Assembly (NCBI GenBank): GCA_902799185.1
Contig: CADBZO010000008.1
Location: 54,373 to 111,842, forward strand
From: an uncultured Bacteroidales bacterium
GTDB lineage: Bacteria; Bacteroidota; Bacteroidia; Bacteroidales; Paludibacteraceae
Direction: 5' to 3'
DNA length: 57,470 nucleotides
Part shown: in pieces, positions 1 to 57,470 of the stretch
Position numbering within the stretch: position 1 is the stretch's first letter
How the letters are laid out: each line of letters starts with the position of its first letter
Position numbers and translations under genes: made by a program
The notes under the pieces: model-generated
Told to the model about the DNA's origin: nothing
The model's database searches: none
The model's input: only the letters and a program-made list of their open reading frames with translations

Positions 1-554
1 ATGCTGCCATCGAACGTACTATCCGCGAGATCAAAGAAGCCAAGGCGGACAAAGAGAAGACCAAGGCAGCACGGCAGAGGGTGGAGCAGATGAAAGAGAA
101 GGTGAAACCCCAGACGGCCAAGACCAAGAGTCCCAAGCCCGCTACTAATAACAGTCAGGAGCCTACTGCCATTCCGAAAGTGATGCGTGATTTCTCGGAA
201 CTCCGCAGACTCAGCAAGACCATGGCGCAGACTCCGGAGGCAAAGAGCAACACTTCCGTGCGCTCCACTGTCCGCCAGAGGACGCTCTCTTTCGAGCGTA
301 CTCTGGACATCCGCGGCATGCGTATTGACGAGGCTACGGAACGGCTGATAGCTTATATGGACGATGCGCTGATGGTAGGCGCCGGCGAGGTGACGATTCT
401 ACACGGAACGGGTACAGGGGCGCTCAAACAACTCACGCGCGATTACCTGAACGACATCAACCGCCGTCGCCGCAAACGCGGACAAGTGGCTCTTGAGTTC
501 GGCGACGGAGATGTGAACCACGGCGGTGCAGGTCTCACGGTGGTCCAGTTGTGA
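1..554 (+). CDS. mutS2: MutS2 family endonuclease/ATPase, C-terminal part with Smr domain (5' end outside window)
   Basis: The frame is open from base 3 of the window, so only the C-terminal part is present. It begins with a charged helical stretch (AAIERTIREIKEAKADKEK) typical of the MutS2 coiled coil. It ends with a Smr domain of about 80 residues containing LDIRGMRIDEA and the signature LHGTGTGALK. MutS2 proteins bind branched or collided-ribosome substrates, and the Smr domain is the nuclease part; that is family knowledge. A low-complexity Lys/Pro/Thr linker (about residues 30-55 of the visible part) separates the two. The gene ends 21 bp before the convergent BspA-like gene. Identification is firm; the missing N-terminus prevents checking the ATPase domain. 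Confidence 0.93.
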   Translation, partial: AAIERTIREIKEAKADKEKTKAARQRVEQMKEKVKPQTAKTKSPKPATNNSQEPTAIPKVMRDFSELRRLSKTMAQTPEAKSNTSVRSTVRQRTLSFERTLDIRGMRIDEATERLIAYMDDALMVGAGEVTILHGTGTGALKQLTRDYLNDINRRRRKRGQVALEFGDGDVNHGGAGLTVVQL

Positions 555-575
555 CATCTCCCTTCTTCAGACACG

Positions 576-2303
576 TTACTTACACCCCTTGAAAGCGTTC
601 TTGCCTATCTCTACGGCAGCAGGGAAGAGCGGTGTGCGCAGGTTTCCGCATTCACGGAAAGCACCTGCGCCGATTTTTTGTATCGTAGCGGGGAAGGATG
701 CTTTGCGGAGGCTGTGACATTCGGCGAAAGCCTCCGTGCCGATGCGCTTGACAGAGTCAGGGATGGTAATTTCCCGCAATGCCGTGCAATGGAAGAAAGC
801 GTAATCGCTTATCTCCTCCAGCGACTCCGGCAGCGTGATCTGCTCAATGGACATACAATCGGCAAATGCCCCTTCTTCTATCATATGAATATGCTCAACG
901 AGGTCGAACCGATGGAGCTGGCGGCAGTTACGGAAAGCGCGCTCTCCGATACGGAAAGTGGTACGCGGGAGATTGATTTTCTCTAACATGACGCAGTTCT
1001 CAAACGCCTCGTTCCCTATCGCATACAGGCCTTCCGGGAGAGTGACTTTATATAGGTGAGAGCAGTTATGGCACATCTGTTTTGAGACGGAGTTGACCTT
1101 GCCCGGTACGGTGATCTCCCGTATAGCGGCACAGCCTGCAAAAGCCGCTTCTCCGATAAACTCCACCGTCTCGGGGAGCTTGATCTCCTCCAGGATAGCA
1201 CAGCCGGCAAACGTACCGTCATTGATGCGTCTTAGACGGGACGGCAGATCCAGATGTTTGAGACTCCGGCAGGTGTAGAATGTACCTTGTCCGAGCACCT
1301 CTACCGATTCGCCTAACACTTGCTCGCGAAGATTGATACAGCCGTAAAAGGCACCCATGCCTAATCGCTCTAAGCCTTTGGGCAGCAAGGCAGCACGCAG
1401 TTTCTCACATTTATAGAATGCGAAATTACCTACTTCGCGTACCGAAGCAGGGATGGTGACCTCCGTCAGGTTCTCGCATTGATAGAAGGCCGCGGTAGGG
1501 ATGGCCGTGACGGATTCGGGTATCGTGACGGACTGCAAACTCTTGCGGTTGGCAAACGCCCGCTCGGCAATAAGACGGATAGGAAGTTTGTTCTTGAAGA
1601 TATATTTTGCCGGCAGGTCGTTGTTGGTAGCAACCAGACAGTCATCAAGTATGAGTGCTCCTTTCTTCCATTTATTCTCGTTGAGATAGATACCCGAACC
1701 GGTGAACGCATCCTCGCCGATAGAGGTGACAGTAGCGGGAATGACAACCTTTTGCAGGTTCTTGCAGTCACGGAATGTCTCATGGTCGATGCGTGTGACG
1801 GAGGCCGGTAGTTCTACGCGTTGTATGGTCTTATTGCCCTGAAACGCCCCGGCAGCGATGAGCCGCGTACCTTCCGGTACGATGAATCGCGGTTTGACGG
1901 ACTTGTCGGTAGCTATGAGAATAGAGTCTATCCACAGGCATCCCTCGCGCCAGTTGGCTTTGTTGAGCATGATACCGGTACCGTCAAACGCCGAGCGGTA
2001 GATGCGCTCAATGGTGCGGGGCAGGACGACAGAGGTGAGTCCCTTGCAACCTTTGAAGGCTTTGTCGGAGACAGCTACCACGGTGTATTTGCTCTGGCCT
2101 GCGGTAATCTGCTCAGGGATGAGCAGTTCGCCCGTAGCTTTGGGGTTGAGTGCTACTTCCGCTGTCAGACGATCGTCGTCCAGCGAATAGAGTACGTCTT
2201 GGTACAGTGCTTCGCCTGCGAAAGCGCATAGACTAAAGCTGAACAGGACGACCAGTGATGTCAAAAATCCGGTAGCCCGATTGAATATACAGTTGGCCTT
2301 CAT
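576..2303 (-). CDS. Secreted BspA-like leucine-rich repeat (LRR_5) protein
   Basis: 575 residues. The N-terminus has a signal peptide (hydrophobic LTSLVVLFSFSLCAFA, likely cut after AFA). The rest is a run of about 23-residue LRR_5/TpLRR repeats of the form AFxGCxxLxxVxLPxxVxxIG. Proteins of this BspA-like family are surface or secreted and often bind host proteins or other bacteria, but no ligand can be read here. No lipobox and no T9SS tail are visible, so the protein may be periplasmic or exported another way. The first 71 bases overlap, in another frame, the end of the upstream beta-helix gene. No later ATG would keep the signal peptide, so the overlap appears real. Confidence 0.88.
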   Translation of the reverse strand: MKANCIFNRATGFLTSLVVLFSFSLCAFAGEALYQDVLYSLDDDRLTAEVALNPKATGELLIPEQITAGQSKYTVVAVSDKAFKGCKGLTSVVLPRTIERIYRSAFDGTGIMLNKANWREGCLWIDSILIATDKSVKPRFIVPEGTRLIAAGAFQGNKTIQRVELPASVTRIDHETFRDCKNLQKVVIPATVTSIGEDAFTGSGIYLNENKWKKGALILDDCLVATNNDLPAKYIFKNKLPIRLIAERAFANRKSLQSVTIPESVTAIPTAAFYQCENLTEVTIPASVREVGNFAFYKCEKLRAALLPKGLERLGMGAFYGCINLREQVLGESVEVLGQGTFYTCRSLKHLDLPSRLRRINDGTFAGCAILEEIKLPETVEFIGEAAFAGCAAIREITVPGKVNSVSKQMCHNCSHLYKVTLPEGLYAIGNEAFENCVMLEKINLPRTTFRIGERAFRNCRQLHRFDLVEHIHMIEEGAFADCMSIEQITLPESLEEISDYAFFHCTALREITIPDSVKRIGTEAFAECHSLRKASFPATIQKIGAGAFRECGNLRTPLFPAAVEIGKNAFKGCK

Positions 2304-4374
2304 ATAAAAATTTATGATTGATGGTTGATGATGGATGAGTTGCTGTTTGTTCTACGCCTTGCGGTTGGCGTTCCGTAATCCCTGCGAGCAGACAGATGGC
2401 GTTTTCAATGAGTCGTTTGCCGTCCTCGGAGAGGAAGGCGGTGGAGTATTCCGAGACTCCGATCATGATCAGTCGTTGGGGCAGGACAGTACCGTTACAA
2501 TCCGTACCGGCGGGGAAGTCCGCAATCGTAGTGAGTGTACCGTTATTCACGGACTCTGCTGTAGCCAGCGTCTCAAAACCCGTGGTAGCTGTCCACGAGG
2601 AGATACCTGTCACGGCGTTAGTGTTCGCCTCCGTGAAGAGGGTGAGGGTATTGTCGCTGATTGCCAATCCTTCAAAGAGCGGGTGTTCGGGCTGTCCGAC
2701 GATTACTCCGAGTTCCGCCGTGTTGACGGCATTACCCCAGTTCCAGACGGTGCTCCTGAGCAGGAACGGCTTGAGCAGCACCATCGGTTTATTGTAACCT
2801 TTAAGCGGTGTAAAGCCGGTGGCACCGCTGTTGGGCTTGGAGCCCAAGACAATCACTTCGTATGCACTATAGTCCTTCTCGGGGTCAGAGGCATCTGTTT
2901 CTACAATCCATAGTTGTTTATTGGCACGGAGGTAATGCAGCAGCGCTTTGTCTTCCGTAGCACCCGGTACCGTCACATATGCAATCGCATGGGTGCCTTC
3001 GGGCTGTACGGTCGGTATGGTGTCCTCCGGGACAGGTTCGTGGTATTCGCCTTCCTTCTCATAGCAGCCTAAGTCGGGCGCCAAACCGTTATATCCTAAA
3101 TTAAGATCGGTTCCTGCGTCAATGAGTTTGGAACCGTCCGCCAGTCTCAGACACGTGCTTTCCGTCAGCGAGCCGTCTGCTTGCCGCGGAGCCAGAATCC
3201 GGGTGGTATCCAGCGAAAGGAAGTCCGCTGCGGAGCAACTATAACCGTTGTTCCAGGTATTATGGTCGTTGGTGACGTTGGTCTTTGACTTCGGCTGGTC
3301 GGCATTACGACCGCTGAGGCTGATATTATTCTGCATGTAGTTGGTTCCATAGGCGGTGGTGAAACCGAAGTTATAGCCGTTGGCATAGCCGGTGTTGTTA
3401 TACACCCACATCGTACCGCCGTTGTTGTTCTGGTCAAATCCGCGTTCGTTATTCGCCACTGCAAGGCAGTGGTGAATCAGGATCTTGTGGTCGGTGAACT
3501 GTCCGCCCATCTTAAAGCCGTTGCCGTTTCCCTGGCAGGGGTATTTGTCCAATGTGATGGTGATGGTTTTGCCATAGCGGTCTGTCATCTGAGTGCCTGT
3601 TTTGGAGTCAAACCAAGCCTTATCCACACCCGTAGCACGCGGGTTTTGGGACATATCGTAGTACGCAGGTCCGTTCTGGTAGCAGACGCAGTGCTCAATG
3701 ATGGTGTTCGAATTGCTGACGCGTTGGAAGAAGTCCCATCCGTCATCGCTGTTGTTCCATGCGCGGCAACCGATATAGTGGTTTCCCGCTCCTGTAAACT
3801 GCTTATCGGCAAATCCGTCGGCATTACCTCCGAAATTGGCAGTAGTGCCGGACATAGTCTTATAGTCGAAATTATCGTGGGAGTCCACGTTCTTGATAAT
3901 ATTGTTACCGCCCTTTTTCATCTGGCAACCCGTGTCCGCGGAACCATAGATATCCAGATTCTCAAAGAGGCAGTACGAGCCTTCGTTATAGAGGTTGTTC
4001 TTGCCGGAATAAGCAATCGCCAGATCCTTGATATGTACATAGAGCGAGTTTTCATGTACGGTAATGCCCCGTACTCCATATGCCACTTGGCGGAAATCCA
4101 GTACGGCTTTCTCTCCCGGGTAGCCGGAGATGACTATATACTTGGATTTGGAACCTTGCTTATTGATGCTGTATTTGTCCGTGAAATAATACGTTCCTCC
4201 CAGCAGGTACAAGGTGTCACCCGGCTGGGTGAGTTTCGACACACCGCCACTGAAGGAAGTAGGGCTACTATAGGAGTTGCCGTTGCCTTTTCCGTTCGGC
4301 GAGGCATAGTAGGTCGCGGCAAAGTGAGCAAGGGCCCACGTACAAAGTACGAAGGTTATGAATAGCTTTTTCAT
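2233..4374 (-). CDS. Secreted right-handed beta-helix (pectate-lyase-like) protein with T9SS sorting tail
   Basis: About 713 residues from the ATG at 4374, where MKKLFITFVLCTWALAHFAA is a clear signal peptide; the upstream in-frame extension has none. Residues about 25-440 have the Gly/Asn-rich pattern of parallel beta-helix pectate lyases related to family PL9 (TYYASPNGKGNGNSYSSP, repeated NN/GN turns). A second domain of about 200 residues follows. The C-terminus (KFLYEGQLYIQSGYRIFDIT then GRPVQL) matches a short T9SS type-A sorting tail, so export through SprA and surface attachment are expected. The substrate is inferred only as pectin-like or uronic polysaccharide. The start overlaps the GT2 stop as ATGA. 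A 4x7-bp array encodes the linker just before the tail. Confidence 0.82.
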   Translation of the reverse strand: MKKLFITFVLCTWALAHFAATYYASPNGKGNGNSYSSPTSFSGGVSKLTQPGDTLYLLGGTYYFTDKYSINKQGSKSKYIVISGYPGEKAVLDFRQVAYGVRGITVHENSLYVHIKDLAIAYSGKNNLYNEGSYCLFENLDIYGSADTGCQMKKGGNNIIKNVDSHDNFDYKTMSGTTANFGGNADGFADKQFTGAGNHYIGCRAWNNSDDGWDFFQRVSNSNTIIEHCVCYQNGPAYYDMSQNPRATGVDKAWFDSKTGTQMTDRYGKTITITLDKYPCQGNGNGFKMGGQFTDHKILIHHCLAVANNERGFDQNNNGGTMWVYNNTGYANGYNFGFTTAYGTNYMQNNISLSGRNADQPKSKTNVTNDHNTWNNGYSCSAADFLSLDTTRILAPRQADGSLTESTCLRLADGSKLIDAGTDLNLGYNGLAPDLGCYEKEGEYHEPVPEDTIPTVQPEGTHAIAYVTVPGATEDKALLHYLRANKQLWIVETDASDPEKDYSAYEVIVLGSKPNSGATGFTPLKGYNKPMVLLKPFLLRSTVWNWGNAVNTAELGVIVGQPEHPLFEGLAISDNTLTLFTEANTNAVTGISSWTATTGFETLATAESVNNGTLTTIADFPAGTDCNGTVLPQRLIMIGVSEYSTAFLSEDGKRLIENAICLLAGITERQPQGVEQTATHPSSTINHKFLYEGQLYIQSGYRIFDITGRPVQL
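2314..2341. repeat. 4 x 7-bp tandem array inside beta-helix gene
   Basis: Four heptamers (ATGATTG, ATGGTTG and two variants) fill exactly 28 bp. On the coding strand they give the Ser/His/Asn linker THPSSTINH between the last domain and the T9SS tail. Confidence 0.75.
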
Positions 4375-5087
4375 GATCGTATAAAATGTAGTTTTAGTCG
4401 TATTATGGTGAAGTAAACAATCCACCTGTATCTCCAAGTCAGTGTGTGCGCTTTCTTGCGGAGAGAAGCGAATATCCTCTTCTCGTGCTCAGGTCGGCGT
4501 ACAGCCGTCGTGCTGGCGGGGTTGAGGGTATAGAGGTAGCCGGTGTAAGGGATGAGACGGCAGGTAGCGCCGCTGCTCCATAGCTCGGTAGAGAAGAGCA
4601 CGTCCTCGTAGATCATTCCTTCGGTAAAACGCAGTCCCTCAAGCGTCTGACGCCGGTATAACCTCATGCAGGGCGAGGTGAACTGATAGCGGTGACGGGG
4701 CAATTGGCCTTTGGCGTTGCAGTCTTCCGTGTCTCTCACCCGCTTGTAGCCGCTCTGCACATAGTCCACACCCGCTATGGCAGCGAGATGCCGTTCGCAC
4801 CAATCGTTCTCTATCCGGTCGTCGGCATCCACAAAGGCGATGTATTCTCCTTGCGCGTGTGCCATACCTAAGTTCCGTGCCGCCGATTGCCCCGCATGAG
4901 GTTGCTGTAACAGTACCATACGCGGGTCGCGTGCAGCGAATGACTGCGCGATGGCGCAGCTGCCGTCCGTGCTACCGTCGTCAACCAGAATAATCCGCAA
5001 GTCCCGTTCCGTCTGGGCGAGCAGGCTCTCTATGCAGGCAGGCAGGTACGACCCGGCGTTGTATATGGGGACTATGATGCTAATCAT
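4371..5087 (-). CDS. Family 2 glycosyltransferase (GT-A)
   Basis: 238 residues. It begins with the GT2 nucleotide-binding start ISIIVPIYNAGSYLPACIES, followed by ILVDDGSTDGS and the metal-binding FVDADDR (about residues 88-94), so the GT-A catalytic core is complete. The C-terminal part is short with a basic end and no obvious membrane helices. It overlaps the GT4 gene upstream by 8 bp and the beta-helix gene downstream by ATGA, so these genes should be translated together. The role is sugar transfer in assembly of a surface glycan; donor and acceptor cannot be read from the sequence. Confidence 0.88.
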   Translation of the reverse strand: MISIIVPIYNAGSYLPACIESLLAQTERDLRIILVDDGSTDGSCAIAQSFAARDPRMVLLQQPHAGQSAARNLGMAHAQGEYIAFVDADDRIENDWCERHLAAIAGVDYVQSGYKRVRDTEDCNAKGQLPRHRYQFTSPCMRLYRRQTLEGLRFTEGMIYEDVLFSTELWSSGATCRLIPYTGYLYTLNPASTTAVRRPEHEKRIFASLRKKAHTLTWRYRWIVYFTIIRLKLHFIRS

Positions 5088-6219
5088 GGTGTAACAGGGA
5101 AAGGATTATTTCTTCTAACCGGGCACTTTGCGCTTCGCGGCTGAACTGCTCGCGGTGAGTGGCCGGCTGGCGGGTAAAGGATTGTTGCTGCCACTCGTGG
5201 TATCGCTCTGCGATAAAGGTCTTGACTGCCTCTTTGTCGTCTGTGGCGATGCCGGCGTGGGTGTAAGCGATGAGTTCGGCTAATGCGCCTTGGTCAGACG
5301 GCACACAAAGAACGGGTTTGGCGCAACCTAATGCTTCGTAGAACTTGGTGGTAAGCATCCCATGTGTATGGGGTGCCGTGAGCACCAACATGATACTGCT
5401 GCGGCGGATAGCGTCTCCCAATTGATGGTGCGGTACAGGATTGCTCTGTGGCGTGTGGATATCCAGATGGATGTCCGTATAATTCAGTTCACGGATAGCC
5501 TGTTTCACGATTTCCAATGCCGGTTTCTGCCATTCGAAAAGGCTCCCGATATAGGTAATAGTAAACTGCTCTGCCGGTATGTCCTCCGGACAGAACTGCG
5601 CCTCGTCGTAACCGTTATAGACGAGGTGGGTGTTCGTATTGAGCGGTCGGATAAATGCCTGATGCCAGGGCGAGACAGTGGTAACGGCATCGGCAGTACG
5701 TATCACGCTGTTTCTCCGGCAGATATGTATAGCCCGGTAGAGCCGCCGGAACGGCATGGTCCACCAGGTACGATGGCGGTACTGATAGGTTGAGTCGTCC
5801 ACTTGTTCGTCCAAATCGCGTATGTCGCAAAGCAAGGGCACATGAAGTACTTGCGCTATCCGTTCGGCGGCACCCAACGGGAAATCCGAGAAGGCGGAGC
5901 ATAGAACGAGGTCGTATTGGTGATTGGTGATTTGTAATTGGTGAACGGCCTTTTGTGCAAACACCCGGTTATGCCAGTCGGTGAGCAGAGTCCAGACGGT
6001 CTTTACCGCCCAGTCGGCCGTACTGCCGCTATACATCGGGATAGTAACGAGCGGGTATGAACGGTCAAACTCCATGACACCATATTCCTCCGTAAGGAGT
6101 GTCACGGCATAGCCTTTTCTTGTCAGGTACTCGCACAGATACCTCACTCGCGGCAGGTAACCGGGAGCGGCAGGCGGGTCGGTGACGACGAGGATATGTG
6201 CCTTGGTACCGTGTGCCAT
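5080..6219 (-). CDS. Family 4 glycosyltransferase (GT-B)
   Basis: 379 residues with the GT-B layout. The N-terminal part has the Pro-rich VVTDPPAAPGYLPRVRYLCEY seen in capsule GT4 enzymes. The C-terminal donor-binding half has FTITYIGSLFEWQKP and KFYEALGCAKPVLCVPSDQG, the E-x7-E-like region (about residues 293-300). It starts 3 bp after the deacetylase-like gene, within the polysaccharide gene series. A 4x7-bp array encodes residues about 92-101 (HQLQITNHQY) between the N-terminal strands, which looks like a local insertion. Substrate unknown. Confidence 0.87.
   Translation of the reverse strand: MAHGTKAHILVVTDPPAAPGYLPRVRYLCEYLTRKGYAVTLLTEEYGVMEFDRSYPLVTIPMYSGSTADWAVKTVWTLLTDWHNRVFAQKAVHQLQITNHQYDLVLCSAFSDFPLGAAERIAQVLHVPLLCDIRDLDEQVDDSTYQYRHRTWWTMPFRRLYRAIHICRRNSVIRTADAVTTVSPWHQAFIRPLNTNTHLVYNGYDEAQFCPEDIPAEQFTITYIGSLFEWQKPALEIVKQAIRELNYTDIHLDIHTPQSNPVPHHQLGDAIRRSSIMLVLTAPHTHGMLTTKFYEALGCAKPVLCVPSDQGALAELIAYTHAGIATDDKEAVKTFIAERYHEWQQQSFTRQPATHREQFSREAQSARLEEIILSLLHHD
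5916..5943. repeat. 4 x 7-bp tandem array inside GT4 gene
   Basis: Units ATTGGTG, ATTGGTG, ATTTGTA, ATTGGTG fill 28 bp within the coding region, leaving the frame open. Confidence 0.85.
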
Positions 6220-6222
6220 GAA

Positions 6223-7368
6223 TTATTGCAGTAATGAGATAATTTTCGGGTATAACGAGCGGTGGTATGTCTCTTCGGTGAGGCTGCTGTTATGCCAGAG
6301 TAGGCACAGGTCGCCGTGGTGGAGCCTGACTTTCGCGATCAGCCGTTCGCACAGGAAATAGGCTTCATCCTCCGTGAGATGCATGTAGTTGTCATTGCTC
6401 AGCGTGCAGTCCATGACGGTGAGAGGATGGAGTGTGAGTGGCGTCAGTTGCATGGTCTTGGGGTTGATCCACCGTACGGCTCTGGTGGTCTGCAAGCGGA
6501 AGCCGGCCTCGTCAGCAAAACCCATGGTGAAATCGTCGGTATAACCGGCATCGGCGAGCCGTTGCATCCTGTCGATGTCGCACCGCAGGAAATGTGCGCG
6601 GAACATCCGGCTGTACTGGATCTTCGGGATAGCGCCGTAGTAACTGCCATGTACACCCAGATACGCGTTGCTGTGCCGGAGCAGTTTCTTGAGCCGTTTG
6701 TAATCCATGCCGTGCAGACAGTATTGCGGGTAGTCGTATCCCTTGCCTTGGGTGCGTTTGACGAAATAGACGGTCTCCGCGTCAGGCACGGTGGCGTCCT
6801 GCTCAATAAGCCAGGGGAAGGTATAAAGCGGATCCTCGTGGATATTTCCAAGCGCCCTCCAGACGGCTTTCCCTTCACCTCGCATCAAGCCTCCGACAGC
6901 TCCTCTAAGGGAGCGGTAACGTGTGATGGCGTCAATGTCGTGCGTAAGGTAGATATGTCCGAAGCCAGGTTCCGGTAGCGGGAGGTTGAGTTGCTTGAGC
7001 AGCAACCGTGCGTACTCGTCCAGCCGCGGTATCTGCAGCCGGCTCTTGTCATGCAGGGCGGAGAACCGTGCGGCAAAACGTCCGTGCTCATCGCGCTGTT
7101 TGTTGATCAGTTCTTCGGCACGGGAGGTGAAGAAGAACGCGGCATAGACGATGTCGGTGCGGATGATGGATTTGTCCTTGCGCGGCTGCTCCACTTCCGG
7201 TTTCTTCAACTCGGGCATAACCAATTCCTTGCCTAACAAACCGTTTGGCACGATGATGACGTCGTAGGTCTCCAAGGCATTCTCGTCGGCGGTGTACGCT
7301 ACTCGTTTGGCGGCTTCGGCGTCGCCGTAGCATAGCCATGTGATGAGGTATTCAATGATCTCTTTCAT
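6223..7368 (-). CDS. Polysaccharide deacetylase-like protein (DUF7033 type)
   Basis: About 381 residues from the ATG at 7368 (MKEIIEYLITWLCYGD); the in-frame extension to 7407 overlaps the ABC-F gene and has no family likeness. The central YLTHDIDAITRYRS carries the HD-I-D metal-site motif of NodB-like deacetylases, and GVHGSYYG resembles the later H-x3-S/T motif. The C-terminal HNSSLTEETYH may contribute another catalytic His. The N-terminal 130 residues match the accessory domain seen in Bacteroidota polysaccharide loci. It probably deacetylates a sugar in the surface glycan made by the neighbours; activity is inferred, not shown. Confidence 0.8.
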   Translation of the reverse strand: MKEIIEYLITWLCYGDAEAAKRVAYTADENALETYDVIIVPNGLLGKELVMPELKKPEVEQPRKDKSIIRTDIVYAAFFFTSRAEELINKQRDEHGRFAARFSALHDKSRLQIPRLDEYARLLLKQLNLPLPEPGFGHIYLTHDIDAITRYRSLRGAVGGLMRGEGKAVWRALGNIHEDPLYTFPWLIEQDATVPDAETVYFVKRTQGKGYDYPQYCLHGMDYKRLKKLLRHSNAYLGVHGSYYGAIPKIQYSRMFRAHFLRCDIDRMQRLADAGYTDDFTMGFADEAGFRLQTTRAVRWINPKTMQLTPLTLHPLTVMDCTLSNDNYMHLTEDEAYFLCERLIAKVRLHHGDLCLLWHNSSLTEETYHRSLYPKIISLLQ

Positions 7369-7382
7369 GGTGGTAGGAGGTG

Positions 7383-9215
7383 TTATTCTTCGCTCAGCAG
7401 TTCCCATTCATACATTTTCTGTTCTATCTGGTGCTTGACTGATTCGTATTTCTGGAAGTTCTCCGGCGTCTGGTTTTCGGGCAGTGCGAGCAGTTGCTCT
7501 ATCTCCGCCTGTTGCTTTTCCAGCGCGGCTATCTCTTCCTCTGTCCGAGCTATCTGGCGCTCTTTCTTGCGTTTCTCTGCCGCTGCGGCTTTCTGTGCCT
7601 CGTAGTTCAGCTTGGCGGATGTGGGCTCAACAGTACCCTGACGTATGCTTTGACCGTCGTTTGACCGTCGTTCGACCGTCGGGAATGAGTCGATATTCCT
7701 CCTTTCGAGGTCCTGAAGGTTTTCGATCTTTTTGGCGCGGAGGAAATCGTATATTCCGCCGAGGTGTTCTTTCACTCTTCCTCCGCCGAACTCATATACT
7801 TTGGAGACGAGTCCGTTGAGGAAGTCCCGGTCGTGGCTGACACATATGAGCGTGCCGTCAAAATCCTGCAGGGCGGCTTTGAGTACGTCTTTGGACTGCA
7901 TGTCGAGGTGGTTGGTAGGCTCGTCGAGGATGAGGAGGTTGCATGGTTCAAGAAGGAGGCGTATCATCGCCAGCCGGCTTCTCTCGCCTCCGGAGAGCAC
8001 TTTGACTTTCTTCTCGCTTGCCTCCCCGCCGAACATGAATGCGCCGAGGATGTCGCGAATCTTGGTCCGTATGTCGCCAACCGCCACGTAGTCGATGGTG
8101 TCAAAAACGGTCTTTTCTTCATCCAGAAGGGCAGCCTGGTTCTGGGCGAAATAGCCAATCTTGACATTATGCCCGATCTTGAGTGTCCCGAGGTAATCCA
8201 GCTGGCCCATGATACATTTGACGAGCGTGGATTTACCTTCTCCGTTCTTGCCTACGAACGCCACTTTCTCGCCGCGTCGGATGGTGAAATTGACGTCATG
8301 GAAGACGTTATGCTCGCCGAAATCTTTTCTCAGGTCCTGTATGATAAGCGGGAAGTCTCCGCTTCTCGGAGCGGGCGGGAAGCGGAGGTTGAGGCGGCTG
8401 GTGTCCTCCAAGTCCACCTCCAGCCGCTCCAGTTTCTCCAGCTGTTTGATGCGGCTCTGAACCTGTACGGCTTTCGTGGCTTTGTATCGGAAACGCTCGA
8501 TGAAATCCTCGGTCTCCTGAATCATCTTCTGCTGGTTCTGGTAGGCGCGGACCTGTTGGTCGTGGCGTTCCTTGCGCAACTCCACGAAGCGGCTGTAGTT
8601 GACGTTGTAATCGTATATCCGTCCCAGTGTGATCTCTATCGTGCGCGTGCAAACATTATCAATGAAGGCGCGGTCGTGGCTGACCATGAGTACCGCTGAA
8701 GGGCTGGTCTTGAGGAACTCCTCGAGCCATTGGATAGACTCGATGTCAAGGTGGTTGGTAGGCTCGTCGAGAAGCAGCAAGTCCGGATGTCGGAGGAGTA
8801 TCTTCGCCAGCTCGATACGCATTCTCCATCCGCCGGAGAACTCCGTGCAAGGGCGTTCGAAATCCCTCCTCTCGAATCCCAGCCCGATGATGGTCCGGTC
8901 CATCTCTGCGACGAACCGCGCCTCGTCCAGTTCGTGGTGGGATTCCTGATAAACGGTCATGACCTCTTCCCGGAGGGTGCGGTTGTCCTGAAAGAGCATC
9001 ACCTGGGGCAGGTATCCGATGGTCATCTCCGCCTCTCTTGCAATGCGTCCGGAAGTAGGCTGGTACTCTCCGGCGATGAGACGGAGCAGGGTGGTCTTGC
9101 CTGCACCGTTCTTCCCCACCAGTGCGATACGCTCCTTGCGGTTGATGAGGAAAGTGATGTCGTCCAGCACGGGGCGGGACGAGAACTCCATGGATATATG
9201 GTCAATCGTGAGCAT
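7383..9215 (-). CDS. ABC-F family ATPase (ribosome-associated, Uup/YheS-like)
   Basis: 610 residues with two ABC cassettes and no membrane helices. First cassette: Walker A GKNGAGKT (about 34-41), signature FSGGWRMR (about 126), Walker B LLLLDEPTNHLD. Second cassette: Walker A GKNGEGKST, signature LSGGERSR, DEPTNHLD. The interdomain linker and a C-terminal coiled coil rich in Glu/Lys/Ala fit ABC-F translation factors, which act at the ribosomal exit site. Housekeeping and resistance members cannot be separated by eye. Residues about 512-523 are encoded by an 11-bp repeat array. It overlaps the WecA-like gene by 14 bp. Confidence 0.92.
   Translation of the reverse strand: MLTIDHISMEFSSRPVLDDITFLINRKERIALVGKNGAGKTTLLRLIAGEYQPTSGRIAREAEMTIGYLPQVMLFQDNRTLREEVMTVYQESHHELDEARFVAEMDRTIIGLGFERRDFERPCTEFSGGWRMRIELAKILLRHPDLLLLDEPTNHLDIESIQWLEEFLKTSPSAVLMVSHDRAFIDNVCTRTIEITLGRIYDYNVNYSRFVELRKERHDQQVRAYQNQQKMIQETEDFIERFRYKATKAVQVQSRIKQLEKLERLEVDLEDTSRLNLRFPPAPRSGDFPLIIQDLRKDFGEHNVFHDVNFTIRRGEKVAFVGKNGEGKSTLVKCIMGQLDYLGTLKIGHNVKIGYFAQNQAALLDEEKTVFDTIDYVAVGDIRTKIRDILGAFMFGGEASEKKVKVLSGGERSRLAMIRLLLEPCNLLILDEPTNHLDMQSKDVLKAALQDFDGTLICVSHDRDFLNGLVSKVYEFGGGRVKEHLGGIYDFLRAKKIENLQDLERRNIDSFPTVERRSNDGQSIRQGTVEPTSAKLNYEAQKAAAAEKRKKERQIARTEEEIAALEKQQAEIEQLLALPENQTPENFQKYESVKHQIEQKMYEWELLSEE
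7649..7681. repeat. 3 x 11-bp tandem array inside ABC-F gene
   Basis: Two exact units TTTGACCGTCG and one TTCGACCGTCG (33 bp, so frame-neutral). It encodes a polar stretch ahead of the C-terminal coiled coil. A fourth neighbouring unit, if any, is too degenerate to call. Confidence 0.9.
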
Positions 9216-10281
9216 CGTTCTTCTTTTCTTTTCTACGTATGATAGTCATCAGTATAGCTGTCAGGATAATCGCTCCCGTGAGATCCAGGGCGAGCAGGAG
9301 CCAGCCGTTCCAGTTTCTGCCGATGACAGCCAGTGCGATGAAGCAGACGCTGACGAGGAGGAGTACGCAGGTGGTCTGGATGTGGTTGAGTCCTACGCGA
9401 AGCAGGAGGTGGTGGATATGGTTCTTGTCCGCCTCAAACGGCGAGCGGTGGTTCCATATACGCGTGAGACTGACTCGGATGGTGTCATACAGCGGAACGG
9501 TGAGCACACAGAACGCCACTATCGGCGCCGCCGATGCCGCCAGCCCCTCCGGGAGAGGCATGTGAGCGTTAATCTCACAGAAATGGAACACAAAGGCTGT
9601 CATCAGATAGCCCAGGAGCAGACTGCCGGAGTCGCCCATGAAAATCTTGTCCTTGCGTCCGAACACATTATAAAGGAAGAACACCGCCAGCACGCCGATC
9701 ATGCATACCGCCATGCTGGACCATACCGCTTCGCCCGCGAGGGAGAAATAGACAGCGAAGAACAGGCAATAGACGATACCCAATCCGCTTGCCAGACCGT
9801 CCACTCCGTCGATGAGGTTGATGGCATTGATGATAGCCAGCAGCACAAACATCGAGAGCAGGTAACTGGGTATGATCCCGATCTCCGTGATACCGAAAAG
9901 TCCGTGCAACGACGTCATGCGTATGTCCGCAAACCCGATCATGGCAATACCTGCAAGGGCTTCGCCCAGCAGTTTGGCAAGCGGTTTGAGCACCAGCACA
10001 TCATCGATGAACCCGACTACCATGATCAGAAACAGACCGATCAGGAAGAAATGGTTGTGGTAATCAAAATGGAAGAGGAGGAAGGTCAGCATGAAGCTGA
10101 AACAGATATTCAGTCCTCCGATATTCGGCACCTCGCCCTCGTGGCTCATCCGTTTGTTGGGGCGTACTACGAATCCCTTTTTCTTCGCGATACGAATCAC
10201 AACAGGCATAAACAGCAGACCCAGCAGAAAACTCACCAGGCCGATGATGTAACTATGTTGGTCTAAAACAGCTTGTATCAT
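9202..10281 (-). CDS. Undecaprenyl-phosphate glycosyl-1-phosphate transferase (WecA/MraY superfamily)
   Basis: 359 residues, about ten membrane helices. Conserved cytosolic motifs are visible: VGFIDDVLVL (the DD motif), NAINLIDGVDGLASG and FMGDSGSLLLGYL, then HHLLLRVGLNH near the C-terminus (the HxH region). These enzymes move a sugar-1-phosphate (commonly GlcNAc-1-P) onto undecaprenyl phosphate to start O-antigen or capsule synthesis. It overlaps the CapD-like gene upstream by ATGA and lies in a glycan gene series, which supports that role rather than peptidoglycan MraY. The sugar specificity is inferred. Confidence 0.9.
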   Translation of the reverse strand: MIQAVLDQHSYIIGLVSFLLGLLFMPVVIRIAKKKGFVVRPNKRMSHEGEVPNIGGLNICFSFMLTFLLFHFDYHNHFFLIGLFLIMVVGFIDDVLVLKPLAKLLGEALAGIAMIGFADIRMTSLHGLFGITEIGIIPSYLLSMFVLLAIINAINLIDGVDGLASGLGIVYCLFFAVYFSLAGEAVWSSMAVCMIGVLAVFFLYNVFGRKDKIFMGDSGSLLLGYLMTAFVFHFCEINAHMPLPEGLAASAAPIVAFCVLTVPLYDTIRVSLTRIWNHRSPFEADKNHIHHLLLRVGLNHIQTTCVLLLVSVCFIALAVIGRNWNGWLLLALDLTGAIILTAILMTIIRRKEKKNDAHD

Positions 10282-12197
10282 TGCGGGTCAAGTCTCTCAA
10301 AGACGGAGTTTTTACTGATGTATTCGGGTACTAACTGCTTCATCAGTTTGACGGTGGTGAATACTTTGTCTTTCTCGCTGGTAGCAATCAGTTCGTCAAT
10401 GCGTGCAGATACCTCGTCGTAGTCAAACTCCCGAACGCGTGCGATCATAATCTTGTTATTGGAGGTCGGCATGGTCAGTTCTTTCTGGTTGAGCAGCTCT
10501 TCGTAGAGTTTCTCACCGGGGCGTAGCCCCGTGAAGACAATCTGTATGTCGCTGCCCGGCGTGTACCCCGCCAGGCGTATCATGTTGCGTGCCAGGTCCA
10601 GTATCTTCACCGGCTTGCCCATGTCGAAGACGAAGATCTCTCCGCCGTTGCCCAACGTGCCGGCTTCCATCACCAGGCAGCAGGCCTCAGGGATGGTCAT
10701 GAAATAGCGGATGATGTCGGGATGGGTGACGGTGACAGGTCCGCCCGCAGCAATCTGTTTCTGGAAATAGGGGATGACGGAGCCGTTGCTGCCCAGCACG
10801 TTGCCGAAGCGGGTGGTGATGAACTTGGTGCAATCGGGGTTGGTCTTATGCAGTTTGTTGAACAGCGACTGCACGTATATCTCCGCGATACGTTTGCTGG
10901 CGCCCATGATATTGGTGGGGTTCACCGCCTTGTCGGTGGAGATCATCACAAATCGCTGCACACCATATTTGACCGCCATGTCCGCCATGTTCTTGGTTCC
11001 CAGGACGTTAGCTCTTATTGCTTCGTTCGGGAAGCTTTCCATCAGCGGCACATGTTTGTACGCGGCGGCGTGATAGACGATATCCGGACGCACTTCGTTG
11101 AATATCTGCTCGATCCGCTCCCGGTTCCGCACATCGGCGATGATGGGTATGAACCGTGCCTCGGGGAACTGGTTATGCAGATCCAAGGTCAGGTCGTGGA
11201 GCGGCGACTCCGCCATCTCCAGCAGGATCGTCACCTGCGGCTCGAATTTCTGAACCTGACGCACCAGTTCGCTTCCTATACTGCCTGCGGCACCGCTGAT
11301 GAGCACCACTTTGTCTTTCAGTATCTGACGGACGTTCTCGGTGTTGACATCTATCTGCGGCCGCTCCAGCAGGTCCTCGATACGGATGCTGTCAATGCGT
11401 CCGATACGCTGTGCGTCGATGTCGTTCGGGTTCTCCACACTAGTGAAATACGGGGTGGTGAGGATGCGGATGTTATGGTCGATAAACACCTGCAGGTCTT
11501 TCGCGGGGTTGATCTCCTTCATCTTGAGCGGCGAGACAATCACCTGCTTGACATTCCGGATCGCCATCCACTCGAAGAGTTTCTCATTGAGCGGCCTCAC
11601 GCGTATTCCCACTAACTCAAAGCCGCTCCGCTCGTCGCCGTCCGTGATGAAGCCTACCGGCTGGTAAGGGGTGTTGCCCGCGGAGCGTAACATCTTGGCA
11701 ATAGACACGCCGGCGTATTTCGTACCGTAGATCATCACTTTCGGGCTGCCCGAACCGTAATGCTGGATCATCTCGCCGAACAGCTTGACACATACGCGCA
11801 GCGAGAAAAGAAGCACAAACGATATCGGCGTGTAAACCAGCACGATAGTGTTCAGGATAGGGTGGGAGCCTGTAGCAAGATGCATGCCTATGTTGAACAG
11901 CAGCAGCAGTATTCCGGCACAGATGTTCGCGCCTAAGACCTTCACCATGTCCACAAACGTGGAGAATCGGATAATACCCGAATAGGTGCGGAAAAGCAGG
12001 AAGGTGACCAGCTGCGCGGTCATCACCAGGATATACTGCTTCCAGAACGGATAGATACTTTCTGCGGGCAGGTAGTTGAAGATACCTCCTCCTATCCACA
12101 CACTGAGCCAGAAGGCAATGGTGCACAGCAGCATGTCCAACAGCAGAATGCTCCACCGCGGCAGGTAACCGATTTCTTTAAATCTCTCGTTTTTCAT
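10278..12197 (-). CDS. CapD/FlaA1-like membrane NDP-sugar 4,6-dehydratase
   Basis: 639 residues. The N-terminal 140 residues hold about four membrane helices, followed by a CoA-binding-like domain (VMIYGTKYAGVSIAK) and a C-terminal extended SDR domain. The SDR has the NAD-binding ISGAAGSIGSELVRQV, the catalytic-region STDKAVNPTNIMGASKR and GLRPGEKLYEEL. This arrangement is that of PglF/WbpM/CapD proteins that convert UDP-GlcNAc to its 4-keto-6-deoxy form for capsule or O-antigen sugars. It starts inside the last 20 bp of uvrA and overlaps the WecA-like gene by ATGA, so this glycan block probably uses read-through from the uvrA transcript. Confidence 0.92.
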   Translation of the reverse strand: MKNERFKEIGYLPRWSILLLDMLLCTIAFWLSVWIGGGIFNYLPAESIYPFWKQYILVMTAQLVTFLLFRTYSGIIRFSTFVDMVKVLGANICAGILLLLFNIGMHLATGSHPILNTIVLVYTPISFVLLFSLRVCVKLFGEMIQHYGSGSPKVMIYGTKYAGVSIAKMLRSAGNTPYQPVGFITDGDERSGFELVGIRVRPLNEKLFEWMAIRNVKQVIVSPLKMKEINPAKDLQVFIDHNIRILTTPYFTSVENPNDIDAQRIGRIDSIRIEDLLERPQIDVNTENVRQILKDKVVLISGAAGSIGSELVRQVQKFEPQVTILLEMAESPLHDLTLDLHNQFPEARFIPIIADVRNRERIEQIFNEVRPDIVYHAAAYKHVPLMESFPNEAIRANVLGTKNMADMAVKYGVQRFVMISTDKAVNPTNIMGASKRIAEIYVQSLFNKLHKTNPDCTKFITTRFGNVLGSNGSVIPYFQKQIAAGGPVTVTHPDIIRYFMTIPEACCLVMEAGTLGNGGEIFVFDMGKPVKILDLARNMIRLAGYTPGSDIQIVFTGLRPGEKLYEELLNQKELTMPTSNNKIMIARVREFDYDEVSARIDELIATSEKDKVFTTVKLMKQLVPEYISKNSVFERLDPQ

Positions 12198-14970
12198 GTT
12201 TGTCTATGATTTGGGCAAGATACTTGCCTGTATAACTCTCTTTGCATTGCGCTACTTCTTCGGGCGTCCCGGTACATACAATCTCTCCTCCCTCTTTGCC
12301 TCCTTCGGGTCCTAAGTCTATCACATGGTCCGCCGCCAGGATCACTGCCGGGTTATGCTCTATGATGATCACCGTGTGGCCCTTGCTGATGAGTCTGTTC
12401 AGCGCCTTGAGCAGCACCTCCGTGTCGCGGTGGTGCAGCCCCGTAGTCGGCTCGTCAAAGACGAAGATGGTAGGTGTGCTGTCCTCTTGCGCCAGAAATG
12501 AAGCCAGTTTCACGCGCTGGCTCTCGCCGCCGGAGAGGGTGCTGCTGCTCTGGCCTAACTGTATATATCCGATACCGACGTCCTGCAACGGCTTGAGCCT
12601 CTGTACGATACGCTCGCATTCGGGGTCTTCGCCGAAGAACTCCACAGCTTGGTTCACCGTCATGCAGAGCACGTCGTAGATGGACTTGCCGCGGTAGTGT
12701 ACGTCCAGTATATCCTGTTTGAACCGGCGTCCGTGGCATTGCTCGCATTCTAACACCAGGTCCGCCATGAACTGCATCTCTATTGTGATTGTCCCTTCGC
12801 CCTGGCATGTCTCGCACCGTCCGCCCGGGGTGTTGAACGAGAAATGGGCGGGTGTGAGTCCCAGTTGCTTGGCCAACGGCTGTTCGGCAAAGAGCCGGCG
12901 AATCTCGTCATACGCCTTCAGGTACGTCACGGGGTTGCTGCGGCTGGAGCGGCTCAGCGGGTTCTGGTCCACATACTCGATGTCGTGCATCAGTTGCAGA
13001 CTGCCGTGCAGATGACCGAAATCACCGGTGTGCTCGGCGAACGCGCCGCCGTAGTGTTTCTTGAGGGCAGGGTAGAGCACCTTGCGGACCAGTGACGACT
13101 TGCCGCTGCCGCTCACGCCTGTCACGACGGTCATCACGTGCAGCGGGAAGCGCACCGTCAGGTTCTTGAGGTTGTTCTCGCATGCCCCTTCTATTTCGAT
13201 GTAGTTGTTCCAATGCCTTCTCTGCGCGGGGATGTCGTAATGCACCAGCTCCGGCCGCGGTGCTCCTTCATAGACCACTTCGCCGCCGTGCCGTCCTGCC
13301 GCCGGACCTATCTCGATGATATGATCCGCTGCGGCGATGATATCCTCGTCGTGCTCTACCACCACGATGGTGTTGCCCAAATCGCGTAACTCCCGCAGCA
13401 CGTGGATCAGCCGCTCGGTGTCACGCGGGTGCAGACCGATGGACGGTTCGTCCAATACGTACAGCGATCCCACCAGACTGCTTCCCAGCGATTTGGCCAG
13501 GTTGATACGCTGGCTCTCACCGCCGGAAAGGGTGTTGCTCTGACGGTTGAGCGTGAGGTAACTCAGCCCCACGTCCTGCATGAACTGCAGCCGGTTGTTG
13601 ATCTCCTGCAGGAGCATCTCCGCCGTCTGCTGTTCCGTCTCGGTCAATGTGATATGCCGGAACCACTCTTGCAACTCCGATAGCGGCATCGTGCACAGCT
13701 GCTGGATGTTCTTGCCGTTGATGAGTACGTACTCCGCTTCCCGTCTCAGGTGCAGGCCATGGCAGGAGGTACAGGTCGTCTTGCCTTTGTACCTCGCAAG
13801 CATCACTTTGTATTGCAGCCGGTTGTACTGCTGCTCCTCCAGTTCGTGGAAGAACGCATTCAGTCCTCTGAACCACTCGTTGCCGGTCCAGATGAGATGT
13901 TTCTGTTCGCTCGTCAGCGCGTAAAAAGGTGTGTGTATCGGGAAATCGAATTTCGAGGCGTTGTAGATGAGTTCGTCCAGCCATGGTTTCATCTTCTCGC
14001 TCTGCCAGCAAGCGATAGCCTGCTCATAGACCGATTTGGACTTGTCCGGCACCACCAGGTCCTCGTCAATACCCATCACTACGCCTACACCCTTGCACTC
14101 CGGGCAGGCACCTACCGGGTTGTTGAAATCGAACAGGTGCTCGCTCGGTTCCATGAAACGGATGCCGTCCGCCTCAAACCGCTCGGAGAACACCTTCGTA
14201 CATGGTACTTTGTCCCTTTGTACTTGGATTTGGCATTCGCCCTTACCCTCGAAGAACGCCGTCTGCACGCTGTCCGCGAAACGGTTACTTGTCGCCTGCT
14301 CATGGTCCACGACGATACGGTCCACCAGCAGGTAGGCTTCATGTCCTTCTGCGGCTTGCCATGTGTTGGCATCCAGCCGCACCGTATCGCCGTCAATCAT
14401 CATGCGGCTGAAACCCTGGCTCTGCCAAAGCGCCAGCTGCTCCTGCATGCTCCGCCCCTCGGGCAGGATGATCGGGCTCAGCAGGTACAGCCGCGTGCCT
14501 TTGGGCTGGCTCTCCATGTATTGTACCACGTCGCGGATGGTGTTTTTCTTCACCTCCTCTCCGCTCACGGGCGAGTACGTCCGGCCTACGCGCGCGTATA
14601 AAAGTTTGAGGTAGTCGTAAATCTCCGTCACGGTACCTACCGTCGAACGCGGGTTACGGCTGCTCACTTTCTGCTGGATGGCGATAGCGGGAGGGATACC
14701 TTCAATCTTCTCCACCTCCGGCTTCTGCATCCGCCCCATGAACTGGCGGGCGTACGCACTCAGGCTCTCTACATAACGGCGCTGGCCCTCGGCATACAAT
14801 GTGTCAAACGCCAGCGAACTCTTGCCGCTGCCGCTCACACCTGTTATCACCACCAGCTTGTTGCGCGGTATATCTACCGACACATGTTTCAAGTTGTGGG
14901 TGTCTGCGCCTTCTATTCGGATAAAATCGTCTTTCAAACTGCTCTTCCTGTCATTCTTCGGTTGCCGCAT
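12178..14970 (-). CDS. uvrA: Excinuclease ABC subunit A
   Basis: About 930 residues, full length for UvrA. It has two ATPase halves with GVSGSGKSSLAFDT and GVSGSGKSSLVRKV, signatures LSGGESQRINLAKSL and LSGGESQRVKLASFL, and zinc-finger cysteines CPECKGVG...CTSCHG and CETCQGEG...CEQCHG. It works with UvrB and UvrC in nucleotide excision repair. The frame is open to an ATG at 15003; I prefer the ATG at 14970 because it overlaps the upstream gene less, and a TTG at 14937 would avoid overlap. Residues about 249-258 (QVQRDKVPCT) come from a 7-bp array inserted before FSERFEADG. Confidence 0.97.
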   Translation of the reverse strand: MRQPKNDRKSSLKDDFIRIEGADTHNLKHVSVDIPRNKLVVITGVSGSGKSSLAFDTLYAEGQRRYVESLSAYARQFMGRMQKPEVEKIEGIPPAIAIQQKVSSRNPRSTVGTVTEIYDYLKLLYARVGRTYSPVSGEEVKKNTIRDVVQYMESQPKGTRLYLLSPIILPEGRSMQEQLALWQSQGFSRMMIDGDTVRLDANTWQAAEGHEAYLLVDRIVVDHEQATSNRFADSVQTAFFEGKGECQIQVQRDKVPCTKVFSERFEADGIRFMEPSEHLFDFNNPVGACPECKGVGVVMGIDEDLVVPDKSKSVYEQAIACWQSEKMKPWLDELIYNASKFDFPIHTPFYALTSEQKHLIWTGNEWFRGLNAFFHELEEQQYNRLQYKVMLARYKGKTTCTSCHGLHLRREAEYVLINGKNIQQLCTMPLSELQEWFRHITLTETEQQTAEMLLQEINNRLQFMQDVGLSYLTLNRQSNTLSGGESQRINLAKSLGSSLVGSLYVLDEPSIGLHPRDTERLIHVLRELRDLGNTIVVVEHDEDIIAAADHIIEIGPAAGRHGGEVVYEGAPRPELVHYDIPAQRRHWNNYIEIEGACENNLKNLTVRFPLHVMTVVTGVSGSGKSSLVRKVLYPALKKHYGGAFAEHTGDFGHLHGSLQLMHDIEYVDQNPLSRSSRSNPVTYLKAYDEIRRLFAEQPLAKQLGLTPAHFSFNTPGGRCETCQGEGTITIEMQFMADLVLECEQCHGRRFKQDILDVHYRGKSIYDVLCMTVNQAVEFFGEDPECERIVQRLKPLQDVGIGYIQLGQSSSTLSGGESQRVKLASFLAQEDSTPTIFVFDEPTTGLHHRDTEVLLKALNRLISKGHTVIIIEHNPAVILAADHVIDLGPEGGKEGGEIVCTGTPEEVAQCKESYTGKYLAQIIDKHEKREI
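14198..14226. repeat. 4-unit 7/8-bp tandem array inside uvrA
   Basis: Units GTACATG, GTACTTT, GTCCCTTT, GTACTTG (7+7+8+7 = 29 bp). The same GTAC/GTCC unit vocabulary recurs at 15218-15295, 15608-15635 and 33107-33134. Confidence 0.85.
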
Positions 14971-16048
14971 AGGCACGTTCGCGCAGAGCTTGGAATTCTG
15001 CACGGGTTGTGTCCCGTTGGGCGGCGGTCAACTTGGGCACGCGTATGGGCGTACCGATGGCTATCTTACTGGGGTTGGTAATACGGTCTTTGTTGGCCTC
15101 ATACAGGTAAGGCCAATAAACCTTGTTGCCGTAATGTTTCTTGGCTATCCATGCCAGACGGCTGCCTTCCGTAATCTCTTCGGTCAGCAGCAGCTCTTCT
15201 TCCACACTTGGTGCTTCGTACATTGTACTTTGTACATTGTCCCCTTGTACATTGTCCCCTTGTACTGTACTTTGTACATTGTCCCCTTGTACATTCTCTG
15301 TCTTTGGCTGACCGTTCACAAAATCGTTGATCCATCCGCTAAGCTCATGGCGAAGGAAGAAATAACCTACCAGCAGCAGCATCAGCAGCACCACGACGCA
15401 AATCAGCGTGTCCCGCATGAAATGATATTTCGGCTTTTCGGGAGTGCTCTCTTGGGAAGTATGCATCTCCGGTTCTTCCGGGTTTTCCGGGCTTTCCGGG
15501 CTTTCTGGTTTCTCCGGCTCCTCCGGATTTTCCGGTTTCTCCGGACTTTCCGGGCTTTCCGGATTTTCCGGATTTTCCGGACTTTCCGGGTTTTCCGGGC
15601 TTTCCGGTACTTCGTCCTTTGTACCTTGTACATCCCCTGGCATTTGCCCCAACTCGCCCAGGATATCTACTATCTCATCGGCCTGGGCGCCTAATTTCTT
15701 CAGCGGGTCAATATCTTCGCGTACGGCTGGGGCCGTCTGCTCCTGTTTCGCTACCGTCCCTTTCTCCACCAGTTCTTTGACACCGGCTTCAGGCATGAAA
15801 GCAATCTTGTTATAGCCCTCGATAGTGATCTCTTCGCCGGAACTGACATTCACGCTCTTGCGCGGAGCTACAGCCTGCAAACGGAAGATGCCTAAACCGT
15901 TGATCTTCACTTGCTTGTCTTGTTTCAACGCCTCTATCAACTGGGCGTTGAAAGCTTGGAGAAACAGGTTCGCCTCTTTCTCACTCACGCCTGCGCGGTT
16001 AGCCAATGCACGGCGTAACTCGGTCCAACTGAGTTTGTTCTCTGCCAT
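14951..16048 (-). CDS. HU/IHF-domain protein with transmembrane helix and C-terminal LysM domain
   Basis: 365 residues with an unusual order. Residues 1-95 are an HU/IHF-like DNA-binding fold (LSWTELRRALANRAGVSEKE, then INGLGIFRLQAVAPRKSVNV). 148-195 are sixteen PEx tripeptides. 215-232 form one membrane helix (TLICVVVLLMLLLVGYFF). 252-275 are VQGDN/VQST repeats. About 288-340 are a LysM domain (EGSRLAWIAKKHYGNKVYWP...IRVPKL). Orientation is inferred as DNA-binding part inside and LysM part in the periplasm, where it could hold peptidoglycan. That suggests a nucleoid-wall tether; Bacteroidota are known to have other HU proteins fused to SPOR domains. It follows the free HU gene by 3 bp. Three kinds of short tandem array lie in the gene. 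Confidence 0.85.
   Translation of the reverse strand: MAENKLSWTELRRALANRAGVSEKEANLFLQAFNAQLIEALKQDKQVKINGLGIFRLQAVAPRKSVNVSSGEEITIEGYNKIAFMPEAGVKELVEKGTVAKQEQTAPAVREDIDPLKKLGAQADEIVDILGELGQMPGDVQGTKDEVPESPENPESPENPENPESPESPEKPENPEEPEKPESPESPENPEEPEMHTSQESTPEKPKYHFMRDTLICVVVLLMLLLVGYFFLRHELSGWINDFVNGQPKTENVQGDNVQSTVQGDNVQGDNVQSTMYEAPSVEEELLLTEEITEGSRLAWIAKKHYGNKVYWPYLYEANKDRITNPSKIAIGTPIRVPKLTAAQRDTTRAEFQALRERAYAATEE
15218..15295. repeat. Compound 7/8-bp tandem array inside the HU-LysM gene
   Basis: About eleven units, mainly GTACATT, GTACTTT and GTCCCCTT, with a broken unit near 15262-15266. It looks like two or three back-to-back 29-bp four-unit arrays. It encodes the VQGDNVQST repeats on the periplasmic side of the membrane helix. 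Confidence 0.88.
15464..15607. repeat. 16 x 9-bp array encoding PEx tripeptides
   Basis: Sixteen 9-bp units (type ACTTTCCGG on the plus strand) encode PES, PEN, PEK, PEE and a last PEM: a Pro/Glu spacer between the HU domain and the membrane helix. It abuts the 28-bp array at 15608. Confidence 0.92.
15608..15635. repeat. 4 x 7-bp tandem array inside the HU-LysM gene
   Basis: Units GTACTTC, GTCCTTT, GTACCTT, GTACATC (28 bp), encoding DVQGTKDEV directly before the PEx repeats. Confidence 0.83.
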
Positions 16049-16051
16049 CGC

Positions 16052-16330
16052 TTAGATCTTTTTGAGTTCGTCTTTTATTTGGGTTACCGGTCTGAAAACC
16101 AACTGGTTCTTGCTCGGCACGACAGCACGCTCACCGGTGCGGGGATGCACGATAGAGCGCTCTTTCTTCGCCTTCACTTCCAGCGTACCCAAACCTTGTA
16201 ACTGAACGGCTTTGCCGCTCATCAGCGTCTCACGCAGGATGGCGTTGTTGGTGGAGATCAGCTCCTCCACTTTCTTTTTACTCAGTCCGGTTGCACTGGC
16301 AATCATACTGACAAAATCTTTCGTTAGCAT
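16052..16330 (-). CDS. HU family DNA-binding protein
   Basis: 92 residues, the usual HU/IHF length. The N-terminal helices (MLTKDFVSMIASATGLSKKK) are followed by the beta-arm region with GLGTLEVKAKKERSIVHPRTG and the C-terminal VFRPVTQIKDELKKI. It is a histone-like nucleoid protein that bends DNA as a dimer. It overlaps the rimO end by 7 bp and precedes the HU-LysM gene by 3 bp, so the two HU proteins should be made together. Heterodimer formation between them is possible but untested. Confidence 0.93.
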   Translation of the reverse strand: MLTKDFVSMIASATGLSKKKVEELISTNNAILRETLMSGKAVQLQGLGTLEVKAKKERSIVHPRTGERAVVPSKNQLVFRPVTQIKDELKKI

Positions 16331-17736
16331 GGTATTCCGTATAAATCAAATTCTTCTGCTTTGGTAATCAGGACATTCACAAACTCGCCTGGTTTGGGGC
16401 TTTCTACTTTTGTCTTTTGTCTTTCTACTAAAACTTCGCAATCCACCTCCGGGCTGTCGTATTGTGTCCGCCCGACCAGGTACTCGCCTTCCTCGCGGTC
16501 GATGACCACGCGTTCCGTCCGGCCTACGAACCGTTGCATCAGCTCGCCGCTGATCTCTTGCTGGATAGCCATCAGCTCGGCGGCTCGGGCCTCTTTCACG
16601 TCTTGCGGCACGTCGTCCGTATAATGGCGGTTGGCGTAGGTACCCTCCTCGTCCGAGTAGGCGAAACAACCCATCCGCTCGAACCGCATCTCTTTCACCC
16701 ACGCTTTCAGCTCCTCGAAATCCTCTTCCGTCTCGCCCGGGTGACCTACCAGCAGCGTGGTGCGGATACAGATACCCGGCACTTTCTCGCGTATCTTGCG
16801 GATCAGGGCGTCTTGCTCCGCACGGGTGATATGCCGCCGCATCAGACCTAACATATGGTCCGTGCAATGCTGCAAGGCGATGTCGAGGTATTTGCATACG
16901 TTTTCATGCTTGGCCATCACGTCCAGCAGCCCCTCCGGGAAATCTGTAGGGTAGGCGTAATGCAGCCGTATCCATGCCACGCCCGGCACTTGTGCTATCT
17001 CGTCTATCAGCTCCGGCAACAGATGTTTGTCTCTAACGCCCGGCTTTTCTCCCTCCCCTTGGGGGAGGGTCGGGGAGAGGTCTAACCCGTAACTGCTCAG
17101 GTCCTGTGCAATCACGTTCAGCTCTTTCACGCCTTGACTTACCAGCCACCGCACCTCGTCTAATATCTCCTCCTTAGGACGGCTCGTATGCCGTCCCGTG
17201 ATCAGCGGGATGGCGCAGTATGAGCAGAACCGGTTGCAGCCCTCGCTGATCTTCAGATAGGCATAGTGTTTCGGTGTGGTCAGTTTCCGTTCGTACGAAG
17301 CGCAACTCAGATTACTCCGATTATTCGGAATACTCTGATTCCCCTCTCCTTGGGAGAGGGACAGGGTGAGGTCTTCGAAATCAAATTTGCCGTAGTATTC
17401 ATCCACCTCCGGCAGCTCCGCTTCCAGCTCTGCACGGTACCGTTCGCTCAGGCACCCCATCACAATCAGTTTCCGCAGCTTGCCTTGCTTCTTCCGTTCA
17501 CCCATCCGGAGGATCATGTTGATGCTCTCCTCTTTGGCGTCGCCGATGAAACCGCAGGTGTTGATCACGCATATCTCGCCTTGCGGATCTGCTGCGTCAT
17601 GTACGCACTTCCATCCGCCGCCCTCCAGCTGCCGCATCACCCGCTCTGCATCCACCAGGTTCTTCGAACATCCCAGCGTAATAAAATCTATCTCTCCTTC
17701 GCGATATTTCAATGTCTCAATGATTAAATGACTCAA
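16324..17736 (-). CDS. rimO: Ribosomal protein S12 methylthiotransferase RimO, enlarged by repeat inserts
   Basis: 470 residues from the TTG at 17736. It has the MTTase N-domain (DFITLGCSKNLVDAERVM), a radical-SAM core with CxxxCxxC (CNRFCSYCAIP) and a C-terminal TRAM region. RimO thiomethylates Asp of ribosomal protein S12. No ATG exists between the recQ stop and the conserved start, so initiation must be at TTG 17736 or, closer to family length, TTG 17712. The protein is about 30 residues longer than usual. The surplus coincides with two GC-rich palindromic elements, a 9-bp array and a 7-bp array, all kept in frame. Confidence 0.94.
   Translation of the reverse strand: MSHLIIETLKYREGEIDFITLGCSKNLVDAERVMRQLEGGGWKCVHDAADPQGEICVINTCGFIGDAKEESINMILRMGERKKQGKLRKLIVMGCLSERYRAELEAELPEVDEYYGKFDFEDLTLSLSQGEGNQSIPNNRSNLSCASYERKLTTPKHYAYLKISEGCNRFCSYCAIPLITGRHTSRPKEEILDEVRWLVSQGVKELNVIAQDLSSYGLDLSPTLPQGEGEKPGVRDKHLLPELIDEIAQVPGVAWIRLHYAYPTDFPEGLLDVMAKHENVCKYLDIALQHCTDHMLGLMRRHITRAEQDALIRKIREKVPGICIRTTLLVGHPGETEEDFEELKAWVKEMRFERMGCFAYSDEEGTYANRHYTDDVPQDVKEARAAELMAIQQEISGELMQRFVGRTERVVIDREEGEYLVGRTQYDSPEVDCEVLVERQKTKVESPKPGEFVNVLITKAEEFDLYGIPC
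16401..16428. repeat. 4 x 7-bp tandem array in the rimO 3' part
   Basis: Units TTTCTAC, TTTTGTC, TTTTGTC, TTTCTAC: 28 bp, symmetrical in unit order. It encodes VERQKTKVES in the C-terminal TRAM region. Confidence 0.88.
17051..17069. repeat. Palindromic GC-rich element, copy 1, inside rimO
   Basis: Inverted repeat CCCTCCCC-TTG-GGGGAGGG, followed by TCGGGGAGAGG. It encodes SPTLPQGEGE on the minus strand. The same layout recurs 291 bp away (97 codons) in the same orientation. Confidence 0.9.
17302..17337. repeat. 4 x 9-bp tandem array inside rimO
   Basis: Units GCAACTCAG, ATTACTCCG, ATTATTCGG, AATACTCTG (36 bp, frame-neutral). Shares the TACTCCGA/TATTCCGA core with arrays at 19992-20027 and 45429-45464. 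Confidence 0.78.
17342..17360. repeat. Palindromic GC-rich element, copy 2, inside rimO
   Basis: Inverted repeat CCCTCTCC-TTG-GGAGAGGG, followed by ACAGGGTGAGG. It encodes TLSLSQGEG. It sits directly beside the 9-bp array at 17302-17337. Confidence 0.9.
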
Positions 17737-17737
17737 T

Positions 17738-17767
17738 AAATGACCAAATGGTAAATGACCAAATGGG
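17738..17767. repeat. Four-unit 7/8-bp array between recQ and rimO
   Basis: Units AAATGACC, AAATGGT, AAATGACC, AAATGGG (30 bp), preceded by a degenerate AAATGACTCAAT. It fills the gap between the recQ stop and the TTG start of rimO. It is nearly identical to 45923-45952. Confidence 0.9.
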
Positions 17768-17775
17768 AAAATAGA

Positions 17776-19959
17776 TTAGTTTCCCAACTCGCAATGGAAC
17801 TTGATACGTACCAGCCGCACGTGGATGACGTCGTAGTCATCCTCGCCTAACTCTTCCATCGCTTTGTTGATGTCGTCGTCGTCGGCATTCTTGAAATACT
17901 CGTATATCTCTTCCTCTTCGTCGGGATCGACTACCTCCTGGATGAAATAGTTGATATTGATCTTCGTCCCGCTGAAGACGATTGCCTCCAGCTCGTCCAG
18001 CATCTCCTCCATGGACATGCCGTTGCTCTCTGCCAGGTCGTCGAGGTCCACACGCCTGTCGATAGCTTGGATGATCTGTTTCTTGCGTGTCGAACGCTTG
18101 GCTACGGTACGTATCCGCAGATCCTCCGGACGGATGATCTCGTTCTCCTCCACGTACTCTTTGATCACGCGCAGAAACTCGTCGCCGTACCGCTTTGCTT
18201 TGGCTACGCCTACGCCCGGTATCGTCAGCAGCTCTTCCATCGTAATCGGGTAGGTGGTTGCCATCGCCTCCAGACTCGGGTCCTGGAAGATGACGAACGG
18301 CGGCACGTCGTTCTTCTTCGCCGTCTTGCGGCGGATGTCCTTGAGGATGGAGAACAGCACCTCGTCGGCTGCCGCGCAGGTCGCACCGGCACCTTCCATG
18401 TCTATCTCGTCCTCGTCCTGCACCTCGATCGGCACTTCGAACTTACCCGGCTTGCGGATGAATTTCAAACCGTCTTTGGTCAGCTTCAGGTCTCCGTAGG
18501 AATCTACGTCTTTCTTGATCATCCCGTGCAGCAGCGCCTGGCGCAGAATGGCATGAAGCGTGCTCTCGTCCTCGTCGCTGGCGGCGCCGAAGTTCTCTAA
18601 CTCGTCGTGGTGATAACTCATCACATCCGCCGTACGGTTGCCGTGAAGGATGTCGATGATATGTTCGGCGTTATGGTGTTCGTTTACCTGCTGGATGGTC
18701 TCTAAGGCTATCTGCAGCAACTCGCTCGCATCTACCTGCTTGTAGGTCTTGCGGCAGTTGTCGCAGTTGCCGCATTTGTCCTCGTTGTACTCCTCGCCGA
18801 AATAGTGCAGCAGCAGTTTGCGCCGGCAGATAGTGCTCTCCGCATAACTCTGTGTCTCGAACAGCAACTGGTTGCCGATGCCTATCTCTTTCGGTGTCTT
18901 GTCTTTCTGGAACCGCCGCAGACGCTCGATGTCGTCCGGACTGTAGAAACACAGACAGTGACCCTCGCCGCCGTCACGGCCCGCACGGCCTGTCTCCTGG
19001 TAATAACCCTCCAGACTCTTCGGGATGTCGTAGTGTACTACGAACCGCACGTCCGGCTTGTCGATACCCATGCCGAACGCAATCGTCGCTACAATCACCT
19101 GCACTTCCTCCATCAGGAAAGCATCCTGGTTGGCGCTACGGGTTGCCGCATCCATGCCGGCGTGGTAAGCTCTTGCGGAGATGCCGTTCACTTGCAGCAC
19201 CTGTGCCAGATCCTCCACCTCCTTGCGCGCGAGACAATATACTATACCGCTCTTGCCTTCCATCCCGCGGATGAAACGCACCAGGTCTTTATCCACCTCG
19301 CTGGTCTTAGGCCGTACTTCGTAATACAGGTTCGGCCGGTTGAAACTGCTCTTGAAGACCGTAGCGTCCGGCATGCCAAGGTTCTTCTGGATGTCTTTCT
19401 GTACCTTCGGCGTGGCGGTGGCGGTCAGCGCAATGATCGGCGCCTTGCCGATACGCTGGACCATGCTGCGGATATGGCTGTATTCCGGACGGAAATCGTG
19501 ACCCCACTCCGAGATACAGTGCGCCTCATCGACGGCGTAGAAACTGATCTTCACGCCCTGCAGGAAATCCACGTTCTCTGCTTTCTGCAAACTCTCCGGT
19601 GCCAGGTACAACAACTTCGTCTTGCCGCCTAACACGTCCTCTTTCACGGCGTTGATCTCGCCGCGGCTCAGACTCGAGTTGATGAAATGGGCTACGCCCT
19701 CTACCTCCGAGTAGTTGCGCATTGCATCTACCTGGTTCTTCATCAGCGCTATCAGCGGGGAGATCACGATCGCTACACCGTCCATGATCAGAGACGGCAA
19801 CTGGTAGCAAAGACTCTTTCCGCCGCCTGTCGGCATCAGCACGAACGTGTCATTGCCTTCCATTACATTGCGGATGATAGCCTCCTGGTTCCCCTTGAAC
19901 GCATCGAAACCGAAATAGGTCTGTAGCGCATTCAACAATTCCTCGTGTGTTACATTCAT
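17776..19959 (-). CDS. recQ: ATP-dependent DNA helicase RecQ
   Basis: 727 residues. It has a SF2 helicase core with Walker A MPTGGGKSLCYQLP, DEAH box YAVDEAHCISEWGHDFRPEY, SATATPK-type motif III and HYDIPKSLEGYYQETGRAGRDG (motif VI). Then comes the RecQ zinc-binding region (CRRKLLLHYFGE...CGNCDNC), a winged helix and an HRDC domain (residues about 545-620). RecQ unwinds DNA in recombination repair. The C-terminal 100 acidic residues after HRDC are typical of Bacteroidota RecQ. It has its own promoter at 20041-20071 and is the first gene of the long minus-strand series. Confidence 0.96.
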   Translation of the reverse strand: MNVTHEELLNALQTYFGFDAFKGNQEAIIRNVMEGNDTFVLMPTGGGKSLCYQLPSLIMDGVAIVISPLIALMKNQVDAMRNYSEVEGVAHFINSSLSRGEINAVKEDVLGGKTKLLYLAPESLQKAENVDFLQGVKISFYAVDEAHCISEWGHDFRPEYSHIRSMVQRIGKAPIIALTATATPKVQKDIQKNLGMPDATVFKSSFNRPNLYYEVRPKTSEVDKDLVRFIRGMEGKSGIVYCLARKEVEDLAQVLQVNGISARAYHAGMDAATRSANQDAFLMEEVQVIVATIAFGMGIDKPDVRFVVHYDIPKSLEGYYQETGRAGRDGGEGHCLCFYSPDDIERLRRFQKDKTPKEIGIGNQLLFETQSYAESTICRRKLLLHYFGEEYNEDKCGNCDNCRKTYKQVDASELLQIALETIQQVNEHHNAEHIIDILHGNRTADVMSYHHDELENFGAASDEDESTLHAILRQALLHGMIKKDVDSYGDLKLTKDGLKFIRKPGKFEVPIEVQDEDEIDMEGAGATCAAADEVLFSILKDIRRKTAKKNDVPPFVIFQDPSLEAMATTYPITMEELLTIPGVGVAKAKRYGDEFLRVIKEYVEENEIIRPEDLRIRTVAKRSTRKKQIIQAIDRRVDLDDLAESNGMSMEEMLDELEAIVFSGTKININYFIQEVVDPDEEEEIYEYFKNADDDDINKAMEELGEDDYDVIHVRLVRIKFHCELGN

Positions 19960-19991
19960 AATATATAGTTCTCTTCTTTATTCTGTTTGTT

Positions 19992-20027
19992 CTCTCTGAT
20001 TATTCCGATTCCTCGAACTCCTCGGTG
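19992..20027. repeat. 4 x 9-bp tandem array in recQ leader
   Basis: Units CTCTCTGAT, TATTCCGAT, TCCTCGAAC, TCCTCGGTG (36 bp). Degenerate, but phase and the TATTCCGAT unit match the arrays at 17302 and 45429. It lies in the recQ 5' untranslated region. Confidence 0.65.
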
Positions 20028-20040
20028 TCTAAAATCGCTG

Positions 20041-20071
20041 CAAAGATACAAAATAAATTTTATATATGCAA
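20041..20071 (-). promoter_or_regulatory. Promoter of recQ
   Basis: Read on the minus strand: -7 box TATCTTTG (20048-20041) and TTGCATATAT starting at 20071, 19 bp apart, the Bacteroidota arrangement. Predicted leader about 75 nt. Confidence 0.8.
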
Positions 20072-20123
20072 GCACTCAGAGACTTTTTTCTAAAAAAATC
20101 TGTTTTATGTGTTCCACCGTCGC

Positions 20124-20189
20124 GGTAGAGGCATGGTAGAGACACGGTAGAGACACGGCGGAGGTGTATAGGAGGAGCATAGGAGGTGT
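20124..20189. repeat. 11-bp period tandem array, about six units
   Basis: Units GGTAGAGGCAT, GGTAGAGACAC (twice), GGCGGAGGTGT, ATAGGAGGAGC, ATAGGAGGTGT. It may be two adjoining arrays, since the unit changes after the fourth copy. Confidence 0.85.
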
Positions 20190-20361
20190 ATCGGACCTTT
20201 AACGTATCCTACCACACCTTATATATACTTTGTATATATCCCGTGATTTTGATTTGCACGCTGTTCTTTCTGGTTGTATGCCCGAAATCGGAATATTCCG
20301 GAACTGTCCTGTCAAAAATACGGAAAAATTCAACAAAAAAACAAAAAAATGCACGTAACTC

Positions 20362-20392
20362 TTGCATATATGAAAAAAAAGCAGTAACTTTG
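20362..20392 (+). promoter_or_regulatory. Promoter of the permease/susCDE unit
   Basis: TTGCATATAT at 20362, an A-rich spacer ending AAAAGCAG, and the -7 box TAACTTTG at 20385-20392. Nearly the same 31 bases precede 49726 and 54799. Confidence 0.85.
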
Positions 20393-20402
20393 TACCCGAT
20401 TT

Positions 20403-20418
20403 GTAAAGTTTACTTTAC
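20403..20418. promoter_or_regulatory. Inverted repeat just downstream of the -7 box, possible operator
   Basis: GTAAAGT-TT-ACTTTAC: two perfect 7-bp arms around TT, beginning 11 bases after the -7 box, where a repressor could block initiation. No regulator gene is in the window. Binding is a guess from position alone. Confidence 0.4.
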
Positions 20419-20434
20419 TAAATAGCGGATTTTG

Positions 20435-20462
20435 AATCATAAACTTGCAATCATAAATTTGC
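20435..20462. repeat. 4 x 7-bp (2 x 14-bp) array before the permease start
   Basis: Units AATCATA, AACTTGC, AATCATA, AATTTGC: 28 bp, ending 10 bases before the permease ATG, in its leader. Confidence 0.85.
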
Positions 20463-20472
20463 AATACATACC

Positions 20473-21825
20473 ATGCAGAAACGAAATTTATCCTTTGCGC
20501 AGCTCTTCAATTTGAGCTTTGGATTCTTCGGAGTGCAAATCGCTTATGCGCTGCAAAGTGCTAACATCTCCCGTATTTTTGCTACCTTGGGTGCTGACCC
20601 CCACACGCTGAGTTTCTTCTGGATTCTCCCGCCGCTGATGGGTATGATCGTGCAGCCGCTCGTAGGTAAGTATAGTGACAAGACCTGGAACCGTCTCGGC
20701 CGTCGTAAACCGTATCTGCTCGTGGGCGCGCTCATAGCCGTCGCGGTGATGCTCCTCCTGCCTAACGCCGGTAACTTCACTTTCACCCAGGCCGTCTTCC
20801 TCGGTCTCAATGCGGCTATGTGGTTCGGACTCTTCTCCCTTATGTTCTTGGATACCTCCATCAACATAGCCATGCAGCCCTTCAAGATGATGGTAGGAGA
20901 CATGGTCAACGAGGAGCAGAAAGGTACGGCGTATGCTATCCAGTCTGCGCTCTGCAACGCAGGTTCGCTGGTGGGATATATCTTCCCGATTTTCTTCACC
21001 TGGATAGGTATTGCCAACACCGCGCCGGAGGGTGTCATCCCCGACTCGGTGAAATGGTCTTTCTACTGCGGCGCGGCTATCCTCATACTCTGCTCCCTCT
21101 ATACGTTTGCTACGGTCAAGGAGCTTAATCCTCAGGAGTACGCCGAGTTCCACGGTATCAAGGAAAATGACAAATCTCAAATGTCAAATGACAAACCGGA
21201 GGAAGGTTTCATCACCTTGCTCCGCAACGCTCCCTCCGCTTTCTGGACAGTCGGACTCGTCCAGTTCTTCTGCTGGGCTGCCTTCATGTATATGTGGACT
21301 TACTCGAACGGTGCCATTGCTGCCAACTGCTACGGCTGGGATGGGGCCAGTGCTGCTGATGCTGCGTTCCAGACGGCCGGTAACTGGGTGGGCGTATGCT
21401 TCGCTATCCAGGCGGTCGGCTCCCTCCTTTGGGCAATGATCCTGCCTCTTCTGGAGAAATGGACGGGCAACAAAGGTGCCTATGCTATCTCCCTGATGGT
21501 CGGTGCATTGGGATTCATCTCCATATGGTTTGTTACCAACCCCTATGTCCTCTGGCTGAGTTATGCCCTCATTGGTGCCGCATGGGCTGCCATGCTCGCA
21601 CTTCCGTTCACCATCGTGACCAACGCTATCAAGGGCGGAAACATGGGCTATTACCTCGGCCTTTTCAACTGCACCATCTGCATCCCGCAGATCGTAGCAG
21701 CCCTCTGCGGAGGTGTACTCCTTAAATATGTATGCGCACACGTGCAGGCGGGAATGCTTGTCGTTGCCGGCGTCCTCCTTGTCCTCGGTGCCGTATCGGT
21801 GTTCCTGATTAAGGAGAAAGAATAA
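20473..21825 (+). CDS. MFS sugar permease (GPH/SLC45-like), probably maltose-type
   Basis: 450 residues, about twelve membrane helices. The start MQKRNLSFAQLFNLSFGFFGVQIAY and the cytosolic loop GKYSDKTWNRLGRRKPYLLVG are typical of the SLC45-like sugar:cation symporters found in Bacteroidota maltodextrin loci. It should carry oligosaccharides released in the periplasm across the inner membrane. Residues about 231-240 (NDKSQMSNDK) in the central cytosolic loop are encoded by a 28-bp heptamer array, a tolerant place for an insert. It is followed by susC after 94 bp without an obvious second promoter, so it is probably part of the same transcript. Confidence 0.88.
   Translation: MQKRNLSFAQLFNLSFGFFGVQIAYALQSANISRIFATLGADPHTLSFFWILPPLMGMIVQPLVGKYSDKTWNRLGRRKPYLLVGALIAVAVMLLLPNAGNFTFTQAVFLGLNAAMWFGLFSLMFLDTSINIAMQPFKMMVGDMVNEEQKGTAYAIQSALCNAGSLVGYIFPIFFTWIGIANTAPEGVIPDSVKWSFYCGAAILILCSLYTFATVKELNPQEYAEFHGIKENDKSQMSNDKPEEGFITLLRNAPSAFWTVGLVQFFCWAAFMYMWTYSNGAIAANCYGWDGASAADAAFQTAGNWVGVCFAIQAVGSLLWAMILPLLEKWTGNKGAYAISLMVGALGFISIWFVTNPYVLWLSYALIGAAWAAMLALPFTIVTNAIKGGNMGYYLGLFNCTICIPQIVAALCGGVLLKYVCAHVQAGMLVVAGVLLVLGAVSVFLIKEKE
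21165..21192. repeat. 4 x 7-bp tandem array inside the permease gene
   Basis: Units AAATGAC, AAATCTC, AAATGTC, AAATGAC (28 bp). Same unit vocabulary as 47834-47861 and 49517-49544. Confidence 0.88.
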
Positions 21826-21844
21826 TCCCCCATCCAAACAAAAA

Positions 21845-21876
21845 CACTAGTTCACTAGTACACTAGTTCACTAGAA
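21845..21876. repeat. 4 x 8-bp array between permease and susC
   Basis: Units CACTAGTT, CACTAGTA, CACTAGTT, CACTAGAA (32 bp). The first three contain the palindrome ACTAGT. It starts 20 bp after the permease stop. Confidence 0.92.
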
Positions 21877-21919
21877 CAAACAAAATCAACAATACTTAAC
21901 ACAAAAAACACACAAGCAA

Positions 21920-24900
21920 ATGAAAAACAATCTTCTTTCATTCCGCGCCGTGCTGTTGGCGTTCCTGTTGATGACAGGGATGTCCGCCTTTGCCCAGGTA
22001 GCCGTACAGGGTACGGTTATTGACCAGGCAACGGGCGAGCCTATTATCGGCGCATCTGTGCTGGAGATCGGTACCACCAACGGTACGATCACCGATTTTG
22101 ATGGTAACTTCACGCTGAACGTGCAGTCGGGCGCGAAACTCTCTATCTCCTACATGGGCTACAAGACCCAGGAGATGGACGCTTCGCCGGTACTGAAGGT
22201 GCGTATGGGTGAGGACAACGAGCTCCTCGACGAGGTGGTCGTTGTAGGTTACGGTGTAGTGCGCAAGAACGATGCTACAGGTGCCGTTACCGCTATCAAA
22301 CCGGACGACATGAACAAAGGTCTCCAGACCAACGCACAAGACATGATTTCCGGTAAGATCGCCGGTGTGTCGGTTACCAGCGACGGCGGTACACCGGGTG
22401 GTAGCTCTACTATCCGTATCCGTGGTGGATCATCTCTGAATGCTTCCAACAACCCGTTGATCGTCATCGATGGTCTGGCTATGGATAACAATGGTATCAA
22501 GGGTGCAGCGAACGCCCTCTCTATGGTTAACCCTGCTGATATTGAGACCTTTACCGTCCTCAAAGACGCTTCTGCTACCGCTATCTATGGTAGCCGTGCT
22601 TCCAACGGTGTCATCTTGATTACCACCAAGAAAGGTACAGCCGGTTCGAAACCGAAAATCAGTTACGAGGGTAATGTCTCCGCAGGTATCCTGACCAACC
22701 GTCTGGAGACCATGACCGGTGACCAGCTCCGTCAGGTGGCTACATCGCTCGGCCATAGTGCTGAACAGCTCTCCAAGCTGGGTGACGCTAACACCAACTG
22801 GCAGGACCAGGTGTACCGCACCGCTATCGGTACCGACCATAACATCAGTATCATGGGCGGTACGAAGAATATGCCGTACCGTGCTTCTATCGGTTATACC
22901 CTCCAGCAAGGTACTATCAAGACCTCGGAGATGCAGCGTGTGACCGCTTCTATCAACCTCAACCCCTCGTTCTTTGACAAACACCTCGTCTTCAACCTCA
23001 ATGCGAAAGGTATGTATATCTACAACCGCTACGCTGACGGTGGTGCCGTAGGCGGTTCGCTCGCTATGGATCCTACCCAGCCTGTCAGAGGCGGTTCGTC
23101 CACGAAGATGTTTACCGGTGAGGACGGTATCGCACGTTCCGAGGCGGAGATCCTGGATACTTGGTTCGAAGGTTACTACCAGCGTATCAACAAAGGTACG
23201 TATGCCGATAAGGCTTGGCCCTATACCAAGAACTCCCAGACAACCCAGAACCCTGTAGCGCTGCTTGAGCAGAAAAAAGACCGCGCTCACTCCGGTTCGT
23301 TCGTAGGTAACCTGGAGGCTGATTACAAGATCCACGGCTTTGAGGATCTCCACCTCCACGCTAACTTCGGTGCGGATTACACATATGGTAAACAGACCAC
23401 AACCATCAGCCCCTATTCCTATAGCAACCACTATTACGGATGGGACGGTTGGTCGGATGAGAGCAAGTACAACCTGCTCTTCACGGCTTACGCGCAGTAT
23501 ATCAAGGACTTTAATGAGAACCACCATTTTGACATCATGGCGGCTTACGAGTGGCAGCACTTCCACCGCAAAGGCGGTAATGATGGCTGGGGTGTCTATC
23601 CTTCTAACTCCCAGGCGTATGACGACAGCGGCAACCCGCTTGATGTTGCCGGTAAGATTTACGAGCCCAGCCACCAGCCCTATAGCTTCGTGACCGAGAA
23701 CTACCTCGTTTCTTTCTTCGGACGTGCCAACTACGTAGCCCTCAACCGTTATATGATTACCGCTACTTTCCGTGCTGATGGTTCTTCCCGTTTCCATAAG
23801 GATCACCGCTGGGGCTTCTTCCCCTCTGTAGCGCTTGGTTGGAAAATCAAAGAGGAGGCTTTCCTCCGCGACGTGAACTGGCTCAGCGAACTGAAGCTCC
23901 GTCTCAACTACGGTCTTACCGGACAGCAGGAGATCGGTGGCGACTATCCTTATCTGACGCTCTACAACAAGAGCCGCGAGGGTGCCTACTATCCTGTCGG
24001 TTATGAGAACTACCTCTATGACGCTAACGGACAGATCGTGAAAGATGCAGAGGGTAACCCCGTCTATATGACCTATCGTCCGGGTGCTATCAACGAGGAC
24101 CTCACTTGGGAGAAAACGGCTACCTATGGCGCCGGTCTTGACTTCGGTTTCCTCAACGGACGTATCACCGGTAGCGTGGACTACTACTATCGTAAGACGA
24201 CGGACCTCATCAATACGGTGGATGTACCGGTGGGTGCTAACTTCCGTAACCGCGTGACTTCGAATATCGGTTCGCTCTCCAACCAGGGTGTCGAGTTCAA
24301 TATCAACGCTATCGCTATTGATATGCAGCACTCCAGAAGCAAGTTCAAATGGGATCTCGGCTTCAACTTCACCTGGAACCAGAACCGTATTACCGAGCTG
24401 AACCTCGGCGAGGGTGAGTCCTTCGTACGTACCGGTGGTATCAGCGCAGGTCTTGGCGATGGTTATATCCAGGCGCACAAAGCCGGATACGCAGCTTCCG
24501 CTTTCCGTTACTATGAGACGCAAGAGCTCTTCGACGAGGCGGGTAACAAGTATATCTACGCCGTTGACCAGAACAAGGATGGTATGATCACCGATGACGA
24601 CCGCGTGATGAACAACAAGATCATCCCGATGGCACCGTACACCATGGGCTTCCAGACCAAGTTCCAGTTCTACGGTTTCGACCTCTCCTTGTCGTTCCGC
24701 GCGAACGTAGGCAACTATGTCTATAACGACGTGCTCATGGGCGGCCTCTACAGCGTACCGGCTGACAAGATGTATTCTGCGCAGAACGGCGGTTATAGCG
24801 GCATCCAGATGCAGGCTTACAACAAATACTATAAGGATGGTGTACAGCCGGACAAGATGTACCAGATGCTCTGGAACAAGACGACCGGTCGGTACGAGGC

Positions 24901-25162
24901 TTCGACCAAGAAGTTCAACGAGTACTACTATACCGACCTCTTCATTGAGAACGCTTCCTTCCTCCGCTGCGACAACATCACCCTCGGTTACTCCTTCGCT
25001 CCGAAGAATACTACTCTCCGCGGACGTGTCTATGCTACCGTTAGCAACCCGTTCGTAATCACCGGCTATTCGGGTCTTGATCCGGAGCACTTCGGCGGTA
25101 TTGACAACAATATCTACCCGCGTTCCATGACTACGATGCTCGGTATCAGCTTGCAATTCTAA
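21920..25162 (+). CDS. SusC/RagA-type TonB-linked outer membrane transporter
   Basis: 1080 residues. It has a signal peptide (LLAFLLMTGMSAFAQ), then a CarboxypepD-regulatory-like domain (VQGTVIDQATGEPIIGASV, about 27-110), a TonB-box-like acidic stretch ending EVVVVGYG, a plug domain (SGKIAGVSVTSDGGTPGGSS, IRIRGGSSLNASNNPLIVID) and a 22-strand barrel region ending in the aromatic MLGISLQF. With SusD it forms the lidded pump that imports oligosaccharides using TonB energy. Codon use is strongly biased (many GGT, CGT, ACC), which fits high expression. It sits between the permease and susD. Confidence 0.96.
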   Translation: MKNNLLSFRAVLLAFLLMTGMSAFAQVAVQGTVIDQATGEPIIGASVLEIGTTNGTITDFDGNFTLNVQSGAKLSISYMGYKTQEMDASPVLKVRMGEDNELLDEVVVVGYGVVRKNDATGAVTAIKPDDMNKGLQTNAQDMISGKIAGVSVTSDGGTPGGSSTIRIRGGSSLNASNNPLIVIDGLAMDNNGIKGAANALSMVNPADIETFTVLKDASATAIYGSRASNGVILITTKKGTAGSKPKISYEGNVSAGILTNRLETMTGDQLRQVATSLGHSAEQLSKLGDANTNWQDQVYRTAIGTDHNISIMGGTKNMPYRASIGYTLQQGTIKTSEMQRVTASINLNPSFFDKHLVFNLNAKGMYIYNRYADGGAVGGSLAMDPTQPVRGGSSTKMFTGEDGIARSEAEILDTWFEGYYQRINKGTYADKAWPYTKNSQTTQNPVALLEQKKDRAHSGSFVGNLEADYKIHGFEDLHLHANFGADYTYGKQTTTISPYSYSNHYYGWDGWSDESKYNLLFTAYAQYIKDFNENHHFDIMAAYEWQHFHRKGGNDGWGVYPSNSQAYDDSGNPLDVAGKIYEPSHQPYSFVTENYLVSFFGRANYVALNRYMITATFRADGSSRFHKDHRWGFFPSVALGWKIKEEAFLRDVNWLSELKLRLNYGLTGQQEIGGDYPYLTLYNKSREGAYYPVGYENYLYDANGQIVKDAEGNPVYMTYRPGAINEDLTWEKTATYGAGLDFGFLNGRITGSVDYYYRKTTDLINTVDVPVGANFRNRVTSNIGSLSNQGVEFNINAIAIDMQHSRSKFKWDLGFNFTWNQNRITELNLGEGESFVRTGGISAGLGDGYIQAHKAGYAASAFRYYETQELFDEAGNKYIYAVDQNKDGMITDDDRVMNNKIIPMAPYTMGFQTKFQFYGFDLSLSFRANVGNYVYNDVLMGGLYSVPADKMYSAQNGGYSGIQMQAYNKYYKDGVQPDKMYQMLWNKTTGRYEASTKKFNEYYYTDLFIENASFLRCDNITLGYSFAPKNTTLRGRVYATVSNPFVITGYSGLDPEHFGGIDNNIYPRSMTTMLGISLQF

Positions 25163-25189
25163 TTTAACTGACTAATAAAAACTACGATT

Positions 25190-26884
25190 ATGAATAAGTT
25201 ATCAAAATATTTGTTGGTACTGGGGGTAGCACTCGGATTGTCCGCTTGTGTGCACAATCTGGATGTAACGCCTAATGACCCCAATAGTATTCAGTATTTC
25301 GATCAGGATGGCGTATTCTCCAAGATCTATGCTACGCTTGCTACTACCGGCCAGAAAGGCCCGGATGGCGACGGCGACGTGGAGGGTATTGACGAAGGTG
25401 TTTCCGCTTTCGTACGTATGATCTTCGAGTTGCAGGAGTTCCCTACCGATGAAGGTTGGTGGATATGGGACGGCGATGCCGGTCTGCCGGATCTCCGTGT
25501 CATCTCTTGGACTTCCGTGAACCCGCTCGTTTCGGGTATCTACTACCGCCTCTATTTCGACATCTCTCTCTGCAACCATTTCCTGGAGAAAGCGGATGTC
25601 TCTACCGAGAAAGGCCAGGCACAGGCAGCTGAGGTACGTTTCATCCGTGCCCTCAACTACTACTACCTCCTGGATATGTTCGGCTCCGTGCCTTTCACCA
25701 CTAAGGTCAGCAGTGAAGCCAAACCGCAGTACACCCGTCAGCAGCTCTACACCTGGCTGGAGACCGAGCTCAAAGAGTTGGAGACCGCGCTGCCTGCACA
25801 GCGTCTGAGCGACTACCGTGTGGACAAAGTGGCTGCACAGCTCCTCCTCGCCCGTCTGTATCTGAACGCAGAGGTATATACCGGTACCGCACAATGGGCG
25901 GAGGCAGAGAGATATGCTGACCTCGTCATCAACTCGCAGTACAAACTGCACATGACCAGCACGGCAGGCAACTACTCGGCTTACCAGGAGCTCTTCATGG
26001 GTGATAACCACCTCTATATCGGTGGCAACAGCGGTGAGGGTATCCTCAATATCTACCAGGACGGTATCATGACCCAGTGCTGGGGCGGCGCACGTTTCTT
26101 GTGCTGCGCCTTCCGTGACCAGGGTTACAACTATTTCGGCAGCTCGGATACATGGTCCTGCTTCCGTACCAGCCCGGAGTTCATCGCCAAATGGGTGGAC
26201 CTCGACGAGGCAAGTATGGATACCACTTATCTCAACGACAAGGGTAAAACGGTTAAACGCCATATCGCCAAACCGGCTTACCGTCAAGATGAGTTCCACA
26301 TGCCGGCTGTGATGAATGATGACCGTGCTATCCTCTGCGGATGGAAGGGCAACGGTGCTGCGGATACCCTGGAGATGAACGGTACGATGAATAACGGTAC
26401 TTTCTACGACTGCTGGTCGGTTCTCAAATGGACGGGTCGTTACTCTATCCAGGCGCAGGACGCTCCTACCAATATCGCAGGTCACAGCAACGACTGGCCT
26501 GATACGGATATCCCCTTCTTGCGTGTGGCAGAGGCTTATCTGACCAAGGCGGAAGCAATGGGTCGCCAGGGTAACTGGGGTTCAGCAAAAGATCTCCTCA
26601 ATACGACCATCCGTGCCCGTGCTAAAGCCAAGCCGCTTGAGACCTTGGATGAGGATGTAATGCTGGATGAGTGGTGCCGTGAGTTCTATTGCGAGGGACG
26701 CCGCCGTATGGATCTCGTCCGCTTCGGACAGTTCGCAGGTCCTACCGCAACCCGTCACTGGGAAGGACGTGGAGGTGCCAAGTCCGGTGCTAAAGTGGTT
26801 AGCCTGGATGCGAAGTACAATATCTTCCCCCTCCCGCAGTCTGACGTAATCGTTCAGGGACTCAAACAAGCTGAAGGATATTAA
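25190..26884 (+). CDS. SusD/RagB-type outer membrane glycan-binding lipoprotein
   Basis: 564 residues. Lipoprotein signal with lipobox LSAC (Cys20), so it is lipid-anchored; it would sit on the surface as the lid over the SusC partner encoded 27 bp upstream. TPR-like helices include FIRALNYYYLLDMFGSVPF, a typical RagB/SusD sequence; the C-terminal FLRVAEAYLTKAEAMGRQG and FYCEGRRRMDLVRFGQF are diagnostic. The bound glycan is not readable from sequence. The permease type and SusE-like neighbour favour starch or maltodextrins, although no alpha-amylase gene is in this window. Confidence 0.95.
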   Translation: MNKLSKYLLVLGVALGLSACVHNLDVTPNDPNSIQYFDQDGVFSKIYATLATTGQKGPDGDGDVEGIDEGVSAFVRMIFELQEFPTDEGWWIWDGDAGLPDLRVISWTSVNPLVSGIYYRLYFDISLCNHFLEKADVSTEKGQAQAAEVRFIRALNYYYLLDMFGSVPFTTKVSSEAKPQYTRQQLYTWLETELKELETALPAQRLSDYRVDKVAAQLLLARLYLNAEVYTGTAQWAEAERYADLVINSQYKLHMTSTAGNYSAYQELFMGDNHLYIGGNSGEGILNIYQDGIMTQCWGGARFLCCAFRDQGYNYFGSSDTWSCFRTSPEFIAKWVDLDEASMDTTYLNDKGKTVKRHIAKPAYRQDEFHMPAVMNDDRAILCGWKGNGAADTLEMNGTMNNGTFYDCWSVLKWTGRYSIQAQDAPTNIAGHSNDWPDTDIPFLRVAEAYLTKAEAMGRQGNWGSAKDLLNTTIRARAKAKPLETLDEDVMLDEWCREFYCEGRRRMDLVRFGQFAGPTATRHWEGRGGAKSGAKVVSLDAKYNIFPLPQSDVIVQGLKQAEGY

Positions 26885-26968
26885 TCTACACAAGGAATAG
26901 AAAACAAGATAATCCTTGTATATAACAATCTAATTAACATTATTAACAATTCAAAACATTAAAACATT

Positions 26969-28144
26969 ATGAAAAAATTTGGTTTTATGTTGATGGCAGC
27001 AGCTGCTGTAGCATTGTCGCTCTCTTCTTGTAAGAAAGACAACAAGGAAGAAGAACTCCCCGTTCCGACTCCGACCCCGTCTGTTGACATCGAGACTCCT
27101 GCAGTAGATGGCACGGAAGGTGCTGTTACTATCGTAGTTCTTTTTGACCAAGGTCCGTGTGAAGGTTTCGACATCCAATTCGTAGGCAATTATCGCGACA
27201 ACACTTGGACTGTAGGTACCGCTCCCGCTTTTGAGGCTATCGGTGACGGTTGGTACAAATTCGTTGCTTACCCGAATGAAGAAGGTACCATTGAAGGTCG
27301 TCCTATCCAATCGGATGGTGTGGTTACATCATGGGATAATGACTGGTCGCACAATCCGGAAGAGATTATTGATGTCAAAGGTGTTGAGGAAGGCATGAAA
27401 GTTACCAATGAATATGGTCAGACCAACCTGAAATTTACTGAGGCTCATGCAGCTGATGCAGCTGTGGTTTATTTCTGGTGCAAGAAGTGGAACTCTACTC
27501 CGTGTTCTGCTGCAGATAAATATACCGTTACAATCCTTACTCCGGCGTTCTGTGATGGAGAGTTTGACCTTGAGTTGATCGGTGGTTTCAATGACTGGAA
27601 AGATGAAGGTACTATTGCACTGACTAAAGTAGAGGATGGCAAGTACACGGCTGAGGTTGAGACCACATCTGGTAAGGAGTTCAAGGTTCGCGGCGTAGGC
27701 GATTGGGATAAAGGTGTACAAGTTTTTGTTGCTCCTGATGAAGCAAATCCTGAAGGCTCATGGAAAGATGTTGACAACAACGTATTTGGCTCGGAACTCA
27801 ACGTCACAGTTGACTACAGCGCTGACACTTATCGTTGGAAAAACTGCGCAGAGCCGGCAGAGGCAGTTCCGGCTGGTGAGGGTACATTTGTTGTAAAAAT
27901 CACCAACCGTTCATATGTAAGAGGCGACAAGTGCATCTTCACCGGTAACTTCGGGGAGAAAGCTTGGGATGCTTCTGACCGTGCAATGACTTATGACGAA
28001 AATACCAATACCTGGAGCTGGACCGGTGAGTATCCGGAGAACTTCGAGTACAAGGTTATCTACAATGGTAAATGGGCTACCGGCGAAAACGTTAAGTTCG
28101 ACGGCGTTACTTATGAGGCTGAGTTCGCGATTGCTGAAGAGTAA
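26969..28144 (+). CDS. SusE/SusF-like outer membrane carbohydrate-binding lipoprotein
   Basis: 391 residues. Lipobox LSSC (Cys21), then three similar beta-rich modules of about 110 residues, each with a hydrophobic-Gly-x-Phe/Tyr strand and Trp: VGNYRDNTWTVG, LIGGFNDWKDEG and FTGNFGEKAWDAS. This resembles the stacked starch-binding modules of SusE/SusF. It would hold glycans at the cell surface next to SusCD. The gene lies 84 bp after susD, and a strong hairpin with a T-run follows it. Its codon use is less biased than in susC. Family placement rests on architecture and position; the substrate is inferred. Confidence 0.8.
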   Translation: MKKFGFMLMAAAAVALSLSSCKKDNKEEELPVPTPTPSVDIETPAVDGTEGAVTIVVLFDQGPCEGFDIQFVGNYRDNTWTVGTAPAFEAIGDGWYKFVAYPNEEGTIEGRPIQSDGVVTSWDNDWSHNPEEIIDVKGVEEGMKVTNEYGQTNLKFTEAHAADAAVVYFWCKKWNSTPCSAADKYTVTILTPAFCDGEFDLELIGGFNDWKDEGTIALTKVEDGKYTAEVETTSGKEFKVRGVGDWDKGVQVFVAPDEANPEGSWKDVDNNVFGSELNVTVDYSADTYRWKNCAEPAEAVPAGEGTFVVKITNRSYVRGDKCIFTGNFGEKAWDASDRAMTYDENTNTWSWTGEYPENFEYKVIYNGKWATGENVKFDGVTYEAEFAIAEE

Positions 28145-28172
28145 TTCCGAATCAAAGGAACAAATCTAACCA

Positions 28173-28206
28173 AACAGCTCGGGCATCCGCCCGGGTTGTT
28201 TTTTTC
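28173..28206 (+). terminator. Hairpin with T-run after susE; left inverted repeat of the RAYT unit
   Basis: Arms 28173-28184 and 28189-28200 (12 bp with two or three G-T pairs, loop ATCC), then seven T residues. It would end the permease-susCDE transcript and is also the left member of the inverted pair around the RAYT gene. Confidence 0.85.
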
Positions 28207-28215
28207 TGTCCCACA

Positions 28216-28241
28216 CTCGGCACATATGCCGATATGCCGAG
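28216..28241. repeat. RAYT-internal palindrome, copy A (variant)
   Basis: CTCGGCA...TGCCGAG arms of 7 bp around a 12-bp middle that repeats ATATGCC. A diverged or doubled form of the 18-bp palindrome seen in copies B-D. Upstream of the RAYT promoter. Confidence 0.75.
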
Positions 28242-28272
28242 CCATATATAAATGACTAAAAATGCAAAATAA

Positions 28273-28304
28273 TTTGCATATTCCGAAAAATTGTTGTACC
28301 TTTG
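28273..28304 (+). promoter_or_regulatory. Promoter of the RAYT gene
   Basis: TTTGCATA at 28273 and the -7 box TACCTTTG at 28297-28304. The start codon at 28343 lies about 30 nt beyond the expected transcription start. Confidence 0.75.
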
Positions 28305-28332
28305 CCGCCGTAACCGCTCTTCCCGTTTAACC

Positions 28333-28360
28333 CTCTGCATATATGCCGAGAGCACAACAG
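28333..28360. repeat. RAYT-internal palindrome, copy B, containing the start codon
   Basis: CTCTGCATATATGCCGAG followed by AGCACAACAG. One mismatch from the perfect palindrome. The ATG at 28343 is inside it and the tail encodes MPRAQQ. Confidence 0.9.
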
Positions 28361-29458
28361 ACTTTCTATATGCAAGAACAAGCATCCTCTTCGCCTTCTC
28401 GCGACGCACGTCATTTACCATATTCTCATCGGAGGAGTCTGTTTTCCGATTATAAAGGACGAGGTATTTATCTCATTACTTTATGCGTGGAAGGAAGAAA
28501 AACACTACTTGGGACACTACAAGGCGCAACAGCTGAACAGGCTTGTGTGCAGCCTTCCCCATTAGGAAAGAGAGTTATTGAACTTCTGCTTGGAATCCCT
28601 GCCTATCAACAACGAAAAGCAGAGGAGAAAGGCCTGGCATCAGGAATGGATACTAAACGTGAAATACAGATACTGGCATACCAACTCATGCCGGATCATC
28701 TACATGTGATTCTGTTTGTCAAGCAGGAGATGGATATCTCTGTCGGAGAGGTGCTGCGCGGCTTTATGATAGCCTGTACGAAAGTCTGTTATACCCTCGG
28801 CATATATGCCGGGAGCACAACAAAAAAGCAACCGCTTTGGGAGAAAGGGTTTCACGACCGGAAGCTCAGCGGTAAAGGTCAGTTACAAGCAATGATTGAT
28901 TATGTACATGATAATCCGCGGCGTTTGTTCGTCAAGAGGAGTCACGGTGATTGGTTCGCAATCAGGCATGGTTTGCATATCTCGGAATATGAGTTTGACG
29001 CAATGGGGAATCCGCAGTTATTAGATAGACCTTTGCATGCTGTGCATGTTCGCAGCCGTTTCACTCCTGAAGAAAGGAGAGCGTATATGAATAACTGCAT
29101 TATAGAGGCGCGAAAAGGCAAAGTGCTTGTCGGTGCGTTTATCAGCGAATATGAGAAACAGGTGCGCGCGGAGGCTCTCAAAGAATGTCTGCCCATAGCT
29201 CAACTTTCCGCTGTACCTTTCTCTGCCTACTATAAGCCTTCCGGAGAACTTTTTGATCCATGTGCTGCCGGCAGGCTGCTGCTGTTATATCCGATATCCC
29301 TCTCGGCGTCTCCGGAATCTGTCGAACCCTCGGCATATATGCCGAGAGCACAACAGAATCCTTATTGGCAAACACAACGTCGAATCAGCCGTGCGGAGTG
29401 CGTGGCGCTTAATGCCATAGCAGAGGAGCTCGCGTCCACAAGTAGTACCACCAAATAG
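28343..29458 (+). CDS. RAYT-type Y1 transposase (IS200-like HUH enzyme) with Bacteroidota C-terminal domain
   Basis: 371 residues. HUH motif in MPDHLHVILFV (His119, His121), and the likely catalytic tyrosine Tyr187 in MIDYVHDNP, with FHDRKL between. The C-terminal part has VLVGAFISEYEKQVRAEAL, YKPSGELFDPCAAGRLLLL and RAECVALNAIAEELA, a domain seen in Bacteroidota relatives. RAYTs cut and move REP-type palindromes as single strands. The start at 28343 lies in a palindrome copy; a second ATG at 28370 would avoid it. Copies of the same palindrome encode LGIYAGSTT (about 153-160) and AYMPRAQQ (about 331-338, in frame with the start copy). The stop codon lies in the right hairpin arm. Confidence 0.9.
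   Translation: MPRAQQTFYMQEQASSSPSRDARHLPYSHRRSLFSDYKGRGIYLITLCVEGRKTLLGTLQGATAEQACVQPSPLGKRVIELLLGIPAYQQRKAEEKGLASGMDTKREIQILAYQLMPDHLHVILFVKQEMDISVGEVLRGFMIACTKVCYTLGIYAGSTTKKQPLWEKGFHDRKLSGKGQLQAMIDYVHDNPRRLFVKRSHGDWFAIRHGLHISEYEFDAMGNPQLLDRPLHAVHVRSRFTPEERRAYMNNCIIEARKGKVLVGAFISEYEKQVRAEALKECLPIAQLSAVPFSAYYKPSGELFDPCAAGRLLLLYPISLSASPESVEPSAYMPRAQQNPYWQTQRRISRAECVALNAIAEELASTSSTTK
28796..28822. repeat. RAYT-internal palindrome, copy C
   Basis: CTCGGCATATATGCCGGG followed by AGCACAACA, in the coding region, read in a different frame from copies B and D. Confidence 0.92.
29329..29356. repeat. RAYT-internal palindrome, copy D
   Basis: Perfect 18-bp palindrome CTCGGCATATATGCCGAG followed by AGCACAACAG. 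996 bp (332 codons) after copy B, so it encodes MPRAQQ again in the same frame. Confidence 0.93.
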
Positions 29459-29482
29459 CCCGGGCGGATGCCCGGGCTATTT
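29453..29482. terminator. Perfect hairpin at the RAYT stop; right inverted repeat of the unit
   Basis: Arms AAATAGCCCGGGC (29453-29465) and its exact complement (29470-29482), loop GGAT. There is no long T-run on either strand, so termination is less certain than structure. It includes the RAYT stop codon. Confidence 0.8.
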
Positions 29483-29520
29483 GGTTACCTTCTTGACCTC
29501 TGACCCTACATAAAGGTCAC

Positions 29521-29564
29521 GGTCAGGTCGCGGTCAGGTCGCGGTTATATCGCGGTCATATATC
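29521..29564. repeat. 4 x 11-bp tandem array between RAYT and GH2 genes
   Basis: Units GGTCAGGTCGC (twice), GGTTATATCGC, GGTCATATATC (44 bp). It lies just beyond the GH2 stop codon (29570-29572). The unit GGTTATATCGC also occurs, on the other strand, in the array near 46600. Confidence 0.92.
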
Positions 29565-29569
29565 GGGAA

Positions 29570-31996
29570 TCACTGCAAAATGAACCGACCTTGACTCGCT
29601 TTCTTGACAATAAACGTGCACTGTCCTGCAAAGGCGTGCATCTGCGGCTCTGTGAAACTGTCCAGACAAGCCGCGTCGCCGTTGGCTGCCGCTACAAATC
29701 CTTCCCCTTCGTACCGGATCAGGTTGTTCGCAAACGGGCAGAGATTGCCGTCTTTGTCCACCACGCGTACGGTCATGTAGCATAACTCCTCCGGCTGCTC
29801 TTTCTCGTTCGCCCAGATGACCTCCAGATGGTCCGGTTCACCGGCGGTACGGATGGTCTCGCGTGCGGCTTCTTTGCCGTTTTTGTCGTAGGCCACCACT
29901 TCTATCTTGCCTGCCTCAAACGGTACGTCAAACCACATCAGCCGGTACCGCGGCAACAGTTCCGGACGCGGCGCGGAACCCCACACCGGCACTTTGAACT
30001 TACCTACCTTCGGCATGCGGCTCACGCCTGCAATCTTCTTGCCTTTCGCCATCTGCTCTGCCTCCTCTGCGGTAGCGTGGCGCAGTTTGCCGTAGCTCTT
30101 GCCGTTGACAAAGAGCTCTGCGGAGGGATAGCTGGTGTAGCAGAAGACAGGCACTTTCTCGCCTTTCGTCCAGTTCCAGTGGGGCAGGAGGTGAAGCGTC
30201 TCCTCGTCTTTGTTCCATTGGCTGCGATAGAGCCAGTATCGGTCTTTGGGCAGCGAGGCGAGGTCGATGATGCCGAAATACGAGCTGTGGCTCGGCCATG
30301 CGTCCGTGTCGTAGGGCGAGGGCTCGCCTAAGTAGTCAAAACCCGTCCATACGAACTGTCCCAGCGTCCAGTCGTAGTCATCCTGCAACTGGAAATCCTG
30401 GTCGGGGAGACCGGACCATGCGCAGTACTCCAGGTCGTAACCGGACGACTGGTTGTCCGCATACATCTTGTCGGGCTGTATGACAGCCGGCAGCTTATAT
30501 ACGCCTCGGCTGGAGACTGTGGAACTGGTCTCGGAACCCAGAAGCATCTTCTGCGGCAGCTTCTGATAGCCCTCCAGGTACCGCCCGGTACGGTAGTTGA
30601 ATCCCGGCAACTCTACGGCTGCTCCGAACCCGTTGTTGACGACGTGCATCGCCTGGTCCATGCCGTTGGTCACAGGACGGGTGGGGTCGAGTTGGTGGAA
30701 GAGCTCTTGAATCGTGTTCACCAGATTAATGCCATCCTCCTTTACTTGGTTCCATACCTCGTTGCCGCTGGACCACATCATCACGCAGGCGTTGCTGCGG
30801 TAGTGCTTCACCATGTTCGTCACGTCGGCGCGCCACCACTCTTTGAAATCGACGTGGTAGTCGTTCTCTGTCTTGCCGTGGTTCCATACGTCGAAGGGCT
30901 CGATCATCATCATCATACCCATCTCATCGCACAGCTCCACGAGCTCCGGCGCGGGCATGTTATGGCTGGTTCGGATGGCGTCGCAGCCCATTGCCTGGAG
31001 CATGGCTATCTGGTGTCGTAGCGCGTCTTTGTGTACCGCGGCACCCAAGGGACCCAGGTCATGGTGGTTGCACACGCCCTTGAACTTACGGGTCTGGCCA
31101 TTCAGCTGGAAGCCGTGCTCCGCCGAATAGCGGATACTGCGCACGCCGAAACGCGTCTCGCGTTCGTCCAGTATCTTCATCGTGCCCAGGCTGTCGCCCA
31201 TAGGGCGCATCACGCGCGTACGTGCTGTATAGAGGTGCGGTGTCTCGGGGCTCCAGAGCTTCGGCCGGGTGAGGTGTACACGCCCGTGCTGGCCGTGGAA
31301 AGCGGCTACGCGCCCGCCCTGATACAGGATCTCGGTCTCCACGCGTATATCGTCACGCCCGTCGGTGCTGATGGCTTCCGTGCCGTCCTGTACCTCGATG
31401 TCTATCGCTACTACGGCGTGGCTGTGGTCGGCATCCAGGCGCTCCGTACGCGCCCATACGCCGAACGTAGGTATATGCACCCGCTCGCTCTCTACCAGAT
31501 GGACGTTCCTGTAGAGACCTGCACCCGGATACCAGCGGCTCTGTTGCGGCTTGTTCTCCAGCACCACGTCAATGTCGATGCTGTCGCCGGTGATGAGCTC
31601 CGGCAGGATGGCGCAGTCGAAGGTGTTATAGCCGTACGGCCAATAGACCACCTCCTCGCCGTTGACAAACACGTCGGCATGACTCATGGCACCGTCGAAG
31701 ACCAGCGTGTACCACTTGTCTTTGTTCACCGCCACGCGGGTCTTATAGTGCCCTTTGCCCATCCATGGCAGGCCGCCGCTACGCCCGGTCTTCCAGGTCG
31801 GCTCTTTCTCTCCGTTCTGCACGACAATCACTTCCTGCAGGTCGTTCGCGCGGTCGAAGGGACCGCTGATAGCCCAGTCGTGCGGCACACGCACTTCATG
31901 CCATGCGGTATCCACATTCGGCATCTGTTCCGACGGCTCTTGCCGGAACTGCCAACTCGTCAGCAAAGTGCTGACAGCTAATAAAATACTAATCAT
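29570..31996 (-). CDS. Glycoside hydrolase family 2, probable secreted beta-galactosidase
   Basis: 808 residues. A short signal peptide (MISILLAVSTLLTS) is followed by a sugar-binding domain (VPHDWAISGPFDRANDL), an Ig-like domain and a TIM barrel. The acid/base Glu is in MMWSSGNEVWNQ and the likely nucleophile in LLGSETSSTVSSRG; IRTSHNMPAPELVELCDEMG is the conserved barrel sequence. A C-terminal beta domain follows. The ATGA overlap with galM and nearness to galK strongly suggest release of galactose from beta-galactosides in the periplasm. Other GH2 activities remain possible. Confidence 0.9.
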   Translation of the reverse strand: MISILLAVSTLLTSWQFRQEPSEQMPNVDTAWHEVRVPHDWAISGPFDRANDLQEVIVVQNGEKEPTWKTGRSGGLPWMGKGHYKTRVAVNKDKWYTLVFDGAMSHADVFVNGEEVVYWPYGYNTFDCAILPELITGDSIDIDVVLENKPQQSRWYPGAGLYRNVHLVESERVHIPTFGVWARTERLDADHSHAVVAIDIEVQDGTEAISTDGRDDIRVETEILYQGGRVAAFHGQHGRVHLTRPKLWSPETPHLYTARTRVMRPMGDSLGTMKILDERETRFGVRSIRYSAEHGFQLNGQTRKFKGVCNHHDLGPLGAAVHKDALRHQIAMLQAMGCDAIRTSHNMPAPELVELCDEMGMMMMIEPFDVWNHGKTENDYHVDFKEWWRADVTNMVKHYRSNACVMMWSSGNEVWNQVKEDGINLVNTIQELFHQLDPTRPVTNGMDQAMHVVNNGFGAAVELPGFNYRTGRYLEGYQKLPQKMLLGSETSSTVSSRGVYKLPAVIQPDKMYADNQSSGYDLEYCAWSGLPDQDFQLQDDYDWTLGQFVWTGFDYLGEPSPYDTDAWPSHSSYFGIIDLASLPKDRYWLYRSQWNKDEETLHLLPHWNWTKGEKVPVFCYTSYPSAELFVNGKSYGKLRHATAEEAEQMAKGKKIAGVSRMPKVGKFKVPVWGSAPRPELLPRYRLMWFDVPFEAGKIEVVAYDKNGKEAARETIRTAGEPDHLEVIWANEKEQPEELCYMTVRVVDKDGNLCPFANNLIRYEGEGFVAAANGDAACLDSFTEPQMHAFAGQCTFIVKKASQGRFILQ

Positions 31997-32988
31997 AGGA
32001 ATCTGTACTCTGTTACCTCGTCCAACTTCTCTCCGGGGCGGAGTATCACGTTCGGGAAGTCGTCATGATGGATGCTGTCCGGCCAGTTCTGCGCCTCCAG
32101 ACACACGGCGTGCTGTATGTCATACATGGTGCCGCTCTTACCCTCATTCTGCTCGATCCAGTTGCCGGTATAGACCTGCAGTCCTTTCATCGTGGTCCAG
32201 CACTCCATCGTCCGTCCGTCGGCTTGCAGGGTAGCGGCGTGGCGCAGCTCTTTCGGAGCATCGCCGTCGCAGAGGCACCAGTTGTTGTCTATGCCCCTCC
32301 ACGGCTTGAAGAACGGGTCTTTCATCCGTTCGCCCAGGCGTACCGGCTCGCGCAGGTCCATCGGCGTGCCCGTGACCTCGCGTATCTCGCCCGTAGGACA
32401 GGTATTCTCGTCAAACGGAGTGAACTTGTCTGCAAACACTTGCAGCACGTGGTCGTCCACCCGTCCGCTGCCTTCGCCCGCCAGGTTGAAATAGGCGTGG
32501 TTGGTCATCGCTACCAGAGTAGGCGCATCGGTCTTGGCCTCGTAGTGAATACGCAGGGTGTTGTCTTTCGTCGCGGTGTAGGTTACCCAAACATCGACAT
32601 TGCCGGGATAGCCCTCCTCGCCGTCCTTGGAGTGGTAATGGAGCGTGATCTCGTAGGCGCTTTGTGCTGTCACGTCCCAAATCTTGGCGTTGAAGCCCTC
32701 GATACCGCCGTGCAGGCTGTTGGGACCGTTGTTAACAGGCAGATGGTATGTCTCGCCGTCCAACTCGAACACACCCTCTTTGATGCGGTTGGCTACCCGT
32801 CCGCAGATGGCGTTGAAATAGGTCTCTTTCGTGCGCCACTCCTCCGCTGTGCGGAAGCCAAGGACGATATCCTTGACTTCCCCCTTGCGGTTGGCTACCA
32901 GCAGCTTGGTGATCTTCGCGCCGAGATTGCTGATCTCCGCTACCAGACCGCCGCTGCTCTTGATGGTATAGAATTGTATTGGTTTCAT
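31993..32988 (-). CDS. galM: Aldose 1-epimerase (galactose mutarotase)
   Basis: About 331 residues from the ATG at 32988 (MKPIQFYTIKSSGGLVAEIS); the six-residue extension upstream lies in a repeat array. Landmarks: FNAICGRVANRI, SLHGGIEGFN (substrate His), TNHAYFNLAGEGSG (catalytic His), LQVYTGN and CLEAQNWPDS (catalytic Glu). It interconverts alpha- and beta-galactose so that galactokinase gets the alpha form. It overlaps the GH2 gene by ATGA and follows galK, giving a compact galactose-use unit. No signal peptide, so cytosolic. Confidence 0.94.
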   Translation of the reverse strand: MKPIQFYTIKSSGGLVAEISNLGAKITKLLVANRKGEVKDIVLGFRTAEEWRTKETYFNAICGRVANRIKEGVFELDGETYHLPVNNGPNSLHGGIEGFNAKIWDVTAQSAYEITLHYHSKDGEEGYPGNVDVWVTYTATKDNTLRIHYEAKTDAPTLVAMTNHAYFNLAGEGSGRVDDHVLQVFADKFTPFDENTCPTGEIREVTGTPMDLREPVRLGERMKDPFFKPWRGIDNNWCLCDGDAPKELRHAATLQADGRTMECWTTMKGLQVYTGNWIEQNEGKSGTMYDIQHAVCLEAQNWPDSIHHDDFPNVILRPGEKLDEVTEYRFL

Positions 32989-32997
32989 AAAATGAAT

Positions 32998-33025
32998 AAT
33001 TATCAATGTACAATTTACAATTCAC
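32998..33025. repeat. 4 x 7-bp array upstream of galM
   Basis: Units AATTATC, AATGTAC, AATTTAC, AATTCAC (28 bp), 9 bases before the galM ATG, with a possible fifth unit at 32991. Inverted relative to the array at 33107-33134. Confidence 0.85.
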
Positions 33026-33106
33026 AAAGCGTCCTAACGGCTTTTGTACAAAACAGAAAAGATAGTACGAACCTTAAAACATAGTACCAAACTCATAGAG
33101 CCCTTT

Positions 33107-33134
33107 GTCCATTGTACATTGTGAATTGTTAATT
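33107..33134. repeat. 4 x 7-bp array at the galK 3' end
   Basis: Units GTCCATT, GTACATT, GTGAATT, GTTAATT (28 bp); the galK stop codon touches its end. On the minus strand it shares the units AATGTAC and AATTCAC with 32998-33025, so the pair forms imperfect inverted repeats around 81 bp. Confidence 0.87.
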
Positions 33135-34314
33135 AAGCCAAACGCATCACGCCGTCTCCGATCTCCGCTACGTAGAAATCCGCCTTCAGGCCGGTCTTCT
33201 TCTCGTACTCGGCACCCACAAACGCTTTGAAATGTTCGATGGCTTCATCCTTGACGAGGCTCACGGTGCATCCTCCGAAGCCTCCGCCTGTCATACGGCT
33301 TCCTAACACGCCCTCAACCTGCCATGCGGCTTCTGCCAGCGCATCCAGCTCGGGACCGGTCACCTCGTAGTCGTCACGCAGCGATACATGGCTGGCGGTC
33401 ATCAGTTCGCCGAAACGTGTGATGTTGCCTTTCTTCAGTGCCTCTACCGCTTCTGCCGTACGGGCTACTTCGCCTACCACGTGGCGCGCACGTTTCTTGG
33501 CGATAGGGTCGGTGATGGCTCCCTCTACTGCTTTCCAGTCTTCCTCCGTCAGCTCTGCCAGGAACTTGATGGGTTTCACCTTGCTGATCTGCTCTACAGC
33601 GGTGTGGCACTGGCGTACGCGGTCGTTGTATGCGCCACTGTCGAGGTGGTGCGGGCTGTGGGTGTTGGTGATGACTACTTTGATGCCCTCCAGCTTCACC
33701 GGCACGTGCTCGAACTCCAGCGTGTCGCAGTTGAGGTAGATAGCATGGTCTTTCTTGCCCTGCGCCGAAGCGAACTGGTCCATCACGCCGCACATCACGC
33801 CGGCGTACTCATGCTCGCACGCCTGACCGATGAGCGCCAGCTCCGTGCGGTATTTCTTGTCGTCGGGGTCTTTCCAACCCATCTCCTCGGTGAAGGCACG
33901 GGCGGTGACTACCTCCATGGCGGCGCTGCTGCTCAGACCCGCGCCTGCCGGTACGTTACCGTAGTACAAGAGGTCATAACCGCTCTCTATCTTGGCCTCC
34001 GGATGACGGCGGGCAATAATCTCGATACATCCCAGAGCGTAGTTGCACCACGCGCGGTCGGGCTGCGGAGCAATAGCGTCAATGGCAATCTCATATACCT
34101 GCTCCATGTTCATCGAGCGGAAACGGAGTACTCTGTCGTTGTTTTTCGCCAGCAGCAGCCATGCTCCGAAACTCAAGGCACAAGGGAAAACGCAGCCGCC
34201 GTTGTAGTCGGTGTGCTCGCCGATTAAGTTAACTCGTCCCGGGGAGAAGAACATTTTCTCAGCCTTGCGGCCGTACGCTTGCTCGAAAGCAGCATTCATT
34301 TCTTGTGTTGTCAT
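33133..34314 (-). CDS. galK: Galactokinase
   Basis: 393 residues with the three GHMP kinase motifs: GRVNLIGEHTDYNGGCVFP (substrate binding), PAGAGLSSSAAMEV (ATP binding) and RMTGGGFGGCTVSLV. It phosphorylates alpha-galactose to galactose-1-phosphate. It is first of the galK-galM-GH2 unit on the minus strand, with a promoter at 34354-34384. The leader is about 30-35 nt. No galT or galE is seen in this window. Full length for the family. Confidence 0.96.
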   Translation of the reverse strand: MTTQEMNAAFEQAYGRKAEKMFFSPGRVNLIGEHTDYNGGCVFPCALSFGAWLLLAKNNDRVLRFRSMNMEQVYEIAIDAIAPQPDRAWCNYALGCIEIIARRHPEAKIESGYDLLYYGNVPAGAGLSSSAAMEVVTARAFTEEMGWKDPDDKKYRTELALIGQACEHEYAGVMCGVMDQFASAQGKKDHAIYLNCDTLEFEHVPVKLEGIKVVITNTHSPHHLDSGAYNDRVRQCHTAVEQISKVKPIKFLAELTEEDWKAVEGAITDPIAKKRARHVVGEVARTAEAVEALKKGNITRFGELMTASHVSLRDDYEVTGPELDALAEAAWQVEGVLGSRMTGGGFGGCTVSLVKDEAIEHFKAFVGAEYEKKTGLKADFYVAEIGDGVMRLA

Positions 34315-34353
34315 AGTAATATTGAATTAGTGAAAAAATACATAATCTGCGTG

Positions 34354-34384
34354 CAAAGTTACTAAAAAAAACGCAATTATACAA
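34354..34384 (-). promoter_or_regulatory. Promoter of galK
   Basis: On the minus strand: -7 box TAACTTTG (34361-34354) and TTG at 34384-34382, about 20 bp apart, in AT-rich DNA. Confidence 0.72.
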
Positions 34385-34423
34385 GAAAAAATCATTTTTA
34401 TGCTAAAAAACATGTCCAAATTG

Positions 34424-34454
34424 TTGCGTCTTTCGCAAAAAAGTAGTAACTTTG
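34424..34454 (+). promoter_or_regulatory. Promoter of the gene at 34503
   Basis: TTGC at 34424-34427 and the -7 box TAACTTTG at 34447-34454, 19 bp apart; leader about 40 nt. Divergent from the galK promoter. Confidence 0.78.
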
Positions 34455-34502
34455 CAGCAAAATTACAATTTGGCATAGTTTAACCTTAAAAATTTAGTTG
34501 CT

Positions 34503-35243
34503 ATGGGATCTGTACTTCATGTTCTACTGTTCGTCCTGATCGGTTGGACGTTAGTCTCCTTCTTTTTGGTATGGCAATGGTTTGATGCGCGCGACCGGGT
34601 GAAGGTTGTACGTGAGACCACGCGTGAGGACACGATTCGCGCTATCCGCCGTAGTTATGATAAGTGCAACAGACTGATTTATATCGGTCTGGGAATAGCA
34701 CTGGCGTTTATCGCATTGCCGTTCCTGGAGCATGATTTTTTCGGTACGCTCTATTATTCGGGGGTGGTAATCATTGCCGACATCCTGGTATGGTTCGGCC
34801 TTAGGGCTGCCAAAAACAACTACCTGGAGAGCCTGGATGACTATGTCAATGAGAATGAGGAGCACGTACGCGAGGCGGCAGCCGAGCGTGAGCGTATGCG
34901 CGAGGAGTGGCGTCGTCAGGCACCGGAACTCAACCCGCAGGCGGAGCAGGAGATCAAGGAGGCGCTGGGCGACAACTACGAAGTGTGGTTCAAGCATGAT
35001 ATTTTGACCGGTCGCAATGTGCTGGCGAATATGGAGGATGAAATCCTGTATGCGCAAGGCGTAGTAGTGCCGTTCAAAGAGATCATGGAGGTACGTCCGG
35101 GACGTAAGGACCTCAAGCTGGTGACCAGGAACAGTCTGCATCCGTTTATTACCATTGATTTCGGAGCATTGCCTATCAACCCCGAGACAGGTAACAAATA
35201 CATGGATGAGATAGCTATCAAGTTGCAGAAAATCATTCAATAA
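34503..35243 (+). CDS. Membrane protein of unknown function
   Basis: 246 residues, not recognised. Residues 5-25 (LHVLLFVLIGWTLVSFFLVW), about 57-75 and about 80-98 are hydrophobic and probably membrane helices. About 105-145 is a charged helix (YVNENEEHVREAAAERERMR) suited to a coiled coil. The C-terminal 90 residues look like a small beta-rich cytosolic domain (VVVPFKEIMEVRPGRKDLKL), reminiscent of YcxB/PH-like domains, but that is a weak impression. It shares a TAATG junction with the hemolysin-III gene and has its own promoter, so the pair is an operon. Confidence 0.7.
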   Translation: MGSVLHVLLFVLIGWTLVSFFLVWQWFDARDRVKVVRETTREDTIRAIRRSYDKCNRLIYIGLGIALAFIALPFLEHDFFGTLYYSGVVIIADILVWFGLRAAKNNYLESLDDYVNENEEHVREAAAERERMREEWRRQAPELNPQAEQEIKEALGDNYEVWFKHDILTGRNVLANMEDEILYAQGVVVPFKEIMEVRPGRKDLKLVTRNSLHPFITIDFGALPINPETGNKYMDEIAIKLQKIIQ

Positions 35244-35887
35244 TGTCTTCGGAAGAGAGGGCAAATACGGTAACGCATCTTATCGCTTTAGTGGCTACGC
35301 TGATACTCGCGTGGCCACTAATGCGTTTGGCCTGTTGGGCGCAAGCCGTTCATCATCAGTATGAGGTACTCGGGACCGCTCTTTTTCTTCTCGGTATGAT
35401 GCTCATGTACGCTTCCTCTGCGCTCTACCATGCGGTTGCAGACCCTGCGCACAAACGGCGGCTGCGTGTGTTGGACCACATCGCTATCTATGCCATGATA
35501 GCGGGTTCCTACTCGCTGATATGCGTGTCTGTTATAGGCGGATGGATGGGATGGGGACTGTTCGTCTTTCTTTGGACGTGCGTCATAGCCGGCACAATAG
35601 GTAAAATAGTGGCATTAGGCAAATACCCCCGTCTCTCTCTGGCGCTGTATCTGGCGATGGGATGGGTGGCGCTACTGGTGCTCTGGCCGATGTGGCAGCG
35701 GATGCCGCATGCCGCCTTCGCATGGATTATCGCCGAGGGGGTGTTTTACACCATAGGGGCCTATTTCTTCAATAAGGACGAGGAACATGCCTGTTACCAT
35801 GCCGTCTGGCATGTGTTTATCATGCTCGGCTCCTCCAGCCATGCGGTAGCTACGTGGCTCATTCTGGCCTCGTTCAGCCATGCGTGA
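35243..35887 (+). CDS. Hemolysin III family (YqfA/PAQR-like) membrane protein
   Basis: 214 residues, seven membrane helices. Family motifs are present: ASSALYHAVAD (Ser and His), LDHIAIYAMIAGSY (Asp) and ACYHAVWHVFIMLGSSSHAVA (HxxxH), which in PAQR relatives hold a metal in a hydrolase-like site. The role in bacteria is unclear; the name hemolysin III comes from one early family member. It begins within the stop of the gene upstream (TAATG) and overlaps the convergent NadR-like gene by 14 bp. Confidence 0.9.
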   Translation: MSSEERANTVTHLIALVATLILAWPLMRLACWAQAVHHQYEVLGTALFLLGMMLMYASSALYHAVADPAHKRRLRVLDHIAIYAMIAGSYSLICVSVIGGWMGWGLFVFLWTCVIAGTIGKIVALGKYPRLSLALYLAMGWVALLVLWPMWQRMPHAAFAWIIAEGVFYTIGAYFFNKDEEHACYHAVWHVFIMLGSSSHAVATWLILASFSHA

Positions 35888-36353
35888 TGATATAATAGGG
35901 GATGTCGAGCGCCTGTATCTCCGCTTCGTACCGGAGAAAAAGTTCCTGACGGATCTCGTCAGAGCCGTTACTCCGCGCCGGATCGGGCACCCAAGGGATG
36001 TCCGGCTTGGTCAGCAGATAGACATCCATAGGGTAGGCTTTGAGGGCTTCTTCCAGCCATTCCGGCACCCGGTGGAAGGCATAGTCAAACCAGACCTTGG
36101 TGACAATCAGTTCGGTGTCGAAAAAAACAGTCTCTGTTCCTTGTGCTCCGTCCTTTAGTATATTCCGGATTTCCTCTATCTGCTTCTGCGCTATCCCGCA
36201 TAGCTCGTCATAACTGACGTCCGTGGAGCCTTTCTTCTCCACATATTCCCGCGCGTACTCGGGCACGTACGTACCTTTATATCTTCGGGATAAATAACGA
36301 GCCAACGAGCTTTTGCCCGTTGACTCCGGTCCTATGATGCCAACCTTGTACAT
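35874..36353 (-). CDS. NadR-like P-loop nucleoside kinase/ATPase
   Basis: 159 residues. Walker A GPESTGKSSLAR near the N-terminus, then YVPEYAREYVEKKG and VFFDTELIVTKVWFDYAF match the nicotinamide-riboside kinase domain of NadR (AAA_28 type). Alone it would phosphorylate nicotinamide riboside or a related nucleoside for NAD salvage; this is inferred from the family. Residues about 66-75 (LKDGAQGTET), before the FFDTEL strand, coincide with a degenerate 4x7-bp array. It starts at the sprA stop (1-bp overlap) and converges on the hemolysin-III gene. Confidence 0.82.
   Translation of the reverse strand: MYKVGIIGPESTGKSSLARYLSRRYKGTYVPEYAREYVEKKGSTDVSYDELCGIAQKQIEEIRNILKDGAQGTETVFFDTELIVTKVWFDYAFHRVPEWLEEALKAYPMDVYLLTKPDIPWVPDPARSNGSDEIRQELFLRYEAEIQALDIPYYIITHG
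36129..36156. repeat. Degenerate 4 x 7-bp array inside the NadR-like gene
   Basis: Units AGTCTCT, GTTCCTT, GTGCTCC, GTCCTTT (28 bp). Weaker than the others, but it sits exactly where the protein has extra residues. Confidence 0.5.
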
Positions 36354-38941
36354 TACCTTGTCAGCATCAGTTTGATGTTGATACCTACATTGTCAGCCTT
36401 GACGGGGTAGGAGGACGAGATCAGCGGCGTGGTGCCCTGGTGGTCGTAGAAGAGCTGGATGTTGATCTTCTGGCTCAGTACGTAGTCGGCGGAGATCTTC
36501 ACCGCCAGCACCTTGTTGCCCGAAGAGGCCTGTGTGATACCTTCTTCTATCTTGCGAAGCAGCATCTTCACGTCTTTGTAGGAGAAATCCACTTGCAGCT
36601 TGAGGTCGTTGCTGACTTTCTTCTCTCTGCCGTCGCGGCGTTTGGAGATGAAATTGAGGTTCTTGATCGTATATCCACCGCCGATGACAAACTCGTTCGT
36701 ATGGCCTTCGGTCAACTGTACGGACGTCACGTTCAGCGTCAGGTTGCGCTGCTTGCGGTACTCCGCCTTGAAGCTCAGCGAGTTCTTCATCGTCATGTTC
36801 AGACCGATGAGCGGCGAGAAAGCCTCGGTGAGGGAGACATTACTGATGTCGTAAGCGGAACTGGGACGCATCGCATCATAGATACTTCCGTCGTCGCCGG
36901 AGAGGCTGCGGGTCATGTCACGCACGAAACCGATCTGTTTGTTGTCGCCGTCCGCGCTTACCCAGGTGGAGTAGGAGCCGAACGAACCGATGGCGTATTT
37001 ACAGGTATAAGCGTGGGTCAGGGTCACGGACTTGAAATGATCCTTGATCCACGGCAGTTTGCCCAGCCCGTCGAAGGTGACGGACCAGTTGGGCAGCATA
37101 CTCAGGATGCCGAGGAACGGGTTGAGACTCACGCTGTTGGCGTCGCGTCCGGTATAGGCGGCCAGGAAAGCCGGAACCAGCACGTCGGCGGAGTTGTTAC
37201 TGATCCGTCCGTGCTGAGCGGGGTTATAGCGTTTGCCGGCAACCGGCGTACCGCTCAGGAAACCGCCGTCCGGCATGGCGATACCCGTATATTGGTTCTG
37301 CACGCGCTCGGTCAGTATCTCGCGGTTCTCCAGGAACCGGTCAAACGTGGCGTTTGAGAAGTTCTCTTCCTGCTTGCCGATACGGCTGAAGGCGGTTCCG
37401 ATAGCTACCTGTGTGATGTTGAACGAACCGGTGGTGGTCTCCTGCGGCGTGCCGTAGCTGGAGATGATTGAGGTGGACTGCGCCATATACCGCTTGCCGT
37501 TCAGCTGGACTTTGAGGCCCGGCAGCGGCTCCAGAGTCAGTTTGACATCCAGATCCGAGGTGTGGGCGCGTACCGCCGGCTGTACCACCGACGTGTCACC
37601 GGACAACCAGTGGTGGCGCTGGGCGCGCTCCATCATGTCTTTGGGGATGAAACCGAACGCGAAATCGAAGCCCGGAGCATACGCTCCGTCCGACCTGCGC
37701 TGGCCCATGAAACCCGCCTCCGGCATGAAGCCCGGCAGGGTCATGGAGTTTGTCTCGCGGTAGGTGATCTGCAGCTTGCGAACCAGCGTACCCAAGTAAG
37801 CGAACATGTCACCCGTCACCTGAGCCGGCGTCCGTTGGTTCGGGTCTTTGGTGGTCACAGTGACCGTAGCCTGGGCGCAGTCGGCTTTCGGCGTGATGGT
37901 CACCTTGGTGTTGCCTGCCGGACGGAACGAGACAGGCACACTCTTGCCCGTAGAGTCCGCTACGGCGATATTCAGCGACTCGCTGTTCAGCCGGTGGGTC
38001 ACCTCGACGGGCTCGCCTTTCTTCAGCGTCACGGTCTGCGTGTAGGTCTTCGGCTTGAAGTTCCGCCGTGCCCCACGGCCCGAGTAACGCTGGGTCATCG
38101 TTTTCCAGTACTTGGATTTGCCGTACCACGTCTCGAAATTGATACTTCCGTCCACCTGCCATGTCTGGAGGCTGCTGACGGTGTTACCCATATCCTCGCC
38201 GGAGGTGGTGGAAGCCGTGCGGGTCCAGTTATAGTTGGCGTTATACGATCCGTTGAGTGTCAGCGGGTCCAGGTAAGGGATGCGGTTCAGCGGCACGTTC
38301 CAGCTCGCGGTGAAGATCTGCTGGTAAGCGTACGGCTTGCCGAAACGGCCTAACGAACGCTGGATAGTGTCGCGCCATGCTTCGTACTTGTCGTGGTTGA
38401 ACTCCGCGTCGAAATAGCGGTCTTTCAATATCTCCGGCGTGTACTTGCCTTCGTCGATGATGGCGTTGAAGGATGACTGGAAACTGAACTTCATGTTCTT
38501 CGTCAGGTCGTATTTGAAATCGACGTTACGGTCCCAGGTGAAGTCCTTGCTGTAGGTCAGGTCCATGTTCGACGCTGCCGAACCGGCCAGGTCGCGCATC
38601 TTCATGTGGCTGAACGTGCGGTGCATGTTCATATTGAATCCCCACGACTGCGGCAGGTAGTAGAAATTCATCTCTTTGAGTACTTTCACTTTCTGTACTT
38701 TCTCTACCTTGCCGAACGGCTCCCACGGTTTGGGGTTGAAGTTATAGGCGTATTGGAAACTACCCTTGTGGTCGGTGGTGTAGTTGGTCTCCATCTCGGG
38801 CGAGTGCTCCGCCTGTTTGTTGTATGACGCGGAGATAGAGAAGTTCGCCGGGTCGTAGAACATGTCTTTCTTCTTCGAGTGGATATTGACCTTCATGTTG
38901 CTTACCGAGAACGACGTGGACTCGTGTACGGTGTTTGTCAT
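36353..38941 (-). CDS. sprA: SprA (T9SS translocon), C-terminal fragment after a frameshift
   Basis: 862 residues from the first ATG (MTNTVHESTSFS), but the frame runs upstream without a stop to about 38977 and is the continuation of the upstream SprA fragment. Content is outer-membrane beta-barrel sequence typical of SprA: FYDPANFSISASYNKQAEHS, NPKPWEPFGK, MNFYYLPQSWGFNMN and a final strand region ending INIKLMLTR. It would not be made as a separate exported protein because it has no signal peptide. Joined with the upstream part after removing 7 bp, it gives a 2561-residue SprA of normal size. Confidence 0.9.
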   Translation of the reverse strand: MTNTVHESTSFSVSNMKVNIHSKKKDMFYDPANFSISASYNKQAEHSPEMETNYTTDHKGSFQYAYNFNPKPWEPFGKVEKVQKVKVLKEMNFYYLPQSWGFNMNMHRTFSHMKMRDLAGSAASNMDLTYSKDFTWDRNVDFKYDLTKNMKFSFQSSFNAIIDEGKYTPEILKDRYFDAEFNHDKYEAWRDTIQRSLGRFGKPYAYQQIFTASWNVPLNRIPYLDPLTLNGSYNANYNWTRTASTTSGEDMGNTVSSLQTWQVDGSINFETWYGKSKYWKTMTQRYSGRGARRNFKPKTYTQTVTLKKGEPVEVTHRLNSESLNIAVADSTGKSVPVSFRPAGNTKVTITPKADCAQATVTVTTKDPNQRTPAQVTGDMFAYLGTLVRKLQITYRETNSMTLPGFMPEAGFMGQRRSDGAYAPGFDFAFGFIPKDMMERAQRHHWLSGDTSVVQPAVRAHTSDLDVKLTLEPLPGLKVQLNGKRYMAQSTSIISSYGTPQETTTGSFNITQVAIGTAFSRIGKQEENFSNATFDRFLENREILTERVQNQYTGIAMPDGGFLSGTPVAGKRYNPAQHGRISNNSADVLVPAFLAAYTGRDANSVSLNPFLGILSMLPNWSVTFDGLGKLPWIKDHFKSVTLTHAYTCKYAIGSFGSYSTWVSADGDNKQIGFVRDMTRSLSGDDGSIYDAMRPSSAYDISNVSLTEAFSPLIGLNMTMKNSLSFKAEYRKQRNLTLNVTSVQLTEGHTNEFVIGGGYTIKNLNFISKRRDGREKKVSNDLKLQVDFSYKDVKMLLRKIEEGITQASSGNKVLAVKISADYVLSQKINIQLFYDHQGTTPLISSSYPVKADNVGINIKLMLTR
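38680..38707. repeat. Possible 4 x 7-bp array inside sprA
   Basis: Units GTACTTT, CACTTTC, TGTACTT, TCTCTAC (28 bp), encoding VEKVQKVKV. The protein here is not clearly longer than SprA relatives, so this may be a chance likeness. Confidence 0.4.
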
Positions 38942-41900
38942 CTGTTTGATAGAGTCGCGTTCCTCTTTGGTCTTTGGTGTCGTAGGTGCTGAGGGTCTCC
39001 GAGAGTTTCACATCGGTGTCCAGCGGGTCGTAGTCGGGACTCGTCACCTCCTTGCTGTACGCTACGTACAGCGGCATCTGAATCTTCGCTTTCTCCGGCA
39101 GCAGGCGTCCTGCCTCCAAGGCGGCACTGACGGATATCTGGTAGAAATTGTCCAGATTGCGGTCCATCACGTTGGACTCGATAGAGCCGTAACCGGCTGT
39201 CTCCAGATGTCCGGCTACGTTCACTTGGGCGATGTCGCTGATGGCAAGCGAGGCGTTCGCCATGGCGGCCACACCGCCTTGTTCGTTGAACTGGCTCAAC
39301 CGTAGTTCGTTCACCCATATCTCGCCGCTCGCATCGTGCTGACCGTTGTTGCGTACACCGATCATGATGGTCGAGATCTCCTCCAAGGTCGGGTTACCCA
39401 GCACGGTGATCTTGTTCTGCGGCTTGTCGTTGGCGTCGTCATAGACCACATACGGCTGGGTGTTGCTCACACCCTCGTTGCCGGCGCGGCGTGCTTTGTT
39501 ACGCGCGGTCTTGGCATCGGTGAAGACAGACAGCGGGAAATCGAACATGTTCGCCCGGGGCCATACGGCTTCGCGGTCGTTCTCGTTTTCGTTGTTATAC
39601 ATACCCGGAGCGGTCAGCTTCAACGGAATCTCGTATTCGTAGTAGTTGTTCTTCAGGTCGCTTCCCAACCGGATGAAACAGGTCAGCTCGTCGTCCTTCA
39701 GGTTCGGATCCACGGCGCTCATCTGCTCGGCGTGGACGAACATCTGCAGGTTCTTGTACTGACGCATGTCATACCCCGTGTTCTTGTACATCGCCCTCGC
39801 ATCACGCGGACTGAGGTTGGATACACGCAGTACCATTGCCTGTTCGTTCTGTGCTATCAGCTGTGCCTGACCCGGGTCGGTCTGGCGGCTCACACCGGGA
39901 GGCAGCACATAGTTGATAGGTGAACGGGTACTGTTCTCCTCGATATTGACGGTCTGTACGTCAATAGAGGCGGTAGGGTTCACCGGTAGGCCTACCGGCG
40001 ATAACTCACGCGTGTATTGTCTCCACTCCCCGCGGACAAGGTCCATCGTGGCAAAACGCAGGAAAGTCTCGTGCTGGAAGCCTGTCAGGTACATACGCAT
40101 GAAACGGATGGATTTCCAGTTGCGGATGGAACCCACTCGCTGCATCGTGGCGCTGTCTCCGTGGAGAGGTATCTTGAACTGGTACCAGGTCACATCGACT
40201 GTCTCGCCGTTGCGCAGCGTCACCTTGCGGACTTTCTTCTCCGTGATATGCTGGCGGCCTACGTCCATCATGTCGGGGCGCAGGATCACTTTGTATTGGT
40301 AATATTTCTCGTATTCGTTGAGGGTGTTGTCCAGATTGATATCCTCCATATCCGGCGTCAGCGTGGCGGCGGTACCGTAGCTCTCGGTCTGCTGTTCCGT
40401 CGCCGGAGAGTTGCCCTGCGTACCGTTGTAATGTTTGTAACGGTCCAGGATAGGCACTTGCTGCTCGTCGTAGTCCGTGCCGCGGAAGAAATGGAAATTA
40501 TCGCCGGCCGGGTCGTTGAGCGGGGAGAAAGGATCACGCTGCCATCGGCTCAGCACATCGCCGCTCACCTTGGAGCGCAGCGTGTCAACAAAAGTCTTGT
40601 AGCTTCCCCAACTCAGCTCTTGTGCGTCGTTCAGACCGTTCAGACCTACGTCCTGACGCTCACGCGAACCCGCCTCGTTGCTGAAAGCCGTTACGGTGCT
40701 CGTCGTCTTTGGTACAAGACCCCAGATGGTCGAATCGACACGGCCTAAGTCATTGTCGGACACCGGCATGCCGTGCTCGAACGCTTTCTTGCCGTCGCGG
40801 AGAATATCTTCGCTCACGTCGCCTAAGTTGATATACAGCTCGCCGTTGTAGTCGGTCGGATGGTCGGGGTTGGTCAACGCCGGATCCATCAGCCAGAACT
40901 GGATATACTCGATATTCGCTTTCTCGAAATCGGTATTCTCCAGCCGCCGCATGATACCGCCCCAGCGTTGCTCGGGGTGGCTCAGCTTGCCGTCTGTACC
41001 GATCTCTTCGTACGAGATATTATACTGTCCGCGCTCCTCCGGGTAGTAGGCCAGGTTGAGGATCGGCAGTTTTGTATCTACGTTGCTGGCCTCCTGGCGG
41101 TTGGGGTATATCTCGTCCTGATAGACGATACGCGTACGGTGGTCGCTCAGCGCCGCAAGGTCATTACGGATATGATCCGGCGTGTTGGTTTGCGGGTAGC
41201 CGAAGATAGGATCCACGCTGTACCACGCCAGATGCGCGCGGTTCTTGTTATAGGAGATCTTGTTCACGTCCTTCGATTCCGCAAACGGGGTAGGGGTGGA
41301 CGCCAAAAACCAGTAGTTCGGGTAATGCACGTCTATATTCGTCGTAGTGCTCTCGAAATCATCGATATACGCCGTTCCGGTGGAGCCTACGTCGCGCGTG
41401 TGACCGGGGATGAGATGTGCGAACTCCGCGCTGATCTGGAAGGTCGAGGGAGCGGTGGCTGTGATCCAGGGGATCTTGTCTATGGCGTTGGTCAGCCATT
41501 GTAACTCGGTCTTCCAGCTTCCGTTGACGCCCCAGATGGTGTTCGCCAGCGGCTCATGGCCCATGTTCACTTTCGTCGTCAGCGGACGTTCGCGCAGGTG
41601 CATAATCGTTCCGCCGATCACCAGGTCTTTGTTGAACTCATACTCCAGATGCGCACCGAAGAGGCTCTTGCGCTGCATCGAGAACGTACTCTGGTTTTCC
41701 AGCTTCACATCCACATTCGTGCCGCTCTCCAAGATAGAGGTGTTCAGTATGGTCACCGTTCCCATGGTGTAGTCCACGGTGTAATCCACGTTCTCTATCA
41801 GCGTGGCGCCACCGGCGGTGACTGTCACGCTTCCGCGCGGTACGTTCATGGCACCCAGACGGATCTCGCTGCTGTTCGTGCCTTTGTATTTACCCGTCAA

Positions 41901-44045
41901 GCGGAACTTGTTCTTCTCGCTCATCTCTTGCGCTATCACGAGCGTAGAGTCATACAGCTCCGGGAAGCAGTATTTCTTCGCTAACGCCGTGTTCGCGCCG
42001 CCTAACTGCTCGGCCAGATAGCTGCCGAACGGCTCCAGTACCGGGAAGATGATCTTACCCGTTCCCGACTGGATGGTCACGCCCTCCAGGAAGTCGAACC
42101 GGCCATCCGGTGCAGCGTTGTGTTTCTGGTCCAGACGGTCCAGGTTCATCACACGGATCAGCTGTTTGCCGTTAATTGGACCTTCCGTCAGGTATTGCAT
42201 GTCCGTGCCCACCGAGTCGTTGCGGTAGGTCACGTATAGTTCGAACTTGTCGGAGTTGATACTGGTAGCACCTAACGAATAGATGTTCTTCATCATCAGG
42301 TCCCAGGTACCGCGGCCTTTGTGCCCCGGAGCGTTGGCACTGCTCTTCAGCATCTTCAACGCCAGCGCATTAGGCGTACGCAGCTCGTCGCTGCCGTCCG
42401 TCGAGAACTCGCCGACCTGATACACCTGACCGTTGTACGTGTACTCGTAGGCTACCGCCAGCACCTCGTCCTGGTTCAGCGCGCTCTTCAGAGAGATGAA
42501 TCCCAACGCGCTGTTGAGCGTGTACTCGCTGCTGTTCAGCAGCCGCGCTGACTCGATCTTCTCGAAATCCACGCCGCCTTCCATCCCGTTCAGACCGCCC
42601 AGAGCTGTACTCGTCTGGTCTATCTGGCGGAAATTAGTAGCCTGTATATCGGTGTACAGGTTGTTCATCTTGTTGTCCGGAGCAGGCCTTTGGTTGGGAC
42701 CCCAATACAGCTGCGAGTGACTGGCTGACTCGCCTAAGTCAGTGAATGCCACGATGTTACGCGCCTCGTCGTAGTTGCCCCTTTTGTTGGTCACCCATAC
42801 CTCGATCTTGTTGATCTGCACGCCGCTTGCGATATACGGTACGGTCGTCATCGCCTTTTCGAAATTATCGCGGAAGAAATGACTCAGGAAGAAGTGCCTG
42901 TTCTCATCGTAGCTGTCACCCGCGATGTCGAATTTCGACATCTGCGCGCCGCCTTGGCTGCTTACCGACTGTGCCTCGCTGTTCTGCTGGCTGATCAACG
43001 CTTGGATCTTGAACTTGCCGAATTTCAGGTTCGTCTTGATACCGAACAGCGCCTTGCTGCCGCGGATGAGCGAACTCGGCAGATCCATGGTCACGTTACC
43101 TGCCTCGATGCTCTGGATGATATCATCCTCGTCGCCTTTGTAGTTAATCTTGATATTCTGTTGGTCGAACGAGAAAGAGGCCTCCGTGTTGTAACTCATG
43201 GTGAAGTTCAGCTTCTGGCCTACCTTGCCTTGGATGCTGGCTTGGATCTTCTCGTCGAAATCGAAGATGTTATTGTTTCGCGCACGGGGCGTGAGAGACG
43301 GGTTGGCGATATACTGGTGTTTGAATCCGAACAGCAACTCCGCACTACCTTGCATCTTCAGTTGCACTCCGCCCGGGCCGAACACTTTGTCGGCCGGACC
43401 GATGTTGAATTTCATGTCCGTGATGTCAAACTTCCGCTCGTTGTTATGCTCCACCTCGCCTATCTTCTGCTGCCAGTACCGGTGCATGATCTGCCGCTCG
43501 GCGTATTGGTTGTATTCCTCCTGCGTCAGCATGTACGGCGTGGTGATATCTGTCTCGCCGATACGCGTGCGGATGACATAACGGCCGTTCTCCGGCTGGT
43601 ACTCCACCGTCGTGGTTACGTTCTCCGGGTCCTGCAGGTCCAGCGAGGAGACAGGTCTTGTCAGTTCCCCGTAGTTTTGTGCACCTAACTGCTTCACGTT
43701 GGTCGGTGCCCAGTAACTGCTGTCCGTCTCGGTCACGAAATCCGCTACATCCTCCGGCACAACTTCGCCGGCGGCTATCTTTGCCTCGCGCTCGGCCTCA
43801 CGCTGTTTGCGTTCCTCCTCGCGTTGCTTGCGTTCTTCTTCACGCCGTGCTTTCTCTTCCTCCTCCGCTTTCTTCTCCGCCTCGCGCGCTGCCTTGGCAG
43901 CTTCTTTCTGGGCCTTCTCTTCGGCTATCAGCTCCTTCAGCGTCTTAGGCTTCTTCGGTGTCTCCTGCGCAAAAAGCCCTGTAGTTGCAAAGGGCAACCA
44001 CAGCAACAGACTAACCAATAATATATTTGAATATCTACCTTTCAC
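38760..44045 (-). CDS. sprA: SprA (T9SS translocon), N-terminal fragment truncated by a frameshift
   Basis: 1761 residues: about 1692 genuine SprA residues, then 69 out-of-frame ones after STYDTKD. Signal peptide MKGRYSNILLVSLLLWLPFATTG; a charged Glu/Arg/Lys helix (about 30-95); then SprA repeats such as LPSSLIRGSKALFGIKTNLKFG and GHTRDVGSTGTAYIDDFEST. SprA is the 36-strand outer-membrane channel of type IX secretion. The gene follows ruvA, a common Bacteroidota order. The start is GTG at 44045, inside a heptamer array. The break is a 7-bp tandem duplication at 38964-38977. Confidence 0.93.
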   Translation of the reverse strand: MKGRYSNILLVSLLLWLPFATTGLFAQETPKKPKTLKELIAEEKAQKEAAKAAREAEKKAEEEEKARREEERKQREEERKQREAEREAKIAAGEVVPEDVADFVTETDSSYWAPTNVKQLGAQNYGELTRPVSSLDLQDPENVTTTVEYQPENGRYVIRTRIGETDITTPYMLTQEEYNQYAERQIMHRYWQQKIGEVEHNNERKFDITDMKFNIGPADKVFGPGGVQLKMQGSAELLFGFKHQYIANPSLTPRARNNNIFDFDEKIQASIQGKVGQKLNFTMSYNTEASFSFDQQNIKINYKGDEDDIIQSIEAGNVTMDLPSSLIRGSKALFGIKTNLKFGKFKIQALISQQNSEAQSVSSQGGAQMSKFDIAGDSYDENRHFFLSHFFRDNFEKAMTTVPYIASGVQINKIEVWVTNKRGNYDEARNIVAFTDLGESASHSQLYWGPNQRPAPDNKMNNLYTDIQATNFRQIDQTSTALGGLNGMEGGVDFEKIESARLLNSSEYTLNSALGFISLKSALNQDEVLAVAYEYTYNGQVYQVGEFSTDGSDELRTPNALALKMLKSSANAPGHKGRGTWDLMMKNIYSLGATSINSDKFELYVTYRNDSVGTDMQYLTEGPINGKQLIRVMNLDRLDQKHNAAPDGRFDFLEGVTIQSGTGKIIFPVLEPFGSYLAEQLGGANTALAKKYCFPELYDSTLVIAQEMSEKNKFRLTGKYKGTNSSEIRLGAMNVPRGSVTVTAGGATLIENVDYTVDYTMGTVTILNTSILESGTNVDVKLENQSTFSMQRKSLFGAHLEYEFNKDLVIGGTIMHLRERPLTTKVNMGHEPLANTIWGVNGSWKTELQWLTNAIDKIPWITATAPSTFQISAEFAHLIPGHTRDVGSTGTAYIDDFESTTTNIDVHYPNYWFLASTPTPFAESKDVNKISYNKNRAHLAWYSVDPIFGYPQTNTPDHIRNDLAALSDHRTRIVYQDEIYPNRQEASNVDTKLPILNLAYYPEERGQYNISYEEIGTDGKLSHPEQRWGGIMRRLENTDFEKANIEYIQFWLMDPALTNPDHPTDYNGELYINLGDVSEDILRDGKKAFEHGMPVSDNDLGRVDSTIWGLVPKTTSTVTAFSNEAGSRERQDVGLNGLNDAQELSWGSYKTFVDTLRSKVSGDVLSRWQRDPFSPLNDPAGDNFHFFRGTDYDEQQVPILDRYKHYNGTQGNSPATEQQTESYGTAATLTPDMEDINLDNTLNEYEKYYQYKVILRPDMMDVGRQHITEKKVRKVTLRNGETVDVTWYQFKIPLHGDSATMQRVGSIRNWKSIRFMRMYLTGFQHETFLRFATMDLVRGEWRQYTRELSPVGLPVNPTASIDVQTVNIEENSTRSPINYVLPPGVSRQTDPGQAQLIAQNEQAMVLRVSNLSPRDARAMYKNTGYDMRQYKNLQMFVHAEQMSAVDPNLKDDELTCFIRLGSDLKNNYYEYEIPLKLTAPGMYNNENENDREAVWPRANMFDFPLSVFTDAKTARNKARRAGNEGVSNTQPYVVYDDANDKPQNKITVLGNPTLEEISTIMIGVRNNGQHDASGEIWVNELRLSQFNEQGGVAAMANASLAISDIAQVNVAGHLETAGYGSIESNVMDRNLDNFYQISVSAALEAGRLLPEKAKIQMPLYVAYSKEVTSPDYDPLDTDVKLSETLSTYDTKDQRGTRLYQTDDKHRTRVHVVLGKQHEGQYPLEEERHVLRPGELLYLRVIQQTGGALARDGDQLHHRPQG
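38964..38977. repeat. Frameshifting 7-bp tandem duplication in sprA
   Basis: TCTTTGG occurs twice in a row (38964-38970, 38971-38977). Deleting one copy restores one frame across the junction, reading STYDTKEERDSIKQMTN. The surplus of 7 bases equals the frame offset between the two sprA fragments. Confidence 0.9.
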
Positions 44046-44070
44046 TTTTCAATTTTCACTTTTCACCTTT
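44043..44070. repeat. 4 x 7-bp array between ruvA and sprA
   Basis: Units CACTTTT, CAATTTT, CACTTTT, CACCTTT (28 bp). It fills the whole gap between the ruvA stop (44071) and sprA and supplies the GTG start of sprA. Confidence 0.9.
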
Positions 44071-44676
44071 CTAAAGCATTTTTAACGCTTCGCGGATGAC
44101 GGCCTCCACCTTCATCGCCGGGTTGCCTTTTAGAATCTTATCTACGGCCTTGCTGCTGGCGGCTGCATTGAAACCGAGCATCGTCAGCGCACTCACTGCC
44201 TCTGCTTTCACGCCGCTATCCGCCTCTACATCCAACATGGGAATCTCCGTCGGGTCTCCGCCCAAATCCAGTTTGATAGCCTTGTCCTTGAGGTCCACGA
44301 TGATACGTTGCGCAGTCTTTGTTCCAAGACCTTTCACTTTCGACATCGCTTTGGCGTTACCGGTGGCGATCAGCATTCGCAACTCTTCTGCGGTGAAAGC
44401 AGAGAGGATCATGCGCGCTGTGGCGGCGCCGATGCCGCTCACCGTCATCAGCAACTCAAATAACTGACGCTCGGTCTTGGTGGCAAAACCATATATCTCA
44501 TGGGTGTCCTCACGGATGATCTCCGTGATAAACAACTTGGTGTCTTTCTCCTCGCTTCCCACTAACGACGAGTAGGTCGGCAATGTGATAGCGATTCCGT
44601 AACCCACACCGGCGGCTTCTATAATCGCTTCCGTCGGGTTTAATTCCGTTAATATGCCTTTGATATATTCGATCAT
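44071..44676 (-). CDS. ruvA: Holliday junction branch migration protein RuvA
   Basis: 201 residues from the ATG at 44676 (MIEYIKGILTEL); the longer open frame to 44739 lacks family support and includes the leader. Domain I (OB fold) ends with HEIYGFATKTERQLFELLM. Domain II has helix-hairpin-helix motifs SGIGAATARMILSA and KVKGLGTKTAQRIIVDLKDK. The short C-terminal domain III (VDKILKGNPAMKVEAVIREA) would bind RuvB. RuvA tetramers hold Holliday junctions. A promoter lies at 44726-44756. The sprA gene follows directly. Confidence 0.96.
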   Translation of the reverse strand: MIEYIKGILTELNPTEAIIEAAGVGYGIAITLPTYSSLVGSEEKDTKLFITEIIREDTHEIYGFATKTERQLFELLMTVSGIGAATARMILSAFTAEELRMLIATGNAKAMSKVKGLGTKTAQRIIVDLKDKAIKLDLGGDPTEIPMLDVEADSGVKAEAVSALTMLGFNAAASSKAVDKILKGNPAMKVEAVIREALKML

Positions 44677-44725
44677 CTTTCCGAATGGTTTGGCTTGCTC
44701 CGGTTCTATACCGGCAAAAAACGCA

Positions 44726-44756
44726 CAAAGATACAACAATTTTTTTATATACGCAA
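44726..44756 (-). promoter_or_regulatory. Promoter of ruvA-sprA
   Basis: On the minus strand: TTGCGTATAT from 44756 and the -7 box TATCTTTG (44733-44726), 19 bp apart; leader about 43 nt. Confidence 0.82.
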
Positions 44757-44797
44757 GCGCGCACGTATTTTTTTATAAAAAGAGTGCCATTTTTATT

Positions 44798-44825
44798 AAT
44801 TTTCAATTTTCAATTTTCAGTTTTC
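44798..44825. repeat. 4 x 7-bp array upstream of thiL
   Basis: Units AATTTTC (three times) and AGTTTTC (28 bp). It covers the position where the upstream promoter box of thiL should be. Confidence 0.9.
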
Positions 44826-44837
44826 AATTTATTTTCG

Positions 44838-44845
44838 TACCTTTG
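44838..44845 (+). promoter_or_regulatory. -7 box of the thiL promoter
   Basis: TACCTTTG, 21 bases before the thiL ATG. The expected upstream TTG is replaced by repeat-array sequence (TTTTC), so strength is uncertain. The short leader leaves no room for a TPP riboswitch. Confidence 0.65.
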
Positions 44846-44865
44846 CATGCCCATTATATGTGATT

Positions 44866-45912
44866 ATGACAGAAATAGCTAAATATGGTGAGTTCGGACT
44901 CATCAAACATCTGACCAAAGACCTCAAAACGGTCCAGCCTTCGACCAAGAAAGGCATCGGAGATGACTGTGCCGTCATGGATTTCGGCTCCAAGAAAGTC
45001 CTAATGACTACCGACATGCTCCTCGAGGGCATTCATTTTAACCTCGAGTACGTGCCGCTCAAACACCTCGGTTACAAAGCCGCCGTGGTGAATTTCTCGG
45101 ATATCTACGCCATGAACGGTACGCCTACCCAGATCACCGTCTCGCTCGGCATCTCCAAACGGTTCTCCGTGGAAGATATAGAAGCCCTCTATGCCGGCAT
45201 ACGTCTGGCCTGTGAGCGGTATAAGGTCGATCTCGTCGGAGGTGACACCTGTGCCTCCATGACCGGACTGACTATCTCCATTACCTGCCTCGGTACCGCG
45301 GCCGCCAAGGATATCGTCTATCGCAACGGTGCCAAACTCAACGACCTCATCTGTGTCTCAGGCAACCTCGGTACGGCGTACATGGGCCTCCAGCTTCTCG
45401 AAAGAGAAAGGTTGGCGATGAGCCAGAGTACGCCGAATACTCCGAGTACTCCGGATACTCCGATTGCTGCCTTCGAGGGGCGCGAATACCTCCTCGAACG
45501 CCAGCTCAAACCCGAGGCGCGCAGAGACATCCTCGAATCCCTCCGCAAGGTGGGTGTCAAGCCTACGGCAATGATGGATGTGTCGGACGGACTCTCCTCC
45601 GAACTCATGCATATATGCTCGCAATCCAACGTCGGCTGTTGCATCTACGAGGACAAACTGCCTATTGACTTCCAGGCTGCCGCGCTGGCTGAGGAGATGA
45701 ACCTCAATATCGTCACTTGCGCCCTCAACGGCGGAGAGGACTACGAACTCCTCTTCACCTGTTCGCTCGACGACTACGAGAAACTCATCCCCGTGGAGGA
45801 CCTGTATATCATCGGGCATATCACCAAACCTGAATACGGCTGTAACCTCATTGGCCGTAACGGCGAAGAAATAACCCTCAAAGCACAGGGCTGGAACGCT
45901 TTTAATGGTTAA
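44866..45912 (+). CDS. thiL: Thiamine-monophosphate kinase
   Basis: 348 residues from the ATG at 44866 (MTEIAKYGEFGLIKHL); a GTG two codons upstream also fits. Motifs: GIGDDCAVMDFGSKKVLMTTDML, VNFSDIYAMNGTPTQ, GGDTCASMTGLTISIT, MMDVSDGLSSELMHI and NGGEDYELLFT. These are the metal- and substrate-binding elements of ThiL, which makes thiamine diphosphate. Residues about 188-200 (STPNTPSTPDTPI) come from a 36-bp array of 9-bp units and are not part of the usual fold. The gene heads a plus-strand series with kdsC next. Confidence 0.95.
   Translation: MTEIAKYGEFGLIKHLTKDLKTVQPSTKKGIGDDCAVMDFGSKKVLMTTDMLLEGIHFNLEYVPLKHLGYKAAVVNFSDIYAMNGTPTQITVSLGISKRFSVEDIEALYAGIRLACERYKVDLVGGDTCASMTGLTISITCLGTAAAKDIVYRNGAKLNDLICVSGNLGTAYMGLQLLERERLAMSQSTPNTPSTPDTPIAAFEGREYLLERQLKPEARRDILESLRKVGVKPTAMMDVSDGLSSELMHICSQSNVGCCIYEDKLPIDFQAAALAEEMNLNIVTCALNGGEDYELLFTCSLDDYEKLIPVEDLYIIGHITKPEYGCNLIGRNGEEITLKAQGWNAFNG
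45429..45464. repeat. 4 x 9-bp tandem array inside thiL
   Basis: Units TACGCCGAA, TACTCCGAG, TACTCCGGA, TACTCCGAT (36 bp), encoding Ser/Thr/Pro repeats. Confidence 0.93.
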
Positions 45913-45922
45913 ATGACCAAAT

Positions 45923-45952
45923 AAATGAACAAATGGTAAATGACCAAATGGT
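45923..45952. repeat. Four-unit 7/8-bp array between thiL and kdsC
   Basis: Units AAATGAAC, AAATGGT, AAATGACC, AAATGGT (30 bp), with a degenerate AAATGACCAAAT before it. It contains the kdsC start codon and nearly matches 17738-17767. Confidence 0.9.
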
Positions 45953-46526
45953 AAATAAGGTGAGGCTGTTCCTCACCGATGTGGATGGCTGCCTCACGGA
46001 CGGCGGAATGTATTACACCGCCGAGGGCGAAGTCATGAAGCGTTTCTGTGTCTATGACGGCATGGGCATGGTCTGCCTTCAGCAGGCGGGTATCCCTTGC
46101 GGCATCCTCACCTCTGAGAACAGCCTTGTCGTCAAAGCCCGCGCGGAGAAACTCAAACTCCAATATCTCTACCTCGGTGTCGGCTCCAAAGTAGGAAAGT
46201 CCGTCACCAGATATGATTTTTCTTTGTCTGCTTCTCGGGGCGTAAGCACCGAGCTCCCGCCAATGACGAAATTGGAGGCGGCCAAAGAGATATGCGACGC
46301 CCTCGGCATCACCCTCGCCGACGTCTGTTACGTAGGCGATGACATCAACGACCTTGACCTCCTCCGCGCCGTAGGCTACCCCTGCTGCCCGCCCAATGCC
46401 CGCCCCAAGGTCAAAACCGTCACACAAGCTGCCGGAGCCAAAGCGGACATACGAATCTTGAACACACCCGGAGGACAGGGAGCCGTCAGAGAGATAGCGG
46501 ATTCCATACTGACAGAATCGGTATAG
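45933..46526 (+). CDS. kdsC: 3-deoxy-D-manno-octulosonate 8-phosphate phosphatase (KdsC), with an insert
   Basis: 197 residues. C0-type HAD phosphatase motifs: FLTDVDGCLTDGGMYY (motif I), ILTSENS (motif II), a Lys in the TKLEAAKEI region and VCYVGDDINDLDLL (motif IV). It removes phosphate from Kdo-8-P for lipid A-core synthesis, in keeping with kdsD nearby. The first eight residues (MVNDQMVN) are encoded by the heptamer array; a second ATG at 45948 could be the real start. Residues about 86-111 (KVGKSVTRYDFSLSASRGVS and on) are extra, since KdsC is usually near 170-175 residues. Confidence 0.9.
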   Translation: MVNDQMVNKVRLFLTDVDGCLTDGGMYYTAEGEVMKRFCVYDGMGMVCLQQAGIPCGILTSENSLVVKARAEKLKLQYLYLGVGSKVGKSVTRYDFSLSASRGVSTELPPMTKLEAAKEICDALGITLADVCYVGDDINDLDLLRAVGYPCCPPNARPKVKTVTQAAGAKADIRILNTPGGQGAVREIADSILTESV

Positions 46527-46538
46527 TCTCGACTCTCC

Positions 46539-46582
46539 ATCGGATGCTCATCGGGTGCTCATCGGATGCTCATCGGATGCTC
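46539..46582. repeat. 4 x 11-bp tandem array after kdsC, first of two
   Basis: Units CATCGGATGCT (three) and CATCGGGTGCT (one), 44 bp, 12 bp after the kdsC stop. Confidence 0.94.
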
Positions 46583-46587
46583 AAGGC

Positions 46588-46631
46588 GACGACACCGCGA
46601 TATAACCGCGATATAAACGCGATATAAAGAA
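46588..46631. repeat. 4 x 11-bp tandem array before the IspD-like gene, second of two
   Basis: Units CGACGACACCG (degenerate), CGATATAACCG, CGATATAAACG, CGATATAAAGA (44 bp), 5 bp after the first array. It runs up to the IspD-like start. The CGATATAACC unit is the complement of GGTTATATCG in the 29521 array. Confidence 0.85.
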
Positions 46632-47335
46632 TGTATAACATAGCCATTATATTAGCCGGAGGGAAAGGCGCGAGAGTAGGGGGAGAGACCCCGAAGCAGT
46701 TGTTGCCCCTCGCTGACGGGCGCTCGGTACTCGAGCACGCCGTTGAGGCGTTTGAGGCCTCGCCATCTATAGACGAGATAGCCGTGGTCATGCACCCGGA
46801 TTTCATGGGGGACCTGCAGAAGATATGCCAAGCGAACACTTGGCAGAAGCTGACCAGACTCATCCCCGGTGGTTCCGAACGGTGGGAGTCGTCCTGGCAT
46901 GCCATTCTGGCGTATATGGACGATGAATCGTCAATCGTCAATCATCAATCGCCTATCAACCTCTGGTTCCACGACGCCGCACGGCCTTTCGTCTCCCGGC
47001 GCATCCTTGCCGACATAGCTGCCGCGCTGGAGACTCACGATGCCGTCACGGTAGCCGTTCCTGTCACCGACACTTTGTACAGGACGGAGGACGGCCATGT
47101 GCGTGAGATACCGGATAGAAAGAACTTCATGCGTGCCCAGACACCCCAGGCTTTCCGTTTCGAGCTGGTAGCAGGCGCCTATATGAAAGCTCTTGCCGAG
47201 GACGAACCCGTTGCTACTGACGATGCCGGTATCGTACGCAAATACGAACCGCGGCACCCGATCTTCATCGTACCCGGCGAAGAAGCCAACCGCAAAATCA
47301 CCTACGCAGAGGATCTCAAACAAACCGTACAATAA
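46631..47335 (+). CDS. ispD: IspD-like cytidylyltransferase (2-C-methyl-D-erythritol 4-phosphate type)
   Basis: 234 residues. Signature IILAGGKGARVGGETPKQLLPL (CTP binding), VPGGSERWESS, FHDAARPFVS, VPVTDTLYR and RAQTPQAFRFELV...TDDAGIV. This is the IspD/TarI family; IspD makes CDP-methylerythritol for isoprenoids, TarI uses ribitol-5-phosphate. No TarJ-like partner is beside it, so IspD is preferred. Residues about 99-108 (SSIVNHQSPI), before the FHDAARPF strand, come from a heptamer array. It starts right after two 11-bp arrays and overlaps the GT4 gene as TAATG. Confidence 0.8.
   Translation: MYNIAIILAGGKGARVGGETPKQLLPLADGRSVLEHAVEAFEASPSIDEIAVVMHPDFMGDLQKICQANTWQKLTRLIPGGSERWESSWHAILAYMDDESSIVNHQSPINLWFHDAARPFVSRRILADIAAALETHDAVTVAVPVTDTLYRTEDGHVREIPDRKNFMRAQTPQAFRFELVAGAYMKALAEDEPVATDDAGIVRKYEPRHPIFIVPGEEANRKITYAEDLKQTVQ
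46925..46952. repeat. 4 x 7-bp array inside the IspD-like gene
   Basis: Units GAATCGT, CAATCGT, CAATCAT, CAATCGC (28 bp), with a possible fifth (CTATCAA). Confidence 0.85.
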
Positions 47336-48492
47336 TGAAAATCATCCTTTTAGGCACAGCATACCCTTACCGCGGCGGACTCGCGACGTTCAACGAACGG
47401 CTTGCACGCCAGTTTATGTACGAGGGCCACGAGGTGGAGCTATGGACCTTCACCCTTCAATACCCCTCTTTCCTCTTCCCCGGCAAGACGCAGTACTCGT
47501 CCGAGCAAGCACCGAAAGGCCTGCTTATCCGTCGGACGCTCAACTCCTGCAACCCCTTCAACTGGCTCCGTGTGGGACGTGCTGTCCGCAAGGCGGCACC
47601 CGACCTGCTAATATGCTGTTACTGGATGGCGTTCTTCGCACCCGCGTACGGACTCATCTCACGCATGGCGCGACGCAACGGCAAGACCAAAGCTATAGCT
47701 TTGGTGCATAACATGATGCCCCATGAGCCATCCATATTGGATAAACTCTTTGCTCCTTATTTTGTCAAGAGCCAGGACGGCTTCATCGCCCTCTCTGAAA
47801 GTGTCATAAAGGATATAGAGAGAGTGGAACATAAAATCTCAAATGTAAAATGTAAAATATCAAATAGACCAAAGGTCTCTTCTCCTCACCCCATCTACGA
47901 CCATTACGGCGAGCGGATAGCCAAGGCGGAGGCATGCAAGGCGTTAGGGCTGCCGGAAAACAAACAGTATATGCTTTTCTTTGGTCTTGTGCGGGCTTAC
48001 AAAGGTTTGGATTTGTTGCTTGACGCCTTCGGACAGATAAAAGACCAACTGCCTGAATTACAGTTAATCATAGCCGGAGAGTTCTACGAGCACGAGGACA
48101 AATACCGCGCGCAGATAGAGGCGAACGGACTGACCGACAGGGTGATCCTACGCAACGAGTTTATCCCCGACGCCGACCTGCGCAAGTATTTCGGTGCGGC
48201 GGATCTCATCGTGCAGCCCTATAAGTCGGCTACGCAGTCCGGCGTGACGCAAGTAGCCTTCCATTTCGAGAAACCCATGCTTGTGACGAACGTAGGAGGG
48301 CTTGGCGAGATCGTGCATGACCATAAGATGGGCTATGCGTGCGCGCCGGGGGCGGACGCTATAGCGGAAGACTTGCTGGATTATTTCAACAATAACCGTC
48401 AAGCGTCTTATACAGAGTATTTGAAAAAAGAGAAAACCAAATACGCGTGGTCCAACATGACTGCTGCGTTCCTGAATATATTATCCGAATAA
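47335..48492 (+). CDS. Family 4 glycosyltransferase (GT-B)
   Basis: 385 residues. N-terminal LLGTAYPYRGGLATFNERLA is the Gly-rich acceptor-side loop of GT4 enzymes. The C-terminal half has YMLFFGLVRAYKGLDLLLDA and LIVQPYKSATQSGVTQVAFHFEKPMLVTNVGGLGEI (donor binding, split here across the E-x7-E region). Residues about 167-176 (KISNVKCKIS), between the two domains, are encoded by a heptamer array. It lies between an IspD-like gene and kdsD; a role in lipopolysaccharide core assembly is likely but inferred. Confidence 0.88.
   Translation: MKIILLGTAYPYRGGLATFNERLARQFMYEGHEVELWTFTLQYPSFLFPGKTQYSSEQAPKGLLIRRTLNSCNPFNWLRVGRAVRKAAPDLLICCYWMAFFAPAYGLISRMARRNGKTKAIALVHNMMPHEPSILDKLFAPYFVKSQDGFIALSESVIKDIERVEHKISNVKCKISNRPKVSSPHPIYDHYGERIAKAEACKALGLPENKQYMLFFGLVRAYKGLDLLLDAFGQIKDQLPELQLIIAGEFYEHEDKYRAQIEANGLTDRVILRNEFIPDADLRKYFGAADLIVQPYKSATQSGVTQVAFHFEKPMLVTNVGGLGEIVHDHKMGYACAPGADAIAEDLLDYFNNNRQASYTEYLKKEKTKYAWSNMTAAFLNILSE
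47834..47861. repeat. 4 x 7-bp array inside GT4 gene
   Basis: Units AAATCTC, AAATGTA, AAATGTA, AAATATC (28 bp). Confidence 0.88.
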
Positions 48493-48496
48493 TCGC

Positions 48497-48516
48497 ATCC
48501 GCCGAGTCGGGCGGAT
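48497..48516. repeat. Hairpin between GT4 and kdsD
   Basis: ATCCGCC and GGCGGAT arms around GAGTCG. No T-run. It recalls the GCATCCGCCC part of the RAYT end hairpins, but the likeness is short. Confidence 0.55.
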
Positions 48517-48531
48517 CAAACCCAATAACAC

Positions 48532-49614
48532 ATGTCAGAAATAGATATCAAACAACGCGCGATAGATTGCCTTCACATGGAAGCAAATGCAATCTTGGCA
48601 TTGGAAGAACGTATCGACGATAACTTCCTCCGCGCGGTACAGCTCCTCAAAGAGTGCAAAGGCAAAGTGGTGGTCACCGGTGTCGGCAAGTCCGGACATA
48701 TAGGTTCGAAGATTGCTGCTACACTGGCTTCGACGGGAACGCCGGCTTTCTTCCTTAACCCGCTGGATGCCTACCATGGCGACTTGGGTATGCTGGCAAC
48801 AGGGGACGTGCTTCTCGCTATCTCCTATTCCGGCGCAACGGAGGAACTGCTTCGTTTCCTGCCGCTGATTCAGGATAAGCATATACCTATCATCGGGCTC
48901 TCCGGCAATCCGAACTCGCTCTTGGCGAAATACGCGGATGTGCATCTGTCTATCGCTGTGGAGCGCGAGGCGGATCCGCTCAACCTTGTTCCTACCTCTT
49001 CTACCACCGTCACCCTCGCTCTTGGCGACGCACTTGCTTGTGCACTCATCGAGGCGGCACATTTCCAGCCTACCGACTTCGCCATGCTCCATCCCGGAGG
49101 CGACCTCGGGCGTAAGCTGCTCGCCAAAGTGAAGGACGTGATGGTGAAAGATAATCTCCCCTTCCTCACACCCGATATGCCGATGTCAGAAGCCATCGAG
49201 ATTGTGACGAAAGGTGCACTGGGTGTCGGGATAGTAGTGGAAAACCTCTCTTCGGGTTGTTCTACGGACGGTCACCGGCAGTCCGACCGAGCAGAGCTCT
49301 TCACCCGCTCAACGGAGAAGGAAAAGTGTTTGGTAGGAATAGTGACCGACGGGGATATACGACGTGCGATGCAACGGTTGGGTAAAGCGTTCTTCGAGAC
49401 GAAGGTTGAAGAGATCATGTCCCGCAAGCCCAAGACTATCAGCAAGGATGCGAAGATCGTCGAGGCGGGTGAGATGATGAACCATCACTCCATCCACACC
49501 CTGATTGTGGTAGATGAAATGTCAAATGACAAATGTCAAATGTCAAATCCCCTTCATGTCGTCGGCGTCATCGACTCCTTCTCCTGCCTACCCGGCACAC
49601 GTTTTTATCACTAA
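48532..49614 (+). CDS. kdsD: D-arabinose-5-phosphate isomerase (KdsD/KpsF), with two inserts
   Basis: 360 residues against about 320-325 normally. SIS domain: VVVTGVGKSGHIGSKIAATL, STGTPAFFLNP, LAISYSGATEELL, VPTSSTTVTLALGDALA and FAMLHPGGDLGRKLL. Then two CBS domains (LPFLTPDMPMSEA and ending VVGVIDSFSCL). It converts ribulose-5-phosphate to arabinose-5-phosphate, the first step to Kdo, matching kdsC upstream. Extra residues are about 242-266 (CSTDGHRQSDRAELFTRSTE and on), inside CBS1, and about 329-338 (MSNDKCQMSN), inside CBS2; the second is a heptamer array. Confidence 0.93.
   Translation: MSEIDIKQRAIDCLHMEANAILALEERIDDNFLRAVQLLKECKGKVVVTGVGKSGHIGSKIAATLASTGTPAFFLNPLDAYHGDLGMLATGDVLLAISYSGATEELLRFLPLIQDKHIPIIGLSGNPNSLLAKYADVHLSIAVEREADPLNLVPTSSTTVTLALGDALACALIEAAHFQPTDFAMLHPGGDLGRKLLAKVKDVMVKDNLPFLTPDMPMSEAIEIVTKGALGVGIVVENLSSGCSTDGHRQSDRAELFTRSTEKEKCLVGIVTDGDIRRAMQRLGKAFFETKVEEIMSRKPKTISKDAKIVEAGEMMNHHSIHTLIVVDEMSNDKCQMSNPLHVVGVIDSFSCLPGTRFYH
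49517..49544. repeat. 4 x 7-bp array inside kdsD
   Basis: Units AAATGTC, AAATGAC, AAATGTC, AAATGTC (28 bp), within the second CBS domain. Confidence 0.92.
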
Positions 49615-49648
49615 ATGCTAAAAATCCTTCACTAAAAGCATAAAATAT

Positions 49649-49679
49649 TTGCGTATATCAAAAAAAAGCAGTACCTTTG
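49649..49679 (+). promoter_or_regulatory. Promoter of the AAA ATPase gene
   Basis: TTGCGTATAT at 49649, spacer ending AAAAGCAG, -7 box TACCTTTG at 49672-49679; 19 bp between boxes. Leader about 40 nt. Confidence 0.85.
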
Positions 49680-49725
49680 CACCGTGAAATGTAAATGGTG
49701 ATTTATATAAATGTAGATTTACATT

Positions 49726-51039
49726 ATGAAGTTCTACGACCGAAAAAATGAATTGGCAGTACTGCAAGAGATTGAAAAGCAGTCTCGTACAAGTGCAACC
49801 TTCACGGTACTGATGGGGCGCAGACGTGTGGGGAAGACTTCGCTTATCATGCGAGCTATGCAAGATGCAGAGTCTGCCTATCTGTTTGTGTCCAAAGACA
49901 GTGAGGCTTTTCTCTGTCAGAAATTCCAGCGTGCCTTAGAGGAGCAACTGAACATTCCCATATACGGTACATTGACGCATTTCCGGGACCTGTTTGAGGT
50001 CATCATGCGGGAGTCGGTTAATCGCCCGTTCACGGTCATCATGGACGAGTTCCAGAACTTGTACAAGGTCAATCCGGCTATTTTCAGTGAGATACAGGAT
50101 ATATGGGACCGCTATCACATGGAGTCGCGTATCAACCTGATAGTGAGCGGCAGTATTATGTCTCTGATGAAACGTATCTTTGAGAACGAGAATGAACCGC
50201 TCTATGGCCGTCCTACCTCCAGGATGACCTTACGGCCGTTTACCATTGCGACGCTCAAGCAGATATACAGCGATTATTGTCCGGACTATAAGAATGAAGA
50301 TTTGTTGTGCCTGTATATGCTTACGGGCGGAGTAGCCAAGTATGTGGAGTTGCTGATGGATGCCGGCTGCTATACGAAAGAGAAGATGCTCAATTATGTA
50401 TGCCGAATGGACTCCTATTTCCTTTCGGAGGGCAGGGATATGATCAACAATGAGTTCGGCTCCGATTATAATACTTACTATTCCATATTGCAGCTGATAG
50501 CCAAAGGACAGAACCGTCGTAGCGATATAGACGGAGCACTCCAGAAAGATGTCGGTACATTCCTTCAGAACCTGGAGAATAACTTCGGCATGATAGCCCG
50601 TATCCGACCGGTGTTGTCTTCGCCTAATTCCAAGGTGTCGTCGTATGAGATAGTAGATCCGTTCCTGCGCTTCTGGTTCCGTTTCATCTGTCCGTATCAG
50701 GCTTTGATAGAGAGCGGACAGTTACGGTTGCTCCGTGAGAACATCAATACGCATTATGAGCAGTTCTCCGGTCGCACCTTGGAGCGCTATTTTCAGGCAT
50801 TATTGATGGAAAGCGGCGTCTATACATTAGTGGGTAACTGGTGGGACAAGAAGAGTGAGAACGAGATAGACGTGGTGGCGCTCAATGAGTTTGACCGCAC
50901 GGGCTTGATAGCCGAAGTGAAACGCAACGAGCACAAACTCAGCCTGCCGAAACTGGAAGAGAAAGTGAAGAGTTTACCCCAGGGAACATTCGGCCAGTAC
51001 AAGTTTGAACTAAAAGGCCTGTCCTTGAAGGATATGTGA
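49726..51039 (+). CDS. AAA-type ATPase with C-terminal nuclease-like (DUF234) domain
   Basis: 437 residues. Walker A MGRRRVGKTSLI (about 30-41), Walker B FTVIMDEFQNL, and IVSGSIMSLMKRIFE as sensor region, all of the archaeal-type (AAA_14/ATPase_2) family. The C-terminal part has FLRFWFRFICP and ESGVYTLVGNWWDKKSENEIDVVALNEF...LIAEVKRN, which resembles a PD-(D/E)xK nuclease fold (E-x-D-V-V...E-V-K). Such ATPases are widespread accessory genes with no agreed function. It has its own promoter and starts the AT-richer block; not linked by overlap to its neighbours. Confidence 0.83.
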   Translation: MKFYDRKNELAVLQEIEKQSRTSATFTVLMGRRRVGKTSLIMRAMQDAESAYLFVSKDSEAFLCQKFQRALEEQLNIPIYGTLTHFRDLFEVIMRESVNRPFTVIMDEFQNLYKVNPAIFSEIQDIWDRYHMESRINLIVSGSIMSLMKRIFENENEPLYGRPTSRMTLRPFTIATLKQIYSDYCPDYKNEDLLCLYMLTGGVAKYVELLMDAGCYTKEKMLNYVCRMDSYFLSEGRDMINNEFGSDYNTYYSILQLIAKGQNRRSDIDGALQKDVGTFLQNLENNFGMIARIRPVLSSPNSKVSSYEIVDPFLRFWFRFICPYQALIESGQLRLLRENINTHYEQFSGRTLERYFQALLMESGVYTLVGNWWDKKSENEIDVVALNEFDRTGLIAEVKRNEHKLSLPKLEEKVKSLPQGTFGQYKFELKGLSLKDM

Positions 51040-51257
51040 TTCCTGCATGTCAGACAGCAGACAGTTGGTGGCTGAGGGGCTTGGGTACAAGAATCACTAA
51101 CGCTGAATTTTGAACAATTCGTTCGAAGAAAAAAAGATATGTCAGTATTGTCAGTTTGTGCTGCGGGATAGTACCCGGAACATAAACGAAGCTATGCCGG
51201 CATCCGATGCCGGAGAATAAATAGAAGAAAGAGAACCAAGAATACAGGAAAGCAATC
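51040..51257. other. Intergenic region before the CDP-type cassette
   Basis: 218 bp. I see no convincing TAnnTTTG promoter; the nearest is TCAGTTTG around 51150. A perfect inverted repeat CCGGCATC-C-GATGCCGG lies at 51198-51214, about 45 bp before the fusion gene, and could act as terminator, attenuator or REP-like element. No open frame with family likeness. Confidence 0.5.
51198..51214. repeat. Perfect 17-bp inverted repeat upstream of the fusion gene
   Basis: CCGGCATC and GATGCCGG around a single C. No T-run follows. Confidence 0.7.
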
Positions 51258-53045
51258 ATGCAAGCAATCATCTTAGCAGCAGGAATGGGCAAACGCTTGG
51301 GCAAATACACCCAAGATAATACCAAGTGTATGGTGAAAGTAGGTGGCGTAACACTCATTGAGCGTCTTTTGCACCAATTGGACAAACTGAATTTGGACCG
51401 AGTGGTCATGGTAATCGGCTATAAAGCGCAAGAGTTGAAGGATTATCTGGCTACGATTGAGACCAAGACTCCGTTGTGCTTTGTGGAAAATCCTGTCTAT
51501 GATAAGACGAACAATATCTATTCGCTCTATTTAGCTAAGGATTACATGTGTGAGCAAGACACGTTGCTTTTGGAGTCGGATATTATCATGGAGGATGCCG
51601 TATTGACCAAATTAGTCAACCATCCATACCCGGATTTGGCATTGGTGGACAAATACGAGAGTTGGATGGATGGCACGGTGGTCACTTTGGATGATGACAA
51701 CCGTATTCTGCGTTTTATTCCTAACAGCCAATTCCGTTATGACGAAATACCGCAATACTACAAGACCGTAAATGTCTATAAGTTTTCGCAGTTTTTTTCG
51801 CAACATATGTATGTCCCGTTCTTGGAAGCGTATAGTGCGGCGATGGGAAATAACGAGTACTATGAGCAAGTTCTCCGCGTCATTACGATGCTTGATAACT
51901 CCGGCATGAGAGCATTGCCATTAGCAGGGGAACAATGGTATGAAATAGACGATGTGCAGGATTTGGATATAGCGGAATCTATTTTTACGGATAGGCAGTA
52001 TGACTTGCTTTGCTCACGCTACGGCGGTTATTGGAGGTATCCGCACATGTTGGATTTCTGCTACTTGGTCAATCCTTATTTTCCGAACCAACGCCTGAAA
52101 GATGAGTTGGCAGCCAGTTTCCAACGTCTCTTGACTGAGTATCCCTCGGGACAGCGTGTGAATGACTTGCTGGCAGCCAAGAACTTCAACGTAGAGCAGC
52201 AATATATCGCAGTCGGCAACGGAGCGGCAGAGTTGATTAATGCGCTCATGGGAACTCTGCAAGGCAACGTGGGAGTAGTCCGTCCGACTTTTGAGGAATA
52301 CCCGAATCGTTTGCCGCAAGAAAGAGTGGTAGTTTTCCAGACTAAAGCACCTGATTTCAGTTATTCAGCAGATGAGTTAATGGCTTATTTTGCAGGCAAA
52401 GGAATAGAGACACTTGTGCTTATCAATCCAGACAACCCTTCCGGAAACTATATTTCCTATAAGGATTGTACCCGTTTGGCGGAATGGTGTCAATCGAAAC
52501 AAATCAAGTTGATAATTGACGAGAGTTTTATAGACTTCTCAACAGAGCATCCTACGTTCTTTGCAAACGATATTCTGGAATCATATACTAACCTCATCGT
52601 GATGAAAAGTATCTCCAAATCGTATGGTGTACCGGGATTGCGGTTAGGCGTAATGGCTTCATCCGATACGAAACTGATGTCTGCCGTTCGCTCCAAACTC
52701 AGTATATGGAATATCAACTCTTTTGGAGAGTTCTTTATGCAGATATTGGGCAAATACGAGAAACCCTATAAGCAGGCAATGGATGAGTTCCGTGCCGAGC
52801 GAAGCCGCTTTGTGGCAGAACTGCAAACTATCCCATACCTACGTGTTCTGCCTACCGAGGCTAATTATGTGCTATGCGAAGTGAAGTCTTCTCATTCTCC
52901 CCGCGAGTTGGCTGTACGGCTTTTGCGCGAGCACATGATACTAATCAAGGACTGCACAAACAAATGCGGTGCTCCGTTCATCCGCCTTGCCATCCGTGAC
53001 ACGAAGGATAACAACCGACTGATTGAAGCATTGAAGCAATTATGA
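51258..53045 (+). CDS. Fusion: LicC-like CTP:phospho-alcohol cytidylyltransferase + CobD/HisC-like PLP enzyme
   Basis: 595 residues in two domains. About 1-235 is a nucleotidyltransferase: ILAAGMGKRLGKYTQDNTKC, LLESDIIM and EQWYEIDDVQDLDIAE, as in phosphocholine cytidylyltransferase LicC. About 245-595 is a fold-type I PLP enzyme: VGNGAAELINALM, LINPDNPSGNY, IIDESFIDFS, the Schiff-base Lys in MKSISKSYGVPGLRLG, and FIRLAIRDTKDNNRL. The DESFIDF and GVPGLRLG forms are closer to threonine-phosphate decarboxylase CobD than to HisC. Related Campylobacter enzymes make ethanolamine phosphate or serinol phosphate for capsule. I infer that this protein makes an amino-alcohol phosphate (or similar) and activates it with CTP. 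It overlaps the next gene by ATGA. Confidence 0.82.
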   Translation: MQAIILAAGMGKRLGKYTQDNTKCMVKVGGVTLIERLLHQLDKLNLDRVVMVIGYKAQELKDYLATIETKTPLCFVENPVYDKTNNIYSLYLAKDYMCEQDTLLLESDIIMEDAVLTKLVNHPYPDLALVDKYESWMDGTVVTLDDDNRILRFIPNSQFRYDEIPQYYKTVNVYKFSQFFSQHMYVPFLEAYSAAMGNNEYYEQVLRVITMLDNSGMRALPLAGEQWYEIDDVQDLDIAESIFTDRQYDLLCSRYGGYWRYPHMLDFCYLVNPYFPNQRLKDELAASFQRLLTEYPSGQRVNDLLAAKNFNVEQQYIAVGNGAAELINALMGTLQGNVGVVRPTFEEYPNRLPQERVVVFQTKAPDFSYSADELMAYFAGKGIETLVLINPDNPSGNYISYKDCTRLAEWCQSKQIKLIIDESFIDFSTEHPTFFANDILESYTNLIVMKSISKSYGVPGLRLGVMASSDTKLMSAVRSKLSIWNINSFGEFFMQILGKYEKPYKQAMDEFRAERSRFVAELQTIPYLRVLPTEANYVLCEVKSSHSPRELAVRLLREHMILIKDCTNKCGAPFIRLAIRDTKDNNRLIEALKQL

Positions 53046-53941
53046 AATTAATTACTAATTGTGATATAGAAGCATTAGGGATTTCCCCACGCGAGTGCGT
53101 AGAGTGGGTGCGAGAGTCTTTCTGTATGAAATATGAGGCGCAGTTACCTGCAAAAATCAGTCTTCATCCACAGGGCTCGGACTTTTTTAATACGATGCCT
53201 TGTTTGTTGCCAGAACGATACAACCGTTTTGGAGTAAAAGTCGTGTCACGTATCGCGGGAAAGAAACCAGCATTGCACTCCGACCTTTTGTTATATAATT
53301 CAGAAACGGGCGAATTGTTGGCCTTGATGGAAGCGGATTGGATTACTCAAATGCGGACAGGTGCAGTGGCCGCTTTGGCAATAGAGACACTACAAAAAAA
53401 TAATGCTTCAACGTGTTCTTTTATCGGATTAGGTAGTACAGCCGATGCAACGATGTCTTGTCTTCAAGCCATTCTGCCTGCTGATAAGGAATATACAATC
53501 CAATTAAAACGCTATAAAAATCAAGCTGAGCAATTTGCAGCAAAATGGGCAAAGCAGCATTATAGTTTTGTGATTGTAGATACCAATGAACAATTATTAC
53601 AGAACTGTGATGTATTGGTTTCTGCAGTGACAGAGATGCCCGAATTATTTTGCCCAGATGATGCCAAGTATCCGGAAGGTATGTTGCTGGTTCCTATACA
53701 TACACGAGGATTCCAGAACTGCGATTTGTTCTTTGATCATGTATTTGCAGATGATAAAGGACATGTGGAAGGGTTTAAATATTTCTCGCAATTCAAGTCG
53801 TTTAGTGAACTCAGTGAGGTATTGCTCGGTAAGATTTCTGGGCGTGTAAATGATCGGCAACGAATAATAGCATATAACATCGGTCTTGGATTGCACGATG
53901 TCTGGTATGCATCTAAAATATATGAGAGACTTAATAGTTAA
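53042..53941 (+). CDS. Ornithine cyclodeaminase / mu-crystallin family protein
   Basis: 299 residues. Family features: AKISLHPQGSDFFNTMPCLL, FGVKVVSRIAG, LLLYNSETGELLALMEADWI then TQMRTGAVAALA (the conserved RTGA), and a Rossmann start SFIGLGSTADATMSCLQAI. Members are NAD(P)-dependent cyclodeaminases, imine reductases or amino-acid dehydrogenases (for example SbnB). The substrate cannot be read. Its ATGA overlap with the fusion gene and overlap with the licD-like gene argue that it prepares or modifies the amino compound handled by both. The gene is AT-rich with codon use unlike the housekeeping genes, suggesting transfer. Confidence 0.83.
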   Translation: MKLITNCDIEALGISPRECVEWVRESFCMKYEAQLPAKISLHPQGSDFFNTMPCLLPERYNRFGVKVVSRIAGKKPALHSDLLLYNSETGELLALMEADWITQMRTGAVAALAIETLQKNNASTCSFIGLGSTADATMSCLQAILPADKEYTIQLKRYKNQAEQFAAKWAKQHYSFVIVDTNEQLLQNCDVLVSAVTEMPELFCPDDAKYPEGMLLVPIHTRGFQNCDLFFDHVFADDKGHVEGFKYFSQFKSFSELSEVLLGKISGRVNDRQRIIAYNIGLGLHDVWYASKIYERLNS

Positions 53942-54611
53942 GATATTAGTGCGTTTGGGACTCTATAAACCAGTTGTAGAGTTAATCAATAAAGTTAAGT
54001 TTGAAGTTCAGGCTCGGCGAATGCGCAAAGATGGGGTAATGATGCTGAAGGCGGCGGATGAGGCTTTTGCGCAAATGGGTGTACAGGCCTTCTTGACATA
54101 CGGATGCCTATTAGGAGCTTACCGTGAACACGGATTTATATCATATGATCCGGACATTGATTTAGGCGTGTTGGAAAGCGAACTGCCGTCAGACTTGCAT
54201 GAGCGAATGGGAAACGCAGGTTTCCATTTGCTTCGTCAGAATTATATAGGATCTACAGGGCAAGTGGTGGAAGAAACATATGAGTATCGTAAACTGCACT
54301 TGGATATATTTATATATATTAAAGAAGGGAATGATTTATACTCTGTAATCCAGCGCAAGCATGAAACAAAAGATTGGAAGGATGCGAACGCAACAGATGG
54401 TTTTCCGTGTGATAGAAGTTATGTCCCTGTTTGTGATTTTGAACGTCGAGAATTTCTCGGACTCAAAGTTTATATGCCAGTGGATACTGATGGATGGTTG
54501 CGTGCCATTTATTCAGATTCATACATGACTCCAATTAAGAATTGGACAGCCAAAGATTATAAAACGCGAATAGTGCACACAGAAGAACGCTCTTATAGAA
54601 AAAACTATTGA
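53922..54611 (+). CDS. LicD-like phosphotransferase
   Basis: About 229 residues from the ATG at 53922 (MRDLIVKILVRLGLYK); ATGs at 53907 and 53886 are possible with longer overlap into the preceding gene. The nucleotidyltransferase-fold signature FLTYGCLLGAYREHGFISYD then PDIDLGV matches LicD/fukutin proteins, and KLHLDIFIYIKEG supplies a further acidic residue. LicD moves phosphocholine (or another phospho-alcohol) from CDP onto a glycan. Following the CDP-forming fusion, it should place the product on a surface polysaccharide. AT-rich like its neighbour. Confidence 0.8.
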   Translation: MRDLIVKILVRLGLYKPVVELINKVKFEVQARRMRKDGVMMLKAADEAFAQMGVQAFLTYGCLLGAYREHGFISYDPDIDLGVLESELPSDLHERMGNAGFHLLRQNYIGSTGQVVEETYEYRKLHLDIFIYIKEGNDLYSVIQRKHETKDWKDANATDGFPCDRSYVPVCDFERREFLGLKVYMPVDTDGWLRAIYSDSYMTPIKNWTAKDYKTRIVHTEERSYRKNY

Positions 54612-54690
54612 TATAATGCGAAGACTAAAAACATCTTTTTGTACATCCTGATATTATAAAAAATATTTTTAATAAAAAGGATATAGAAAC

Positions 54691-54721
54691 TTGCATATAT
54701 CAGAAAAAAGCAGTACCTTTG
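54691..54721 (+). promoter_or_regulatory. Promoter of hipBA
   Basis: TTGCATATAT at 54691, spacer ending AAAAGCAG, -7 box TACCTTTG at 54714-54721. Leader about 70 nt. HipB would be expected to bind near here; I see no clear palindrome. Confidence 0.85.
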
Positions 54722-54798
54722 CAGTGAATTTATTGAATAATATAGTATAAGTAAATCAATTATTCTTTTGGTAACGCATATTATTCTATTTGTTATAA

Positions 54799-55116
54799 AT
54801 GAATTATTCCTTTAATGAAATATCATCGGCTGAGTTGATGCAACAATTGGCAGAGCGGTTGCGGGCACGACGTTTGGAGAAGGGATTGTCAAGGCAAACT
54901 TTAGCGGAGATGTCGGGTGTACCGGCTCCCACCATCGCCCGGTTTGAACAACAGTATGCAATTTCCCTGCGGCAATATGTTGATTTGGCTCTTGCTCTGG
55001 GATATGCCGGGCAGTTGGAAAGCTTTATGCAAGAACCGCTTTACAAGACGATAGAAGAGTTAGAGCTGATAAAACAGAACAAGAACCGTGTACGCGGGAG
55101 CAAAAACAGGGAATGA
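54799..55116 (+). CDS. hipB: HipB-like XRE-family antitoxin
   Basis: 105 residues. Helix-turn-helix of the Xre/Cro type at about 13-70: LAERLRARRLEKGLSRQTLA, EMSGVPAPTIARFEQ and ISLRQYVDLALALGY. The C-terminal tail is basic and charged. In known pairs HipB binds HipA and represses the operon. It overlaps hipA by ATGA, the usual layout, and has its own promoter. HTH identity is clear; the antitoxin role rests on the partner gene. Confidence 0.88.
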   Translation: MNYSFNEISSAELMQQLAERLRARRLEKGLSRQTLAEMSGVPAPTIARFEQQYAISLRQYVDLALALGYAGQLESFMQEPLYKTIEELELIKQNKNRVRGSKNRE

Positions 55117-56216
55117 GAATAACGGACATAAATAAGGTCTATGTGAAATACCACGGTCGGATAGTGGGGACGTTGATGATGTCGCCCAATGACGAGTCAG
55201 CGGTATTTCAATATGCAGATGAATGGTTATCTACCGGTTTTTCCATCTCTCCTCTTGAATTACCGTTAGAGAACAAACTGTTTATCGCTCCGCGAAGTCC
55301 TTTTTATGGTAATTTCGGAATCTTTGAGGATAGCATGCCGGATGGTTACGGGCGCTATTTGCTCAACAGGATTCTGCGCGCACAAGGAATAGATGATTTT
55401 AAACTGACTCCGCTGCAAAGGCTGGCTATCGTTGGAAATGCAGGGATGGGAGCACTATGTTACGAACCGGCATATAGTGCAGTCTCTGAATCCGTATTGC
55501 CGGAATTGGATGAATTGCAGCAATTAGCACTGGATGTATTATCAGAAAAGCAAACGGAAGGTGTAGAAGTATTGTATTTCAACAGCGGGAACTCCGGAGG
55601 TTGCCGTCCAAAATGTCTGTACCATTCGGATGGGAAGGAGTGGTTGGTAAAGTTCCGGCACACTTACGACCCGAAAGATATAGGAGAGCAGGAGTATCGG
55701 TATATGCAATTGGCTTCAAGATGCGGGATAGAAATACCCGAGTGCCGATTGATTGAAGGGAAATATTTTGCATCACAGCGATTTGACCGGACGGAAGAAG
55801 GGGAGCGATTGCATATCGCAACAGCTGCGGCTTTGTTAACGGAAGGTATCAACCCTCCTAAAACGGATTACAAAACGTTACTGAGTCTGACAGGATGGCT
55901 GACCCAATCACCACAACAAGTGGAACAGATGTTCCGCAGAATGGTGTATAATGTGTCGATAGAAAACAAGGATGACCATGCGAAGAATTTTACGTTCATT
56001 TGGCGAGACGGCAAGTGGCGATTGGCTCCCGCGTATGACTTATTGCCATTTGCAGAGGGCTATCATGGTCAGCATGCAACATCCGTAATGGGCAAAGGTA
56101 ACCCGACTGACGAAGATATGATTGCCGCCGGAGAGACTATCCGTATAAATGCCCGTCGAGGCAAACAGATTATAAATGAAATACGGGAAATTATCCAATC
56201 TGAGAATATATGCTAA
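55113..56216 (+). CDS. hipA: HipA-like serine/threonine kinase toxin
   Basis: 367 residues, somewhat shorter than E. coli HipA (about 440). N-terminal part VYVKYHGRIVGTLMMS and YGNFGIFEDSMPDGYGRYLL are HipA features. The Gly-rich ATP loop is FNSGNSGGCRPK. The active site has NVSIENKDDHAKNFTF (catalytic Asp and Asn) and LAPAYDLLPF (metal-binding Asp). All catalytic residues seem present. HipA kinases phosphorylate aminoacyl-tRNA synthetases and slow growth. The C-terminal 7 bp overlap a glycosyltransferase gene, an uncommon partner. Confidence 0.9.
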   Translation: MRITDINKVYVKYHGRIVGTLMMSPNDESAVFQYADEWLSTGFSISPLELPLENKLFIAPRSPFYGNFGIFEDSMPDGYGRYLLNRILRAQGIDDFKLTPLQRLAIVGNAGMGALCYEPAYSAVSESVLPELDELQQLALDVLSEKQTEGVEVLYFNSGNSGGCRPKCLYHSDGKEWLVKFRHTYDPKDIGEQEYRYMQLASRCGIEIPECRLIEGKYFASQRFDRTEEGERLHIATAAALLTEGINPPKTDYKTLLSLTGWLTQSPQQVEQMFRRMVYNVSIENKDDHAKNFTFIWRDGKWRLAPAYDLLPFAEGYHGQHATSVMGKGNPTDEDMIAAGETIRINARRGKQIINEIREIIQSENIC

Positions 56217-57124
56217 CTGCAATCATCTGTACATATAACCGGGCGAAGTATATACGCCCTTTGTTGGAGAGTATTGCTGCGAATGATTTGCCAAAGAATG
56301 AATATGAAATTCTCTTGGTAGATAATAACTGCACGGATAACACACGTGAGGTATGCGAGATGTTCGCTGCGGCTCATCCCGATGTGCAATTCCGCTACAC
56401 GGTAGAACCGGAGCAAGGTCTTTCTGCTGCCAAGAACCGCGGAATTAAAGAGGCGCAAGGAGATATTATTGTTTATATAGATGACGATGCGCTGGTAGAT
56501 ACATGGTATCTGCGAACCTATGCGGAGTGGTTTGCCGCTCATCCTGAGACGATGGCGTGCGGCGGACCGATAGAGCCGCTTTACGAGACTGCGGAGCCGG
56601 ACTGGATGACGCCCTATACGAAAGCCCTTCTTACGGCATGGATGAATTACGGGAAAGAGGTACGTGAGTATCCGCATGGCCGTTATCCGGGAGGTGGCAA
56701 TGCTGCATATCGCAAGTCCGTATTTGACCAAGTAGGGCTCTTTAATACAGCACTCGGGCGCAAAGGCGGTAACCTCATGGGATCGGAGGAAAAAGATATA
56801 TTCGACAAGATGCATTCATTGGATATGCAGATTCTCTATCTGCCTCAACCGGTGCTCCATCATTGTATTCCTCAAACTAAATTAGAGAAACCCTATTTTG
56901 ACCGTCTGACGCTTCAGATGGGCATCAGCGAAAGGCTACGGACTCTCGCTATCAGTAAGTCCAAATATATCAAACGCCTCTTTTCGGAGAGTGTCAAATG
57001 GGGCGGTACAATCGTTTTGCTATGCCTATATACAATCAGTTTCCACCCCGTGAAAGGATGGAAACTGGTTCAATTCCGTGCAAATGTGTCCAGAGGCCTG
57101 CTCGGATTTATTTCTGCCGTTTAA
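56210..57124 (+). CDS. Family 2 glycosyltransferase with membrane-associated C-terminus
   Basis: 304 residues. GT-A features: MLTAIICTYNRAKYIRPLLE, ILLVDNNCTDNT, GLSAAKNRGIKEAQGDIIVY then IDDDALVD (metal site), and GGGNAAYRKSVFDQVG. The C-terminal VKWGGTIVLLCLYTISF may be one membrane segment. It begins 7 bp inside hipA, so translation is likely coupled. It converges with the YfhO-like gene by 17 bp. The sugar is unknown; the neighbourhood suggests surface glycan synthesis. Confidence 0.88.
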   Translation: MLTAIICTYNRAKYIRPLLESIAANDLPKNEYEILLVDNNCTDNTREVCEMFAAAHPDVQFRYTVEPEQGLSAAKNRGIKEAQGDIIVYIDDDALVDTWYLRTYAEWFAAHPETMACGGPIEPLYETAEPDWMTPYTKALLTAWMNYGKEVREYPHGRYPGGGNAAYRKSVFDQVGLFNTALGRKGGNLMGSEEKDIFDKMHSLDMQILYLPQPVLHHCIPQTKLEKPYFDRLTLQMGISERLRTLAISKSKYIKRLFSESVKWGGTIVLLCLYTISFHPVKGWKLVQFRANVSRGLLGFISAV

Positions 57125-57470
57125 GCAGGCTTTTCCAAAGCGGATAGGTGATACCGCCCAATGCGATAATCAGCAACAGAACGGCACAAGCGTAACTCCA
57201 TCTGTCCATTTTCAATGCTTCCGGCACAAACTCCATGCGTATCTGGTGCTCACCGGCCAGTATAACTGCTGCACGCAGGATATAATCAACGCGTCCTATT
57301 TCTTTCTCTTGGCCGTCAATATACAGATGCCAGCCTTCGGGATAATAGATCTCGGAGAAGACAACTATGCGGTCAGAGCCCGTATGAACCGTATATTCCA
57401 ATTTGTTGGGCGCATAGGATACCATGGTAATCTCATCGCCCTCGTTAGGCATCCCGGCGCATGTCAGAAC
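57108..57470 (-). CDS. YfhO-like membrane protein, C-terminal part (5' end outside window)
   Basis: About 120 residues are visible; the frame is open through the window edge. The sequence MVSYAPNKLEYTV, VVFSEIYYPEGWHLYIDGQE and a last membrane helix (YACAVLLLIIALGGITYPLW) match the C-terminal end of large YfhO-type proteins, which are GT-C-like membrane enzymes thought to glycosylate teichoic acids or lipids in other phyla. The start is not in the window, so length cannot be judged. Confidence 0.85.
   Translation of the reverse strand, partial: VLTCAGMPNEGDEITMVSYAPNKLEYTVHTGSDRIVVFSEIYYPEGWHLYIDGQEKEIGRVDYILRAAVILAGEHQIRMEFVPEALKMDRWSYACAVLLLIIALGGITYPLWKSLLKRQK

Follow-up and report, generated by a model that had tools for sequence, protein, structure and literature searches.

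Cyanobacteria carry heptameric STRR and small dispersed repeats, described by Mazel in 1990 and by Elhai in 2008; these are likewise of period 7, dispersed and present in many copies, in a phylum other than that of our host. A preference for four units has been reported for the G-rich heptamers of Xanthomonas and Nostoc, whose words are GGGAATC and GGGGA(C/T)T, and was linked to quadruplexes (Rehm et al. 2015, PMC4692102). Their arrays range over 2–26 units and are mostly intergenic (68–93%). Another heptamer, TAACTGA, forms direct repeats in Beggiatoaceae, Cyanobacteria and a few Bacteroidetes including Paludibacter, with sets of 2–6 copies in the main genome (MacGregor 2015, PMC4679880). For long simple sequence repeats of 5–11 nt, slippage is invoked, and no preferred count is given in the account of Mrazek 2007 cited there (PMC4679880).

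Here, we examined a window of 57,470 nucleotides (contig CADBZO010000008.1) from an uncultured Bacteroidales bacterium of the Paludibacteraceae, together with more of its genome and its relatives. Its arrays resemble the Xanthomonas and Nostoc heptamers in being dispersed, in their period of 7, in preferring four units (88 of 211 arrays, or 78 of 190 after deduplication) and in varying in sequence and length between close species, and the inverted pairs of Xanthomonas count as a further likeness (PMC4692102). They differ in having few G-tracts (3 of 211 arrays could form a quadruplex) and several word families per genome. A simple classifier puts 40 of 132 arrays within genes here, compared with 7–11% in Xanthomonas and about one third in Nostoc (PMC4692102). 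The TAACTGA system has a single word, usually placed immediately before start codons, with related heptamers seldom repeated (PMC4679880), whereas many words are used here; exact tandem pairs of TAACTGA numbered zero on both strands of three sampled sets.

The four-unit preference is known for G-rich heptamers, contrary to the sequence-only reading of this DNA, which knew of no described four-unit rule, and what is added here is the same preference in words unable to form a quadruplex. We found no such rule for words without G-tracts in a literature search that covered subscription journals thinly, and G-quadruplex formation was the sole published explanation found for the heptamer preference. 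Words that cannot form a quadruplex show the preference here, whether or not they lie in genes, across three sets from a single genus and in a small, non-random cyanobacterial sample. Should complete genomes bear it out, the count would inform how bacteria make or copy short repeats and how housekeeping proteins receive a steady supply of loop insertions.

Arrays in the window

The window holds 25 arrays of period 5–24, where 20 order-3 Markov versions average 0.8, and 457 kb of the host genome hold 181 against a mean of 4.2, of which 81 have period 7. The arrays first seen by eye are real, and their density is not matched by composition-matched random DNA; chance or composition as their source is ruled out by these controls. 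Assembly error is unlikely because the separate assembly of the sister genome G041 has several of the arrays at the same sites, letter for letter.

Sixteen sites had been read as arrays of 7-bp units, and nine of them are good arrays of 3.4 to 5.0 units. The array at 5916–5944 (ATTGGTG, 4.1 units) lies in a glycosyltransferase gene (5080–6219, minus strand) and is kept in G041 at 0.96 identity. Those at 33004 and 33102, first placed at 32998 and 33107, are the arms (33004–33027 and, inverted, 33102–33134) of a composite dispersed repeat at 33004–33134 with a 74-bp core, which has four copies in the 457-kb host sample. At 44037–44071 (TTTCACT, 5.0 units; first placed at 44043) the G041 sequence differs, and the intergenic array at 44798–44830 (AATTTTC, 4.7 units) is kept there at 0.88 identity.

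The other four lie on the plus strand in genes. The array at 21165–21195 (AAATGAC, 4.4 units) is in frame in an MFS gene, in a loop where G041 carries a 4 x 10 array and G042 the 7-mer array. At 46926–46957 (AATCGTC, 4.6 units) the array is in frame in ispD, where relatives have none or other inserts. The site given as 47834 spans 47832–47865 (AAATGTA/AAATCTC, 4.9 units) and keeps the frame of a glycosyltransferase gene, and 49517–49548 (AAATGTC, four units plus AAAT) lies in a SIS/CBS-domain (KdsD-like) gene. The array-bearing genes of the window include ispD-, ThiL-like, MFS and glycosyltransferase genes.

The rest of the sixteen fared less well. A weak ATTGATG array of about four units stands at 2310–2338 (4.1 copies and 81% matches by TRF). 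The site at 16401–16431 (CTTTTGT), in a UPF0004/radical-SAM/TRAM gene (16324–17736, minus strand), shows four units to the eye, but TRF gives 2.6 at 16407–16424. Two supposed 7-mers have period 15 (8+7): 17738–17774, and the one read at 45923, which spans 45922–45956 (plus strand) at the start of the gene after an AIRS-domain gene and is absent from G041. That at 20435–20470 (AATCATAAACTTGC) has period 14 with 2.2–2.5 copies by TRF, at a site without an array in G041. Those at 14198 and 15608 are irregular, period 7 being reported by neither of two programs.

Among the longer periods, the claimed 4 x 8 array at 21845–21874 (CACTAGTT) stands with 3.8 units in an intergenic gap that holds a 9-mer array in G041. 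Two of three 4 x 9 claims survive: the array read at 45429 (45426–45463, 9 x 3.9, plus strand), in frame in the AIRS-domain (ThiL-like) gene and lacking in several relatives, and 17305–17340 (9 x 4.0, 74% matches) in the radical-SAM gene; that at 19992 is unreported by TRF. As to 4 x 11, the arrays at 29514–29561 (AGGTCGCGGTC, 4.1 units, downstream of a RAYT-like gene) and 46538–46583 (CATCGGATGCT, 4.2 units) are borne out, but 46594–46628 (ACCGCGATATA) is a 3 x 11 array of 3.1 units; the latter two are intergenic and not in G041. Several arrays had been missed: 7649–7681 (11 x 3, TTTGACCGTCG) within the ORF 7383–9215, a GTACATT-class array of period 7/15 at 15218–15295 and a 9-mer array of 15.6 copies at 15468–15607 (TCCGGGTTT), both in an HU-domain gene (14951–16048, minus strand), and 20123 and 20160 (11 x 3.3).

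Copy number at period 7 and other periods

Period-7 arrays were counted from two units plus 4 bases upward in the host genome, G041 and other genus members. The 211 arrays have 36, 35, 88, 27 and 11 members with two, three, four, five and six whole units, and 14 with more. Some orthologous arrays are common to the three sets, and removing flank-similar duplicates leaves 190 arrays (32, 31, 78, 25, 11 and 13). Four is the mode in each set (host 24/61, G041 33/83, other genus 31/67). It exceeds three at 88 to 35 in the pooled counts (binomial p = 9.7e-7) and at 78 to 31 in the deduplicated ones (five units, 25; p = 3.9e-6). With a seed of 8, counts drop from 98 to 5 at period 6 and from 52 to 11 at period 8.

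The sequence-only reading had named a smooth decay from two units upward as evidence against a four-unit rule; since four peaks in three sets, no such decay is seen at period 7. Its statement that the count is four nearly every time was too strong, four being the commonest count only (24 of 61 host period-7 arrays in 457 kb), and 52 of the 211 arrays have 5–13 units. Nor does the rule extend to several periods as proposed. Periods 8, 9, 11 and 12, in small samples of 19, 24, 47 and 24 arrays, have no pooled peak at four; from two units upward, period 8 counts 7, 6 and 2 and period 9 counts 10, 6, 3 and 4. Only period 7 bears out the four-unit claim. In an order relative, G034, just 2 of 11 arrays have four units, and on three cyanobacterial plasmids, a small and non-random sample, 11 of 20 period-7 arrays do.

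Unit order, turnover and the origin of the arrays

A typical array has a 4-nt core (AATT, AAAT, AAAG and similar) five times with 3-nt spacers between. Perfect lag-7 runs gather at 11–13 matches and more weakly at 18–20 and 23–25, the pattern expected if array ends fall at cores. Confinement of variation to the spacers is suggestive, its concentration in three neighbouring phases (0.88 against 0.74) being partly a detection effect. The arrays of one genome draw on a common vocabulary of variant words: minority units one base off the majority unit reappear as units of other arrays in 28 of 39 cases in the host (8.4 expected) and 38 of 50 in G041 (14.6 expected). Exact unit order is common to non-orthologous arrays in 37 cases against 23–34 in ten shuffles, a slight excess. 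In the AATT class, CGT is the first spacer in 12 of 14 arrays, a list in which two arrays are orthologues and some entries are windows of longer arrays.

The AGTC(A/G)AA class stands near a ceiling at four, with ordered units. In the sampled genus DNA, 42 AGTC(N)AA arrays have two (11), three (4) or four units (27) and none more, and the 35 with distinct flanks have 8, 3 and 24. Of the four-unit arrays, 34 have one A and three G (one array being counted twice, as L070 at 12517 and G007:C20:72517), and in these A stands at positions 1 to 4 in 1, 20, 11 and 2 cases (p = 3.8e-6; 9.4e-6 without the duplicate). The unit patterns of six genomes were copied by hand from among the matches listed. Hand counts for two to six units are 20, 7, 15, 1 and 1 in G009 (best 88 of 93 matches) and 14, 12, 15, 3 and 1 in G007 (best 100 of 133). 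On viral contigs, in a search that began from four exact units, 6 arrays with distinct flanks have four units and 11 have more than four, differing from the distinct-flank genus counts (Fisher p = 3.9e-6). The AGTC word is found in unrelated bacteria too, so part of the vocabulary may be word preference rather than copying.

Arrays are gained, lost and replaced at orthologous sites. Between host and G041, 70 of 141 host arrays of periods 7, 8, 9, 11, 14 and 15 could be placed, and automatic classes give 19 conserved, 16 length-changed, 10 opposite another array and 25 with none. Array-free versions, proposed earlier as a check, are common, the array being often missing or replaced by an unrelated one. 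A 3 x 11 array that G041 has makes a clean difference of 33 bp, and 17738 one of 37 bp. The 168 kb of alignment with G041 contain 30 clean indels, none of them a 4 x 7 insertion into an empty site. When the flanks of 113 host-sample arrays were compared, mainly promoter-like sequence and one composite element (33004–33134) proved to be in common, and movement of the arrays as part of a larger transposing unit was rejected. A pairing of arrays was rejected too: neighbours no more than 200 bp apart number 66 against 40 expected, with few inverted copies.

Our leading reading, to which we give a probability of roughly 0.4, is that the period-7 arrays are tiny dispersed repeats, put in place or copied in stretches of about 30 bp, each of four 7-nt units plus 2–5 nt. 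Such pieces would have spread through a single Bacteroidales genus, in coding as well as non-coding DNA, with fast turnover. A whole array would be laid down or copied in one patch, most likely by template switching in replication or repair, for which the repeated core would supply the microhomology; the array ends would then fall at cores, and the repair machinery rather than any array function would set the patch length. That no clean 4 x 7 insertion was caught counts against this reading, and one-step birth is what we infer rather than observe; so do the arrays of 5–13 units, the slight excess of common unit order over shuffling, the low count in G034 and the missing peak between two coding flanks.

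A serious rival, almost as probable in our estimate, is replication slippage with a length optimum, in which arrays lengthen from a seed and are trimmed once above about 30 bp, for example by recombination of longer identical tracts, with four as the equilibrium. Slippage-like changes between close species are seen in whole units, of 21 bp (L055), 8 bp (L063), 15 bp, and 42 and 63 bp (L051, L061), and the KdsD-like gene of G044 has at the same place (L033) one unit plus AAAT where four occur elsewhere. Arrays of identical units (at least 0.97) most often have two units in the host (9/24) and G041 (20/35), as growth from short seeds predicts, and most often four only in the other genus genomes (10/28). 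Heptamers are also the most frequent 5–11-nt class in most repeat-rich genomes (Mrazek 2007 via PMC4679880). However, two- and three-unit arrays are in overall deficit, the smooth fall expected of slippage-driven repeats being absent from period 7 (36, 35, 88, 27); the AGTC class is near its ceiling in the genus but not for the same word elsewhere; the units of four-unit arrays are ordered; and 19 of 70 sites are conserved in letters and length.

A wider version of the copying of ~30-bp pieces is doubtful: several phyla may write heptamer arrays of any word in quanta of four units plus one core. In that case the Xanthomonas and Nostoc preference would merely follow from the same putative copying or repair step, which here would also swap one array for another, of different word or period, at one site. 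AATT-NNN and AGTCAAA arrays are present on Nostoc, Anabaena and Calothrix plasmids.

Binding, reading frame, transposases and folding

A binding platform for a protein reading four or five cores, suggested by the sequence-only reading, is improbable. The core spacing is fixed, and by a simple codon score 40 of 132 arrays fall inside coding sequence, a smaller share than the 321 of 600 random positions, as such a platform might have it. Against it, unit sequences differ widely, sister species often have no array or a different one at the site, and many arrays sit within housekeeping genes.

Even less probable is selection on the reading frame, by which the smallest in-frame gain from one unit is three units (21 bp) and coding DNA tolerates four. 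Net inserts of about 27–36 bp are common at the loops of the KdsD-like gene, but these are in frame by construction, since the loop comparison between relatives admitted stop-free, same-frame inserts only. By coding classes taken from the simple codon score and not from gene annotation, copies of 4.0–4.9 are found in 20 of 40 arrays inside coding sequence, 27 of 57 with one coding flank and 7 of 11 in non-coding DNA, so that 34 of the 68 with one or no coding flank have them; among those between two coding flanks the peak is lacking (4 of 24). The same classifier puts 30-bp AGTC arrays both inside (L093, L097, L038) and outside (L051, L062, L063) coding sequence. These counts largely contradict reading frame as the cause of four.

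Movement of the arrays by RAYT-like HUH transposases of the genus is about as implausible. The window has a diverged RAYT-like gene (28343–29458), one of eight found in G000, and the query matches 17 of 25 genus genomes, counting the host; 16 genomes from other families give no match. However, heptamer arrays are direct repeats and not palindromic, and none of period 7 lies within 1 kb of the eight genes, where 11-mer arrays at three, one 9-mer and one 6-mer are found. A palindromic unit beside a RAYT gene, which defines REP/REPIN, is not seen for period-7 arrays, and G021, among the eight genus genomes without a match, has period-7 arrays.

Least probable of all is a folded structure requiring four units, as proposed for the G-rich heptamers of Xanthomonas, where the four-unit preference coincides with four G-tracts (PMC4692102): a three-tetrad G-quadruplex is contradicted by four GGG or CCC runs in only 3 of 211 arrays (1 of the 88 with four units), the peak at four persists in the 151 arrays that have neither GG nor CC, and 4 of 20 cyanobacterial plasmid arrays are quadruplex-capable. 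The period-7 peak occurs in and out of genes and independently of G-quadruplex capacity; the count of four in words unable to form a quadruplex therefore needs another cause.

Rickettsia palindromic elements are short repeats inserted in frame in protein genes. They are longer than the arrays and palindromic, and in-frame insertion into protein genes is what the arrays here share with them. A 28-aa insert in the window gene at 48532–49614 resembles these elements more than the arrays do.

Copy number and unit structure

The window occupies bases 54373-111842 of contig C8 in a 2.43-Mb genome of 55 contigs. Its ispD matched 14 loci titled Bacteroidales (10/14) or Paludibacteraceae (4/14), the named sources including yak omasum, goat abomasum and sheep. 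The closest, L031 (RUG12032), with 95% identity over IspD, is part of the sister genome G041, which is 91–92% identical to the window in the aligned parts.

Tandem Repeats Finder and our own lag scan both detected the arrays, bearing out the majority of the sites listed by the sequence-only reading and correcting some. The window holds 25 arrays versus 0.8 in Markov controls, and the 457-kb sample of the host genome 181 versus 4.2, with period 7 making up 81/181.

Period-7 arrays were seeded on 11 or more uninterrupted lag-7 matches and then extended; two units plus four bases are enough for detection, which avoids a bias to long arrays. Arrays of two, three, four, five, six and at least seven whole units number 9, 8, 24, 7, 5 and 8 in the host sample (n=61), 20, 13, 33, 12, 3 and 2 in G041 (n=83) and 7, 14, 31, 8, 3 and 4 in the other genomes of the genus (n=67). 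Removal of similar-flank arrays from the three sets leaves 32, 31, 78, 25, 11 and 13 (n=190). With a seed of 7 matches, the observed counts minus one Markov run are 66, 57, 112 and 40 for two to five units.

Periods 6 and 8 (seed 8) drop steeply, from 98 to 5 and from 52 to 11. The pooled counts have no mode at four for periods 8, 9, 11 and 12, and the mode of 11-mer arrays is two or three in every set. Thus, of the near-fixed four copies once claimed for periods 7, 8, 9 and 11, a preference for four survives, in all three sets, for period 7 only. Identical-unit arrays have chiefly two units in the host sample and G041, which is evidence against a four-unit rule, and four only in the other genomes of the genus.

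Perfect lag-7 runs cluster at 11–13 matches and more weakly at 18–20 and 23–25, because the arrays are laid out core-spacer-core, a 4-nt core coming five times with 3-nt spacers between (AATTGAG x 4 + AATT; AGTC(A/G)AA x 4 + AG). The peak is sharpest in the AGTC class, where 27/42 arrays in the sampled genus DNA have four units and 0/42 are longer; with distinct flanks, four units occur in 24/35. Hand counts among the matches listed gave four units in 15 and more in 2 of 44 arrays in genome G009, and 15 and 4 of 45 in G007.

The variable base is ordered in four-unit AGTC arrays. Among the matches listed, G-A-G-G occurs in 20/75 and a lone A lies at positions 1–4 in 1, 20, 11 and 2 arrays. The AATT(C/T)(G/T)T class is polar, with CGT as the first spacer in 12/14 and TTT as the last in 9/14, in a set including one orthologous pair and windows of longer arrays.

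Origin of the arrays

We tentatively favor that the heptamer arrays spread as pieces of ~30 bp (probability about 0.4). Slippage with a length optimum ranks only slightly below this and is still a serious contender. Minority units one base off the majority unit are units of other arrays in 28/39 cases in the host sample (8.4 expected) and 38/50 in G041 (14.6 expected). Unit order common to non-orthologous arrays is only slightly in excess (37 versus 23–34 after shuffling), which argues against kinship between arrays.

In the G041 sample, 70/141 host arrays could be placed: 19 are conserved, 16 changed in length, 10 opposite another array and 25 opposite none, by automatic classes that are sometimes borderline (with 0.85 identity, for instance, the 7649 11-mer was placed in the 'another array' class). 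An MFS gene carries a 7-mer array common to the host and G042, and a 4 x 10 array there in G041. A birth is seen most clearly in a 33-bp difference, three 11-mers in G041 beside an AAACG present once in the host. The 30 clean indels between the two contain no clean birth of a 4 x 7 array. Locus L048 carries, at 7878-7946, a pair of identical AATTGAG arrays of four units each, 5 bases apart; the G041 site has none.

Rehm et al. 2015 (PMC4692102) ascribe a four-unit preference of G-rich heptamers to quadruplexes. Our arrays share the preference, but only 3/211 over the three sets are quadruplex-capable, and those without GG or CC (n=151) still peak at four (30, 24, 64 and 19 for two to five units). 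Heptamer arrays and their four-unit preference are therefore already known, and the earlier statement that no such rule was described falls. The preference in words without G-tracts was not found in the literature searched, which covered only a minority of subscription papers. The arrays are a real regularity within a known repeat class, and the published explanation fails to cover the present case. In MacGregor 2015 (PMC4679880), TAACTGA repeats are described as arrays with two to six copies, Paludibacter having two such sets; none of our three sets contains a TAACTGA pair.

By a codon-score classifier, 40 arrays lie inside CDS, 57 have one coding flank, 24 two coding flanks and 11 are non-coding, those with 4.0–4.9 copies being 20/40, 27/57, 4/24 and 7/11; random positions fall inside CDS in 321/600. 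Frame selection is not supported as the cause, since the peak occurs both inside and outside CDS, although it is missing among the 24 between two coding flanks.

Distribution across genomes

The AGTC class is patchy across species, with 0–133 matches per genus genome versus 0–3 per strand for the reversed pattern. Among other families, 1/16 genomes was positive (G031, six matches). The other families of the order, sampled by seven genomes, gave one period-7 array in 127 kb. Beyond the genus, G034 has 11 such arrays (three, one, two, four and one of two, three, four, six and seven units), G040 two, both four-unit, and G037 none in 38 kb.

The AGTC word, searched as four exact units, occurs in 29 viral contigs. 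After arrays with the same flank are reduced to one, 6 of those in the contigs have four units and 11 have more, a count shaped by that search. The word also occurs, less exactly, on cyanobacterial plasmids. Three of these (600 kb), a small, non-random sample picked for an AGTC-like match, hold 20 period-7 arrays, with four units in 11/20, 26–34 bp in 15/20 and quadruplex capability in 4/20.

Other elements

G-rich palindromic elements of the GGGAGAGG type lie at 17050-17083 and 17340-17370 within a UPF0004/radical-SAM gene, and similar ones at loops of other genes in relatives. Several sites have a microarray in one species and a G-rich palindrome in the other. One loop of a KdsD-like gene, compared over stop-free, same-frame stretches in 21 sequences, measures 12 nt in 10 and 21–90 nt in 11, the longer inserts including unrelated arrays and G-rich palindromes.

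ORF 48532-49614 contains an in-frame insert of ~28 aa at 49243-49326, which many relatives lack. Its peptide matches further places in the host genome, G018, G022 and G002. Judged by sequence, it is a dispersed in-frame element, reminiscent of the Rickettsia palindromic elements.

A RAYT-like HUH transposase gene lies at 28343-29458 (NF047646, 53.8 bits, cutoff 80; PF01797, 22.4, cutoff 23). The host genome has eight RAYT-like genes including this copy, with matches confined to the genus among 41 genomes. By eye, one (locus L181, G000:C21:27501-31500) has several palindromic repeats of the TATTACGTCGTCTAGTTGACGACAT type on both sides, and downstream of another (L178, G000:C39:20001-24500) are regular ~47-bp direct repeats with ~30-bp spacers, which look like a CRISPR array.

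A composite dispersed repeat at 33004-33134, also in loci L047, L055 and L064, has its conserved core, AAAGCGTCC...GTAC, between inverted heptamer arms; solo arms of it may account for some GTACATT arrays.
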